Shown: positions 1 through 64,000 of the stretch, one piece after another
How positions within the stretch are numbered: the first letter of the stretch is position 1
How the letters are laid out: the number at the start of each line of letters is the position of its first letter
From: Odiellus spinosus
Lineage: Eukaryota > Arthropoda > Arachnida > Opiliones > Phalangiidae
Length of the DNA stretch: 64,000 nt
Direction of reading: 5' to 3'
NCBI GenBank assembly: GCA_963920705.1
Contig: OY987227.1
Location: 23,895,434-23,959,433, forward strand
The notes under the pieces: generated by a model
The model's input: only the letters and a program-made list of their open reading frames with translations
Told to the model about the DNA's origin: nothing
The model's database searches: none
Made by a program: the position numbers and the translations under genes

Positions 1-107
1 CATGGAAGAAGTTCATTAAAGGGAGCCTGAAGGAAATGGAGTGCTACATGCGATAACTTATTAAATATATCTAAAAGATTAATTGCAAAAAACTATTTAA
101 ATAAGTA

Positions 108-445
108 TAGAAGCCGATGAAACCCTCCTTTGAAGTCTATTACTCCCGGGTCTTGTTTACCCTCTCTGTATGGGTTAGTTTCAAAAAGCGCGATTCGTAC
201 GCCTCCTAACGGTAGATATTTACGGAGCTGGAGTTCGTCGAGCGAATATCTCTAGCAGCCTTGGAGTTCGTTAAAAAAAAACGTCGTCGTTTGTGGAGAG
301 AGAGAATTTCCAATTTTCCCTAGACAGGGGGGATGAAGTAGGACCCCTCCGATCTCGTAAAATTGGGAATTTTACCCATACAGAGAGGAGCGCTATATGG
401 ATCATTAGAGTAGTAGACTTCAAAGGAGGGTTTCATCGGCTTCTG
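108..445 (+). mobile_element. MITE family A, copy A1
   Basis: Family description: elements of about 335 bp begin CAGAAGCCGATGAAACCCTC and end with its inverse. The imperfect inverted repeats extend about 75 bp inward, to CTCTCTGTATGGGT and ACCCATACAGAGAG. No transposase is encoded. I call + the orientation whose left end continues TACTCCCGGGTCTTG. This copy is flanked by ATAAGTA on both sides (101-107, 446-452). Its first base is T instead of C. Confidence 0.93.
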
Positions 446-1399
446 ATAAGTACTTTAAGCCAATTAAGAGATCTCTTTTTAGGCAGCAATACGCGAACAT
501 TATACTAGCCCTTAAAAGATGGCACTATATTTCCCATAACAAATTTAAATTAGCACCATCTAGTGTCGTTCGCACAAAAAAACCAAGCCTAAGTTAATAA
601 GCTGGGGCAGGAGGTGTTATTAAACGTGAGGTACGTCAGGTAGCCAATCCGCTGTTAATTGCGACGTTCCCCAGAAAGGTATTTGAACATCTTTTTAAAA
701 AAATCTTTAAAGAATATTACGAAAACGATTTTCTACGCTTTAATAAGTGGCTTTTCATATAAGATGTAAATATATTTATGGTGATTTCTTGAAGGCAAAA
801 CAATTTCACGTATACATAGTCTAGAATATATTTAAATAAGCTCCATAGAAATTTATGTTCCTATAAAAATAGCCTTCATTCAAAAGAGCGCGTCAAATAA
901 AACGGATATCAAGACGAAAGATTGTCGGACCAATATAAGTCCCCATCTTCTCTCGTTTGAGTGACAGAACAATATGCGAAATATGTAGAATGAAATATGT
1001 AGAATAAAAAAGCTAATTCAATCTGGAAGCTTTAGTCGGATCTATCTTTCAGCACGTATACAAAGATAGACCTTTCATCGCTATGATTTGGTTTCAAAGA
1101 GACAGACGCCAGCAAAGTGTTTCCTTTGTGTTGAAATCTCGAAATGTTTGTGAATATGAAGTTAGTATCAGAAGTTTATAAAATCCCTTTGGATGGGAGG
1201 TTTTCCACTCGCAAATTTTAGTGAAATTGCATACCTATCTACCGCTACACTTGACCTTACACCCTCTAGGAAGGGATCTAGCGAAAAGCACTCAATACTC
1301 AAGGGTTATTTTTCGTTAGTTATTAGACCACGATATTGTCAGTGAATTATTTAGCCCACGACCAGATTTTTACGTTTACGTTTCGCGTTATAAAAATTA

Positions 1400-1857
1400 C
1401 AGGATGACCACTGAAAATTTGAAAATCCTATATAGGAAATATAGGTAATTTCTTTGCGAAATATAGGAAAATATAGGAAACATTTTATGTAAAATATAGG
1501 ATAAAATAGGAAGAAATTAGTGTAAAATATAGGATAAAATAGGAAAATAATTAAAAGTAGGAATCATGTTTATTATTGCGTCAACTCTCGCCACCGGTTT
1601 AAACATGGTATTAATATGATACAATTGCTTAAATAGTATGGAATTTTACAGACTATTTTAACTGGAAAATGTACAGTTAAGCTAAAATAATCTTATACAG
1701 CCACAGCTGACAGTATGATTTAGAACTTTACCCTTAACTAGAGATTTTGAGTAGAAATATAGGAGATTATAGGAATTGCCATTAAATTATAGGAGAAAAT
1801 AGGAAGGAGGTGAATATATAGGAAAAAATAGGAAATATAGGAAAAGTGGTCACCTTG
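1400..1857. mobile_element. Inverted-repeat element I, rich in ATATAGGAAA
   Basis: Ends CAGGATGACCACT and AGTGGTCACCTTG are inverted copies with two mismatches. AAATTAC lies on both sides (1394-1400 and 1858-1864), overlapping the first C. The interior is full of short ATATAGGAAAATA repeats at both ends. The CA-start and end sequence recall hAT-like elements, but the apparent 7-bp duplication leaves the class open. Confidence 0.7.
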
Positions 1858-2554
1858 AAATTACAAGAATAGGGATTTGGAACTTCCCCCAAAGATGTTT
1901 TTAAAAAACTTCTGGTAGTAAATATTAAATAAGGCTCGTAAAAAAAGAACATATGATGTGATATCTACCATGTTTCAAAATATATATTTATATATACTCA
2001 GATACAATCTTGAAACGGAGCTAAATCTTCATTAGATCAACTTTTTCTATGATGATTTAAGTCCTTTTGAAGGTTGAACTACATATAGGAAAGGAATTCT
2101 AGGTAGGGAACTATAAAGAAAATGGCGAATCAATATAGCGTTATATAAGGTAGGAGGGCGACTCGGGCTCATCCCTAGCTCAAATGCCTTTTCACGTTCG
2201 ACAAAGAAAAAAAAGTAATCATTGGATATTTTAACCCGGGCAGGCCCAGGTTCCACGGACTACATATTGCTTTTGACGTCAATAAGAATTTCGCATGACA
2301 GGCAATCAACCAGAGAGAGAAAAAAAAAAATTCCATAGTGCGCAACCTTTTGCTCTTTCTAACTATACGGGGTTTGGAAATACCACCTCAATCAACGACA
2401 GTCTCAAAGGTATGAGATGTATAAAGAAGCTATTTCTATTTATAAGAATCAAAGGAGAAATTTGAACCCAATTCCAGACATCGTTAGTGGTCGAATACAG
2501 AGGAGTATAAAACGGCTAATTTCCTGAGAATTTTCATTGCCTTTTCCCCTAAGG

Positions 2555-2889
2555 CAGAAGCCGATGAAAACCTCCTTTGAAGTCTATTACTCCCGGGTCT
2601 TGTTTACCCCTCTCTGTATGGGTTAGTTTCAAAAAGCGCGATTCGTACGCCTCCTAACGGTAGATATTTTCGGAGCGGGAGTTCGTCGAGCGAATATCTC
2701 TAGCAGCCTTGGAGTTCGTCAAAAAAACGTCGTCGATTGTGGAGATAGAATCTCCAATTTTCCGTAGACAAGGGGTATGAAGTAGGGCCCCTTCGATCTC
2801 GTAAAATTGGGAATTTTACCCATACAGAGAGGAGCGCTATATCGAACATTAGAGTAGTAGACTTCAAAGGAGGGTTTCATCTACTTCTG
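2555..2889 (+). mobile_element. MITE family A, copy A2
   Basis: 7-bp duplication CCTAAGG at 2548-2554 and 2890-2896. Moderately diverged, with the 3' end reading CTACTTCTG instead of CGGCTTCTG. Its internal sequence is intermediate between the two subfamilies. Confidence 0.93.
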
Positions 2890-3036
2890 CCTAAGGAAAT
2901 AGAGGACTTAAAAACATAAGGTGCAACACCTTAAAAAACTAGACTGATCTTAATTACTGAATTTAAATTTGGAAAATTTATTAAAACGATACTAATTATA
3001 GTATTTTTGGAAGATGAATAATCTGTATATCCAAAA

Positions 3037-3447
3037 GTAAATCATCCTTCAAGTTTATAAGACGACATACTGAGGGTGATAATGACGCGAGTCCGATTTT
3101 CTCAGACCATGGTTTCACCCTAAGAAAGGGGGCCAGGCCCAGTATATCAGACTCGAAATCACGACGGTCGGGCGAGACAAGCTCCTTCGTTTCGCGAGAG
3201 AAAGAGAGATGGGACAGTTGTTTTCCGTCGATACATTTTCACCCCCGTAAACGTCTATAAAGTTCAGGGCAATAATAGCACCGCCTACTTAGTTCCAATC
3301 TCAACCGCTAGAGAGGGCAATTTCGAATCCCGTATCTCGTCCGTTTAGAGTTTTTGAATTTTTTCCTTTCTCCACGGGCGAAAGCTCTGACAACAAAACT
3401 TTTAGTACCACATACCAATCATGTTGTAAACTTGAAGCATGATTTAC
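3037..3447 (+). mobile_element. MITE family H, copy H1
   Basis: Ends are GTAAATCATCCTTCAAGTTT and AAACTTGAAGCATGATTTAC. It matches H2 in reverse orientation over its length (for example GACCATGGTTTCACCCTAAG versus CTTAGGGTGAAACCATGG). No clear target duplication. A spurious open frame covers part of it. Confidence 0.82.
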
Positions 3448-4322
3448 CTGGGCTATATCGAGTGGAATGCTCAAGGAACCCCACATGATTAATTTAAGAA
3501 GATTGGCTTTTTGAAGCGCATAACGTATGGTACTTCGTAAAAATAAAGGCAGGGATGAAACCCCTCCCATGACGGGTTCCTCGAGTTATAAGGCTAAATC
3601 TGTGGATAGACGGGCATTCCTATTATAATTAACTATAAATTATTACCCTGGCTATATAAGGCGACCACGTAATTAGAGTTACCAAAATAAATAAAAAAAA
3701 CGGATTGCCTATATATTAAAGGTTTAGTTATATGAACATTTTAGTTTCGGAATTTTACGTTTTAATAATTATAATGAATTAACATTAAAATATGGGAAGC
3801 TATATCAGTTTGCTTAGTTTTATTATGATTATGATCTGGCGGTCGGCAGAACTAGCTATTTGTAGTCCAAATTTTAAGATAGATATCATTTCATACAGAA
3901 ATGTTACCGTAACGTCACGCGAACGCGCCAATGACTGGCTTAGACTAGCGTTATTTAAAGAGATAATGAAGAGGATGTTTTAATACTTTAAATTCGTACT
4001 AGCGGATCCGCGCTTTTTAAAGGTATAATGAAGAAGATATTAGATTTAGGTGCGCGCCCGTTTAATCATTTTGATTTAATTTTTATCTTAATAGAATTTT
4101 TAGAGGGTCGAACCCAGTTGTGCTACCCAAATAAAAGGAAAGGCTGTGACACATATATTACATCTTCGAACGGACATAATTTTGATTACAACTCATAATT
4201 AAATTTGGAAATCGGTACAATTCAGCCAAACCTTTCACAAATAACCCTTCCCTTTAAAAAGAGGTTATGGGTTTCTCATTAACTCTAAATGGAAATCGTG
4301 TCATTTTCGGAAAGATCGTTAA

Positions 4323-4742
4323 AGGGAGAATGCAACCTAATTACAAGTGATTTTTTATCGATTCCTTATCGTTTAAATAGGCCTAATCCACCGATAAAAA
4401 GTTTACAATACAAATATTAAACTAGAAATAAATTTAAAACTTACCCTGAAAATAGGCTTAAGGGGATTCATGGAGATCCTGAATCGCGTCCGTGTAAGGT
4501 CTAGCGACCAATGAGCAAAGGCCCGTCGTTCACGCGAGATCTCCACGAGACTTACGTCGCGCGCGATTGGTCGCGAGGAAATCAGGAGCTCCATGAATCC
4601 CACTAAGCCTATTTTCAGGGTAAGTTTTAAATTTATTTCTAGTTTAATATTTGTTTGTAAATTTTTTAAATAGTGGATTAGGCCTATTTAAACAATAAGG
4701 AATCGATAAAAAAATCACTTGTTGTTAGGTTGCATCCTCCCT
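4323..4742. mobile_element. TTAA-flanked foldback element F1
   Basis: A 420-bp element starting AGGGAGAATGCAACCTAA, ending with the near inverse, and bordered by TTAA at 4319-4322 and 4743-4746. Nearly the whole element folds on itself (for example GGCCTAATCCAC and GTGGATTAGGCC type arms, GGATTCATGGAGATCC inner arms). TTAA targets are used by piggyBac and Kolobok elements; no transposase is present. Confidence 0.88.
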
Positions 4743-5922
4743 TTAAAAGACGATTCAAAATATTTGCATATTGTCATAAAAATATATTACATATTTTATA
4801 ATCGCCCGTCTTTCCTTGCAATGCTACATCATTACCATGGCTTTTTTTAGCCTAAAGTTCATTTTCCATTATCTCTAAGTAAGTCATTGAGACAATGACT
4901 AGCCTAGCTTTGTACACGCTCCCAATTCAAAGTGGAACTTATTATACGTTACCCATCAGCGTTACCGAAAAAAAGTTCAATTAACCCTTTAACTTTAGGA
5001 TATAAACTAAGGCTTACTTAGAAAAAAGGGATGAAAACTTGAAAAAGCAATAAATTTAGGGTTTCTTCTCCTTATAACCTTTCCGAGTAAAGCTCGTTGG
5101 ATTAAAGTAGGAGGATGAGGATAAAAATGGGTTAAAGTTAAAAAATTTCCAGAGAATCTTAATAAACGTTGTCAGCATCTTAATGTGATTCATGGCAATT
5201 TGAAGGGGAGGCGAAACGAGGAGCGTCGAGGCCAGTATATTCTCCTCGAAATCCCACCCACCTTAAAACCATTTCTTGCTTTTACTATCAGAATTCCCGG
5301 GCATATCAAGCTTTATATCGGGGCCTCAACGATAGATACGCGCGAGGTCTCTAGAGACGTCTGATTAACGCTAGCCCATTAACTCGTTCCACCGTTCCAC
5401 CCCTTAGTTCTTTACTTTACCACCATTGGGGGAAGAAAAAAAAAAACAGCGCAAGTAAAACGGAAGTTGTAGCAAACCGGGTAGATATACTAATTCCGGT
5501 GCCGCCTGGAATTCGCTGGTTCAGAGAAGAAAAAAAAACACGGAATAATTTCCGAGTGATTTACGGCGAGTCAGGTTTCTTGCCTCTTTACACCTTTTCT
5601 CGGTTTTTATTGTAACGAGATCAGCAGCTCGGTTTGCTCGTTTCCCCATACCTCATTCTATTTAATCCGTTTTTTTCCCATTTTCACGAACAAGCTAAAT
5701 CTTTGTAACCTTTTTTAAGGGCTTTTTCTCGCTAATTCTTTAATCAACGCGCCAGAATATTTTCGAGCTCTTCACAAAATTAATTTAAAGGGAAATTACG
5801 AGTTTTAAAAGTTTATTTTTGGAATCACCATGCCAAAAATGTATTCGAGAAGTTTTGAATAATTATCATGGACACGTTTTTAATGTTTAAATTAATTTCT
5901 AAAGTTTGATTGTTAAGTTTTA

Positions 5923-6259
5923 CAGAAGCCGATGAAACCCTCCTTTGAAGTCTACTACTCCAATGTTCCATATAGCGCTCCTCTCTGTATGGGTAAAATT
6001 CACAATTTTACGAGTTAGAAGGGGTCCTACTTCATCCCCCCTGTCTACGGAAAATTGGAAATTCTCTCTCTCCACAAACGACGACGTTTTTTGGACGAAC
6101 TCCAAGGCTGCTAGAGATATTCGCTCGACGAGCTCCCGCTCCGAAAACATCTACCGTTAGGAGGCGTACGGATCGCGCGTTTTGAGAATAACCCATACAG
6201 AGAGGGGTAGACAAGACTCGGGAGTAATAGACTTCAAAGGAGGGTTTCATCGGCTTCTG
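5923..6259 (-). mobile_element. MITE family A, copy A3
   Basis: Subfamily 1 (CCAATGTTCC, GAGTTAGAAGGGG). The flanks share GTTTTA but not a perfect 7-mer (AGTTTTA before, GTTTTAA after), so the duplication is slightly altered. Confidence 0.92.
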
Positions 6260-6442
6260 GTTTTAAGTATAAAACCGAATCAATCACAACAGCTTCACAC
6301 CTTCAAGAATACAGATTTTTCCAATATAGTCTGACAGAATCGCTCTCGCCATCTGGCGACGTTTTTAAGAAACTCAATCGCGATATCGTTGTTGAAGGTT
6401 GATATAATATGATTGGCCCGAATTTACCTTATACACTAAAAT

Positions 6443-6781
6443 CAGAAGGCGATGAAACCCTCCTTTGAAGTCTACTACTCTAATGTTCCACATAGCGCTC
6501 CTCTCTGTATGGGTAAAATTCCCAATTTTACGAGATCAGAGGGGTCCTACTTCATACCTCCCGTCGTCTACGCAAAATTGGAAATTCTCTCTCTCCACAA
6601 ACGACGATGTTTTTTGACAAACTCCAAGGCTGCTAGAGATATTCGCTCGACGAACTCCCGCTCCGAAAATATCTTCCGTTAGGGGGCGTACGAATCGCGC
6701 TTTTTGAAACTAATCCATACAGAGAGGAGTAGACAAGACCCGGGAGAAATTGACTTCAAAGGAGGGTTTCATCGGCTTTTG
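6443..6781 (-). mobile_element. MITE family A, copy A4
   Basis: Subfamily 2 (TCTAATGTTCC, GAGATCAGAGGGG). Flanks are CTAAAAT and CTAAATT, a 7-bp duplication with one change. It lies only 183 bp from A3. Confidence 0.92.
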
Positions 6782-7767
6782 CTAAATTTCATATTTAACC
6801 CAACTTAATTTAAATTAAGAACTAAAATCATGCATGAAAATTTTGGAATTATTTTGTGCGTAGTTACTGAAAATAAATTCAAAAGCTATTCCTTTTTTAT
6901 GCGAGTGTTTCCCTTTAAAAATTCACCATGAACTTTATCACGCCAGAAAATTGAAGTTTTTGCCATAATTGTAATTAAGAAAAGCTTACGAAGGAAAAAC
7001 CTTTTTAGAAATTAAATGAAAAAGGTGGTTCATTCATTTTATACCAAAATGATTCTCATTAATTTAAAAGTAATGAAGTTTATCTTCGTTTTAAGAGTAA
7101 CATGATATTTTTAATCGCGTAGAAAGGTTGTGTACGTTAAAATTTAAGACTGGGCATGATTAAATTCACCACTTTGACCGCTAGGATCTCTGGTAGTTGG
7201 CCGTATATAGAAAGTGGTAGGAGAGGGGTTCGAAATAATCAAGCTATCCGAAGAGATTCTCTTTGTTCTTATTTTTCTGTTAGCCCTGGGTAGTTCTAAC
7301 CATCCGATAGTAAGATATATTTTGAATAGGTGGTCCCAGAATAATTTATGAATTATACTTCTTCCTCGTAACTTCCTTATGACTTCATTATCTCTTTAAA
7401 ATAACTTGGCTAAAACCAAGAGTATATGAAACCCCTATAAATATGAACTCAATTAACTCGGCAGAGTGAAATTATTTTTAAACGCGAAAGGCGGGCCCCA
7501 TTGGGTAACTCGAGCTTGATATTTTCACGGCGACCCATAATGACTTTAGTTTGAAGGAAAAAGATAATATTCAAATTCGAGCAAAATTTATCCCAACCAG
7601 CCTAATAAAGTGTTCATGTATGTCAAAATACGCAAAGCCCTGGTCAGAATTTAGTTTGTGCTAAGATTTGATAGGGATTACGGTTTTTTGGAGCAAATAG
7701 AGGATGTAATTGTACTTTTAACAATACTAAACTAAAAATGTGAGAAATATTTCGATCATAAACTCAC

Positions 7768-7860
7768 CAGTGACTGGTGTTTCGTCTCCTGGTTCCCACT
7801 CAACTAAGGCAGATACTGCTCCGACGGTTGATAAACGAACTACTGGTGATGCCGGAGGAT
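7768..7860 (-). CDS. Dscam: Dscam exon l: first part of FNIII-3
   Basis: 93 nt (31 codons), phase 1 to phase 1, acceptor TTTTTCCCAG|ATCC and donor GTCACTG|GTGAG. The peptide starts DPPASPVVRLSTVGAVSALV and continues EWEPGDETPVT before the split Gly codon. P-P-x-S-P opens FNIII strand A, L-V-E-W-E-P-G is strand B with the core Trp, and the PVTG end is where the C' strand (usually GY-x-x-x-Y) follows on the next exon. That next exon is not recognised in 1-7767 and is probably beyond the window edge. Confidence 0.92.
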
Positions 7861-10800
7861 CTGGGAAAAAAAAAAGTTAAAAAATATGTAAAAAACATTT
7901 CAAATTTTCAATCAAAACTTTACACATTAAGATGAAAGGGTTGCCTGCATTAAAAACACACCATAAAGAATTGAAAAATTGTAAAAGGTTAGTTTTTAGA
8001 TTTTTCGGTTTGTCGGACCAGGAAATAACTGGAAATTTGATTTTAAATGGAAAGTAAAGCAATAAGGAAGGGTGCCGGATTAAAATCCGTACACAAATTT
8101 GCTTTCATTTCTGGTAGTGAAAGATGGAAACTCGTCACGTGACCGACTAAAACCAGACCGAAAATTTAGTGTGTTATTCTATCTGAAAACCTAGCTCCTC
8201 GTCCTCATTTCACTTGCCCTTTACAGTAAAACTGCAAACGCTAGAGTTTAAACCGTCAACTTCTATCTCTATGAACTTCTCAACAACTAATATTTAAGTC
8301 AGGTTATAGTTTAGTTGAAGTAATAAGTTGGTTTTCAACTTATTCGCCTATTCACATATTTATAATACATATTCATAATGTGTTGATGAAATTAAAACCT
8401 TTTTTCAATTTATCCGTATAATAAATATGAAAAAAAGGGGGTTACAGACTCCAAAAGTAATGTTTTATATTTGAGTTATTTTTCAGAACTAGCAGATTGA
8501 AGAAACCTTAAAATATATGTACTATATTATAATTTTTTAGACCTATAGTCAAACTTTCCGGTATTTTAGTTTTTCTAGGCGTTATACTTGGGATGGATGC
8601 TTTTTTGTAACATAATTGGATATTGTAAAACCAAAATTGAACACATTTTACGAGTCGTGGAAATAATAAGGTTCCCTTTATAGAGCAGAGAAAAATGGAC
8701 ACAAGTCTTTTCGACGAGATCCAATATTTTAAAAGACAAGGGAATATGTATAATGTCTCCCCATTAAAATTCAAGCAATGTTTAATAACCAAATTATTCA
8801 AAATATCACTTTTTAAGCTGTTCTTTCCTTCGGTGTGTCAAATTAAGGGAAATATATTTTTTCATCGTTTTTAAGGAGAGGAAATATAGGCGTCACCTTC
8901 GTGATTATCAACGATGATTGCAACCACGTCTCTCCCGAGATGACGCGCAAGCAATTTTTTCACCAAATAAAAAGAAATGGTGTGGAGATAAGAAAGGAAC
9001 ATTTTTGTCTTCATAAAAGTAATGATTTCGTTCATCGACCGAAAAAATTCTAAATAGCTCAGAGATAAAAAGGTATATTTTTCTAAATGAAAGTTTTGAA
9101 CCATGGATATATAGTGTCAGTTCCAAATGAAAATTATTTTTCCAGTTTTTCTCTCGATTAAATAAATTTTTCCCTTCCGAAAATGTTGTTTTGTAAAATA
9201 AATCTTTGAATAATTATGAATATTACGAAATCGTGGTAAACACTATCTAGGGTCAAGGTGATTTGGATTAGATTTTACCAAAGGGTGGTGCAAAAAATAC
9301 GATTTTATTATGAAAATTTGAAAGAAAATATATATTTAAACAATTTACGAGACTACACTTAGGACGCGTGGCGCCATATTACGGAGGAAAATCGAACTAT
9401 TAGATTAATTAGTAAGGTAACCTGTGTAACAACTGCGGAAGATCCATATGTTCACTAAATTCTACGGGAGTTATTACTTCATATTAATTTCAAATGACGC
9501 TTTACACATTATGTGCGCAAAAGGTTTAAAGTCATGAGTCATGGTGCCGCACCAAATTCATGCGGATTCGAATGTATCCTAAAGATAAACTCCATTTGAA
9601 TTGCATCTTAAAATACCTAAAGGTTATTTATATACGAAGTAGCAGTCTCGTAAATTAATTTAATAATACTTTTGTGTAAAGTTGAAGTTCATAATATAGT
9701 ATGAAAGACAAATCTTGGCTAATGGTGACAGCGTCACTTCAATAATAATTTTCAGTAAAATCAGCGCATTTCGTACCTTTTGCTATAGGATACTCAAATT
9801 TATATTACATAATAGACGAGCGCTAACTTGAAACACTATAAGGTCAACAGAGGTCGTTATAATAGCTCATACCTTTACACGCTTGCTACGCGATTACTAG
9901 CCGAAAATGAGAACTTAGGATAGACTATAAATCTTAGACTCCAAACAAGCGAGCAACGAGCGATAATAATACTAATTATATATAGGGAGAATTTCGAGTT
10001 GGGTCGTAAAACGAGTCAAATCGAGTAAGATTTTGCTAGGTGTTCTTCGAAATCTCCAACTCGCTTCGAAAGATTAAGAGATTAGCTAATTCCGTTAATT
10101 CCCCTCGGTAGATTGGATTTCCTAGTTACAAAGCGAATAACTATCCAGAGACAGCGAGCGTCTCCTCTTTGCCCATTAACCTACCTTTTAGGTATTTACC
10201 GAGTTAGTTCGATAGTGACGAACAACAGACTCTCACTTTCCCTCCGTAACCCGAATGCCTGGCGTCTTATATTCCTAATGAACTCGGGAGGTGGCGTAAT
10301 TTATCATGCCTTTGGCCTTTGCTTAAAGCCCAGTTAAAGGGAGAATAAAGTTAAACGAAAATGTATTTTCTATCGATTAAAAATGTTAAATTGTAACGTA
10401 ATTATTATAAACTGAAAATATTTGCCTAAAGATGCAAATTGTTTCTCATATTCTGAGTAAACTATCAGCTGACCCCGATTGATAAATCATGTCAAATAAA
10501 ATGTGGGAATTGCCAACAGCTCAAGCTCGTAAGAATTAATTCATGAAAAAATATTAAAATTGGTCAGGGAAATTATTTGGAAATGGTCAGGGAAAATCTG
10601 GAAAAGTCAGGGAAATTAACTTCCAAAATTTTGTACGAACCCTGTACTAAGTGCTAAGTTTTTCAAATTTCTTAAAAACATGTCTTCCTAGAAATAAATT
10701 TACGGAATTTTAAGTCATTTCTCGGAAGAAAAGGAAATTTAAATCAGCTATTTAATTCTTAGTAAGATATATTCGTTAGTTAAAAATTTATTTGAACTAC

Positions 10801-11234
10801 GGTATTCTTTCAATCTCTATATTTTTTGATTAAATTGAATAATACTCAATATTTAAAGGATAAATAATAGATGGAAAGAAAATTTCACTCGTTGTTTAAC
10901 TAATATATTCATTCCCCCTTTAAACCCGAGATAGAGGCGCTAGCTCTAACTTAATACTAATCCATTCAATTTCAAGAATGGTGGAGCGCTAGGGAAGCTT
11001 AAGCTTAAAGCCCTGGTGGTTTATCCCGAAGCCATCCTTATTTCCCATTCCTAACACTACCTCGCGTACAGTTTCAACGTAGTTATACGACTTTGATATT
11101 AATTTCTCCCTTACACCACTTTCTCAGACGAGGATAATGGAAATTCGGACCAAAACCCGTTATTCAATTGAATACAACATTAATAATGAACTGTAGAACG
11201 CCCCGAGGTCTAATTATAAGATATTAACGCTTAC
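7861..11234 (-). other. Intron between exons k and l
   Basis: 3.4 kb of AT-rich sequence. A short GGTCAGGGAAA-type repeat recurs at 10564-10617. A TIR-like piece GGTGACAGCGTCACTT at 9725-9740 resembles the ends of element J. Nothing else is recognisable. Confidence 0.7.
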
Positions 11235-11472
11235 CGTATTGTAGAGTCTGGGCGATTTTGTCATCGGAGGCCGGTCCAGATCCAGCTGAATTGAAAGCCT
11301 GAACTCGAACGGCGTATTTCGTAAATTTATGTAAATTTTTCAATCTGTATTCTTGGATGAGTTGACTCGCGGCTTTTAGGGTCTTGTACTGAAGTTGTTC
11401 TTTCGAATCGACTTCCTTGTAGCCCAGGTAATACCCTGTTACTTGACCTTTAGTGTAATCTTCTACAGGAGC
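11235..11472 (-). CDS. Dscam: Dscam exon k: main part of FNIII-2
   Basis: 238 nt, phase 0 to phase 1, acceptor TTTGACTAG|GCTC and donor CAATACG|GTAAGC. The peptide runs APVEDYTKGQVTGYYLGYKE, later EYRLKNLHKFTKYAVRVQAF, then NSAGSGPASDDKIAQTLQY. These are FNIII strands C to G. L-x-K-x-T-x-Y-x-V-R-V-x-A-F-N-x-x-G-x-G-P-x-S is the standard E-F-G signature. The phase-0 border right after the core Trp matches other Dscam FNIII-2 exons as I recall them. A 3.4 kb intron separates it from exon l. Confidence 0.95.
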
Positions 11473-13789
11473 CTAGTCAAACATACCGTTTAAATTTAAA
11501 TTAAAATATTGTAATATTTATAAAATAAACAATACAATTATAATGTAGTTTAACAATAGCCTACAGATGTTTTAAAATAGTAAAACCGTTAGTTTCGGTT
11601 ATCGACAAAAACCGAGGGAAAAAACAGGCGCCATCTAGTTAACGTTAAAGTATAGCTCTATGATCAATCGATAAAAATCGAGCGATTTAAGCTAGTGGCG
11701 CCATCTGATTAATGGATAAAAAATTAAATTAGTATTGCTATCTACCCATTCCCTGTATATCAATAATATTAATATATTATTTTAATTATTTGATTTAAGC
11801 CAAAATTTTAAAAACAAATAACAATAACGGTGGTTTTAAAACAATATACGACCTGGGGAGCACAAAAAAAAATTCTCCAATAACTCTCCGACCAGTTTGT
11901 GAAAACGTATTAGAATCTTTGAAATTCCCATATAATGCGGCATATGTTAGGTTAGGTTGTAATCTATATACGATTTCAACATGAAAAATTTCAAATACGT
12001 TTTTTCTCAAACTTCCATTGGTTGATAATGGCCGGTGGGGGAAGGAAAGACGTAATGATGACATTAGATTATCGGCGTCGATGACATTTCAAACCTCCAT
12101 ATTTAAAAGCTTAACTCTAGGAAATCTTTTCCCTTAAGAATTTCCAGTGTAACTTCTATCCTTTTATAACAAAACCTGTTGTTCATAAACGTTCTTTATC
12201 GGCAAACAATGGAAAAAATTGTAATCAACAAAACCTCAAGCTTGGCAGCTTTGAATCGAGAATAAGCAGAGTAGCAGACTGTTGTTTTAATGTATAGTTA
12301 CTGCCATTAAAGGATGCTTATGAACGACAGGTTCTGTTATCTATTAAGAAATTTGTCAGTTCTTAATAGTTATAAACTGTAGCACAAGCCTGTATATACC
12401 AAAAGTATATCACATTATTTATTAAAAGTAAACAACAATGAGCAAAGGTCCAGTTTTACATCATACCATCATTTAAATATAGCGCTAAAGTCATCACCGC
12501 TGTCTGCATCGAGTGGTTTGTGTCTTGAATCACAATGTGCTGGTATATTTAACTCGACCTTTGCTACTGGACGTTGTTTACTTTTGATATTACCTATTAG
12601 TCAGAATCAATAACCAAATTATTGTCTTGCTAACGCTCTATTCGAAGGGAGAACGTAAGAGATGTTGTACACCATCTGCCTGGTGACAGCCTCCCTTTAT
12701 AACACAATTTTACGTGATACGGAACTAAGTATCATAAAAAATCGTTGCGCTAAGAGGTTTTTAGCCAAGTAAATTTCATATTTAAACGAAAAAGTGACTA
12801 AAGAATATGACACCTATGGTCAACACTAAAAGTCTAGGCTGGTGACAATAAAATTGAATGAAAAAGAAGAAGAGTCTTATTACCTCAGTCAGTCGCAGCA
12901 GCTGCGATAGTATTTGTTTCAGCAGAGTTACGGGGGGTACTTCAATATCTTTGTAGAATATCTTCATTTTCATCCTTATTGAAATTATAATAGCACCGCG
13001 TTAAAGCATCGGTCTTTAAATTAGAAGAGCTTGTACCACGTTTTGACCTTTTGCTGTTATTTTTAATACTACAAGTCGAGCAAGGCTTAGCGCGAGTTTT
13101 TAAATGACAGCCAATACTTTGATTTTTATTTGTTACCTATTCCTAACTTTTATCTTCGAGGTTGAGATACATTGTGTTGTAGTAGTTCTCTTCTTCATAA
13201 CCGGGATTAAACGGATTTAAAAATCTATAGTAGAACACAAAACACGAGTGGAGGGGAGACGGAGACGGGAGAAGCTTCCGCAAGTTCCGCTTAAAAAAAT
13301 CACCAAGATGGCGTTCGTATGGTAGTTTCTTAATTGATTCGAGTGCAGGAACGGAAATAAGAAATTTTTGTCATTGGTTTTCAATAGCCCCCTTAACAAA
13401 TTCAAAGTTATCGCTCATTTAAAAAAAATTATCAGACATGTCTAGATTTCCTGTATTAATAAGTACTTTTTCTTATCGGACAAATGTCCAGTGACTTAAG
13501 CTTATTTCCGTCCGTGTCCGAGTGGTTACGTAGAAACTAATTACTGATTCTGACTTTTAGGTAATATGCTTATGGTGGTAGAGATAATAGCCGCGTTATT
13601 ACTAAAGATTTTGAGACAGTTTTCAACCGTTTTGCAAAGGTCAAACTCAAAAAATTAGGGATCATTCGTATATAGAAAGACTAAACAATTAGCTTTGATT
13701 TTTGATTCAATTCAATTCAGTTCACGCTACATAGCTTAGAAGTTTTATGGCCCCACGATCAAGTGTCAGGGCAATTTTAATGATCTCAC
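11473..13789 (-). other. Intron between exons j and k
   Basis: 2.3 kb. Direct repeats of GGCGCCATCT occur at 11629 and 11698. An inverted repeat (12424-12585) has arms beginning AAAAGTAAACAAC. A second pair of arms (12169-12191 and 12315-12337, AACCTGTTGTTCATAA type) suggests another old foldback element beside it. Around 13600-13690 there is one degraded arm of family L. Confidence 0.65.
12424..12585. repeat. Inverted repeat, about 162 bp
   Basis: AAAAGTAAACAACAATGAGC at the left pairs imperfectly with GGACGTTGTTTACTTTT at the right, with GCAAAGGTCCAG / ACCTTTGCTACTGG continuing inward. Probably a degraded foldback element. Confidence 0.6.
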
Positions 13790-13860
13790 CTTCCATGTCA
13801 CTTTTAAAATTTGAGAAGATAAAGCTTCGATTGATATGTCTGATGGTGGCGCCGATGGTG
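13790..13860 (-). CDS. Dscam: Dscam exon j: short first part of FNIII-2
   Basis: 71 nt, entering in phase 1 and leaving in phase 0; acceptor TTGATTTTCAG|CACC and donor ACATGGAAG|GTGAG. The peptide APSAPPSDISIEALSSQILK plus VTWK gives the proline-rich inter-domain linker (A-P-S-x-P-P), strands A and B, and the core Trp of FNIII-2. The exon is too short to appear as a long open frame. I found it by requiring an exon that converts phase 1 (exon i) to phase 0 (exon k) and supplies the missing FNIII N-terminus; the join TWK-APVEDYTKG then fits exactly. Confidence 0.93.
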
Positions 13861-13928
13861 CTGAAAATCAATTAAAACTATTTAAAATATAATTTGAAAT
13901 AGTAAATTAAGAAAGATTGATCGATTAC

Positions 13929-14129
13929 CTTCCTCTGAAGTGGTCGTAGTGACGATTTCGCTTGATTTACTCCTCCCCAAAGTATTTTCAGCAAAAACTC
14001 GAAAATAATAAGTCGTAACCGGAAGTAATCCTTTGACGTCGACGCTGACATCCGTTGGAGGAACTGTTAATGACTTTACGTCTTCTTTCCAGCTTTCAGG
14101 ACTCAGTTTGGAACCTTCCTTGGAATGTT
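13929..14129 (-). CDS. Dscam: Dscam exon i: second half of FNIII-1
   Basis: 201 nt (67 codons), phase 1 to phase 1, acceptor TATTACAATCAG|AACA and donor GAGGAAG|GTAAT. The peptide includes EHSKEGSKLSPESW, then VSVDVKGLLPVTTYYFRV and FAENTLGRSKSSEIVTTTT. This contains the FNIII E-F region L-x-P-x-T-x-Y-x-F-R-V and the AEN-x-x-G-x-S-x-S motif of the F-G loop. It joins exon h as KAP-EHSKEG, and exon j 68 bp further on. The two small introns around it contrast with kilobase-scale introns elsewhere in the gene. Confidence 0.96.
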
Positions 14130-14194
14130 CTGATTGTAATAAAACCCCAAGTTCAACTTTTGATTGAATAAATTAACTTTTGATTCATATATAC

Positions 14195-14326
14195 CTGGTG
14201 CTTTGAGATACTGAAGCACGTAGCCAGTGAGAGGGGTATTTCCGCTAAAAGGTTGAACCCACGAAACTGTGGCGCTTCTACTAGTTAACCCCTTGACTTG
14301 TAAATCTTTCGGAGTATCTGGTCTTT
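14195..14326 (-). CDS. Dscam: Dscam exon h: first half of FNIII-1
   Basis: 132 nt (44 codons), phase 1 to phase 1, acceptor CAATATTTCAG|AAAG and donor GCACCAG|GTATAT. The peptide starts ERPDTPKDLQVKGLTSRSAT, followed by VSWVQPFSGNTPLTGYVLQY and LKAP. This shows the FNIII A/B strands with P-x2-P, the core Trp (SWVQPFSGN) and the C strand up to GYVLQY. The split in the middle of the FNIII C-C' region, followed by a 65-bp intron, is a standard FNIII exon break. Confidence 0.95.
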
Positions 14327-14647
14327 CTGAAATATTGAAAACCAAAAAGAAAAAAATTAATGCAATGTTTATACCCGTGGTTCCTGTAAGCTTACATAAT
14401 GATAATGACAGCGTTTTTATCAGCCAACCGTTAATTAAAAGAGAGAAATGATAATTATCCGCTCAAGAGTAACAAAGGCCTACGTATTTAGCATCTAAAT
14501 GAACACCTATCTCAATATATAAAGATGAATAACCAAACCTGGTGTTCATAATCGTAACTAACAAATCTCGTGTGAAGCTGCCTTCGATAAAGAGAGCAGT
14601 TAGTACTTCATAAAAACGATGCTTTATTATACATCTTTAACTATTAA

Positions 14648-14713
14648 AGGGAGAATGCAACCTAACGTGATTTTTATCGATTTCTTATCGTTTAAATAGG
14701 CCTAATCCATAAG
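14648..14713. mobile_element. Family F fragment F2 (left arm only)
   Basis: AGGGAGAATGCAACCTAAC followed by the ATCGATTTCTTATCG and AATAGGCCTAATCCA blocks, next to TTAA at 14644-14647. The rest of the element is missing. Confidence 0.8.
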
Positions 14714-16401
14714 GAAAAAAATTAAATCTAACTTATCAGGGTGGGCGGAAAACGTCTACTTCTCAACCGAAACGATTTGAAAATAAATTGGGGTGAAATG
14801 ACGCCAGACAACAATCACTTTCTCACCCCGATTTGATTACACATTCTCACTAAAACCGAAGATGTATCGTTCGGCGAACATAATTCAAACGCGGGCATCA
14901 GACGGCCATTAATAAATACTGATATTAAATATCTTACATTAGATAACTCAAAACTGCTTTCGTATTTACTACTAGCTTTTGATATCGATTAATTTCTCTC
15001 AAAGCCGAAAATGTTCTGGTTCACTTAATACTTAATGAACTTAACCAAATTTTCTTTTAAAATTAAAATATAATATTCAATTACCTATAAATTAGAACTT
15101 AAAACTAAATTGAAACGAGTTAAACTCCAAATTCAGATGTCATAAGCTAAAAATTGTGAAAAATCGATTCAACCGACAACTGTTAACCGTTAACTTCTAA
15201 ATTATGAAAAGTTTTAAGTAACGTCCAAAAAACAAATACAATAACAGTACTCCAAATAAACAATTCATAATCAAAGTTAAAGAACGGCTCTAAAATATAG
15301 ATGGCGCTTTCATTATCAGTTTGAAACTAAAATACGATCGAAATTCTGGCGCGCGTGGGAGTTTAGGATGGGGCTTTGGGGCTAACACGTCGTAGATAAT
15401 GGATCGTCATTTGCAGTGTTTGTACTCGAGTTGAAGAGGGAGATAGCTCGCTGAAAGGTGGGCGCGTTTAAGAAAGGCACGCTCTGACGTGTTTGCTTAT
15501 CGAAAGTCGGCAACGTTCTTTACGCGATCCGTAAACAAATTAAAGCTTTCGAGAGTATATAAGGTAAACAAGGAGACGTTATAGGGCGCGTGGCTCGATC
15601 CCGTACGCCCTTGGGCCCAACGCCTTTACCATCTCTACGCTGAGTTCACGTTTATACCCGAAACGAGAGAACTTAAGACTCCCAACTGTCAACACCAATT
15701 TAATAGGAACTCCTTAATGCAGTCACGACTCTTTTATGACAGCTACCTTATTTCCGGATCTCCACCTTTATATCCAAGAATAGCTGCCAATTCGCGCACG
15801 TAGAACTCCCCTTTGAAATAACCCGAGGTCGTCGAAAAATAATTTGTATATTCCGTTCCAAACTTGGAAGCCCATTTTAGTTTCAATTAAATATGTTTTA
15901 AATATGTCAATTTAAGTATACCTACCAAGGTTGCAATATAGTATATTTAATTATGTTCAAGATGATTTAGGGTAATTTAAAAATCTAGTTGTTAAATCTC
16001 ATACAGAAAGTATTGCGTCTCAATTACTACCTTTGTTTTCATGCTTAAAGCAAAGAGAATTGAATATAGCCAAGTGTGGCCCGCCTAAATTTGGACCCTC
16101 TCTCCCGACTAGAAGTATGGAAGAAGAGTTCAAATCAATCGAGCCAGACAGGGGTGATGGCTTTTTGGCTAGTCTAAATTAATAGTTTATATTTGGGTTT
16201 TCAAAACATTCGGTGCTTCTGGAAATATCAGGTAACATTTCCCTATTAAAACGGGAAAACGGAACATGGCTCTTGAAATATTGCATGAACCCTGTGATCA
16301 ATATGAAGCCATTATATATTAAAGTTATAAATTATTTACCAGGGTGAAGATATACCTACTTGAAATCAAACTTTTATACAGAGAAAAAGACATGGCATAT
16401 T

Positions 16402-16519
16402 CAATGAAAAACTTTATTTACGAGAAGTTTCAAGACGAGATCCTTCTTGAAGTAACTCTAACGATTGACTGAAAAAGGACCTGGGCTCGAAAAGTCTCGC
16501 AAATAAAGTTTTTCATTCG
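16402..16519. repeat. Compact inverted repeat, about 118 bp
   Basis: AATGAAAAACTTTATTTACG pairs with the inverse at 16498-16517, with one main mismatch. A second, inner pair (TTCAAGACGAGATCC / TTCTTGAAGT) lies between them. It could be a small MITE or a structured intronic element; no target duplication is obvious. Confidence 0.6.
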
Positions 16520-16689
16520 ATACGTATCGTTTTTCCCCAAATTAAAGTTTAGTTTCAAAGTCTATATAGCCATTTATTTCAATAATAACGATATTCGAGG
16601 AGCGACGCTTTCTGTCTGAGATTTTACGGGTTTTACGCGAATATATTAGACACCCCCATTTCCAATTAGCTAAGGACAGAGTGTGATAC

Positions 16690-16841
16690 CTAAGATGATG
16701 ACCTGTATGTTCTGTTCATCCTCGCCGTACTTATTAGATGTCTGGCAAGAGAATAGAGCCGAGTCGGTTCTCTCCGCGGAACTGATCGTCATGGTTGATG
16801 TCGTCCCGTTCTCGTTGACTTTTTGCTCTTCACTGTATCTG
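16690..16841 (-). CDS. Dscam: Dscam exon g: second half of Ig9
   Basis: 152 nt, phase 2 to phase 1, donor ATCTTAG|GTATC. The peptide runs RYSEEQKVNENGTTSTMTIS, then SAERTDSALFSCQTSNKYGE and DEQNIQVIIL, the Ig9 E/F strands with the second Cys. The pattern RY-x3-E-x3-N/D-G-x3-S-x-M/L-x-I resembles insect Dscam Ig9. The acceptor reads ACGCAGCAG|AT or ACGCAG|CAGAT. These two AGs are 3 nt apart, so the exon end could be 16841 or 16838, adding or dropping one residue. NGT is a potential N-glycosylation site. The exon ends the Ig block; the next coding exon starts FNIII-1. Confidence 0.94.
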
Positions 16842-17617
16842 CTGCGTGGGAGAAAAATACGTTTTCAGTCAATAATATTAAAAAGTAAAAAGACCAACGC
16901 AGCTAGAAATCAAGTTTTGGCCTTCTGGAACCTAACTTATATTGATTAAACCATTAAATCTAGATAGACAGCGATGAAAGCCGATCAAGATAAGGGAAAG
17001 AAAAGAATCAAGCCGAGTTAACACTATAATTGTAGCATAGTCATTGTCAGTAGTATTATTTGTTACAAGTTAATTCACACCCTTGTTTACTTCGCTAGAC
17101 TTACAAGTCGCTTGTTTTCTTAGCCTTACCCTCGTTTACAATTTACGGTAAATAAAAAATTGAATTGAGACTAATCGATTTGGTCGTTAAAATTACAAAA
17201 CTAGACAAAGAATTGGTGGTAATTCGCAGATTAAATTGTCAAATCGACCAAAATAACTGGTTATCAAAAGCTACGTTCACACTACAGTCTTTGAAAACGT
17301 TTTTAACCGTTTTGGAAAGGTCAAATTATAAAATTTTAGGGTCACCCGTGAAGATCTTTGATCAAGAAACTCAGTTAATATCTTAAAAAGTCGAAACGGT
17401 TTGAAAACGGTTCCAAAGTGTCAAGTATCAACGTAGCTATAGTCTAGCATGCCTTGAACCTTTTTAAAAAAGGCAAATTGTCAATTGGTGGGTTGTTGAT
17501 ATTCTAAATTTGACAAAAACTATTAATAGATTGAAAAGTTGATTTCAACATTCAAAACGTTCAATGTGAACGAAGCCATAGAGAGGAAGAAGAAAGTTGA
17601 TTCGTCCGAGCTATTAC
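16842..17617 (-). other. Intron between exons f and g
   Basis: 776 bp, occupied in the middle by the short inverted-repeat element L1 (17269-17438). No other structure is seen. Confidence 0.75.
17269..17438. mobile_element. Short MITE family L, copy L1
   Basis: A 170-bp element with arms AGCTACGTTCACACTA… and …TATCAACGTAGCT. Internal GGAAAGGTCAAATTATAAAA and TTTTAGGGTCACC blocks recur in the other copies. Confidence 0.72.
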
Positions 17618-17768
17618 CTCGAATCTGGTAGATTGTTTTCCAAACTCTGCTTGTCTTTGGTCCAACGTAAAACCAACGGTTGTTCCCCGAAGGCTTCGCA
17701 ACTGAGCCGAAGAGTTTCCCCTTTCTTGGCAGTCATTGATTGAAACTTTGTGGCGAAATGAGCCGGAA
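17618..17768 (-). CDS. Dscam: Dscam exon f: first half of Ig9
   Basis: 151 nt, entering in phase 1 and leaving after two bases of a codon (phase 2); acceptor GTGGTACAG|TTCC and donor TCGAG|GTAAT. The peptide starts VPAHFATKFQSMTAKKGE, a linker very typical of Dscam Ig9. It continues TLRLSCEAFGEQPLVLRW, with B-strand Cys and C-strand Trp, and ends TKDKQSLENNLPDS before the split Ser or Arg codon. The exon lies only 776 bp from exon g. Reading the same frame past the acceptor gives extra upstream residues that are intron, since the frame must enter in phase 1 from exon e. Confidence 0.94.
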
Positions 17769-18005
17769 CTGTACCACAGGCACGCGACAAACCAAAAGAA
17801 GAAGAAAAAAAAGCGCAGGTATTATATAAGTTATATATAAACTTAGAAATGGGAACGAAATGCTTTCGCAAGAAATTTATCGATTGATATTTTAGAACAG
17901 TATCTAGAAAAGATCCAGAAACATTTGTCGGGAAATACGCGCCCTTTTCAATCCACGTTTTCCAAGCTTTCGCTAATCCCTTTCGAGAAGGTAATTATAT
18001 CAAAT

Positions 18006-18344
18006 CAGAAGTAGATGAAACCCTCCTTTGAAGTCTACTACTCTAATGTTCGATATAGCGCTCCTCTCTGTATGGGTAAAATTCCCAATTTTACGAGATC
18101 GGAGGGGTCCTACTTCATACCCCCCTGTCTACGGAAAATTGGAAACTCTCTCTCTCCACAAACGACGACGTGTTTTTGACGAACTCCAAGGCTGCTAGAG
18201 ATATTCGCTCGACGAACTCCCTTTCCGAAAATATCTACCGTTAGAAGGCGTACGAATCGCGCTTTTTGAAACTAACCCATACAGAGAGGGGTAGACAAGA
18301 CCAGGTTAGTAATAGACTTCAAAGGAGGGTTTCATCGGCTTCTG
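18006..18344 (-). mobile_element. MITE family A, copy A5
   Basis: Subfamily 2. Perfect 7-bp duplication ATCAAAT (17999-18005 and 18345-18351). The 5' end reads CAGAAGTAGATG. Confidence 0.94.
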
Positions 18345-18761
18345 ATCAAATCCATTTAGATATCGGCTTCTTTGTCAATTGAAGTCTGTTAAAGTGGATT
18401 AAATAAGAAGCTTGATTTAAGCTTCAACTCTGTTTTGACCTGAAAGCTAGAGTCTTGGATTGAAAACGCGGCTTAAGAGTTAGAAAAATGGCTAGAATAG
18501 ACGAAGTTAGTACATACCCAATATCTTTTTAACGGGTGGTAATATTTGTAACACCTATCGGGTTCTAGACAGCTCGTAATTTGGTTAGCTATGTCTTCAT
18601 AAATGTATTATTAGTATATATTTAGATATATAATACTAGTGGGGAAGCTATTGGCTTTAAGAGATTTAATGAAAATAATATATTTCGCAAATCAAATTAC
18701 ACTTAAGCGTAGAATATTTGAGTTTCCAGGACAAAATATAGAGAATTTACCAAATTAAACG

Positions 18762-19207
18762 AAAGTGATGCTGTCACTATTTTTTTTTTTTTTTTTTTTT
18801 TTTTTTTCGAAAGTTTGGAAATATCAAATCGTCAAAACCAAAATGTCAAATAATGAATAGGCACTGTTTGCCGTTAGAGTTTGCCAATGAACGCCAGAGT
18901 TTTTTATTCATCTATAACTATTAAGGTACATTAACTGTAGCCTGTATATAATAGCCACGGGATCATAATTACAACGTTTGATTTTATGATTATAGAAATT
19001 TAGAAAAAGCCGATTGTTTTTTACTAAATTGTAATTTTTTTGTATGACAAAATTGATTTTAACTGAGATGCTAATCACTCCGATTATTTGTACACCGATT
19101 ACGGATTACGGTACAGCATTACACTGAGTGACTGGCCCCTCGTTTTTAACTATACTTCAGAAAATTACGTATGAATAATCATAAGAAATCAGTGACAGCA
19201 TCACTTT
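18762..19207. mobile_element. Inverted-repeat element J with poly-T
   Basis: AAAGTGATGCTGTCACT at the left and AGTGACAGCATCACTTT at the right are perfect inverse copies. A 28-T tract (18780-18807) sits just inside the left end. AAATTAAA occurs near both flanks. Single related ends appear at about 9725 and 43050. Confidence 0.75.
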
Positions 19208-19591
19208 AAATTAAAATTTATAAGTTAAGGAGAAATTTAAAATAATCTTTCAATCTCCTTATATCTGATTAACTACAAACTTGAAAGGAATATTAATTCA
19301 CATTGTAAAATAAGCTTCTCTTCATAAATTATGATCCTTTCTAGGTTTGAATATATATATATATGAGTACGGCTATATTAAATTTGTTATCGTTGAATAT
19401 TTTATATCATATAATATAAATCATAAATTGTATTATTGGAGCTTAAATTGCCATCGAAGAGGCCTAGAGATATTAAAATATTTTAGAAATTCTAGTCGGG
19501 TCGAAAATATTTATTCCACCATTATTTATCAGCATGTGGAAAGGGTTACTAGGGGTAACGGGACATAACTGTTCAAAGTTTTATCTCATAA

Positions 19592-20078
19592 CAGAAGCCG
19601 ATGAAATTCTCATTTGAAGTCTATTATTACCGGGTTTTGTGAGCTGGATCTCACCACTTAGCGTTTTGCTAAGTTCAACTCTAGAAGTTTTCAAAAAACG
19701 GAAAAACCTGAGGCGGTAATTGGATAGGCAATGTCATGTCAATTCCGCTTGCAGACAAGTATAACCAAAACCTAGAATCAAATGAAATTCCAGGAATTTA
19801 AAGGAACTTAAACCGTCGTGACCCTTTATCCATGTTTGTCCATGAGAGTATCGAAACTAGGCATACGCGTGGGTACGCTAGCGCTTGGGATCCTTACATA
19901 CATGATTGGCAGGGAATAAATCTCGTGCATTCTACATGTCTAGAAGCCCCTGCCGCAGAAAAGAGATAGATAATTGCCAATTTTTGGTAAACGGGGGGAA
20001 TTTGAACCAGGCCCCTTCCAAGCTTGTAAAAGAGGAACATTTACCCCAAACTTCAAAGGAGTGTTTCATCGGTTTCTG
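19592..20078. mobile_element. MITE family A, long divergent copy A6
   Basis: Has family A ends (CAGAAGCCGATGAAA at the left, TTTCATCGGTTTCTG at the right) but is 487 bp with a largely different interior. Flanks are CTCATAA and CTCATGT. It is either an old copy, a related family, or closer to an ancestral, longer element. Confidence 0.8.
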
Positions 20079-20579
20079 CTCATGTAAGCATTAACCAATC
20101 ATCGTGATATAACGGGTATTGCAACTTATTACGCGTTGCAAAATTACTTTGGCGTAGACTATACGTACCTTAATAACCAAAATTTTGTTACTCCATAAGT
20201 TGAACTAATTAAAACGGTTCCTATAATAAGGAAACACTGAGCGAACGACGCATAATCTTAAATTAGAATTTGATACCCGAGTTTTAAATTAAAACCTCGC
20301 GTCTTTTAGGCCAGAGTTAAAAAGGATCCAAATTGAGTTATAGGGAACTTGTTATCCAATATAAAGGAATGTTCTTTCCAAGGGTGTAATATAGTATGAC
20401 CCATAATCTCGTTAATTTTGAGACAGGGGGAGCTATAAACATTTTGTATACTGCTTCTAACCATATAGGAATAGACCCCCCGAAAGACCTAACGAGTTTA
20501 GTAGCTCGCTTTAGGAGCAAAATAAGAGGCTCTGTAAAGGGAATATTTAAAAGTGATTACGCGTATAAGCCGTACGTAC

Positions 20580-20759
20580 CGTGGACGCTAAGCTTAACAA
20601 CGGCGCTCAATCCAGGACTGACTCCGTTGGTGGCTTGACACATGTAATCGCCGGCGTCTAACGAACTCACTTCTCGTATGATAAGCGATCCATTTTCCAA
20701 TATCTGAACGTGAGGATTGCTGATGACAGTTTGGTAATTGGCCGATGCTGACTCCGACG
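20580..20759 (-). CDS. Dscam: Dscam exon e: second half of Ig8
   Basis: 180 nt (60 codons), phase 1 to phase 1. The acceptor is CATTTGTAG|CGTC after a CT-rich tract (20766-20793 on the plus strand is GA-rich); the donor is GTCCACG|GTACGT. The peptide runs ASESASANYQTVISN, then QILENGSLIIREVSSLDAG, then DYMCQATNGVSPGLSAVV and ends KLSVH. ENGSL plus DAGDYMC is the Ig8 E/F-strand signature with the second Cys. NGS is a potential N-glycosylation site. The GLSAVVKLSVH ending followed by VPAHF in exon f matches the Ig8/Ig9 border I recall from arthropod Dscam. Confidence 0.95.
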
Positions 20760-21373
20760 CTACAAATGAGAGAGAGAGAGAAAGGGGGAGAACAAACGAA
20801 CGGGGCAAGCAGAAACACAGAATTAGAATTATTAAAAAATAATGGAGCAAAGACCAGTATAAAATCCTTATAAAGATTAAAATTTGGGAAAAATTCCTTC
20901 GAACGGATTACAGAAAACAGACTGGCAAGGCTGTCAATATTTTTTTGTAATGCCTTATTAGGATTATATTTTTAGTTTTATCATATTATTAAAACGCCAT
21001 ACACAAACTTTTATGCCTCTGAGTTGACGGGTTCTTAAGAAACTTCAAAATTATGATGTCAAAAATATTTATAGATAATATTGTAAGGTAGTTTATTTAA
21101 TAGGGACTAAATTGAACGCTAATTTTCATACGAAAGGTATGAATTTCTGGATTAAGTACTTTTACGAAAAAGACCGCGCGAAAGTGACCTTATCACGTGC
21201 AAGATAGAACGCGCGAGAATATAATATCCACGCTATGATAGCGATGATGTAGTATTAAAAATTTCTATGGGAAATTACGGATATTTTAGCGGAAAACGAA
21301 ATTCGGGTTTTGGCGACGAATGTTAAATTTCTATATATTTTTTCCGGCGCTAATTTTTTTCTTAGACAAGCAC

Positions 21374-21709
21374 CAGAAGCCGATGAAACCCTCCTTTGAA
21401 GTCTACTACTCCAATGTTCCATATAGCGCTCCTCTCTGTATGGGTAAAATTCCCAATTTTACGAGTTCGAAGGGGTCCTACTTTTTCCCCCCTGTCTACG
21501 GAAAATTGGAAATTCTCTCTCTCCACAAACGACGACGTTTTTGGACGAACTCCAAGGCTGCTAGAGATATTCGCTCGACGAACTTCCGCTCCGAAAACAT
21601 CTACCGTTAGGAGGCGCACGAATCGCGCCTTTTGAGAATAACCCATACAGAGAGGGGTAGACAAGACCCGGGAGTAATAGACTTCAAAGGAGGGTTTCAT
21701 CGGCTTCTG
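21374..21709 (-). mobile_element. MITE family A, copy A7
   Basis: Subfamily 1. Perfect duplication CAAGCAC (21367-21373, 21710-21716). Spurious open frames run through it in both directions. Confidence 0.95.
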
Positions 21710-21828
21710 CAAGCACTTATTAGCCCTGACATTTGTCCTTATTGTATACGGAATTTCAGCTTTGAAATCTCAAATTCTTTCGAAAATCCTTTTATAGGAG
21801 TGGTTTTAAGATTTTAATAACCGCGTTA

Positions 21829-21980
21829 ACTCTGAAACAGTTTTAAAAAGTTCAAATCCCCTTTTGAAAGTAATAATTCTGTTTATTACGAAAATATCTC
21901 TACAAGTGACCCCAAAATTCAACAATTTGACCTTTCCATTACGGTTTAAAACGCTAGCAAAGTCTAGTGCGAACGCGGCT
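21829..21980. mobile_element. Short MITE family L, copy L3
   Basis: AACCGCGTTAACTCTGAAAC at the left, AAGTGACCCCAAAATTCAAC inside and AGTCTAGTGCGAACGCGGCT at the right. It resembles L2, with CGCGG rather than CTACG ends. Confidence 0.68.
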
Positions 21981-22489
21981 TATGTTAATTTTATATAGAC
22001 AACGTTGCGCGGAATTTTGGCAAGTGTCGGAACCTTGGCATTTTGAAGCCGAGTTATTGATGAATTATTTAATAGATTGCAATCATAAAAATAAATTTTG
22101 CGGTGCCAGAGAAATGTCGCAATATACTTTTGTTTTTGTATATTGACCAATGGAAACCGAGCGTAAGCAAGGCTGCTAAAACTTTATTTTCGGAATCGGA
22201 CCACGCCAAAAAAACGTATTCCAGAATTTATTCAGAATTTTTAGATACGTTTTTGGTGATTAAATTAATTTACAAAACTTTTTAAAGATTAAATTCGGAC
22301 CAATCATATTATTCCAGCCATTAATATCGCTTGTAATATTCTAATATTAAAATAAATGACGGAATTTGACGATCAAGGTCTTGGGCAGGTCTATTCTTTT
22401 AATGTTTGGACATTAAAACGCTGTTGAAGGCTGAAATAATCTGGTTGGTTCAAAATATATATATACGTTAATTAAAATTTTACCAAAAT

Positions 22490-22819
22490 CAGAAGCCGAT
22501 GAAACCCTCCTTTGAAGTCTACTACTCTAATGTTCCATATAGCGCTCCTCTCTGTATGGGTAAAATTCCCAATTTTACGATTACGAGATCGGAGGGGTCC
22601 TACTTCATACCCCCTGTCTCAGGAAAATTGGAAATTCTCTCTCTCCACAAACGACGACGTTTTTTTGACGAACTCCAAGGCTGCACGACGAACTCCCGCT
22701 CCGAAAATATCTACCGTTAGGAGGCGTACGAATCGCGCTTTTTGAAACTAACCCATACAGAGAGGGGTAGACAAGACCCGGGAGTAATAGACTTCAAAGG
22801 AGGGTTTCATCGGCTTCTG
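22490..22819 (-). mobile_element. MITE family A, copy A8
   Basis: Subfamily 2. Perfect duplication CCAAAAT. It lacks about 16 bp of the GCTAGAGATATTCGCTCG segment and has a small extra ATTACG in the left part. Confidence 0.95.
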
Positions 22820-23644
22820 CCAAAATTTATGAATTAATTTAGACACCGAAAACGTCTCTAAAAAATTCTGAAAAAAATTCCTGAATACGTGATTCCGACT
22901 TCCAGGCTCTTTCCCTTTAATTCAATGGTTGTTCCCGGATGACTTTAAAAATCAATTAACAACGATGTTCAACAACATTCATTACAATTATTAATAATAT
23001 AATTGTTTTTGATATAAGGGTGTGGGTCGATCGTGGTCACAGCCCATAGCATTTAGTTCTTCAATTATATGGCTGAGTGATAATGATAACGGCGTACGGA
23101 GAAATTCAAATAGTAATTGTACTTTCTAATGGTCCGAAAATTAATGCGGAAGTATTCTACATTTACCTTTATATCCTTTAGCGAACACTCGCTTTAATAA
23201 CTAAGAACTAGACCTACTTTTAACGATGTCATTAAGCGGAGAACAAGAAAATAAAATGTAGTTCCTACCCATTAAAGGCATAGTCGTCCCTTCAGTCCAT
23301 TATCTTTTTTTTTCTTTTTTTAATTGCGATATGATCAAATTTACTTAAATCAAAGATTTTACTATTTTTTTATATTTATTTTATGACGAGGTTTATTTTT
23401 ATGACGACGTCAAAGCCTAATAAACTTAAATCATATTTTAAAGTGACTCTTTCACCATTTTAATCGAAGCCATATAGAAAATATTTTTAGTCTTCATTGT
23501 ATTTAATATTTTACACTTTTGGTGTGTCAAGAACTCATCTATAAATGAATGGATATTTGTCTGGCTTTAGTGAATGCGCATTATAGTCCACGACCCCATT
23601 TCTACGAGAGGAGGGTCGGAAAGAAGCGCTAACAACTTATTTAT

Positions 23645-24010
23645 TTACCAATTCCTTATCGTGTAAAAATAGGCTTTATCCACAAAAATTTACAAACAAA
23701 TTTTAAGCAAAAATAAATTTCAAACTTAATCTCTAAATAGGCTTAGCTGGATTCATGGAGATACTGAATTTCTTCGCATTGATTGATGAAGATCTCGCCT
23801 TAACGACGGGCCTTTGCTCATTGGTCGCTGACCCATCAAAACGAAGAAATTAAGGATTTCCATGAATCCCGCTAAGCCTATTTTCCGGATAAGTTTTAAA
23901 TTTATTTCTAGTTTAATGTTTGTTTGTAAAATTGTTAACTGGTGGATTAGGCCAGAACGATATGTAATCGATATAAAAACATCACGTGATAGGTTGCTAT
24001 CTTCCTTTAA
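23645..24010. mobile_element. Family F copy F3, left end lost
   Basis: Shows CCAATTCCTTATCG, GGATTCATGGAGA, CCATGAATCCCGCTAAGCC and a terminal GGTTGCTATCTTCC before TTAA. It is clearly a diverged F1 relative without the left terminal repeat. Confidence 0.8.
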
Positions 24011-25510
24011 GATACACCAGAGTAGTAACCAGGGCAACCAAATATCTTTTTTTTTAGCCAATAATATATGGCTTTGATGGGTGGAGCTCTTCCTTGGGGC
24101 TATCAGTCGGAAAAACATTAAAGACAAAAAGTCCAATATTCCTTCTATTTATTTATGAATTCCTGCTACAAAAGAGTTCCTTTATAACCTTTTAACCTTT
24201 TAGTAGTAGACAAAAACCGATCATATCCCCTTGCTCCTAAGGATCAAATCCCAGGTGGTTTCGATTGCAAGAAAAAATGCAATTAATTTTGGCAGCGGAA
24301 AAATTGTTTTTACCGGAATATTTTCACTTCATATTTTGCTTTTAGCTGCGAAAACTGACTGGTGGCGTCATAATTTTATAGCCCCTATTCCCGCCTATTC
24401 CTAAGTGTGTAAAATTTCAAATTTTTCAATGAATAGTAAGAGTAAACGATTACAGGCACATTTCACCTTAAAAGTTTAATAAAATATGTTGATAATTACT
24501 TTAAAAAAACTAATTTAGAGATCCCCAAATAGAGGGCCAGTGAGAGAAGAGTCCACTAAAAAAACGTTTTTCTAATGCGAATTTAGGGCCCTTTTAATTG
24601 TATAGGCACTAATATAAATATATCCGCTACTATCTCTTGAATCCATTAAGAGAGGAAAACTAATTTAAGACTTTTTGTCCCCTAAAGGTTATAATATAAG
24701 GCCGGGGACACGAATATAGACTTTACCGCGTTCGAGGCAAGTTAGAACTGACTATTTTCTTCTAGAACGGACTTGACAATGTGTATCAATCCCCCTCAGC
24801 TTGTCTAATTACGCGCAACTTCTTTTGAAAAGTACATAAATATTTTTATAATTACAGAATGGCTCTTCGGCGTTTCCGAGCCGATACGCTTCGAAGAATA
24901 CGAAAAAAAAAAATTTTGAAAACAAAAAATACAAAATAATGGGGTAAATGGGGAACAATAAAATTTCGCCCTAAAAGAGTAAAAGGCTTGCCACGAAAAT
25001 AAAAAAAAAAAAAAAATCGGAAAAACGTTTTTTGAACGTCAGATAAAACACGTAAGAGGCAATATCGTTCGATTATGGGAACAAATATTTTTCTTCCCCA
25101 AAATTTAATAAAAGGTCTTTCCCTCCCCTTTTTTTTTGGTGTTTGTTCTTGGAAAAACAAACCTTATATATTTATAGAAAATATAAGTTTAGGAGGTGGC
25201 CGTGGAAAAATAGCAGCGTCTCCCTATCTCGGTTATAGAATTTATCCTATTTTTCCTTTTTTGCTTGGGTTTGAAAGTGTTTTATTATTTTATTATTTTT
25301 ATCCTTAAAACGCCTTATCTCTAAAATTTAATTTCGTTCAAATGCATTTATTCTTTTAAACTAAGAGCCTTATAGAAACGTTGCTTAAAAGCCTCGCCTT
25401 CATGTTTTTATTATTTCTTTGTGGCTTAAATAGATACCAGGCCTCGTTCTCACTATAGCCCCTGGATGTTAACAGGTTTCGAAGTGGATTGATTTAGATC
25501 CATCTTTTTA

Positions 25511-26309
25511 AATTGGCGACCAATCGATATGTACATCATAAATTGGCGCCCAATCGAGATATACATCTTTAAGTGGCGCCCAATCGAGATATACATCTTT
25601 AAGTGGCGCCCAATCGAGATATACATCTTTAAGTGGCGCCCAATCGAGATATACATCTTTAAGTAGCGCCCAATCGAGATATACATCTTTAAGTGGCGCC
25701 CAATCGAGATATACATCTTTAAGTGGCGCCCAATCGAGATATACATCTTTAAGTGGCGCCCAATCGAGATATACATCTTTAAGTGGCGCCCAATCGAGAT
25801 ATACATCTTTAAGTGGCGCCCAATCGAGATATACCTCTTTAAGTGGCGCCCAATCGAGATATACCTCTTTAAGTGGCGCCCAATCGAGATATACATCTTT
25901 TAAAGTGACGCCCAATCGAGATATTCATCTTTAAGTGACGCCCAATCGAGATATTCATCTTTAAGTGGCGCCCAATCGAGATATTCATCTTTAAGTGGCG
26001 CCCAATCGAGATATACATCTTTAAGTGGCGCCCAATCGAGATATACATCTTAAAGTGGCGCCCAATCGATATATATATGTATCTTAAAGTGGCGCTCAAT
26101 CAAAATATACATCTTAAAGTGGCGCCCAATCGATATATACATCTTTTAAAGTGACGCCCAATCGAGATATTCATCTTTAAGTGGCGCCCAATCGAGATAT
26201 ACATCTTTAAATGGCGCCCAATCGAGATATACATCTTTAAATGGCGCCCAATCGAGATATACATCTTTAAATGGCGCCCAATCGAGATATACATCTTCAA
26301 GTGACGTCC
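25511..26309. repeat. 30-bp minisatellite, about 26 units
   Basis: The unit is AAGTGGCGCCCAATCGAGAT followed by ATACATCTTT. Units 2-13 are almost identical. From about 25901 onward they vary more (GTGACG for GTGGCG, TATTCATC for TATACATC, and length changes of 2-4 bp). Since 30 is divisible by 3, long open frames run through the array on the minus strand with ten-residue periods (MYISIGRHLK, or DVYLDWAPLK in another frame). These look like by-products. Confidence 0.95.
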
Positions 26310-26964
26310 CTGTTGGGCCACTAACATATCTCGATTTAGCCCAATCAAGATTCATCTATTCTCAGACTATGTATTTGGTTTCATCCGCTAAGAGTGATTT
26401 TTTTGGTCTATTTAAGAGAGCCACTGTTTAGGGTTAACTTCGTTTATAATCATTAGCACATGTTATCTTCGATCTGAATGCAAACAGAGCTTGAAAGGGG
26501 AAACCATACTCTTTCGTTTTTAGAATTAAAAAAAGACGAGGTTCATGCGGTACAAGTATAGTTTCGGAATTAAGTTGGCGTTTGCCGTACGTAAAAAACA
26601 TAGCAGGACTTTCATTGAAACCACCCAGAATGAGGATAAGAAGGGGAGAAAAAAAAAAGAAATAACAAAAGACAAAGTAAAAGGAGTTAATAGGATTTGC
26701 TAGAACATCTTCCCTCGCGAAAATTTCTCTTTTCCACCCATTTTAAAAATTCAAACCTCTAAGGAAGGAATAAACTATACCGTATCGTACCACTAAGCCT
26801 AATACTCTTTAAAAACTTCAAGACTCTTACGAAATTACCTCTTATTTTCAGGTTTTTAAAAGATTAACTACCCCACATACTTTTTAAACACATTATGTAC
26901 GTAGAAACGGATGCATTGTGATCTAATTTCGCCGAGCCAGTAAGAGAGTAGAAATGGGTTTTAT

Positions 26965-27302
26965 CAGAAGCCGATGAAACCCTCCTTTGAAGTCTATTAC
27001 TCCCGGGTCTTGTCTACCCTCTCTGTATGGGTTAGTTTCAAAAAGCGCGATTCGTACGCCTCCTCACGGTAGATATTTTCGGAGCGGGAGTTCGTCGAGC
27101 GAATATCTCTAGCAGCCTTGGAGTTCCTCAAAAAAACGTCGTCGTGTGTCGAGAGAGAGAATTTCCAATTTTCCGTAGACAGGGGGGGTATGAAGTAGGA
27201 CCCCTCCGATCTCGTAAAATTGGGAATTTTACCCATACAGAGAGGAGCGCTATATGGAACATTAGAGTAGTAGACTTCAAAGGAGGGTTTCATCGGCTTC
27301 TG
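26965..27302 (+). mobile_element. MITE family A, copy A9
   Basis: Subfamily 2. Perfect duplication GTTTTAT (26958-26964, 27303-27309). Confidence 0.95.
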
Positions 27303-27679
27303 GTTTTATATCGGATTTCCTGATCATTAAACAGGGTTAATTATAAAGATAATAAAGGCGGCTTTTAATTTAATGAATAGGATATTCTTGTTAAAAATTA
27401 AAGGAACATCCCGGGCTAAATAATAAATATGTTAGAAAAGAAAAATCACATAAATATTGAGACGTTACGAATCGTCGAGAGAAGTTGGCCATAATGTATT
27501 GATTATTAAGGGATATAAACATCACCATTAGTGGGATTTCCCACTGGCCCAAGACCCAAAAAATACCCACATTTCATTCCCTACAAGCCTACAGCAAAAG
27601 TCACAGGGATGAGGCTCATAATATTTTAACACAAAAACCAAAATATATCTTTAAGGGAGTTAGGGTGAACTTGATCTAT

Positions 27680-28166
27680 CTCTGTAACCAATCGTGTAAC
27701 GCCCTGCCTTCCAGCGAACAAAATATTCGTGACACACGCTATGTCGAGCGCGATTGTGTAAGCGCGAGATGTGATAAATAGCGCGTGCCACGAGCATTTT
27801 TTTCACTGGAAGGCAGGGCCTTACACGATTGGTTATAGCAAGAATCCATTCAGGTTCCATAAGAATATGGGAGGGCCGCGATTCAATAACCATCCTCCCA
27901 AACTTTGTAGCAAAAGTTCGTCCGCTTCGAATCGATTTTTCAAGTAAATCGCTCCTGACATTATATTATTAACCCGCGCCACTAACGACCTTGACATAAT
28001 ATTTTGGGTAATAAAAATGGAGCAGACCGAAAAAAGATCTAAGCGTACAAATGTTGCGAAAATTGCGGACGAACTTTTGTTACAACGTTTGGGAGGATGG
28101 TACCAGAGGCTAAAGCTATGCTCCCATATTCTTATGGAACCTGAATGGATTCTTGGTTATAGAGAG
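27680..28166. mobile_element. Foldback element E, interrupted by D1
   Basis: The left arm CTCTGTAACCAATCGTGTAA…CCCTGCCTTCCAG (27680-27714) pairs with CTGGAAGGCAGGG…CGATTGGTTATAG near 27806-27838. The last few bases lie beyond D1. Without D1 the element is about 165 bp. Its own target duplication is not clear. Confidence 0.75.
27839..28155 (+). mobile_element. MITE family D, copy D1 (nested in element E)
   Basis: A 317-bp element starting CAAGAATCCATTCAGGTTCC and ending with the inverse; the inverted repeats are about 35 bp. Perfect duplication GTTATAG (27832-27838, 28156-28162). It carries a short open frame starting MEQTEKRSKRTNVAKIADEL, shared with D2 but not recognised. It is inserted into the right arm of foldback E. 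Confidence 0.93.
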
Positions 28167-28498
28167 ACATCAGTGAAATCTGGATTTCTTTCATTTTAAA
28201 AATCTTTCGGATATATTTCCCGAATCTATGATGATAGATCTACCCTCCTTTGATTTTTCTCTTCATCCTCCCATTAAGAGTGAAGGTTAACCATAATCTC
28301 AAGTAAATGGAATGCTAAACGGATGTGGAATGTAAGTGTACGGCATCTCTATATGATCATAATGATGCCTTTACCAAACAGCCAAGCCATGCACCTATAA
28401 GTTAGGTTCTCATTCAATAAAAAAAAGGTGCCAAGATCTTTTCGTTTTCGAGACTTCGAACCTTACGTTTAAGATTTATTTTTTTTTCTGGCGAGGAG

Positions 28499-28529
<31 letters not shown>
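28499..28529. repeat. Poly-A tract, 31 A
   Basis: Homopolymer in the d/e intron with further A-runs at about 28680-28693. It has no recognised SINE or LINE body next to it. Confidence 0.9.
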
Positions 28530-28532
<3 letters not shown>

Positions 28533-29150
28533 CCCGAAAGATAAATTTAACAATTTTTTTGTTGGTATTTCGAAAGCGCGCGGTATATTGGAAAGACTAC
28601 ACGTAGGGAGACGAGAAGCAGCTGCAAGAACGTCTAAAAGTTCTCTATCCGATATAGAAACAAAAAGAAAACAGACCAAGAAAAAAAAAAAAAGGAAATA
28701 ACAACAAAGTTTTTGAAAGGATTATGTTGTTGGAGCGTAAACCCATTTCCTATATATATATCCGATCATTTTGAGGTTACAGTAGTTATTAAGCCTCAAC
28801 TGCCATCCAAATCCATGGTTTTAACCCATTTGGATCTCGGGTACAACTGTAGTTTCTTAAGCGGAGTACATTCAAATCAAAAAGGACCTAGAGATAGTGT
28901 TCTATATAGACCCCGATTTTCTCTAAGTATATTTACGACATTTCACCTGGGAATGTGCACTTAATCCAAAGGCAGAGTCAAGACTATTATAGCGAGCCTG
29001 GAAAACCACTTTTCCCCCATCTTTTGGCCATGGTAAACATTCACTAGTCGAAAGAGGCAGTTCCGACTTCTCGCGTCAGTGGTCGCCCCTTCGGTAGTAT
29101 TTTTTTTCCCCGACCTATAGGTTCCTTTTTATTTATATACTTATACTAAC

Positions 29151-29270
29151 CAGAGTTCGATTTCCACCTAATCTGCGGAGTCGGATGTCCTTCGGATTGA
29201 CAATCTAGAGTCACGTGACTTCCCACGACGGCCATCGCGTCTGACGGTTGGACAGTCCAGTAAGGAGACA
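29151..29270 (-). CDS. Dscam: Dscam exon d: first half of Ig8
   Basis: 120 nt (40 codons), phase 1 to phase 1, acceptor TTTTTTCAG|TGTC and donor AACTCTG|GTTAGT. The peptide VSPYWTVQPSDAMAVVG is followed by SHVTLDCQSEGHPTPQIRW, giving the Ig8 B-strand Cys, the G-x-P-x-P turn and the C-strand Trp. It joins in frame with exon c (…MVVN then VSPYW) and exon e (…KSNS then ASESAS). It was found from the protein pattern, not as a long open frame, because the exon is short and stops flank it. Exon e, which carries the second Cys, lies 8.4 kb away across the minisatellite-bearing intron. Confidence 0.93.
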
Positions 29271-30976
29271 CTGAAAAAACAAGAACATTGATTAAGTTCC
29301 CTTAGTACGAGTCTCTCTCAATCTCCTATCCTGAATGATAAATACAAGCCGACCTTGCTAGCTAAGTACTATAAGATAAATATAGCTTGATTGATTTAGT
29401 CTTCACTCAGTGTTGACTTTCATCGGAAGGAAAAAAAAACGGTTAGGTAGGGTTTATTTTAGAGTTTATTCCGTAGAGAGGGAACATTAGATGATTGAGA
29501 AAACTTAAACAGAAGGAAATATAAATGAAGTGGCACAAAGTTATTTAATCTCGAGGGTTTTAAGTTTAACAGATATTTTAATATCATTGATAAAAACTCG
29601 TGGGATTAAAAAGAAGGCTAGTATTCATCTAAATGATTGCATTTTAACGAGTGCTCACGAAGCGCTTTATCGAATGGAAAGAGCTCGTGCCCGGACCCCA
29701 AAAATTCATTAATTTCCATTTTTCGGGAGCCCCAAAAAGTAGGGATCACAACTCTACGTCCGCTCTTCGAGAATCGAGATTATTGCGTAATGGTATAGCG
29801 AGCTTTTTCGTAGAGCACATCCCGTTAAAGAACTCTTCAAACTATTGGCTAATGTATTGTTGCTTAATTTCGATAAACAGTGCAGTTAAAATTAAATCGA
29901 AATAAAGGAAGAATGAAGAGTAAAATAATGTCACTTTTTATTGATTCTGCTTCTGAAAATAGGCCATGTTTGCGCAGTGGAATATTTCAGGAAATGTCTC
30001 TGAATAAGAAACTGACTTATTTAAACCCCAGGCAAAATCTTTAAATCTCTTTATATCTCGTTCTTGATTATTTATACACGCGCGAGATTAAAGGGGATAA
30101 TTTATTAAGTCACATATAGTTAATTTCATATACGTAGAATGTTCGCGGAATGGAATCTAATTTTAATCTGAATTAAAAATGAGTACATAATTTATGTAAA
30201 ATAGTCTGTCGTTTTCAAGATGGTAAGGTAATATTTTTATCGACTCTATAAATTAAAATTAGACTTATTCGTGCATTAAAACGTTCGGGAAGTATCTCTG
30301 AATTTTAAAAAGAATTAAAAGATTAAAATTATAATATTATTCAATTAAAATAACCTTTGACTTTCAAATTATCGGCATACTCTTTAAATCTCATTCTTGA
30401 TTAGTTTTACAACAACGCGTGTTGCGGATATTCTACGAAAACACAGGTGAGAATTCTTTTAAGCGTTGATTCCCATTTCAACTAGTGCAAAATTATACTT
30501 AAACATAATGATTAAAATCAGGTTTTAAACTAAGTTTATTTAGTGCACTATTGTTACTTTTAAGACTTATTTAAATCACTCATTATATGAATGCAACGGT
30601 AATCGCAGTAAGCCAAAACTGAGTGCACTAACCTATAATTTTAATAATTTCAATCAATATTTTTAAGGGAATTCTTTGGATCATTCGAACGTTCTCCTTT
30701 TAATTGAATGCTAAAATTTTTGTTCTTCGTGCAACTCGGAAATAGTTCCCGAATGTTTTAACATTTTTATTTAATAGTACTTAGAATCGATAAATAAATG
30801 ACTATTTTCCATTTCATAAAAGTGGTCAATATATATTATTAGCTTGGTATAAAAACTACAGATTAGTCCGAAACCGTATTTTACATAAAATTGATTTGGT
30901 ACGCATTTTTATATAGATTAAAATTAGAATCTATTCCGCAAACAAACCTAGTCTCTCCCCATTTTTTATAGCACAG

Positions 30977-31380
30977 GTAAATCATGCTTCAAGTTTACAA
31001 CAAGGCATATTATGATTGGTATGTAGTTCTGAAAGTTTCGTCGTCAGAGCTTCCGCCCGAGGAGAGAGGGAAAAAAAATTCAAAAAGACACGGAATACGA
31101 AATTGTCCTCTAGCGGTTGAGATTGGAACTAAGTAAACGGTGCTAATATTGCGCTGAACTTTTTAGACGAGGGTGAAAATGTAACGACGGAAAACAACAG
31201 CGTGTTTCGCCGGGCCGTCGCGATTTCCAGTCTGATTTACCCTAGAAAGAATATAATGGGGCCTGGCCACCTTTCTGTACAAATTTCGGAGTACTTAGGG
31301 TGAAACCATGGACTGAGATAATCGGACTCACTTCATTGTCACCTGCAATATTTCGTTTATAAACTTGTAGGATGATTTAC
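30977..31380 (-). mobile_element. MITE family H, copy H2
   Basis: About 404 bp, the reverse-orientation relative of H1, with GTAAATCATGCTTCAAGTTT at the left and the inverse at the right. Diverged by scattered changes, so older than families B and C. Confidence 0.82.
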
Positions 31381-33082
31381 TTGTGACGTTATTGACATCA
31401 TTTGCGGAAGGCCCCTTTAATCTACGCATATGAAATTAACTAAATTTGTGACCTAATAAATTAACCCCTTTAATCTCTCGGCGATAAACTAGTCGTCGGG
31501 TTTTATTTCAAGAAGAAAAAATAAAAAAAAAAAAACACAATCTGAAATTATCCGCGTAATTATATCGCTAAAACCGAATTAAAACCGACAATCCATGCAG
31601 CTATATTGCGGTGATTAAACGGAACGGTGGCGGTCGAATAAGGAAAACTATAGGACGGGGGGCCACCAAGACTTAAAGAGATTCCTTCGCGCTTGTATTT
31701 TTGAAAAGAATTATTTCCAAGCCGCTAACTTTGACATCTGCTGGTTAGCGAGAGCGCGAGGCCCAAAAACCCACGCGAGCCTGCAGTGTCTGCATCAGTT
31801 TTATCCGCAGCTAGTTTTCGTTCGTTCTTATTTTTTTTTACGACTCGGCATTAGGGGCACCCCGTAGGCGGCGGCCCGCGCTCGGTTAAAGATCGAGGTA
31901 ATGAAGCGAGAAAGTTTTACGCTTTCCAGCCCAAAATTCCCATAGGCAAAGGGCCGAAATTAGTCCCAATTCCACCTCGCCTCTCTCTCTCCTCTTCTAT
32001 AGCATATATATCCTTCTCTTCGTCCTTGCCAGCGCGGGGGTCGAATAGGTGGAGGAAACGTTGCTAAAGCTCGAGGTGGCCTGGCCAAGGTTGGGTTGGA
32101 ATTGAGTAGGCTCCCTGATAAAACCTCAACCATTCCCCATGCATCCCTTCTCCGCTCTCGTTCGATATCTTTTTTTTTGTTAAGTTACATTTGGAGCCAG
32201 CCTCGCGCCCCACCCGTTTAGAACTAGGCTATCAACGCGAATTTTCCAGGGATTTAATTATTCGACGAGTGTAGAAAGACGGAGAAGGGAAAAAAAAGTT
32301 AATTTACGACGAATGAACGATAAAAAAATTAATCCGCTAACGGAAGAAAATAATGCAATTTTTTTTTTTCACCCTAACTTTTTTTTTAAAAAAAATATTT
32401 CGGTTAAATGGCACTATAGGGAGCTTAATCCAATTTTTAATAACACCGCACAAATAAGTATACGTCCCTTGACTAGTTTTTTTTCCTCCCACCCCCGATG
32501 AGTCTTCGTTGTCGGGCATGGAAGTAAAAGTCTTGGTAAAAGTAATTAAACTAGACTGGTTTAGTCGTTCAACGGTATTTTTTTCAGCGTTTCTTCTATA
32601 GTTATTTTTTTATTTTAAATGTATCGTGGTATATTGGATACTAGGGGGACTTGACTGCAAAATGAGTTTCAGCGTATAACTTTCCAAAAGTGTTTATGTA
32701 CAAGTTCTAAAGTGTCAGTCCCTATAAAGAGAATATCTGAGCTGGGAATTGATAAATTATTACCAGTCAAATTGAAAATTACTATCTCAGGGTATCTTTG
32801 GTATTCTAAAATTCAATAAACTTCAAAGTTAAATACAAGTTTAACAAAAAATCCAACCAATAAATAGAACTTCTATTCCCATATCCATCTGATATTAGTT
32901 AAAAGAGGCCGAAAAGGAATTAATCAAATAGGTTTCATAGATTCTACACGAGCTGTTAGAGTAAATAAAACTTACAGGAAGTGTCTGAATTGTAAAATGG
33001 ATAGAAAAAGATTTAAAGGGAATCTTTGAGCTAAAAATGGAACACCTTTTAAATTTATTTTCGGAATCACTATGATTTGTAG

Positions 33083-33420
33083 CAGAAGCCGATGAAACCC
33101 TCCTTTGAAGTCTATTACTCCCGGGTCTTGTCTACCCCTCTCTGTATGGGTTAGTTTCAAAAAGCGCGATTTGTACGCCTCCTAACGGTAGATATTTTCG
33201 GAGCGGGAGTTCGTCGAGCGAATATCTCTAGCAGCCTCGGAGTTCGTCAAAAAAAACGTCGTCGTTTGTGGAGAGAGAGAATTTCCAATTTCGCGTAGAT
33301 TGGGGGTATGAAGTAGGACCCCTCCGATCTCGTAAAATTGGGAATTTTACCCATACAGAGAGGAGCGCTATATGGAACATTAGAGTAGTAGACTTCAAAG
33401 GAGGGTTTCATCGGCTTCTG
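33083..33420 (+). mobile_element. MITE family A, copy A10
   Basis: Subfamily 2. Perfect duplication TTTGTAG (33076-33082, 33421-33427). Confidence 0.95.
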
Positions 33421-34211
33421 TTTGTAGTGATTAACGAACACGGTTCAATCACAACAGAAGATTCAGGCTCTCAGGACTACAAGATTAAACTACGCGAGCA
33501 CCTTGATCTCCAGTAGTTATTGCTCCACGTTCGCTCCATTAATTCGTCTGATCTATATAAGCTTTTAGTCTCGAAAAATATTGACTTAATTAGGATAGTA
33601 ATTTACTAGTCAATTTAACCGGTAGAGTATAAAGTTCATAGGAATATCGTTAACAACTTTGCATAAATTTTAGCGTAGAAACTTGAAAGGAAAATGTATA
33701 CTAAATTATCTCTCACTTTATAACATGTACGTATAATATGAAAAAGTAAACAAAAAAATAGGGGTCCCGAGTTCTCGAGGCGACGAAAACCTTTTACATT
33801 AACTCGGTAATGATGATTTTCCTTTTAAGTTTATCTTGAAACGGTGTCGAAGAAGGGGATGGGTTTAAAAATAGGATGGGCTATAGTTGAAAGAGAGAGG
33901 GTCCGAGGGGTAATGGGGGGGGGGGGGGGGCGATGATGTAAAAGCGCCACGAGTCTCGAGAGCTTTAAGTTTCCTTCCTCTCGGAATTTGCATCCTAATG
34001 ATCGAACTGAGAGAGTCATCTCCCCCGAATCCATCCAATTCCCTCGCTTCCTAAGCAATAATAGGAGGGACCCGGCTATTAACATTAGAGGAAGGTCCTT
34101 GTATTCGGTACAAACACGTGGGCGCCGGAGGAACTGAAGAGCTCCATACCAGAACACGTGACAAATATATCGTATAGTTAATACGACCCTTTTCCCCACT
34201 TCGTTATTGTT

Positions 34212-34495
34212 CAAGGGAGAATGCAACCCACCGAACATTTTTGACAATATTAAACTAGGAATTAATATAAAACTTAATAGGATTAACTGGATTCATGGAG
34301 ATCATGAATTTATTCTCATTGAAGGATCAGCGATCAAGCGAATGTTTCTGGAAGTCACAAAGAGATCTCGCCTTAACGATGGCCACTTGTTTATTGGTCG
34401 TTTATCCATCAATGCGAAGAAATTCAGGATCTTCATGAATCAAGCTTTGAATGTAAAGTTTTAACTGGTGGGCTAGGATTATTTAAACGATCCTA
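34212..34495. mobile_element. Family F copy F4, degraded
   Basis: CAAGGGAGAATGCAACCCA at the left, GGATTCATGGAGATC inside and TATTTAAACGATCC at the right. Considerably diverged; the right terminal repeat is not seen. Confidence 0.7.
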
Positions 34496-35326
34496 TGTTA
34501 GAGACAATTTTATATTAAGAGATATAACGTAATTAGGACTACGCGGATGATTAAAATGTCGCTTGCTTTGAAAACGTTCAACTTCTACATAGAAACTAAT
34601 CTTAATATATATCCTAATTCAAGTTGCTAAGCCTAAAGAAAGTTGTATTATTAGTTATACGACATTAATATTAAATCTAAATGAGGATTAAATAATTATC
34701 AGTTCATTTCATATCCCCTTTAAAAGTTCTGAAGAGAATGAAAGAGGAGTTTAAGAATATTTCCCTCGGGAAGTTTAAAAAAGGGTTTGGCTCGGATAGC
34801 GCTTTGGCTCAGAGTAGAAAATTAACTTATTTATAGTTTGATAGTTTTAAGCGATTCAATTCCCCTCTCAATTTTTTTTTTCTTTTATTTTGAGCCAAGT
34901 GGAAAAAGAGGAAATTAAAATCTAAAGAGGATAAAAGACCAAATTACTTTCCGGGACCTCCTATCACTTCTATTTCACGCCGGCGCACTCACCCGCGAAA
35001 TTCTGTAGAGGACCAACCGTATATTCTAATAGAGTTTTTCAACTTAAAAAAAATCTGGGCGGAAATCAATTATCATCCTTTAAAATAAAAAGGGTTGTAT
35101 TGTTTAAAGTGAAAAAAATGCAATAAAATAATAGGACTAAATTTAGATAATGTTTCACTATCTAGTGTAAAATGAAGCTCTCTACCAGGGTGAAATTTTC
35201 CTAGGTATTTTCTACGCTCCCCTGTAGAAGTGTTTCTCTCACAGAACTATAATGTGCATCGTGAAGTGTCCTACTACTTCGATGCATCATTTTTTGTCTC
35301 GAATAAAATATAATTTACGATAAAGC

Positions 35327-35664
35327 CAGAAGCCGATGAAACCCTCCTTTGAAGTCTACTACTCCAATGCTCCATATAGCGCTCCTCTCTGTATGGGTAA
35401 AATTCACAATTTTACGAGTTAGAAGGGGTCCTACTTCATCCCCCCTGTCTACGGAAAATTGGAAATTCTCTCTCTCCACAAACGACGACGTTTTTTGGAC
35501 GAACTCCAAGGCTGCTAGAGATATTCGCTCGACGAGCTCCCGCTCCGAAAACATCTACCGTTAGGAGGCGTACGGATCGCGCCTTTTGAGAAAAACCCAT
35601 ACAGAGAGGGGTAGATAAGACCCGGGAGTAATAGACTTCAAAGGAGGGTTTCATCGGCTTCTGA
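35327..35664 (-). mobile_element. MITE family A, copy A11
   Basis: Subfamily 1, very close to A3. Perfect duplication ATAAAGC. Confidence 0.95.
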
Positions 35665-37935
35665 TAAAGCTAAACAAATATACAGACGGCTAATAATAAT
35701 TGAAGTGAAGGTCGAGGGTGCAGACACTCGCGAACTCAGGTGTACAAAATGTTTGAACTCTTTGCACTATCAAAGCTGAACACAGAGTTCATAAGAGTGC
35801 GAACTAAATGAACTGTCAAGGCTGAACTCAGGTGTATAGCGAATTCAAGAGCGTCGGCCCCTTCGTTGAAGGGGAACCTTTTACAGGGACGCAGCCATTT
35901 TAAGTTAAATTTAAATCAAAACGGGGAATCCTAGAGGGCGGCAGCGGTCGGCGTAGGTGTGGAAAAGGTCTGAAGGAAGAGTGATACGTGTAATAGCACC
36001 AGCTAGTGTTTTGTTTACTCTCCACTTTTACCTCTCAAGCAAGGCTGGCTCACTGTAGGTTTTCTCCGCGGCAAATTTATGAAACTAGTCTGAACGCGCC
36101 GCTGCATTCTGATGTTCGGAAGCGAAATATGTTAAAGTGCAGCATTGGAATCTTCAACGATAAGTCGTATCGCGATGATAAATCGAAGGCAGGTGTTTTA
36201 GTCTTAAGGGTAAACCTTCGGGGCGCCTTAGCCGTAATAAGTAATTCTATTTTATTATTACAATAAAGTCGGGATTATCATAGATGTGGTAAAAGAGGGT
36301 AAAAAAATAAAAAAAAAAGGTAGAAAAAAATGCGTGGATATGAAATATTAATGCCTCGAGAGGAAACGTTACGCTATTAATACGAAAAGCCATTTCAAGT
36401 TTTTTTATACAAAAAAAAAAAAGACACCAAAGAACTTTGCGACGAACGACAAAAACCCCATTTATACTTTAGTATCCAAGTGTTAAAACCCATCCACCTA
36501 TTGATAACAAAAATCTAATATTTAATATAAAAAATATAAACGCGTCTGATGCTTATCTTAAATACTATGAGACACTATTTTCTAACACGAATAATTAAAT
36601 AATAAGTACCACGCCATGACAATATAAAGGTTAAAACAAAGGAGACTGCAAATCGCCATGAGGGGAAAGAAAGCTTTTGGACTGAAAATTTAACTAGTTT
36701 TTATTTGAAAATAATATTAAACCTTTTTAGACTTTCCACTGAGCTTATACTTTTAATGAAGTGGCTTTTCGACCAATAAGAGGCTAGAGTCCATCTAGCG
36801 ATGTTTTAGAATATAGAGAATGATGGAGATAGATTCTCGATATAGTGGAGATTTTAGAAATCAGGTAGAGTATTAACCAGGCTTTCCGTCAATTTAGTAC
36901 AAGAAAACCGGCGCTAATTATAAATTGTAGAACAAAATGACCATATTTGCGTTAAGCTAATTTTGAAATTGTACAAATTGAAATTAAAATTGAGCAAAAT
37001 GTTGGAAGGAATGGCGCTTCGAGACAATTTATCATATTTCTATCCAATATACAAAATAAACGCTTCTTAAAACCTATTTTAGAACTCTTTAAATGGACTA
37101 TCATCGTGTTTAAAGCCCCCTTTAGAATCGATTTTATTAATTAGCAGACGACGTTGGCCATATCAAATTGAACAGTCAAAAGTAGGCTATGTTTATAAGA
37201 GATATATAAGAGAAGTCATTCAAAGGGGTATAGAGCAGATAGAGCTTTTACGAGGTGTTTACTGTTTACGGAAAGCTTTGACCTAGATTTTTTTGTCGGT
37301 AGGGGGTCGATATTCGACGAAACAATCGAAAATCTTGTGGTAAACCCATATATTTTCATGATCTTCGAATAGAAATTAAAGTGCATTGAAATAGTACATA
37401 TACTATCCCTTTAACATTTTAAATCTAAACCAAATTAAATGAATATACCAACAGCTTAATTTGTTTATATTTTCTGCATCAGAAAAATGTACGAGAGTCC
37501 TTCATATGTTCTGGCAATTTACATAATTACTAAAATATTGAAATTTTGTTACGAAGCAAAATTTTGGGGTCCTAAAAATTCAGTTTACAAGTCCCGATAA
37601 AAAGGTAATTTTTTAGGCTCCCAATTTTTTTTATCCAGGGCCACCTTAATTAATTCTGGCCTGAAGTCTGCGGTTGACGTCCTAGGTTAAATGGAAACAT
37701 TGATCTACTCCTTACAATCTAGGGTGGTTGGTTTTTACTTTGGGTCAGAGGATGGAATATTAGCGAAGACCCTACGGTAACACGGTTTTCCCGCGAATTT
37801 CCTCAAAATCGAATCGTCGTCGAAAGCCATATAAACCCGGAAATATTAATCACTGGATATCCGAAGGGGACGCGAGTGGGGGGGGGGGGTGGCAGAGTGA
37901 AGAGGTCTATTAAAAGATCAAAGAGGGAAACTCAC

Positions 37936-38220
37936 CGTTAACGACCATCTTGGCGGTATGGTTGACCGAAGCGGCAGGATTTGTGGCGACGCAAGTATAG
38001 CTTCCGCCGTGCTTGGGACCAACTTTGTTAAAGGTTAGGGTCGACGTGAAATTATTAACGCTGTCCACAATGGCGTTCAGTTGCGGATCCAATGGTTTGT
38101 CGTCTTTCAACCAGGTCAGAGTCAACGGAGAATCACCAGCGATGGCCGCGCACACTGCCACGCTACGCATCCCTTCTTCCAAATCAGCAGGAAATGAAAA
38201 AGAGTCGATTCGGGGACCAA
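37936..38220 (-). CDS. Dscam: Dscam exon c: complete Ig7
   Basis: 285 nt (95 codons), phase 1 to phase 1, acceptor TTTTGTAG|TTGG and donor AACG|GTGAG. One exon holds a whole Ig domain: linker VGPRIDSFSFPADLEEG, B-strand Cys (SVAVCAAIAGDSPLTLTW), C-strand Trp (TWLKDDKPLD), an NFTSTLTF E strand with a potential N-glycosylation site (NFT), and F-strand SYTCVATNPA. By position between Ig6 and Ig8 it is Ig7. In insect Dscam1 the equivalent exon exists as a large mutually exclusive cluster. Here the flanking introns (6.9 and 8.7 kb) show no second Ig-like exon, so Ig7 looks constitutive. The flanking intron at 37880-37889 has a short G run. Confidence 0.95.
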
Positions 38221-41200
38221 CTACAAAAGAGAAAAACCGAATTAAATGGTTTAAATCTACATTACTTTGAGATGATGATTTTGAAGGATAATTTCATAGA
38301 AATCGTGGACATTAAATATTGATTTTTAAAACAACTCTACCCCATCCCCATCTAATACTCTCTTCAGACGAAGCGTAATTAATCGGCTTAACAAGATTTA
38401 ACCGAGCTTTGCATAACATTCTCAGATCAATAAACCTCAGTTAAATCTGATTAAACCTCGGTTAATTATGCCGCTTCTGAAGAGGATATAATCCTTCAAC
38501 CCGCGTTTCAACATGTCTTAAAAGAAGAAACGTATGCTTTACATGCCGATACACTCTTAGAGAGGGTTTTATCTACTCATGGTAGTATGAACTGGGATGA
38601 ATCCTAATGAATAGAAGCGAAAAATGAAATAATAAAATGTTTCTATAATTAACCCTGCCAGTTTCCTTTTCGAAACCTAATAATGGTGGAGAGACCATCG
38701 AGACGTCTCGCCTCTTAAAAGTGAAATTTTCTAGTACATCTCCGATGATTTCGGAAAATCCTTTTTCTCTCAGAGGACCCTTAACACGACACCCCGGCGG
38801 CGAAGGGGAGCCACGGTAAATAGGGAGACATATTTCTTCACTACCCAGTAATGGAAAATTTCCGCTAGCTCGGCGATATTTGATTAATAAGCTCTCTTGG
38901 AAAAGACGAGAGTAAATGACAAGACCCCTCTACGTCTCTCAAATACCACCAGCCCGTCGCTCTTTTGCTCGATACGCGAGGCGTATAAAGCGCGTCTATC
39001 AACCGAGTGGTAAGGTACAAAACATAGGCCGGCGAAACAAAAATTGCTCATTTGTGTAAGCCGATGGGGCCTCTTCGCCAACATTAAGCCTTTGCCTGGC
39101 ATTAGTCGATGCTGCAATAGAGCTTCGTTAAGCGAGAAAAGGAGGCGAACGGGGATTGGAAACCGTAACGACATTGGAAGCGCCTCAGAGTGCCTATTTG
39201 GATAAGCTCGCGGGGTTTTCCAATCCCAGGGGAACTATACCGTATTCGACCTCGATTTGTTAGCGCGGGCTAAGCTACGCTCATCTTTATTTCCAACTAA
39301 ACAAATTACTTAGACAATAGGTGGCCTAACTTTGTACTCGTTGACAAATCGAGGTGGAATAGACTTTAGCTCCTCAGGCTCCATCCACTCTACCCTCTCC
39401 TCTGCCCTTCAGTTCCTTCCGCTTTCGTCATCACGCAGCGCGCGATATCATCAATACGAGAGCATTCTAACAAAGGAAACGTTCGCACTCATTTTAATTC
39501 GCGTACTTTAAATTGGAGAGTACTTAGGTCAGCCGATCTTTAACACCAAAAATCAGTATCCATACATTTTCATGTCAAATTTTGAAGGGGTAATATTAGA
39601 AATTATTGGTAATTACACAACAAAAAGATATCTATTTATGAAACTCATTCTATTGAACTTACTATGTAATTTATACATAATTTTAAAATTCTTATCTAAA
39701 GTATATCTTTAACTATCTAAATTAACAATGAAACAATTGATTAATAAAGCTTATAGCGCACTCCTCGGTAGCTAGATTTTTAGTCCTAAAAAATGCACTA
39801 TAATAGGGGTATGGTTTTATTTTTAGTTCCATTTTTGAAGTTTTAGCACGCGTTCCAAGTACAATTAACTAATCTTTTAGTCATATTTAAATTGTTAAAT
39901 TAAAGTTATTGTAGTTGATATAACGATTAAGCTGATATGAATTGATACATAACGTTATTAAAGTTTATAGGGGAAAAAGTAGACATCGTTAATTCATCAT
40001 GAATTCAACACGAACGTAGTGTATTGGAAATGAATTTATTTAAACAACTTGAATAAAGGTTCTGAAATCCTCTGGAGTTTAACTGTTCACTCGCGGTTTC
40101 GTTTGAATTTGTACGTTTGCAATCTCTCTCCATCTTGCAGACAATAAACATAATTTTTCGAACCGAATAAAAAGGATGAAGGATTTTTAATAAACGTAAG
40201 TAAGGAACGATGTTGGCGCGGAGATGAAAACGGTATACGTCGCGCAATTTCTAAAAAAGGAGAAGGAGCTTCCTAGAAAATTAATTTCTACTTCCGCGTA
40301 GGGTATAAGCTATACTTATATATGATAGGAACGCCAGGCGGAGTTGGTTTCATTCGCCATCGGGGAGCAATTAGGCTTAAAACGGTAACTAAACACTCTA
40401 CGTAATTGCATTTTCACCCCTAAATAACTCTCGAAAAATCCCCCGCGCTGGTGAAGCGTTGAAAAACAACGCTAGGGAAATACTAGACATAAATAAAAGC
40501 AGCTAGGAAAAGACGCGAATAATTCCTCAAGTCGCTAGTCGAGTCAGAGCGAGCGCGAAGTTTTTATAGCCAACTCTAATCTGTCGCCGGTAAATTTGGT
40601 ACTTCCGGGCTGGCCCATCCATTATACGAAGAGTCTTCCTAACTAGTTCCAACTATTATAGGGTTGGACTCACGTACGTACGGTTGGGACACCGAAAACC
40701 AACAAAGTTTGGACGACGATTCGCGAACGTGGTTAAAAAAAGGGGTACTAGTATTCTGTTCTCGCGGGAAAGGAACCAGTTAGGCTTTTGTAAAAGTTAC
40801 CGGGCGAGTGGTGAGAAGAGGGATAGAGCTTAGGTATATAGTGATGGGCAAAGCGGCGGGCGGCTCCACCCTGGGTTGGAGTTTTCGGTCCCTAACGAGG
40901 CTCTAGGGAGCCATCCTTTTCCTGATTTATGGGAGTACAAGGTTTTCGTTTTAAGCCCTAGCACTCTAATGCTCAGGCTGTTCCCCTTACTCTCCTCGAA
41001 GAATCCTAGCGCAAAGTCTTATACGTTGCCGATGTTTATTTAAAGTGGTCACAGAAACCGCCAAGTAACACTACAGTACACAGTTAGCTCTCTAAGATAA
41101 TTACAGCGCGGCCAAAAACAGAAAACAAACTTCAGTTTCCTTAAGGAAATGTTTTTAACTATATATAAAATGTAATAATTGGTAAATTTAATGTTGGACC

Positions 41201-41557
41201 AGTCTGACAACGACAATTTTAAAATTGACTGTCTAACCGCAATTATCTTAAATCAGGGATACATACGAGGCCGAAAACCCTCATTTTTTAGAGAGGGAAT
41301 CTATTTGTGGAAAGGATTGTGTTACAAATTATCTAATTTAAAAATATCTGATAATAAAAAACCAATAAAATTTGAAGAAAGAAAACGTTTCCCCTACAAT
41401 GCGTCGGTCACGTGACGAGATTTGTTTAGGAAACTTCATTTACACAAAAGCGAACTTTAGCTATCTAAAAAATTATTCTTTTTCCTTGACAATTCAAACC
41501 TTTTTCCATGATATGAATACTGATTTTTGCCATTTAGAAAATCTTGACCTATAAAAG

Positions 41558-41895
41558 CAGAAGCCGATGAAACCCTCCTTTGAAGTCTACTACTCCAATG
41601 TTCCATATAGCGCTCCTCTCTGTATGGGTAAAATTCCCAATTTTACGAGTTAAAAGGGGTCCTACTTCATCCCCCCCTGTCAACGGAAAATAGGAAATTC
41701 TCTCTCTCCACAAACGACGACGTTTTTTGGACGAACTCCAAGGCTGCTAGAGATATTCGCTCGACGAGCTCCCGCTCCGAAAACATCTACCGTTAGGAGG
41801 CGTACGAATCGCGCCTTTTGAGAATAACCCATACAGAGAGGGGTAGACAAGACCCGGGAGTAATAGACTTCAAAGGAGGGTTTCATCGGCTTCTG
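41558..41895 (-). mobile_element. MITE family A, copy A12
   Basis: Subfamily 1. Perfect duplication ATAAAAG (41551-41557, 41896-41902). Confidence 0.95.
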
Positions 41896-42580
41896 ATAAA
41901 AGTTATGATATACTTTTTAACTAACGAGATATATTTCATTTGGAAAGTTTCTTTGGCATTTGGGGAATCAACCAAAATAAATTAACATATTCCCGGAACC
42001 AAATATTATTCAAATTATCTTTTAAATGAAAAGAGTAATTAAGAATTCAAAACACGAGTGAACGATATCACAAGAATTATACTTCCACGAAGAACAAAAT
42101 GGAGCAAAGATCCGTTTTCACAAGTTGGTGTATATCTTTTCGAACAAATTGAAATCCCAGTGTTTTAAGTTTCTGAATTTAGGCTTTTCTAAAGTTAGAA
42201 GTTAATAGTACCGCCCTTTTCCAACCGCATTATCCATTTTTTCGCGAAAATTGGATCTTAACTATTAGAGAGCGTTCTTCCACGTGATACGCTTGCTTAA
42301 TTTTACGCTGTCTCTTTTTAAAAAGTCATATTTAAACTTGGAGTTGAAGGGATCTTTATTTGGGAAATTTGAGATTAGACTCATTGAGCAAAGACAGCTC
42401 TCGGCAGTTCGAATTTTCGCCGCCATGTCATGGACGACGCTGAATTGGAATTGTATTGCAAAAGGTTGAAATATATATATTAAATATCTCGAATGGGACG
42501 AAAGATATTCGTGTCTATAGCGCGCGACGTAATTAATCACCGTGATTGGATGACGGAGTCTTATCTTAAATTACCCAAAT

Positions 42581-42872
42581 CAAGAAGGATCAGATAAGGA
42601 GAGGAAAAGTGGGAACGGCGCGGCTCCTACTGCGTCGGCCTAAACCCCCACTCTGGGAGAACGGGGGACAGACGGGGGTAGAGATGCTTCGTGGTAAATT
42701 GTTGTCACGTGGGTAAAACGAATCCTTTATGAGACGCGTTAGCTAGCGACCACGTGACAACAGTTTACCTCGAGAATTTCCTATCCCCCCTTTCCACCCG
42801 AGTGGGAGGTTGGCTCTTCTCTCTCTAACTCAACGCAGACCCAATTTTCCTCTCCTTATCTGATCCTTCTTG
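42581..42872 (+). mobile_element. Foldback MITE family C, copy C1
   Basis: A 292-bp element starting CAAGAAGGATCAGATAAGGA and ending with its inverse. Flanked by CCCAAAT on both sides (42574-42580, 42873-42879). The centre has two CACGTG motifs (42706-42711, 42751-42756) in an inner inverted repeat (TTGTTGTCACGTG / CACGTGACAACAG). Confidence 0.94.
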
Positions 42873-44081
42873 CCCAAATAAGGATGAAGCTGACAATTTT
42901 AAAATTGCTCAAAATGGGAGAGTTTAAGTACATCCTCCGTTATGAAGTAGAAAAAATGTAATTTAAAATTAAAATAAATAATCCAAAGATGTAGAATTTT
43001 GTTCATGGGTTTTTAAAAGTATGAAAAGCATATAGACCTTCGAAGTAAATGGTGACAAGATCACTTAATAACTGGTTTCCAAGAGTCTAGAAGCCCTTTT
43101 AACCCACCTATCGTATACAATTTAGTCTCTTCCGAGACTGAAAGAGTATATAATGGATTAAGGATGTAAAGCTTAGACGCGAAGCTTAGAAGAGAACGGT
43201 GCGACTAAGAAAATTTATGTTCGATATATTCGAGTAAGAAAAAGCTTACAACCTTCGAGAAACTCTTTACTCCCTAACGCTGTTTACTCCACTTTTTTTT
43301 TTATTTTTGTTACCGGTACGGGGAAAACTATTTTAAATCGTCTTTTTAAAGCCCCAATAGCCTGTTTTGGGTCATTTATTTTCCTGGGATCCTTATAGGA
43401 ACGTCTCTTTTATTTTCTTAGCTTTCGAAATCGAAACGGAAAATGATAAAGAAAAAATCTTATACCTTTTGGAGAGTGTTGGAGTATCGATTTTATTTTA
43501 TTTTTTTTCTAAACTATATCGAAAAGAAAGCTAGGTGTATAAGGAAAAGAAATCACGGTGGTCGGTTCGTCGTCCTGTCTACTGCACCCCGGTACCGTTA
43601 ATAGCTTAAATAGCCCGCGCAACGCAAGATAACAAGATAAAGAGCCGTTTAGGCTTTTAAGCCACGCAGCACCCGAGAGAAGAAGAAGAAGAAGAAGAAG
43701 AAAAAAAAAAATTCTATTTACTACGAGGATTGGTTCCGAGGAAAATGGGGCCAATAGCAAGCGGGGTTATATGTGGAAGAGGAGAGTTGGAATTCTAGAG
43801 ACTACCATGGAGTTTCGCCTCTCTTTCTCTCTTTTCTTTTACATACAAAATTGGGTAATTTACATTTCAATGCAAAGGTATCAGCTATGAAGCTGAAGGG
43901 TTATTACAGTTTCAGGATAAAAATTTAGATAAGAATTTAAAAGATGTAGCCATTGTGAAAGTGAGATATGACTTCAAAACTTTGCTAAAAAGGGATTAAT
44001 TCAAATGACACTTAATATTTAATCTCCGCCCCTCGGATTTGTTACGTGACAGTGAAGAGGGAATTTTTAGATAGCTCTTAC

Positions 44082-44499
44082 CAGAGGTATATAATAACCC
44101 CCTTCGGGGGGAAGTATGAAAGGTAGGCAAAATCGACGAACAACAAGTGCCCAGCGTAAATCGCGGCGGATTGACACACCGCTTTACTCCATAAAAATAG
44201 TTACACCATTTTGAACCTCACTAAATTTTCCCTACGCACGCTTCCGGAACTCGCGAGCTGAAGTCAACCTTCGACTCCATTTTAACAGACAGCCTGACTC
44301 CTGAGACAGGAAGTTCTCAACACAAATCGAGCCGTCTTGTTTATACAAAGACCATTTACTAGAGTAGCGACATTGAGAAGTCCAGCGCGAGCTAGTGGCC
44401 TAGATAGTCAGCAGCGGGCTCTTGTTGTTCGTGATTTTTAGCATTGGTATTATTGCGGCTTTCATACTTCCCCCCGGAGGGGGTTATTATATACCTCTG
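44082..44499 (+). mobile_element. Foldback MITE family B, copy B1
   Basis: A 418-bp element starting CAGAGGTATATAATAACCCC and ending with the inverse. The terminal repeats run about 65 bp to CGACGAACAACAAG. Flanked by CTCTTAC on both sides (44075-44081, 44500-44506). The interior is GC-richer and encodes nothing recognisable. Confidence 0.94.
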
Positions 44500-45120
44500 C
44501 TCTTACTCATAAAAATATCTTGGAATTTCGAGCCCTCATGTAAACGGGCTCATGGTTAAAGAATAAATTATGCTTTAACTCTTGAGATTTTAAGAAAGAT
44601 TTAAAGCGTCTTGGTAATCATCAAATTAAAAAAAAATGGGTTGATCTGTAGAGATTTTAAAAACTCAAATCGGTTTGAAGTATGTAATGTGAACGTTGCT
44701 AAAAGTAATCAAATATGCACAGAACTAGTAGAGCCATGTACTCAAAGGAAATTTGATTAATATTAGTCTATTTTTACAGTCCCACTGCTACTAATTTAAC
44801 TAAATGGGTATATTTTGCTAGAACTAGAAGTTATGAGTAGATTCTACAAGACTTCCTTTAGGAATGATCCCTATAATTTAAAAGATGATCCATGTATCAA
44901 AATTTGTAGGGGGCGAAAGATTGGGTGAAACCAGTTGTGAACCGTTTAATGGCTTAAAAACGAAGCTAATAATTTCGATAATTTCATAGTTAGTTTAAAC
45001 TAATTTGCCAATTAAACGTGTCCGGTATTAACCCTTGATTTAAGGCACACACTTACCCGGAAGCAAGTTATCGCGATGCCATTGAGTTATATTTATTGAG
45101 AAAAATGAATGTCGACTCAC

Positions 45121-45282
45121 CTAATACCTGTATGAAGACGTCACCCCTGGCCGAGGTCCCTTCGGGGCTTTTGACGACGCAGGTGTATCGTCCTTCGTCC
45201 GATTTCCGGTTCACTTGGCGAACTACTAGAGTTCCGTTCGACAAGACGTCTTGTCGATGGTTCTGAGGCAAAGGCCGACCAT
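45121..45282 (-). CDS. Dscam: Dscam exon b: second half of Ig6
   Basis: 162 nt, phase 1 to phase 1, from acceptor CACGACAG|ATGG to donor GTATTAG|GTGAG. Spliced to exon a it restores WERDGRPLPQN. The peptide then runs VLSNGTLVVRQVNRKSDEG and RYTCVVKSPEG, giving the Ig6 E strand and the F-strand Cys with the D-x-G-x-Y-x-C pattern, and ends in DVFIQVL. NGTL is a potential N-glycosylation site (Asn-Gly-Thr). It lies 16.8 kb downstream of exon a, the longest intron in the window. A stray ATG opens an apparent reading frame in the upstream intron, but the acceptor and the frame across the junction set the real exon border. Confidence 0.95.
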
Positions 45283-47246
45283 CTGTCGTGGCAAAAGAGA
45301 AAGGCGAAAACAAATTACGGTGAGAAAAGTCAATGGAAATTGAATAAATTGAGAGGGGATGGGCTTAGAAATGAAGAAAAGAGCCATGAACGGGCTTGAA
45401 AATATATGGAAGAAAGAGCGATTGAGAGAGAAAGAGAAGTCGTGACATTTCTAACTCAATTATAATTAAGGCAAAGTAATTTCAACCCCATGGAGAATGA
45501 GAATGGAACGCGGTGAAATATAGTACAAGTCTTAAGTTACAAGGATGCGGTTTAATGAAATTCAGAAAATTTATTTTATACCACAACTTTTAATAAAGTT
45601 TTTTTGAAGTAATTGTAATTCGTCTATACCTTTTCTTTGTATTTGTTAATTAATAATCAATGGCAAGAGTACTTTTTAATACCTAGTCAGAGTGGGAGCT
45701 TAAAATGGAACAGCTTTTGAAAGTGATAGACAATGTTATTTAATTTAATTTTGTTTTAACTATAAATTTTAGTAAGTTTTGCTAATATCTTCCTAAACTA
45801 AAAAGAAGAGTGATTATTACAAAGTTTTTTAGTTTTAGCTCAACGGAGCTCTAATTTAACCCCTTTAACTTGGGGTGAGAAGATTTATTTTGTAGTATCC
45901 TTTCATGGATTAGGTCATGCTTTCGCAAAGGAGCGGATATCTGGACAATTACGACGTTATTAGATAGGGAAAGGTTCCGGTTACTGTTCCTTTCCGAAAA
46001 ACAGCTAGATTTTTAATAAGAGAACTGAGGTTGCAATATTTTTTGGGAATTTGTAATGTGGCAATTTGTCTTTATTTGCTTTCATGGATTTCCTTTTCAT
46101 GGGATATCGGCTTTAGTTGGGTTAAATAAATTTATTCACAACGTGTGTTCATAAGTGTATAATTTAAAAGTTTGAATATGATTTATCGTTTTTATAACTC
46201 AATAGGTCTTTTTTAACACTAAGCAGCTAAGCCTTGTAGGGTCTAAAGTGGTTTTGTTAGTTAATTATTCTACATCATTTGCCGCTAAAATTTAAGTTGA
46301 TTTTGATGTAATTTTGCTTTTTGCCGAGTTACATGAATTATATTTATCAAAAATATGAATTTAAATTATGAGACTAATCCTTTAAAGAACTTGGGTCCTA
46401 GTGGAGGGCGTGTAACCTCGAAAAGAGCGTGCCTGGCATTTTAAAGTAATTTGAAAATTATTATAACTTTTTTTTTTTTAATATATGATATTAAACTCTG
46501 AATGTAGTAGCGCCCCAAAATTATTAAAACGAGATAAAATTTGCATATTTTGGTAGCGAGTTCTTCTCTACATATTCGTATAATTTGATTTTAAGGGACT
46601 TTTTAATCCTCCTAGAAAAATTATACTTAATGAGGGAAAGTCGCGTACCGTTACTGTTTTAATGAAACGCAACATATATACATAGAGAAGTGGGGGGAAT
46701 AAACGGGCTGCACATGGAAAATTTTTCTTGGGGAAAAGTTTTTGGGGAGACTTTGTCGAGATCCGATTCTAACGGAGACGAGAAAGAGTTAATTTAAATA
46801 AAACTAGGAATAAAGTGGAAAACTTCATTAGTTGTTTCAGACGGTTAAAACTTTTAACGGAGGGGAAAAGATAGCGAGAGAGAATCTTAGTTGAGTAATG
46901 ATGATAACTCTTCATAATGTGAGGCGCGAAAGATATTAAGAAAATACAAATTATACAAGCGAGGAAAATCTTATACTATTCAAATTCTCCTTTATGCGGA
47001 AAGTAAATCATCCAATTGAATTGATTTAATTACAGACAACTTTAATTTACCACGGACCGTGCCATGTTAAATAAAATTGGATTTGAGATAAGTTGGAGTT
47101 GTCTATTTAATCAAGGATCCTTAAGAATCAGCGATTGAGAGAAGACTGGATTCTATTCGCTAGCATCATCCGCAGTTATTTTAAAGTAAGGTTTATGGCT
47201 TTCGGTTTAAGGCAGTTTACGCAAAGTTTTAAGACATAGCTCTTGT

Positions 47247-47583
47247 CAGAAGCCGATGAAACCCTCCTTTGAAGTCTATTACTCCCGGGTCTTGTCTACC
47301 CCTCTCTGTATGGGTTATTCTCAAAAGGCGCGATTCGTACGCCTCCTAACGGTAGATGTTTTCGGAGCGGGAGCTCGTCGAGCGAATATCTCTAGCAGCC
47401 TTGGAGTTCGTCCAAAAAACGTCGTCGTTTGTGGAGAGAGAGAATTTCCAATTTTCCGTAGACAGGGGGGATGAAGTAGGACCCGTTCTAACTCGTAAAA
47501 TTGGGAATTTTACCCATACAGAGAGGAGCGCTATATGGAACATTGGAGTAGTAGACTTCAAAGGAGGGTTTCATCGGCTTCTG
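47247..47583 (+). mobile_element. MITE family A, copy A13
   Basis: Subfamily 1, in the opposite orientation to A12. Perfect duplication CTCTTGT (47240-47246, 47584-47590). It abuts the degraded family F fragment F5. Confidence 0.95.
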
Positions 47584-47595
47584 CTCTTGTTTAAA

Positions 47596-47726
47596 TCCAG
47601 CTAAGCCTATTTTTATATTTTTTTCTTGTTTAATATTCGTCTAAAAACTAAATTACTGGTGGATAGGCCTATTTAAACGATAAGGAATCAATAAAAATAA
47701 ATTGTTAGGTTGTAAACTCTCTTTAA
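47596..47726. mobile_element. Family F fragment F5 (right arm)
   Basis: AATCCAGCTAAGCC, GGATAGGCCTATTTAAACGA and GGTTGTAAACTCTC before TTAA match the F1 right half. The left half is absent, and MITE A13 lies immediately beside it. Confidence 0.75.
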
Positions 47727-48830
47727 CTGCTTTAATTAAGAGTTAAATTAGTTAACTCTCCATTTTTAAACGATATTGGCACCAGCAAGTAGATTTATTT
47801 TGAATTTTACAATTGAAAAATGTTTTCTCAAGGGATTTAGTTTAGGGTAAGCTTGTCTATAGGTCCAACTTTGATAATTAACTGTCAATTACTACATAGG
47901 AAACATTTGGTGAGTTTAAAATATTGTTTTTACCCATATTTTAAGTCCAAATCGATTGAAAATAACTTGTTATCAGAGTCTAGTAACCCTTTAAAACTTA
48001 AAAAGTATTATTTTTTTCTTAACTTAACGAATACCGTATATTTTGTGTATAAACCCAATAATCGAGAATTTCCATCTGAAAATATATGCAAAACAGTCAT
48101 CCGACGAAAAGAAAAACTTGATATTCGTGCAAGGGGAGAATCGATTACTATATATATATACGGGAAAAAGAATTTCATTTTAATACTAAGAAGATTGGAA
48201 AGAATAATGGATTTGGCATTTTTGCTTCGAATAACGCGAGCCGGGGTCCATCCTTTGCCCTTCCCCTTCACTCCACCAAACCCGAAAAAAAAGAAAATCT
48301 AAAAGAGAATAGCATTTAAATAATGCGAAAACCTTTGGACTCGAATTTGCATAGACCGAAGTATACCAGGACCATTTTAGGCACACAAATATAACTTCTA
48401 GGGCGGAAAAAAATGTGGATAAGTAAAAATCAATCTTTCTGGAAGGAAAACCTTTATTTTGGTGGTACAGCCCAGGCTTCTTTACACAATATAATACGTC
48501 TGCGGTTTCAGGCAAAAGCTATATATAAAAAGCAAAAAAATTTCCCCATAGCTATATAGCCGCAACCGAAAAAAATGTATAACAAAGATTGCCAGCGATA
48601 TATTTTCTCTCCGGGGTGAAGAAAAAAAATGGAGAAATCTTTCAAAACTATCGATCATAAGTTGGCACCCTTTTCTAGATGTGTAAAAAGTATATTTATC
48701 CATGGCGAAAAATGGTAGAACGGGCATTGAGATTTGAAATAATCTCAACTATCGAAGAATATACTTTTTGAGAAAAATATCACTTAGAGATCACTGTGAA
48801 AATAACTTCATCCTTCATGAAAGGCTAAGA

Positions 48831-49768
48831 TTTGTATCAATGGCGGAATAATCTTTAACGAGTGGCTCATGTCAATTTTATTATTTTAAATTAATCTAGG
48901 GAATGATTTCTTTCTAATGGTGCTATCGGTTTAGGACTAGGTGATAGGAAAGAAAAGTTACGATCATTTCAAGATAGGGGTCATTTTAGGACTTTTTCCC
49001 GATTTGTATCAATGGGGGAATAATCTTTAACGAGTGGCTCATGTCAATTTTATTATTTTAAATTAATCTAGGGAATGATTTCTTTCTAATGGTGCTATCG
49101 GTTTATGCCTAGGTGATAGGAAAGAAAAGTTACGGTCACTTCAAGATAGGGGTCATTTTGGGACTTTTGTCCGATTTGTATCAATGGGGGAATACTCTTT
49201 AACGAGTGGCTCATGTCAATTTAATTATTTGAAATTAATCTAGGGAATGATTTCTTTCTAATGGTGCTATCGGTTTATGCCTAGGTGATAGGAAAGAAAA
49301 GTTACGGTCACTTCAAGATAGGGGTCATTTTGGGACTTTTGTCCGATTTGTATCAATGGGGGAATACTCTTTAACGAGTGGCTCATGTCAATTTAATTAT
49401 TTGAAATTAATCTAGGGAATGATTTCTTTCTAATGGTGCTATCGGTTTATGCCTAGGTGATAGGAAAGAAAAGTTACAATCATTTCAAGATAGGGGTCAT
49501 TTTGTGACTTTTGCTCGATTTGAATCAATGGCGGAATAATCTTTAACGAGTGGCCCATGTCAATTTTATTATTTAAAATTAATCTAGGGAATGATTTCTT
49601 TCTAATGGTGCTATCGGTTTAGGACTAGGTTATAGAAAAGAAAAATTACGGTCATTTCAAGATAGGGGTCATTTTGGGACTTTTGCCCGATTTGTATTAA
49701 TGGCGGAATAATCTTTAACGAGTGGCTCATGTCAATTTTATTATTTTAAATTAATCTATGGAATGATA
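48831..49768. repeat. 172-bp tandem satellite, about 5.5 units
   Basis: Units begin TTTGTATCAATGGSGGAATA at 48831, 49003, 49175, 49347, 49519 and 49691, exactly 172 bp apart each time. Units 3 and 4 share private variants (AATACTC, TTTGAAATT), which points to recent local duplication. Units 1, 5 and 6 share GGCGGAATAATC. No coding pattern. Confidence 0.95.
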
Positions 49769-51840
49769 ATTTTTCTATTACAAGGTAATTTCTTAGAGTG
49801 TAGGGCGCGCTGAAAACCATCCTATATATCTTTGTCCCGTCACTCGCGCGTCATGACAATACCTTTAATAGAACCATAGTGAAGGTAATAGACCCCTCTT
49901 TTTGAATGGCGTTCGTGAAAACAAGGTCCAAGCCTTCAAGGTTTAGTTTCATCTCAACCTCAAAAAATGCTATTAACGGGCAGTACCAGAGTATTTCGAG
50001 CGTAAAGAGAAACACGATTTTTGCATTAAAATCCTGGCCGAAGCCGCCTGGTGGAAATTTTCCATTTATTTAAATATAAAGCTACGCGATTCACGCTGTT
50101 CCTACAAGCATCGAGGCTTAGCTTTCGGATTTATATAGAAGGGGCCGGCGCTTTGAACAGCGAATTCGCGAGGTTAAAGTTCCCTGGATCTTATATAAGG
50201 AAGATGGAGCGGCAGATTATAGAAAAGTCAGGGGGGCCCGTCGACCCCCGCCCCCGCGAAACTTAAAAAAAAAGGAGTTAAGATCGAGAGTTGGCGCTTC
50301 TGGCCTCGCCTATATAGTCAAGCTATCTACGTATAAAGTCATTACTTTTCATCAAAAGTTTTAATTACGTATTAGGAAAACTAGAACTGCAGAGCGCCCG
50401 CGTAATGACTTTCCAACAGAGAAATCTTCTCTTTTCAAATTGTTACAAATCCTTTCGTATAGTAACTATAGCGCCCGCGAGCGGATATTCAAAAGATCTT
50501 TCTGTTCACTCAACCGTGAACTTGCAATTTACAGTTTTACACGCGGCGATACAGGGCTGATTAATTATTAAGCTAAGCGTATTCAATGTATGATGAAACT
50601 CCAAAAATCAGAATCTAATTCCTAGGAAACAACTACGAGAGAAAAACTGCAGCCTTATAAAAATTTACAATGTCTGTCTGTCTGTCGGTCACTAAAGATA
50701 AAATGTAAACGCTATGGTAGCAAAATGAGAAGAGCTATGGTAAATTGATACACACAATGTTAAACTACATGCTTCGAGCGAGTTTGATTTTGAAGCTTGA
50801 TTTTAGGCTTAGTGTTTTAAAAGAGGTTTAAGTTAAATAAATTATATTTAAGTGAATTAAAACAGTAGCTATTTTTAAAGAAATTTTCTAAAGAACTGAA
50901 ATAGAGTAAAATTAATTTCAGTAATTATAAAAATTATAATATTAATTATATACAATATATTACGTATATTTCCTTCAATATCTGTCATTACCAAGAAATT
51001 TAATCTGAATTAAATAGAAAGGCATTTATTCGGTTGCATTCTCCCTTTAGGTACCAAGCCTAATATAATCCAACCTAACCTAACCTTCCATAATAAAAAA
51101 AAAAACTTAACCTACCATTATCTTATAACTATGAGTATGTGCCTTCTAAGGAATGCGATTGAGAATAGTGGAAATATTATGTTGTGACAAAAATGAGTAT
51201 CGCGTTATAAGTAATGTGTTTTTAGTTCTATAATAAAAATGTATAAGAAATTGGGACATTTTCTGACCAGAAAACTATATTTTTCTTCGAAGTCTATGTA
51301 TCGTAACTGTTATTGCTTACGCAATACGATATATCTTTGGTGGGTCGGGTCTGTTAAGAATCTCAACGTCTCAGTTCATATACGGATGCTTCCATTCTTT
51401 TTATGGGTCTCACCAAGCGATATATAAAGTATGTATCTAACGATCATCTTTTCCTCCTCCTATGTAGTTTAGTATTTGCCGCGCGAAGTGTCAATCCGCC
51501 TTATAAGTCGTTTTTGGGGAGGGCAATTGCCCGCATTTCATTCTCCATCACCATTCTCGAACTGATATAAACGTATATCCCACATTTTTTTTATAGTTTA
51601 ACGGCAACACGCACCTTTCATATCTTAATCCGAAAATGTTTCCAATTCTAACGCGCGTTTCACGTACAAGGATGAGAGTTATATTCCATAGAAACATATT
51701 TTTCGACCACAGCGCAAAAACTCGTAAACCCTTGCAAGGAAAGTTTCTAACAGCAGTTTTAGATAAGTTACCATCCCAACAAAACTATAACCCGTGATAT
51801 ATTTTATTTCCAACACAACTTTGTTTTTTATTAGTATTAT

Positions 51841-52157
51841 CAAGAATCCATTCAGGTTCCATAAGAATATGGGAGGGCCGCGATTCAATAACCATCCTCA
51901 TAAACTTTGTAGCAAAAGTTCGTCCGCTTCGAATCGATTTTTCAAGTAAATCGTTACTGACATTATATTATTAACCCGCGCCACTAACGACCTTGACATA
52001 ATATTTTGGGTAATAAAAATGGAGCCGACCGAAAAAAGATCTAAGCGTACAAATGTTGCGAAAATTGCGGACGAACTTTTGTTACAAAATTTGGGAGGAT
52101 GGTACCAGAGGCTAAAGCTATGCTCCCATATTCTTATGGAACCTGAATGGATTCTTG
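51841..52157 (+). mobile_element. MITE family D, copy D2
   Basis: 317 bp, same orientation as D1 and few differences. Duplication GTATTAT (51834-51840, 52158-52164). Its 3' duplication leads directly into a long ATT microsatellite. Confidence 0.93.
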
Positions 52158-52165
52158 GTATTATT

Positions 52166-52167
52166 AA

Positions 52168-52261
<94 letters not shown>
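52166..52261. repeat. ATT microsatellite
   Basis: About 32 uninterrupted ATT units immediately after the 3' target duplication of D2. The open frames across it (poly-Asn and poly-Leu) are artefacts. Confidence 0.97.
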
Positions 52262-52262
<1 letters not shown>

Positions 52263-52502
52263 AGGGACGTTGAAGCAAAGTACAAATGGGGAAAATTGTA
52301 GTTTGATAATTTTCAACTATAGAGGCGCGATTAATCAAAGATTTTGCAAAAGCGCGTCTCTCGCGTTACCGTGGCAACCTGACGTAGTAATATCTACGTC
52401 GGGTTGCTACGGTAACGGGAGAGACGCGTTCGCAAAATCGCTGAATGATCCCGCCACCTATCGAGAAAAAAATTACAATCTTATACAAGCTAAAGTTCCC
52501 TC
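52262..52502. mobile_element. Foldback element with near-perfect 100-bp central hairpin
   Basis: Outer arms (AGGGACGTTGAAGC near 52262 and the diverged inverse ending near 52502) enclose a nearly perfect palindrome, 52340-52439, with a loop around TAATAT. The arm contains GTTACCGTGGCAAC and its partner GTTGCTACGGTAAC. The left end abuts the ATT microsatellite. Outer boundaries are approximate. Confidence 0.65.
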
Positions 52503-54205
52503 CTATTTCTGGAGCGCGCACTCGCTTTGATAAAATATAGGTGGCGTAGGCGCAAGCAACCTCTGTCGTAAATTTGACATTTTCCCTAAAGCTTCCCTGC
52601 CTTTGACAGTGGCTTTGAAACTCCCCAATCCCTTTCTAGTCTTAGCAAATACCTCCTTCTTTCAATTAATAACTATATATATTTATAAAATAAGAGTTTA
52701 ATTGATTACTCATTAATACTTGAAACCCTTCATCCTTAATTTAGCTGCCTTTTACAACGAAGTTAATTAATTTTATGGATTTGTCTAGAGTCGTTTCCTG
52801 TTATATTTTTTTCATCTGGAAAAAGTCCAAAGATTCTAAAAAAACGATTAAAATAATAAAACTGGAAACTTTATTCACATATTCTGGAGCTAATTTAATT
52901 AACCTAACCGAATATTAAATTTTTTCAACTAATTAACTTTTTTTTAACCTTCTTCGAGTTCATAAAACTGATCCTTATCGTACAGAGAACGCGCGAGTTA
53001 AGGATAAAATTCGTTTTCTCGGTAAGCCTTGGTCTTTATGGATTTGGAAGTTCTATTGTTTTCTCCATTTGTTGCTCTAAGTCATATTCATCCGAATCTT
53101 TTAATCTATTAAATCTGACTAATCCGCTTTCCATTGTTATTTTATATGTATGTTTTTATTGGCTTAAGTACTTTAATCTAAGCCTTAGCGGGAATCAAAC
53201 TGATGGCCTATCTATAAGATGAATCCATGATTACGAACTTGGGCCATATTAAAATTTACAAATCTTTTCACCAAGAGTTAAGGAGAGGTTCTAATTATTA
53301 AATTAAATATGATAAACTAATAAGCCACTCGGGAAAGATGTCACCAAATTAATATGGGTTAGGAGTCCGATTCTTTTTACTCGGGATCCTACTTTGGTTT
53401 TAATTAGTAAACTAAGCAATAAATTACGGCATATTGCACTCTATTCCGTTTGGGCTCCCTTTTAGCAGACGACGTTGAATTAACTATCAAGCTAAGACTC
53501 GGTTTCCAGCATCTAAAGGGTTCCTTTAAACTTTTAAAGTCCATTCCCGGTTAACAAACACTAAAAGTAAAAATAAGACTTTCGAACTCTTCATCGATGT
53601 TGATTTTACTACTGTCCGTTCATTGCATTACAGGCAATAAAGTTTCGAGAAAGGAAGAAAGAAATGGTACGCGATTCTCCCTTCACCTTTCACTTTATTG
53701 CTTCCAAAGACTAAACCAGAGGACAGACTATAAACCAACAGTGGAAGAGTAATATGATAGGAAAATATTTTAGATGGACTCGAAATTTTTTGAAATACCT
53801 TATCCTAAAATAAACTATCGAAGAAAATATACGTTTCTGCGCATCTGATGCGTCTTCTTTTAAAGGGATAATGAAAACCGATGATAAAAACATTGAAACT
53901 CGCTAACGAAAAGGTTTCGCGTCAATTTAGAGTTAATTAACGGGCCTTAGTACGGATAAAAATGTCAGAAAATATTTAGCTAATCAAAAAGCGTTTCAAA
54001 ATATTTCAAGTGTGGTTTGATTAGCTGTAGATTTTCTGCGAATTTTAGTAGTCCTGAAAATGAAGATACACAGCTGCAATCGCAACTTCGTTAACTGTAA
54101 ATTAACGAGAAAGGTCTGGTGATTTTTAGTACAGTTTTTCGTCATTTTAAAACTTGTTAATCGTCTTTAATATCCTCATAAAGGGAGAATGCAACCATAG
54201 AATAT

Positions 54206-54384
54206 AGCTACGTTTACCCTTAACACTTTGAAACGATTTTCAAGCCGTTTAAAATATTCAAATCGACTTTACAAGCAAATAATTGCACTTTTTGACAAAA
54301 GATCTCTACCGTTGACCCCAAAATTTTCCATTTTGACCTTTCCAAAAGGGTTGAAAGTTTCAAAGTATCTAGCGTGAACGAGGC
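54206..54384. mobile_element. Short MITE family L, copy L2
   Basis: Left AGCTACGTTTACCCTTAACA, right TATCTAGCGTGAACGAGGC, with GTTGACCCCAAAATTTTCC inside. Partial arms of the same family are visible around 13600-13690, 44668-44700 and 60885-61037. Confidence 0.7.
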
Positions 54385-54414
54385 CCATCTTATTTTCTAT
54401 CGATTTCTTATGAT

Positions 54415-54751
54415 CAGAAGCCGATGAAACCCTCCTTTGAAGTCTATTACTCCCGGGTCTTGTCTACCCCTCTCTGTATGGGTTAGTTTCAAAAAGCGCG
54501 ATTCGTACGCCTCCTTACAGTAGATATTTTCGGAGCGGGAGTTCGTCGAGCGAATATCTCTAGCAGCCTTGGAGTTCATCAAAAAAACGTCGTCGTTTGT
54601 GGAGAGAGAGAATTTCCAATTTTCCGTAGACAGGGGGTATGAAGTAGGACCCCTTCTAACTCGTAAAATTGGTAATTTTACCCATACAGAGAGGAGCGCT
54701 ATATGGAACATTAGAGTAGTAGACTTCAAAGGAGGGTTTCATCGGATTCTG
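54415..54751 (+). mobile_element. MITE family A, copy A14
   Basis: Perfect duplication TTATGAT. Shares markers of both subfamilies (GGGGGTATGAAG with CCCCTTCTAACTCG). Inserted between two separated family F ends (54183 and 55014). Confidence 0.94.
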
Positions 54752-56824
54752 TTATGATTTATAAATATAAATATTAAGATATAAATCCATTTTTAATTAC
54801 CCAAAAAGTAGGCTTAACGACCGAGTTTTATATCTTATGTTTAACCACGGGTATTCTCACGTGATTCACCGGTGACAGGTTAAATACGTGATATAATAAT
54901 CTCCATGGATTATTGTTAAGCCATCTTTCAGGGTAGCTTATAATTTTTTTACTATTGTATTAGGCATATTTAAACGGTAATGATAGCAAAATCTCTTGTT
55001 AGGTTGCATTCTCCCTTAAAGTAAATAATATAACGGCTCGGTCCGAATCAACTCTCTATCTTGTAAATATTAGGTTTATCTTGAAGTAGTGCGACATAGT
55101 TTCGGTTATTTTTTCCTATAGCTGAGGAATAAAACCCTTCCAATGGGTATCCATCCAATATTTGGTCTTCCTGTCTCCATTTCTCATATTAATACGGCCC
55201 TGAAATATTCTTCGGGCAGTGGAATATTGACAGCTTGACCTTATTCAAAATCTGTTATTCATAACTACAATTTACAGAAAGTATGTAGGTCAAGGATGAT
55301 TTCTGGCGCAACGCTTATCAGAAAATCTAGGTTGGTACACGTGCCCGAGGCTCTAGATTATGGTATTTAAAGGACCCCTAAGAGAAGCAAGTCTTGAAAA
55401 ACCAATATCTAGACAAAAAAACAGACCACCCTGAACACAAAAATTAATTCAAATGTGTATAGTTTTTGAGATAAATATTTAGAATAATCAATTTTAAGTT
55501 TATTGATTTATTAAATTTATTTTTAAAAGACAGATGCCAACCGGAGACTGCGCGCTATTATCAATATATATTTCCCTTCAAAAAGCCCAATTCCTAATCT
55601 ATCTCAATTTATTGCAAGGTATTATATCTTACGCTACGAAGGCATCTTTGCAGGTGTATATACCGTTAGTATTTCACCGACATTATGCACGCTAGACCGC
55701 GTCACGTTGAAGAATAGTTGCCGAGTTGGCATAAATATAGATTTTACAAAGTTTTTGTGTATCAATTCGCGTTAGATTTTCCCATTAAGCCAAATTCTCT
55801 TGAACAAATCTTGGATTGGAAGCAACACGAGTTTAGCTACACTACCCTTTACCTCTTTGATTTGTGGACTAGTTAGAGATAGAAGGGACACTTTACTTCA
55901 CGCTTTCTGCCAACTCGAGCTGAAACTGAATATATAGTAAGCATAAGGAACCGTGATATTTTCGGGTCTTCTCCAATAAACGAAGAAAAATGAAAAAGAA
56001 AAAAAAAAGTCGAAAACGGAAAAAAACTTGAAAATCATCGATTCTTTGGGCAAATATTAAAAATAAAAATTCCTGGCGCTTCTGTCACAATAAGAAGAGT
56101 TTGGGATAGTCCGGAAAAAAAATTATACATTTTTTTCCCGGCCTATTCTTCCATTTGCTCGCGAGTTCCTTTTCAAAAGTTTTTCCGGGGATTTTATTTT
56201 TTATTTTTTAAGAGTATTTTTTTACTCTCGTCTCTCCCACATGGGTATCCTAAACATTTTTCAAAAAGTCGTTTTTATCTTTCTCAGGGCGAAAAGAATA
56301 TAGGAAGTAGACTTTCAGACGAAACGGATCTTTTCTGGACATTTTTGCTCGGCGTCTAACTCGCTCCCAACTCAGGAACTCCGTATAGCGTCGCGTTTGA
56401 GTTTTCAACCCGTAGGCACATTCTTTCATCGAAAAACGTAAGAGAAAAGAAAGAACGCTTAACGTATTGGCTCTTACACGGATAGTGAAGCGGGAAATTC
56501 CTTTTCTCAACAACAGGGCTCAGCTAACGCGAAGATTAAACTGATGGTTGTATGTTGGCCCCGGAGCTGATCAATATAGCGCCTAGTTTTTTATCTTAAT
56601 GTTGGCGAGCGCGACTCCTCCGTTTATTTTAGAAGAATAGAATACATCTCATTGAACTCTGACCTCATCTCTAGATAAAGGAGGGAAAACAAGAGACACT
56701 CGTTCCCTCGGGTCTATTTTGGGAATTCCATCGCGGGCCCTGAATTAATAGGATCTGCCTATTATATACCACTCTATATTGTTTTATAGCCAGTGAACGT
56801 TCCCACTGGAATTATTACGATTAT

Positions 56825-57242
56825 CAGAGGTATATAATAACCCCCTTCGGGGGGAAGTATGAAAGGTAGGCAAAATCGACGAACAACAAGTGAACGGCGT
56901 AAATCGCGGCGGATCGACACACCGCTTTACTCCCAAAAAATAGTTACACCATTTTGAACCTCACTAAATTTTACCTACGCGCACTTCCGGAACTCGCGAG
57001 CTGAAGTCAACCTTCGACTCCATTTTAACAGACAGCTTGACTCCTGAGACAGGAAGTTCTAAACACAAATCGAGCCGTCTTGTTTATACAAAGACCATTT
57101 ACTAGTGTAGCGACATTGAGAAGTCCAGCGCGAGCTAGTGGCCTAGATAGTCAGCAGCGGGCTCTTGTTGTTCGTGATTTTTAGCATTGGTATTATAGGG
57201 GCTTTCATACTTCCCCCCGAAGGGAATTATTATATACCTCTG
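56825..57242 (+). mobile_element. Foldback MITE family B, copy B2
   Basis: Also 418 bp, with only scattered differences from B1, so the two are young relative to family A. Flanks are CGATTAT and CTATTAT, a 7-bp duplication with one change. Confidence 0.94.
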
Positions 57243-57851
57243 CTATTATTTAAAGGTATCTGTGATAGAGTCTGACAACTTCCTTAAAGCGTAATAGAGA
57301 GAGCATTATCCTATACCCGTATACGTCCGCTAGTGCTCGGAACAGTGAACTATCTAAAATTGACGCGATAACTCTTAAATGGGATGATTATAAAATTTTA
57401 AAACCTGAAACTAATTGGTATAGTGTTTGGAATTGGATAATCATTTTCTTCTATTATTCATATTTTTTCAGATAATTGTTTGTGACTAATAAATGCTATT
57501 CGTAAATTCAGATAAAACATAAATGGATAAGGTTTATCCGAAGATAAACGCTATAAGCTTTATCTATTAACAAATTACTCGAATTAAAACGTTGGATAAG
57601 AAAATTCACATTCTTAGAATTCGTGGAAAATAAAATAAATACAAATTTACTTACGATTCGAAGAAAATAAAAACAATAAAATTAAGCTATTATGCCTAGG
57701 TTTAAAGTTTATTTATTAAATTTGAAGAAAAAAATATTTTTTAATTGTCTTATCCGGACGTATTACTCGGATAATATTCTAGGATAAGGCCATTTTCGGA
57801 TAAAAACAGATACGAGTCTTATTGTTTATTTTACCTTCGGATAATTTAAAT

Positions 57852-58143
57852 CAAGAAGGATCAGATAAGGAGAGGAAAAGTGGGGCTGCGTTGAGTTAGA
57901 GAGAGAGGAGCCAACCTCCCACTCGGGTGGAAAGGGGGGATAGGAAATTCTCGAGGTAAACTGTTGTCACGTGGTCGCTAGCTAGCGCGTCTCATAAAGG
58001 ATTCGTTTTACCCACGTGACAACAATTTACCACGAAGCATCTCTACCCCCGTCTGTCCCCCGTTCTCCCAGAGTGGGAGTTTAGGCCGACGCAGTAGGAG
58101 CCGCGCCGTTCCCACTTTTCCTCTCCTTATCTGATCCTTCTTG
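57852..58143 (-). mobile_element. Foldback MITE family C, copy C2
   Basis: A 292-bp, near-identical copy of C1 in the opposite orientation. Perfect 7-bp duplication TTTAAAT (57845-57851, 58144-58150). Confidence 0.94.
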
Positions 58144-60021
58144 TTTAAATGGAATGATTAACTGAATTAACTAAGCAAACTGATAATATCCGAATATAAT
58201 TCAGTAGATCTATCCTATTAATAAAAGTTTCACGAACTCTGTAGCTTCTCAGTTGTTCACGGTATAACGCCAAGATTATAAAATTAGAAAATTTTCAATG
58301 TATAGTTTTGTCATCAGTCTTTCATATCATATGATCATGGGAGCAGAATATAACCAAGCGATTGTTCATAAATAGGAATGACCCACGGTAGGAGAAAAAT
58401 TCGATTCGTATTCGATCCACGCGGGCGTGGAAGATGCTGCGAGTCTACATCATGAATCTTTTCCATCATTCCTTATTATCGAGAATATAGTCGACTCCAT
58501 CTACCATCTCTCTCTCTGATGGAGTCCTTTTTTTTGTCTATCTCGTTCGAAGAGCCAATTTAAAAGTCCATTATCGTTCATTTCTTTTCACGGGTAATTC
58601 TTTGGCTATATAAACTATTCCATTCGAAGACGTGGGCGGGATTATATAACTTTTTCCTCCTCGGGTTAGAGTAATTGGCAATTTTTGGGGGGCATTGGTT
58701 CCACGTATCTATACGCGTACCTCGTCAGGTACAAAGGGTGGAATATAAGGGTGAGATATTCTTGTTTTCATGATGATCAATACTGCCTAGCTGTTGTTCT
58801 CCGTATATAGCTAAACAGCCAATTTTCAAAAAAGGATTTCTGTACCCTTTAAAGGGAAGTCCATTAAAACAGAGGCTAGTATAGCGTGGAATGGAATGGT
58901 TTCATTTCTGCAGCAGCAAGATTTTAATATACATTGATCTCTAGGTATAACCCCTGTCGTGGTGGTAATATATCAAAGAGCTTTGGAAAGCGAGTGATAC
59001 CTTTAATTTATACCAACCGATAAACTGGACTGTATAAGGGTATATAAGATACGTGTTGGATTGCGCGAAACTTAGCCATGCCGCGTATAGTTTAATTAAT
59101 TTGATAGAGTATGTTCGGTTATCCGCCTAATATACAAGAGGGAGATCAGATCGTCGTTATGGGAACGAGCTGTATACTAAATATCTATAGTATAAGGTCG
59201 TCGATGCCGCCCCGCTGTCGTATACCCGCTGTTATAAGGATGCGCCGCGAATACATTCGGTCCCGTGAAATATACAACGGATTAAAGGGGGGCTCAAAGG
59301 ATCACCTGTCGTCCTGTCCTCATCCGTTTACTTTACAAATCCCACTTTAACACGCGTTGCTGTATATAACTTTCAGGGTTATATGTTATGAACAAAATTT
59401 AATTGAATTTAAAATTTAATATCATCCCTCCACCCTCCCTGTAAAAGGCGTTAGTTGAATACCGATATTACAATGCCATTACACACCCGATGGGAAAGGG
59501 TTCGACTATTCATTACAATAATCGTATTCAAAGCATCAGGAATTTTGGAATACATGCACCGTGAATAAATTTTATATTATTCTTAATAATGATACTTTTT
59601 CGAAAGTAATTGGCTTTAAAAGGGGAATGCAACCTAACAAGTGATAGGCCTAAAAATATATATACTGATTATGTCAATTTAGCGGTGTAAAATTAAAACA
59701 TGAAGATTTTAAATAATTTAACAATTAATAAAGTGATTAGTTCGGTACAAATGTACTAACGGGAGATCAATTTATATTTAAATGAAATTATAGTCAAAAG
59801 AATTAGAAGGGGATGCTTAGGTTCTGCTTTTTAAAACATATTTGACAGTGAGGCTCGCACTTTTTGAGCCTGGATTAACCCGTTAAGGTCATAGGTCGAA
59901 TCTTTCGTCATGGCTCCGGTTCGGAAGACAAACTAAATATATATTAAATTGTTGAAATTGATCCATCTTTCAACTTTGATATTTGAGGTTAGACCTCGGG
60001 TTAGACGAAGAGGGAGGAGAG

Positions 60022-60053
<32 letters not shown>
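60022..60053. repeat. Poly-A tract, 32 A
   Basis: Homopolymer preceded by GAGGGAGGAGAG. No recognised retroelement body adjoins it. Confidence 0.9.
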
Positions 60054-60057
<4 letters not shown>

Positions 60058-60442
60058 GAAAAATATATCCTACCGTAGAAATCTGAAGTAAAGGGAATAT
60101 ATATGATTGATGATGGTGACCGCAAATTGCCACTCTTTCTCTCTAAAAGGGTGGACAGTGGGTGGAGAGGGCTAGAGTTGACTCTTGGGGATTTTGTACC
60201 AGTTATTTTCAGTTTCATCTTTATATAAATATGATATATATAGGGCAAATGATATTTTCAGGATATGAGGATTTAAAAAAGATCTATATAACTGTGAGCC
60301 ATAATTTCGGACTCTTCAAATCGAAATTTGAGTCAAAAATTATTAAATTATCAGACTTGAATTTCAAATCATATTAAAAAATAAGACGGATTAAAATCTG
60401 ATATTCTAGACGAGACGAATTAAAATATTTCTTTACTTCTAC

Positions 60443-60778
60443 CAGAAGCCGATGAAACCCTCCTTTGAAGTCTATTACTCCCTGGTCTTGTCTACCCCTC
60501 TCTGTATGGGTTAGTTTCAAAAAGCGCGATTCGTACGCCTCCTAACGGTAGATATTTTCGGAGCGGGAGTTCGTCGAGCGAATATCTCTAGCAGCCTTGG
60601 AGTTCGCCAAAAAAACGTCGTCGTTTGTGGAGAGAGGGAATTTCCAATTTTCCGTAGACCGGGGGTTGAAGTAGGACCCCTCCGATCTCGTAAAATTGGG
60701 AATTTTACCCATACAGAGAGGAGCGCTATATGGAACATTAGAGTAGTAGACTTCAAAGGAGGGTTTCATCGGCTTCTG
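60443..60778 (+). mobile_element. MITE family A, copy A15
   Basis: Subfamily 2. Perfect duplication CTTCTAC (60436-60442, 60779-60785). Confidence 0.95.
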
Positions 60779-62077
60779 CTTCTACACAAAACTTATTCAC
60801 CACATAAACGCATGGTTTCTGGATCTCTTTCGGACATAATATATAGTCCATTATCAATCCCCAAATTTTAATATTTCAGTTTTCCTAAAAGGTTTAAAAT
60901 GGTTTCAAAGTAACTAATGTGTGCTCGCTAATATGAACGAGGTTATTATCAAGGAATGAATGCATTTCCTTGAAAAGTTAATTTCAACTTTTAACGATTT
61001 GAAAATGGTTTGAACGTGTCTAATATGAACGTAGCTAAATGCCCTCCGACTCCTCGTCTTTCAATAATCTATAGCAAAATTAATATCGAACGAGGGTATA
61101 AGAGGTAACGGCAGAAACCTAGACGGATTAAAAATTATACCCAACATAATAATAAGCTTTATAGTAAAAGATGACTAATTCCATAAAATTTAAAGTTTCG
61201 AGATTATTGTTATTGTCTATAAAATCAATTTGATAAGTCAGCAAGTACAAAACTACGCTGCCAGTTATTTATATACGCCCTTTGTTTAAAGGGATAATGA
61301 AGACTCCGAATATGTTAATTTTAAATGATTAGGAATGTTATAATAACATGAAAAATGATTTTAACTCGTCAAAGGTGTATCGATATTACATAGTTAACAA
61401 AGATGTGGTTTGAATCAGCTAAGCCTATTTCCATTTTCATGGAGGAAAATGACAGAAAATGGACCCAATTTAAGGAGATTTAATAATATTAGCTAACTTA
61501 TTTACGAAAATGAAAATTTAGTTAGTTTTATCGGTGCTTTAACAAGAGTATATGATTTCTTACATAAAAGTAATTAGTTCCCAGAAGCGTAAAACTACCA
61601 GCTATCTGATACGTTGACGCTATAGATAATCAAGATACCACCCCTGTTCCGTTGTCAGTGATTTAGGACTGAATTCGCAAAATAGAATTCCCTCCTAACT
61701 ACACAATATTTATGGAGAGGGTACTGGTTCGTATTTCAATATTTACGCCGATTGCTGCCACTTGGGTGTCTCAAATTAATATTTTATCACGTGGTAGAAT
61801 TTATTTTTGGGGATAGATTTACTCTAGAGCGTGAATTAGCTTTCTGGCATAAGTTATGGCTTAATAATGATATTTTTACGTCAATTTTAAACAAAAATAA
61901 GGGATTACTTTTCATTATCCCTTTATCTATAGGTTTATATATATGGTTTATCCAAGCGGAGGACCCAAGAGGATTGGACTACAGTCATTAATATTTTATT
62001 TCGTCGTATTCTCTGTCTGAGATGGCAAACCCCAAGCGAACGAGGAAATTAGTAAAAGTACTTTAATCGAGACTCAC

Positions 62078-62381
62078 CTCGTTCCCAGGTAATTGAAGAG
62101 ACGGAACCACCGGCGGGACATCGTACTCTCAACTTTCCTCCCGCCAATAGCGTGACGTTGGGCATATATCTGACGGCTGGAGGACCCGTGACGGTAATCC
62201 TCGCTTCGTGCGAGATTCGACCCACTTCGTTAGAGGCGGCGCACTCGTAGTATCCCCCGTCTTCGGACCTGAGCGAAGTTACGTTGACGTAACTGACAAC
62301 TCGACTGTCTCGGGTCACGTAATCACCGACGCGATAACGAAGGAGATCGGGTAAGGGAAGACCGTCTAACCTCCAAGTGAC
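62078..62381 (-). CDS. Dscam: Dscam exon a: second half of Ig5 and first half of Ig6
   Basis: Read in phase 0 from an acceptor ending AACAG (just above 62381) to the donor GAACGAG|GTGAGT; 304 nt, leaving phase 1. The peptide opens with VTWRLDGLPLP, carrying the Ig5 core Trp. It continues through SEDGGYYECAASNEVGR, the Ig5 F-strand Cys with the D-x-G-x-Y-x-C signature. A linker GPPAVRYMP follows, then the Ig6 B-strand Cys (LRVRCPAGG) and C-strand Trp (ITWER). A single exon spanning the Ig5/Ig6 boundary is as I recall for insect Dscam. The first half of Ig5 must lie upstream; no exon for it was recognised between 62382 and 64000. The exon is clearly GC-richer than the flanking introns. Confidence 0.93.
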
Positions 62382-63471
62382 CTGTTACGCGAAAACCGAA
62401 GAGAAAAATGAAAAAAAAAGGAAATTGTTAACGACTGGGAAAACTATTAATGATAAGATATTTAATACTAGCCAAGAATCTAACGTTACGTCACTACGTT
62501 TTAAACGGGCCTATAGGAACGCGTGTCGTTATCTCGACTAGAACTACGAGTTTTAATGGAATTTACAGAATGTACCTACAAAACGGTAGAGAGAGAGAGA
62601 GAAGCGAATGAGAACGATAATACCCCTCTCTTCGACCAAGGTGGCTGGGGGTGTTTGTCAGCCATAATAGGATCAAATGTCAACCTAGTGACCGCCCGCG
62701 TACTACGCGCAAATATGGGGAGAGGAATGGCTATTTGGACTAGCAGTACAACGTGTTTAAGGCCAAATTCCAGGGGATCTCTCTCTCTCTCTCTCTCTAC
62801 CCGGTATTTAATTACCTCAAAGAGCGATAATTAAAAGTATCGCGGGGAATCTACGATAATTTCAGAGTGGGAAAGTCTTATAACTCTTTCGATCTCTCTC
62901 GACTATACAAGCGCAATGTAATCCCGTACTTAATAACTAAAAGAGGATAATTGAGTTTCAACTTCGAAAGACGAGCAAAAATCGATATTTCACTTCATAG
63001 CTTCGATATTTTGCCCCATTCCATTAAAGCTTGGCTCATATTTCCAGGTGTGTCTAGATAGCTATATTAATCTATAGGAGGGTTTCAAAAAATGTATGGT
63101 AAAGGAAAAATTACACGCCTTGCACTTAGCAATTAATATGAAATTTTTTAATCACTAAAAATGGGTAGACTTAGCCCGAAACTTTAATGTAAAATTTTAA
63201 TATTGAAAATTTTGACCCAACACTACTTATAATGAGTCCAAAGATTAAAAATTCATTTTAAATATTTTTTTAAATTTTGGTTGATTAAAGGGACAATGAA
63301 AGGCCGAAACAACCTATTTTTAATCGATTAAGAATGCTAAAATAATGAGAAAAACAATAATATAACTCACCAAAAATATTTCGTTATTTTATAATCAATT
63401 TCCAAAGTTCCGAAACTTGCAGATGCTAAGCCTTGGCTGCCTAGCTCGGCGAACAAGGCGAGCACGAGCCG

Positions 63472-63503
<32 letters not shown>

Positions 63504-64000
63504 TCCCGTCTGATCTAGTCGCGTATTTTTAAAATTGGCAACAAGAACAGCCGCGAATATTAAAAAAAATACAGGTGGTGCTAGTTTAGTTCACCGAGCT
63601 AGGCAGCCTAGGCTTAGCATCGTAACTTTGGAAATTGATTATAAAATTACGATATATTTTTGGAGAGTTATATTATGGTTTTTCTCATTATTTTAGCATT
63701 CTTAATCGATTAAAAATAGGTTGTTTCGGCCTTTAATTTTCCCTTTAAAAATGCATCAACCCAGGGATATAAAATTTTAAAGGTATGATAAAACTAAAAA
63801 ATATAATCCATAGGTATTCGAAAAAAATTGTGCCAGCCTAATTTTAATTAACTGCTGATTAGGGCGTTGTGAAAAATTGTAATAGTGGGTTTGATATACT
63901 AATTTATAAGGTAAGACCGAAGGTTCTTTTTAGTACTCCAATATGATAAGTATGCCTACTTTAGCTAATATGATCCAACGTAATCCGTGGTTCAACTCCT
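62382..64000 (-). other. Intron 5' of exon a (incomplete)
   Basis: 1.6 kb. Contains a CT dinucleotide run (62780-62799) and the TTAA-flanked foldback G. No first-half Ig5 exon was recognised, so it lies beyond the window. Confidence 0.65.
63289..63744. mobile_element. TTAA-flanked foldback element G
   Basis: A 456-bp element starting AGGGACAATGAAAGGCCGAA, ending with the near inverse, and bordered by TTAA (63285-63288, 63745-63748). Long arms continue inward to GCTAAGCC / GGCTTAGC. The centre holds a 27-T run (63472-63498). It shares the AGGGA-AATG start with family F but has a different interior. Confidence 0.87.

Follow-up and report, generated by a model that had tools for sequence, protein, structure and literature searches.

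We found that four MITE families in this DNA (A to D) probably belong to the P superfamily and are of the 1360/Hoppel–Galileo kind, an assignment that we make on anatomy. They are probably ordinary relatives of known P-type transposons and not a new class, because known transposons of this kind have similar ends, internal repeats, and 7-base insertion scars.

We examined 21 elements in the window (the whole 64-kb stretch of DNA analyzed): 14 belong to family A, two each to families B, C, and D, and one is a lone 487-bp element with A-type ends and an interior unlike that of family A. Near-full copies measure about 337 bp in family A (n = 14), 418 bp in family B (n = 2), 292 bp in family C (n = 2), and 317 bp in family D (n = 2). 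An initial annotation had described four unrelated-looking families between positions 27832 and 58150 that start with CA, end with TG, and duplicate 7 bp. All of these features are present, as are terminal inverted repeats, and the duplications that it named (CAAGCAC, CTCTTAC, TTTAAAT, and GTTATAG for copies of A to D, respectively) are correct. Their real extent exceeds that interval, with family A running from 108 to 60778. Family A, with 14 copies each about 337 bp long, fills about 7% of the 64-kb window by itself; its copies differ from their own consensus by 1.2 to 4.8%, and it spread recently. The families look as unrelated as described, with 2 to 7 of the first 11 bases identical in pairwise comparison: A begins CAGAA, B begins CAGAGG, and C and D begin CAAGA. 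CA...TG termini are nevertheless found in all four families and in 20 of 21 elements, the sole departure being the copy at 108 (T for the first C). The initial annotation had suggested that an element designated I might be a fifth family. A looser scan of the window, allowing CA...TG pairs as much as 8 kb apart, yielded no convincing fifth family, and no candidate autonomous element was seen among pairs up to that distance. The family D copy at 27839–28155 lies within an arm of a palindromic element (27682–27838).

Table 1. Elements of families A to D and the long A-ended element in the window. TSD, target-site duplication; TIR, terminal inverted repeat; subterminal repeat positions are counted from the two ends.
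Element	Position	Strand	Features
Family A MITE	108..445	-	TSD ATAAGTA; starts with T, not C
Family A MITE	2555..2889	-	TSD CCTAAGG
Family A MITE	5923..6259	+	direct flank 6 bp only (GTTTTA)
Family A MITE	6443..6781	+	TSD 6/7 (CTAAAAT/CTAAATT)
Family A MITE	18006..18344	+	TSD ATCAAAT
487-bp A-ended element	19592..20078	.	flanks CTCATAA/CTCATGT (5/7); subterminal repeat not found
Family A MITE	21374..21709	+	TSD CAAGCAC
Family A MITE	22490..22819	+	TSD CCAAAAT
Family A MITE	26965..27302	-	TSD GTTTTAT
Family D MITE	27839..28155	+	TSD GTTATAG; TIR 35 bp; subterminal repeat 51-65 / 55-69
Family A MITE	33083..33420	-	TSD TTTGTAG
Family A MITE	35327..35663	+	TSD ATAAAGC
Family A MITE	41558..41895	+	TSD ATAAAAG
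Family C MITE	42581..42872	-	TSD CCCAAAT; subterminal repeat 111-123 / 120-132
Family B MITE	44082..44499	+	TSD CTCTTAC; TIR 41 bp, one mismatch; subterminal repeat 55-66 / 68-79
Family A MITE	47247..47583	-	TSD CTCTTGT
Family D MITE	51841..52157	+	TSD GTATTAT; adjoins TAT microsatellite (52159-52261), right TSD copy possibly blurred
Family A MITE	54415..54751	-	TSD TTATGAT
Family B MITE	56825..57242	+	TSD 6/7 (CGATTAT/CTATTAT)
Family C MITE	57852..58143	+	TSD TTTAAAT; TIR 33 bp exact
Family A MITE	60443..60778	-	TSD CTTCTAC; TIR 32 bp exact; subterminal repeat CCTCTCTGTATGGGT at 58-72 / 55-69

The duplication had been given as exactly 7 bp, which holds for 17 of the 21 elements (A 12/14, B 1/2, C 2/2, D 2/2, and the long element 0/1), counting the copy at 108–445 only on the assumption that a C-to-T change explains its first base. 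The remaining four match at 6/7 (A at 6443 and B at 56825), at 5/7 (the long element at 19592), or over 6 bp (A at 5923), and an exact 8-bp duplication was found at none of the 21. We also scanned the window for 14-bp inverted ends (first 5 bases exact, at most two mismatches) that were spaced 60 to 3000 bp and bordered by exact direct repeats of 4 to 11 bp. Among the 18 CA...TG matches, the longest duplication was 7 bp in 16, 6 bp in one, and 4 bp in one. Non-CA matches had flanks of 4 bp (40 matches), 5 bp (4), 6 bp (10), 7 bp (1), 8 bp (2), and 10 bp (1), those at 8 and 10 bp falling within two long palindromes (4323–4742 and 63289–63744). Ten first-order Markov shuffles of the window, pooled, gave zero CA matches and no duplication longer than 6 bp. 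Sixteen CA...TG elements with exact 7-bp duplications thus compare to none in ten shuffles, and the inverted-end scan together with the looser scan led us to reject both coincidence in a T/A-rich window and 8 bp as the true length.

The terminal inverted repeats of the four families comprise 22 to 35 exact bp, or 41 bp with one mismatch in B. Each family additionally carries a second inverted repeat of 12 to 15 bp that is placed asymmetrically with respect to the two ends, starting at 58/55 in A, 55/68 in B, 111/120 in C, and 51/55 in D; its presence in all four is a new observation relative to the initial annotation. When the interior of one copy per family was shuffled, 0 of 300 shuffles of each interior reached the observed subterminal repeat. 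Both sites are present in all 14 family A copies, 27 of the 28 sites being exact, and the second family D copy keeps its sites with two and one mismatches; we looked for a subterminal repeat in the 487-bp element and found none. The subterminal repeats differ from family to family.

Published P-type transposons offer counterparts for these features. P elements have 31-bp terminal repeats and 11-bp internal inverted repeats, with unequally spaced binding sites (PMC7776569), which lie at 53–63/41–51 in P and at about 70 bp in Galileo (PMC3688188). The ends of zebrafish Pdre2 are of the CA...TG type, beginning CATACCTG and finishing CAGGTATG (PMC10983969). Drosophila 1360 (Hoppel, ProtoP) shares with families A to D the 7-bp duplication, the modal length in 274 of 279 insertions (PMC3276498), and T2 and A6 in the target motif; its target flank at –2/10 differs, and the likeness is one of anatomy rather than of compared sequence. 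Drosophila Galileo likewise has mostly 7-bp duplications (consensus GTATTAC or GTAGTAC) and many copies without transposase, although its terminal repeats are long, up to 1.2 kb, compared to 22 to 41 bp here (PMC4168063, PMC2775673). In Anopheles gambiae, P-type MITEs are known whose central regions are unrelated to P, the parent P having terminal repeats of 27 to 31 bp (PMC1562414). Several points count against the P assignment. Anopheles P and its MITEs (PMC1562414), D. melanogaster P (PMC7776569), and Pdre2 (PMC10983969) duplicate 8 bp rather than 7, the family C subterminal site is deeper than the published binding sites, and the second D copy has mismatches in its subterminal sites while the 487-bp element shows no such sites.

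Pooled over sites, the duplications favor nTnnnAn: of 20, 15 have T at position 2, 16 have A at position 6, and 12 have both, versus 10% expected from base composition. In the flanks, T at –2 and A at 10 each recur in 32 of 40 symmetrized sites. Taken alone, the excess of palindromes relative to random sites in the window is weak (p = 0.054, 2000 draws). The 1360 target motif is GTTNAAC, earlier KTNBWAB (PMC3276498); the latter fits only 4 of the 20 window duplications on either strand. Half-motifs are published as ANAGT for P and 1360 and AANGT for Galileo, and in our own alignment to the duplication these put A at –2, whereas the window has T; this difference and the 4 of 20 fit to KTNBWAB also speak against the P assignment.

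The initial annotation set 7 bp against hAT, piggyBac, and mariner only, leaving out the P superfamily, and proposed one possibly poorly described transposase class. That a single class is involved is well supported: all four families agree in duplication length, in CA...TG ends, and in the arrangement of terminal and subterminal repeats, and the pooled sites show the target preference. This class need not be poorly described, since 7 bp is published for 1360 and Galileo. Building on the ends, repeats, duplications, and target preference demonstrated in the window, we infer a transposase, a binding role for the subterminal repeats, and a stagger mechanism as follows. Families A to D would be nonautonomous cut-and-paste elements served by a P-type transposase (THAP domain plus an RNase H with a GTP-binding insert) whose gene would lie elsewhere in the genome. 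This enzyme would bind the subterminal inverted repeat 50 to 130 bp inside each end, pairing both ends, cleave the DNA at the CA...TG termini, and join the ends to the target with a 7-bp stagger, preferably at nTnnnAn, so that gap repair would leave the 7-bp duplication. Since the families differ from one another in ends and subterminal sites, each probably has an autonomous partner of its own; separate partners fit these differences at least as well as a single transposase does.

The window looks like an arthropod gene region, and the host genome measures 443 Mb. Of 137 open reading frames of at least 70 amino acids, 11 of low complexity were dropped, leaving 126; Pfam was run on ten of these (the first one codon short), and the other 116 were inspected by eye only. 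Five of the ten contain Ig or fibronectin domains; Pfam returned no domain for the other five; one of these falls mostly within A, another in D, and a third mostly within B. Rfam returned nothing over the window at gathering score or at E 0.01, a MIR5380 match being dropped as far below cut-off, and no tRNA was found in the window. The exact end patterns of A and D, the two searched, occurred zero times each in viral contigs. The A-end 21-mer had one match in prokaryote contigs, in a Solirubrobacterales contig of 68% GC, which we took as chance, further similarity to A to D consisting of 11-base matches only.

The main rival, which we regard as unlikely, is that these are hAT-type MITEs from a lineage duplicating 7 bp instead of 8. 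hAT ends follow the rule CAGNG, which the CAGAGG of family B fits and the ends of A, C, and D do not. The window preference nTnnnAn also corresponds to hAT's NTNNNNAN in a 7-bp version, and hobo and other hAT elements share an NT...AN preference with the window targets (PMC3276498); judged from a Repbase example query, Repbase also seems to contain hAT families annotated with 7-bp duplications. However, hobo duplicated 8 bp in 1196 of 1198 insertions (PMC3276498), a length matched exactly by 0 of the 21 elements here, and the single paired, unequally spaced subterminal inverted repeat of each family resembles the P-element layout (PMC7776569).

Within the P superfamily, it is conceivable but quite unlikely that one P-like transposase of a non-fly lineage moves several MITE families that share almost only CA...TG. 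Such an enzyme would have its own 13-bp palindromic target motif (T –2, T2, A6, A10) and would recognize the layout together with a short subterminal site, not a long terminal sequence. That transposases of different superfamilies move the four families and share 7 bp and CA...TG by coincidence strikes us as very improbable: the low end identity between families agrees with it, as does the Repbase rule (same duplication length, 10 of 11 end positions), which would not unite A to D on sequence, yet length, termini, and the terminal plus subterminal layout are common to all four. About as improbable is a new class of transposase, or a P-like lineage that would deserve a name of its own. T at –2 and A at 10 are unlike the 1360, P, and Galileo motifs as published, and no transposase is known for A to D, but for each of duplication length, terminal letters, and repeat arrangement a counterpart has been published in the P superfamily. 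Dada elements make 6- to 7-bp duplications and target small RNA genes; the duplication length agrees, and two Dada papers contain the phrase "7 bp target site," but neither a tRNA nor an Rfam match at E 0.01 turned up in the window, and its duplications differ between sites, so that we give a Dada origin hardly any credence.

Should the P superfamily assignment not be confirmed, the result would be ordinary genome annotation. If it is confirmed, the P-element branch with 7-bp duplications (1360/Galileo), which the papers cited here describe in Drosophila, would extend to a host that is probably another arthropod, this host region would bear a dense load of recently moved MITEs, and P-type MITEs with unrelated interiors would be recognizable by their anatomy.

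The elements were inventoried by an inverted-end/direct-flank scan, by BLAST searches that compared a representative of each family with the window, and by tabulating the flanks; all results come from this one 64-kb window, in which families B, C, and D are known from two copies each. We found 21 elements: 14 copies of A, two each of B, C, and D, and one 487-bp element (19592–20078) that joins A-type ends to another interior and is perhaps an older relative of A. The initial annotation ascribed 7-bp target duplications to these CA...TG families, and this value holds: the duplication is exact in 17 of the 21, while the flanks agree at six of seven positions in A 6443 and B 56825 (copies named by family and start position) and at five of seven in the 487-bp element, and the direct flank of A 5923 is 6 bp. 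The stricter scan (14-bp inverted ends, exact flanks) returned 18 CA...TG matches, whose longest duplication was 7 bp in 16, 6 bp in one, and 4 bp in one, compared with no CA...TG matches in ten Markov shuffles. Its non-CA matches included one at 7 bp, two at 8 bp, and one at 10 bp, those at 8 and 10 bp all lying within long palindromes. A looser scan (12-bp ends, spacing up to 8 kb, one duplication mismatch permitted) gave 24 matches at 7 bp, three at 6 bp, and one at 8 bp in the window; four shuffles gave 0, 1, 3, and 0 at 7 bp and 1, 2, 0, and 1 at 8 bp. Seventeen of the 24 are A–D copies and another three join internal stretches of opposite A copies, leaving four that are isolated. Judged by the shuffles, isolated 7-bp matches are near chance level, and the repeated families are not.

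Family D offered an empty-site control. D 27839 lies within the right arm of a palindromic element (27682–27838; 61-nt arms at 27682–27742 and 27778–27838). With D and one duplication copy removed in a script and the flanks joined, the alignment to the other arm spans the junction (74% over 165 columns) and extends 10 bases beyond it. This alignment, although short, supports the 7-bp value. For the other 20 joined flanks, no empty site was found in the window.

Beyond its terminal repeat, each of families A–D carries one extra inverted repeat at unequal distances from the two ends, an addition to the initial annotation. None of 300 interior shuffles per family matched the observed repeat length. 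All 14 A copies retain both sites (27 of 28 exact), with the right-hand distance ranging from 54 to 56; both sites are exact in the two B and the two C copies, and those of the second D copy have two mismatches and one. No such repeat was seen in the 487-bp element.

Subterminal inverted repeats of the four families
Family	Repeat	Positions from the two ends
A	CCTCTCTGTATGGGT	58-72/55-69
B	ACGAACAACAAG	55-66/68-79
C	TGTTGTCACGTGG	111-123/120-132
D	ACCATCCTCCCAAAC	51-65/55-69

Target sites were tabulated from 20 of the 21 elements, omitting A 5923 because of its 6-bp flank and taking the left copy of the three imperfect duplications. Position 2 is T in 15 of 20 and position 6 is A in 16, the two occurring together in 12 (10% expected). 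In the flanks, position −2 (T) and position 10 (A) are as strong as positions 2 and 6; position 0 (A) and position 8 (T) are weaker (21/40 each, symmetrised).

The P element of Drosophila melanogaster also starts with CA. In mode of working, the closest fit for the A–D set is with P elements of the 1360/Galileo kind. Drosophila 1360 made 7-bp duplications in 274 of 279 insertions, with the motif GTTNAAC, earlier KTNBWAB (PMC3276498), and Galileo duplications are mostly 7 bp, with 8 bp in three copies (GTATTAC, PMC4168063; GTAGTAC in D. buzzatii, PMC2775673). In D. mojavensis, most non-chimeric Galileo copies are bordered by identical duplications, and chimeric ones by non-matching 7-bp sequences (PMC3573991). 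P-element anatomy is described in PMC7776569 and PMC3688188. Duplications of 8 bp are given for P itself and for the hAT element hobo (PMC3276498), for zebrafish Pdre2, which has CA...TG ends (PMC10983969), and for Anopheles P-MITEs (PMC1562414). The target motif is partly discordant with the P reading: the halves published for 1360 and P, ANAGT/ACTNT, agree with our weaker positions 0 and 8 but disagree with T at −2. That A–D are hAT elements with 7-bp duplications is a live alternative. Membership among P elements would be defined by the transposase, which is putative for A–D. The further proposal that one transposase moves all four families is not established, because their first 11 bases share only 2–7 identities and their subterminal sites differ.

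The 14 A copies diverge by 1.2–4.8% from their majority consensus, and movement of this family is therefore fairly recent; by BLAST, the two copies are 95.9% identical in B, 98.3% in C, and 97.8% in D. The window spans 23895434–23959433 of one contig in a 443-Mb assembly of 286 contigs, and its CpG observed/expected ratio is 1.19, so CpG is not depleted. The host is probably an arthropod. It also holds two different long inverted-repeat elements (4323–4742 and 63289–63744) with TTAA flanks and an AGGGA start, which we guess are perhaps piggyBac- or Kolobok-type MITEs, and two tandem arrays, one at 25514–26303 (26 copies of a 30-bp unit with 93% matches; several reading frames are open) and a satellite-like one at 48829–49767 (172-bp unit, 5.5 copies, 95% matches). 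A Pfam search placed immunoglobulin and fibronectin III domains in minus-strand ORFs across 11227–62384, and two of these ORFs match the DSCAM C-terminal domain weakly, below the model's cut-off. Together these matches suggest a Dscam-like gene whose introns contain the insertions.
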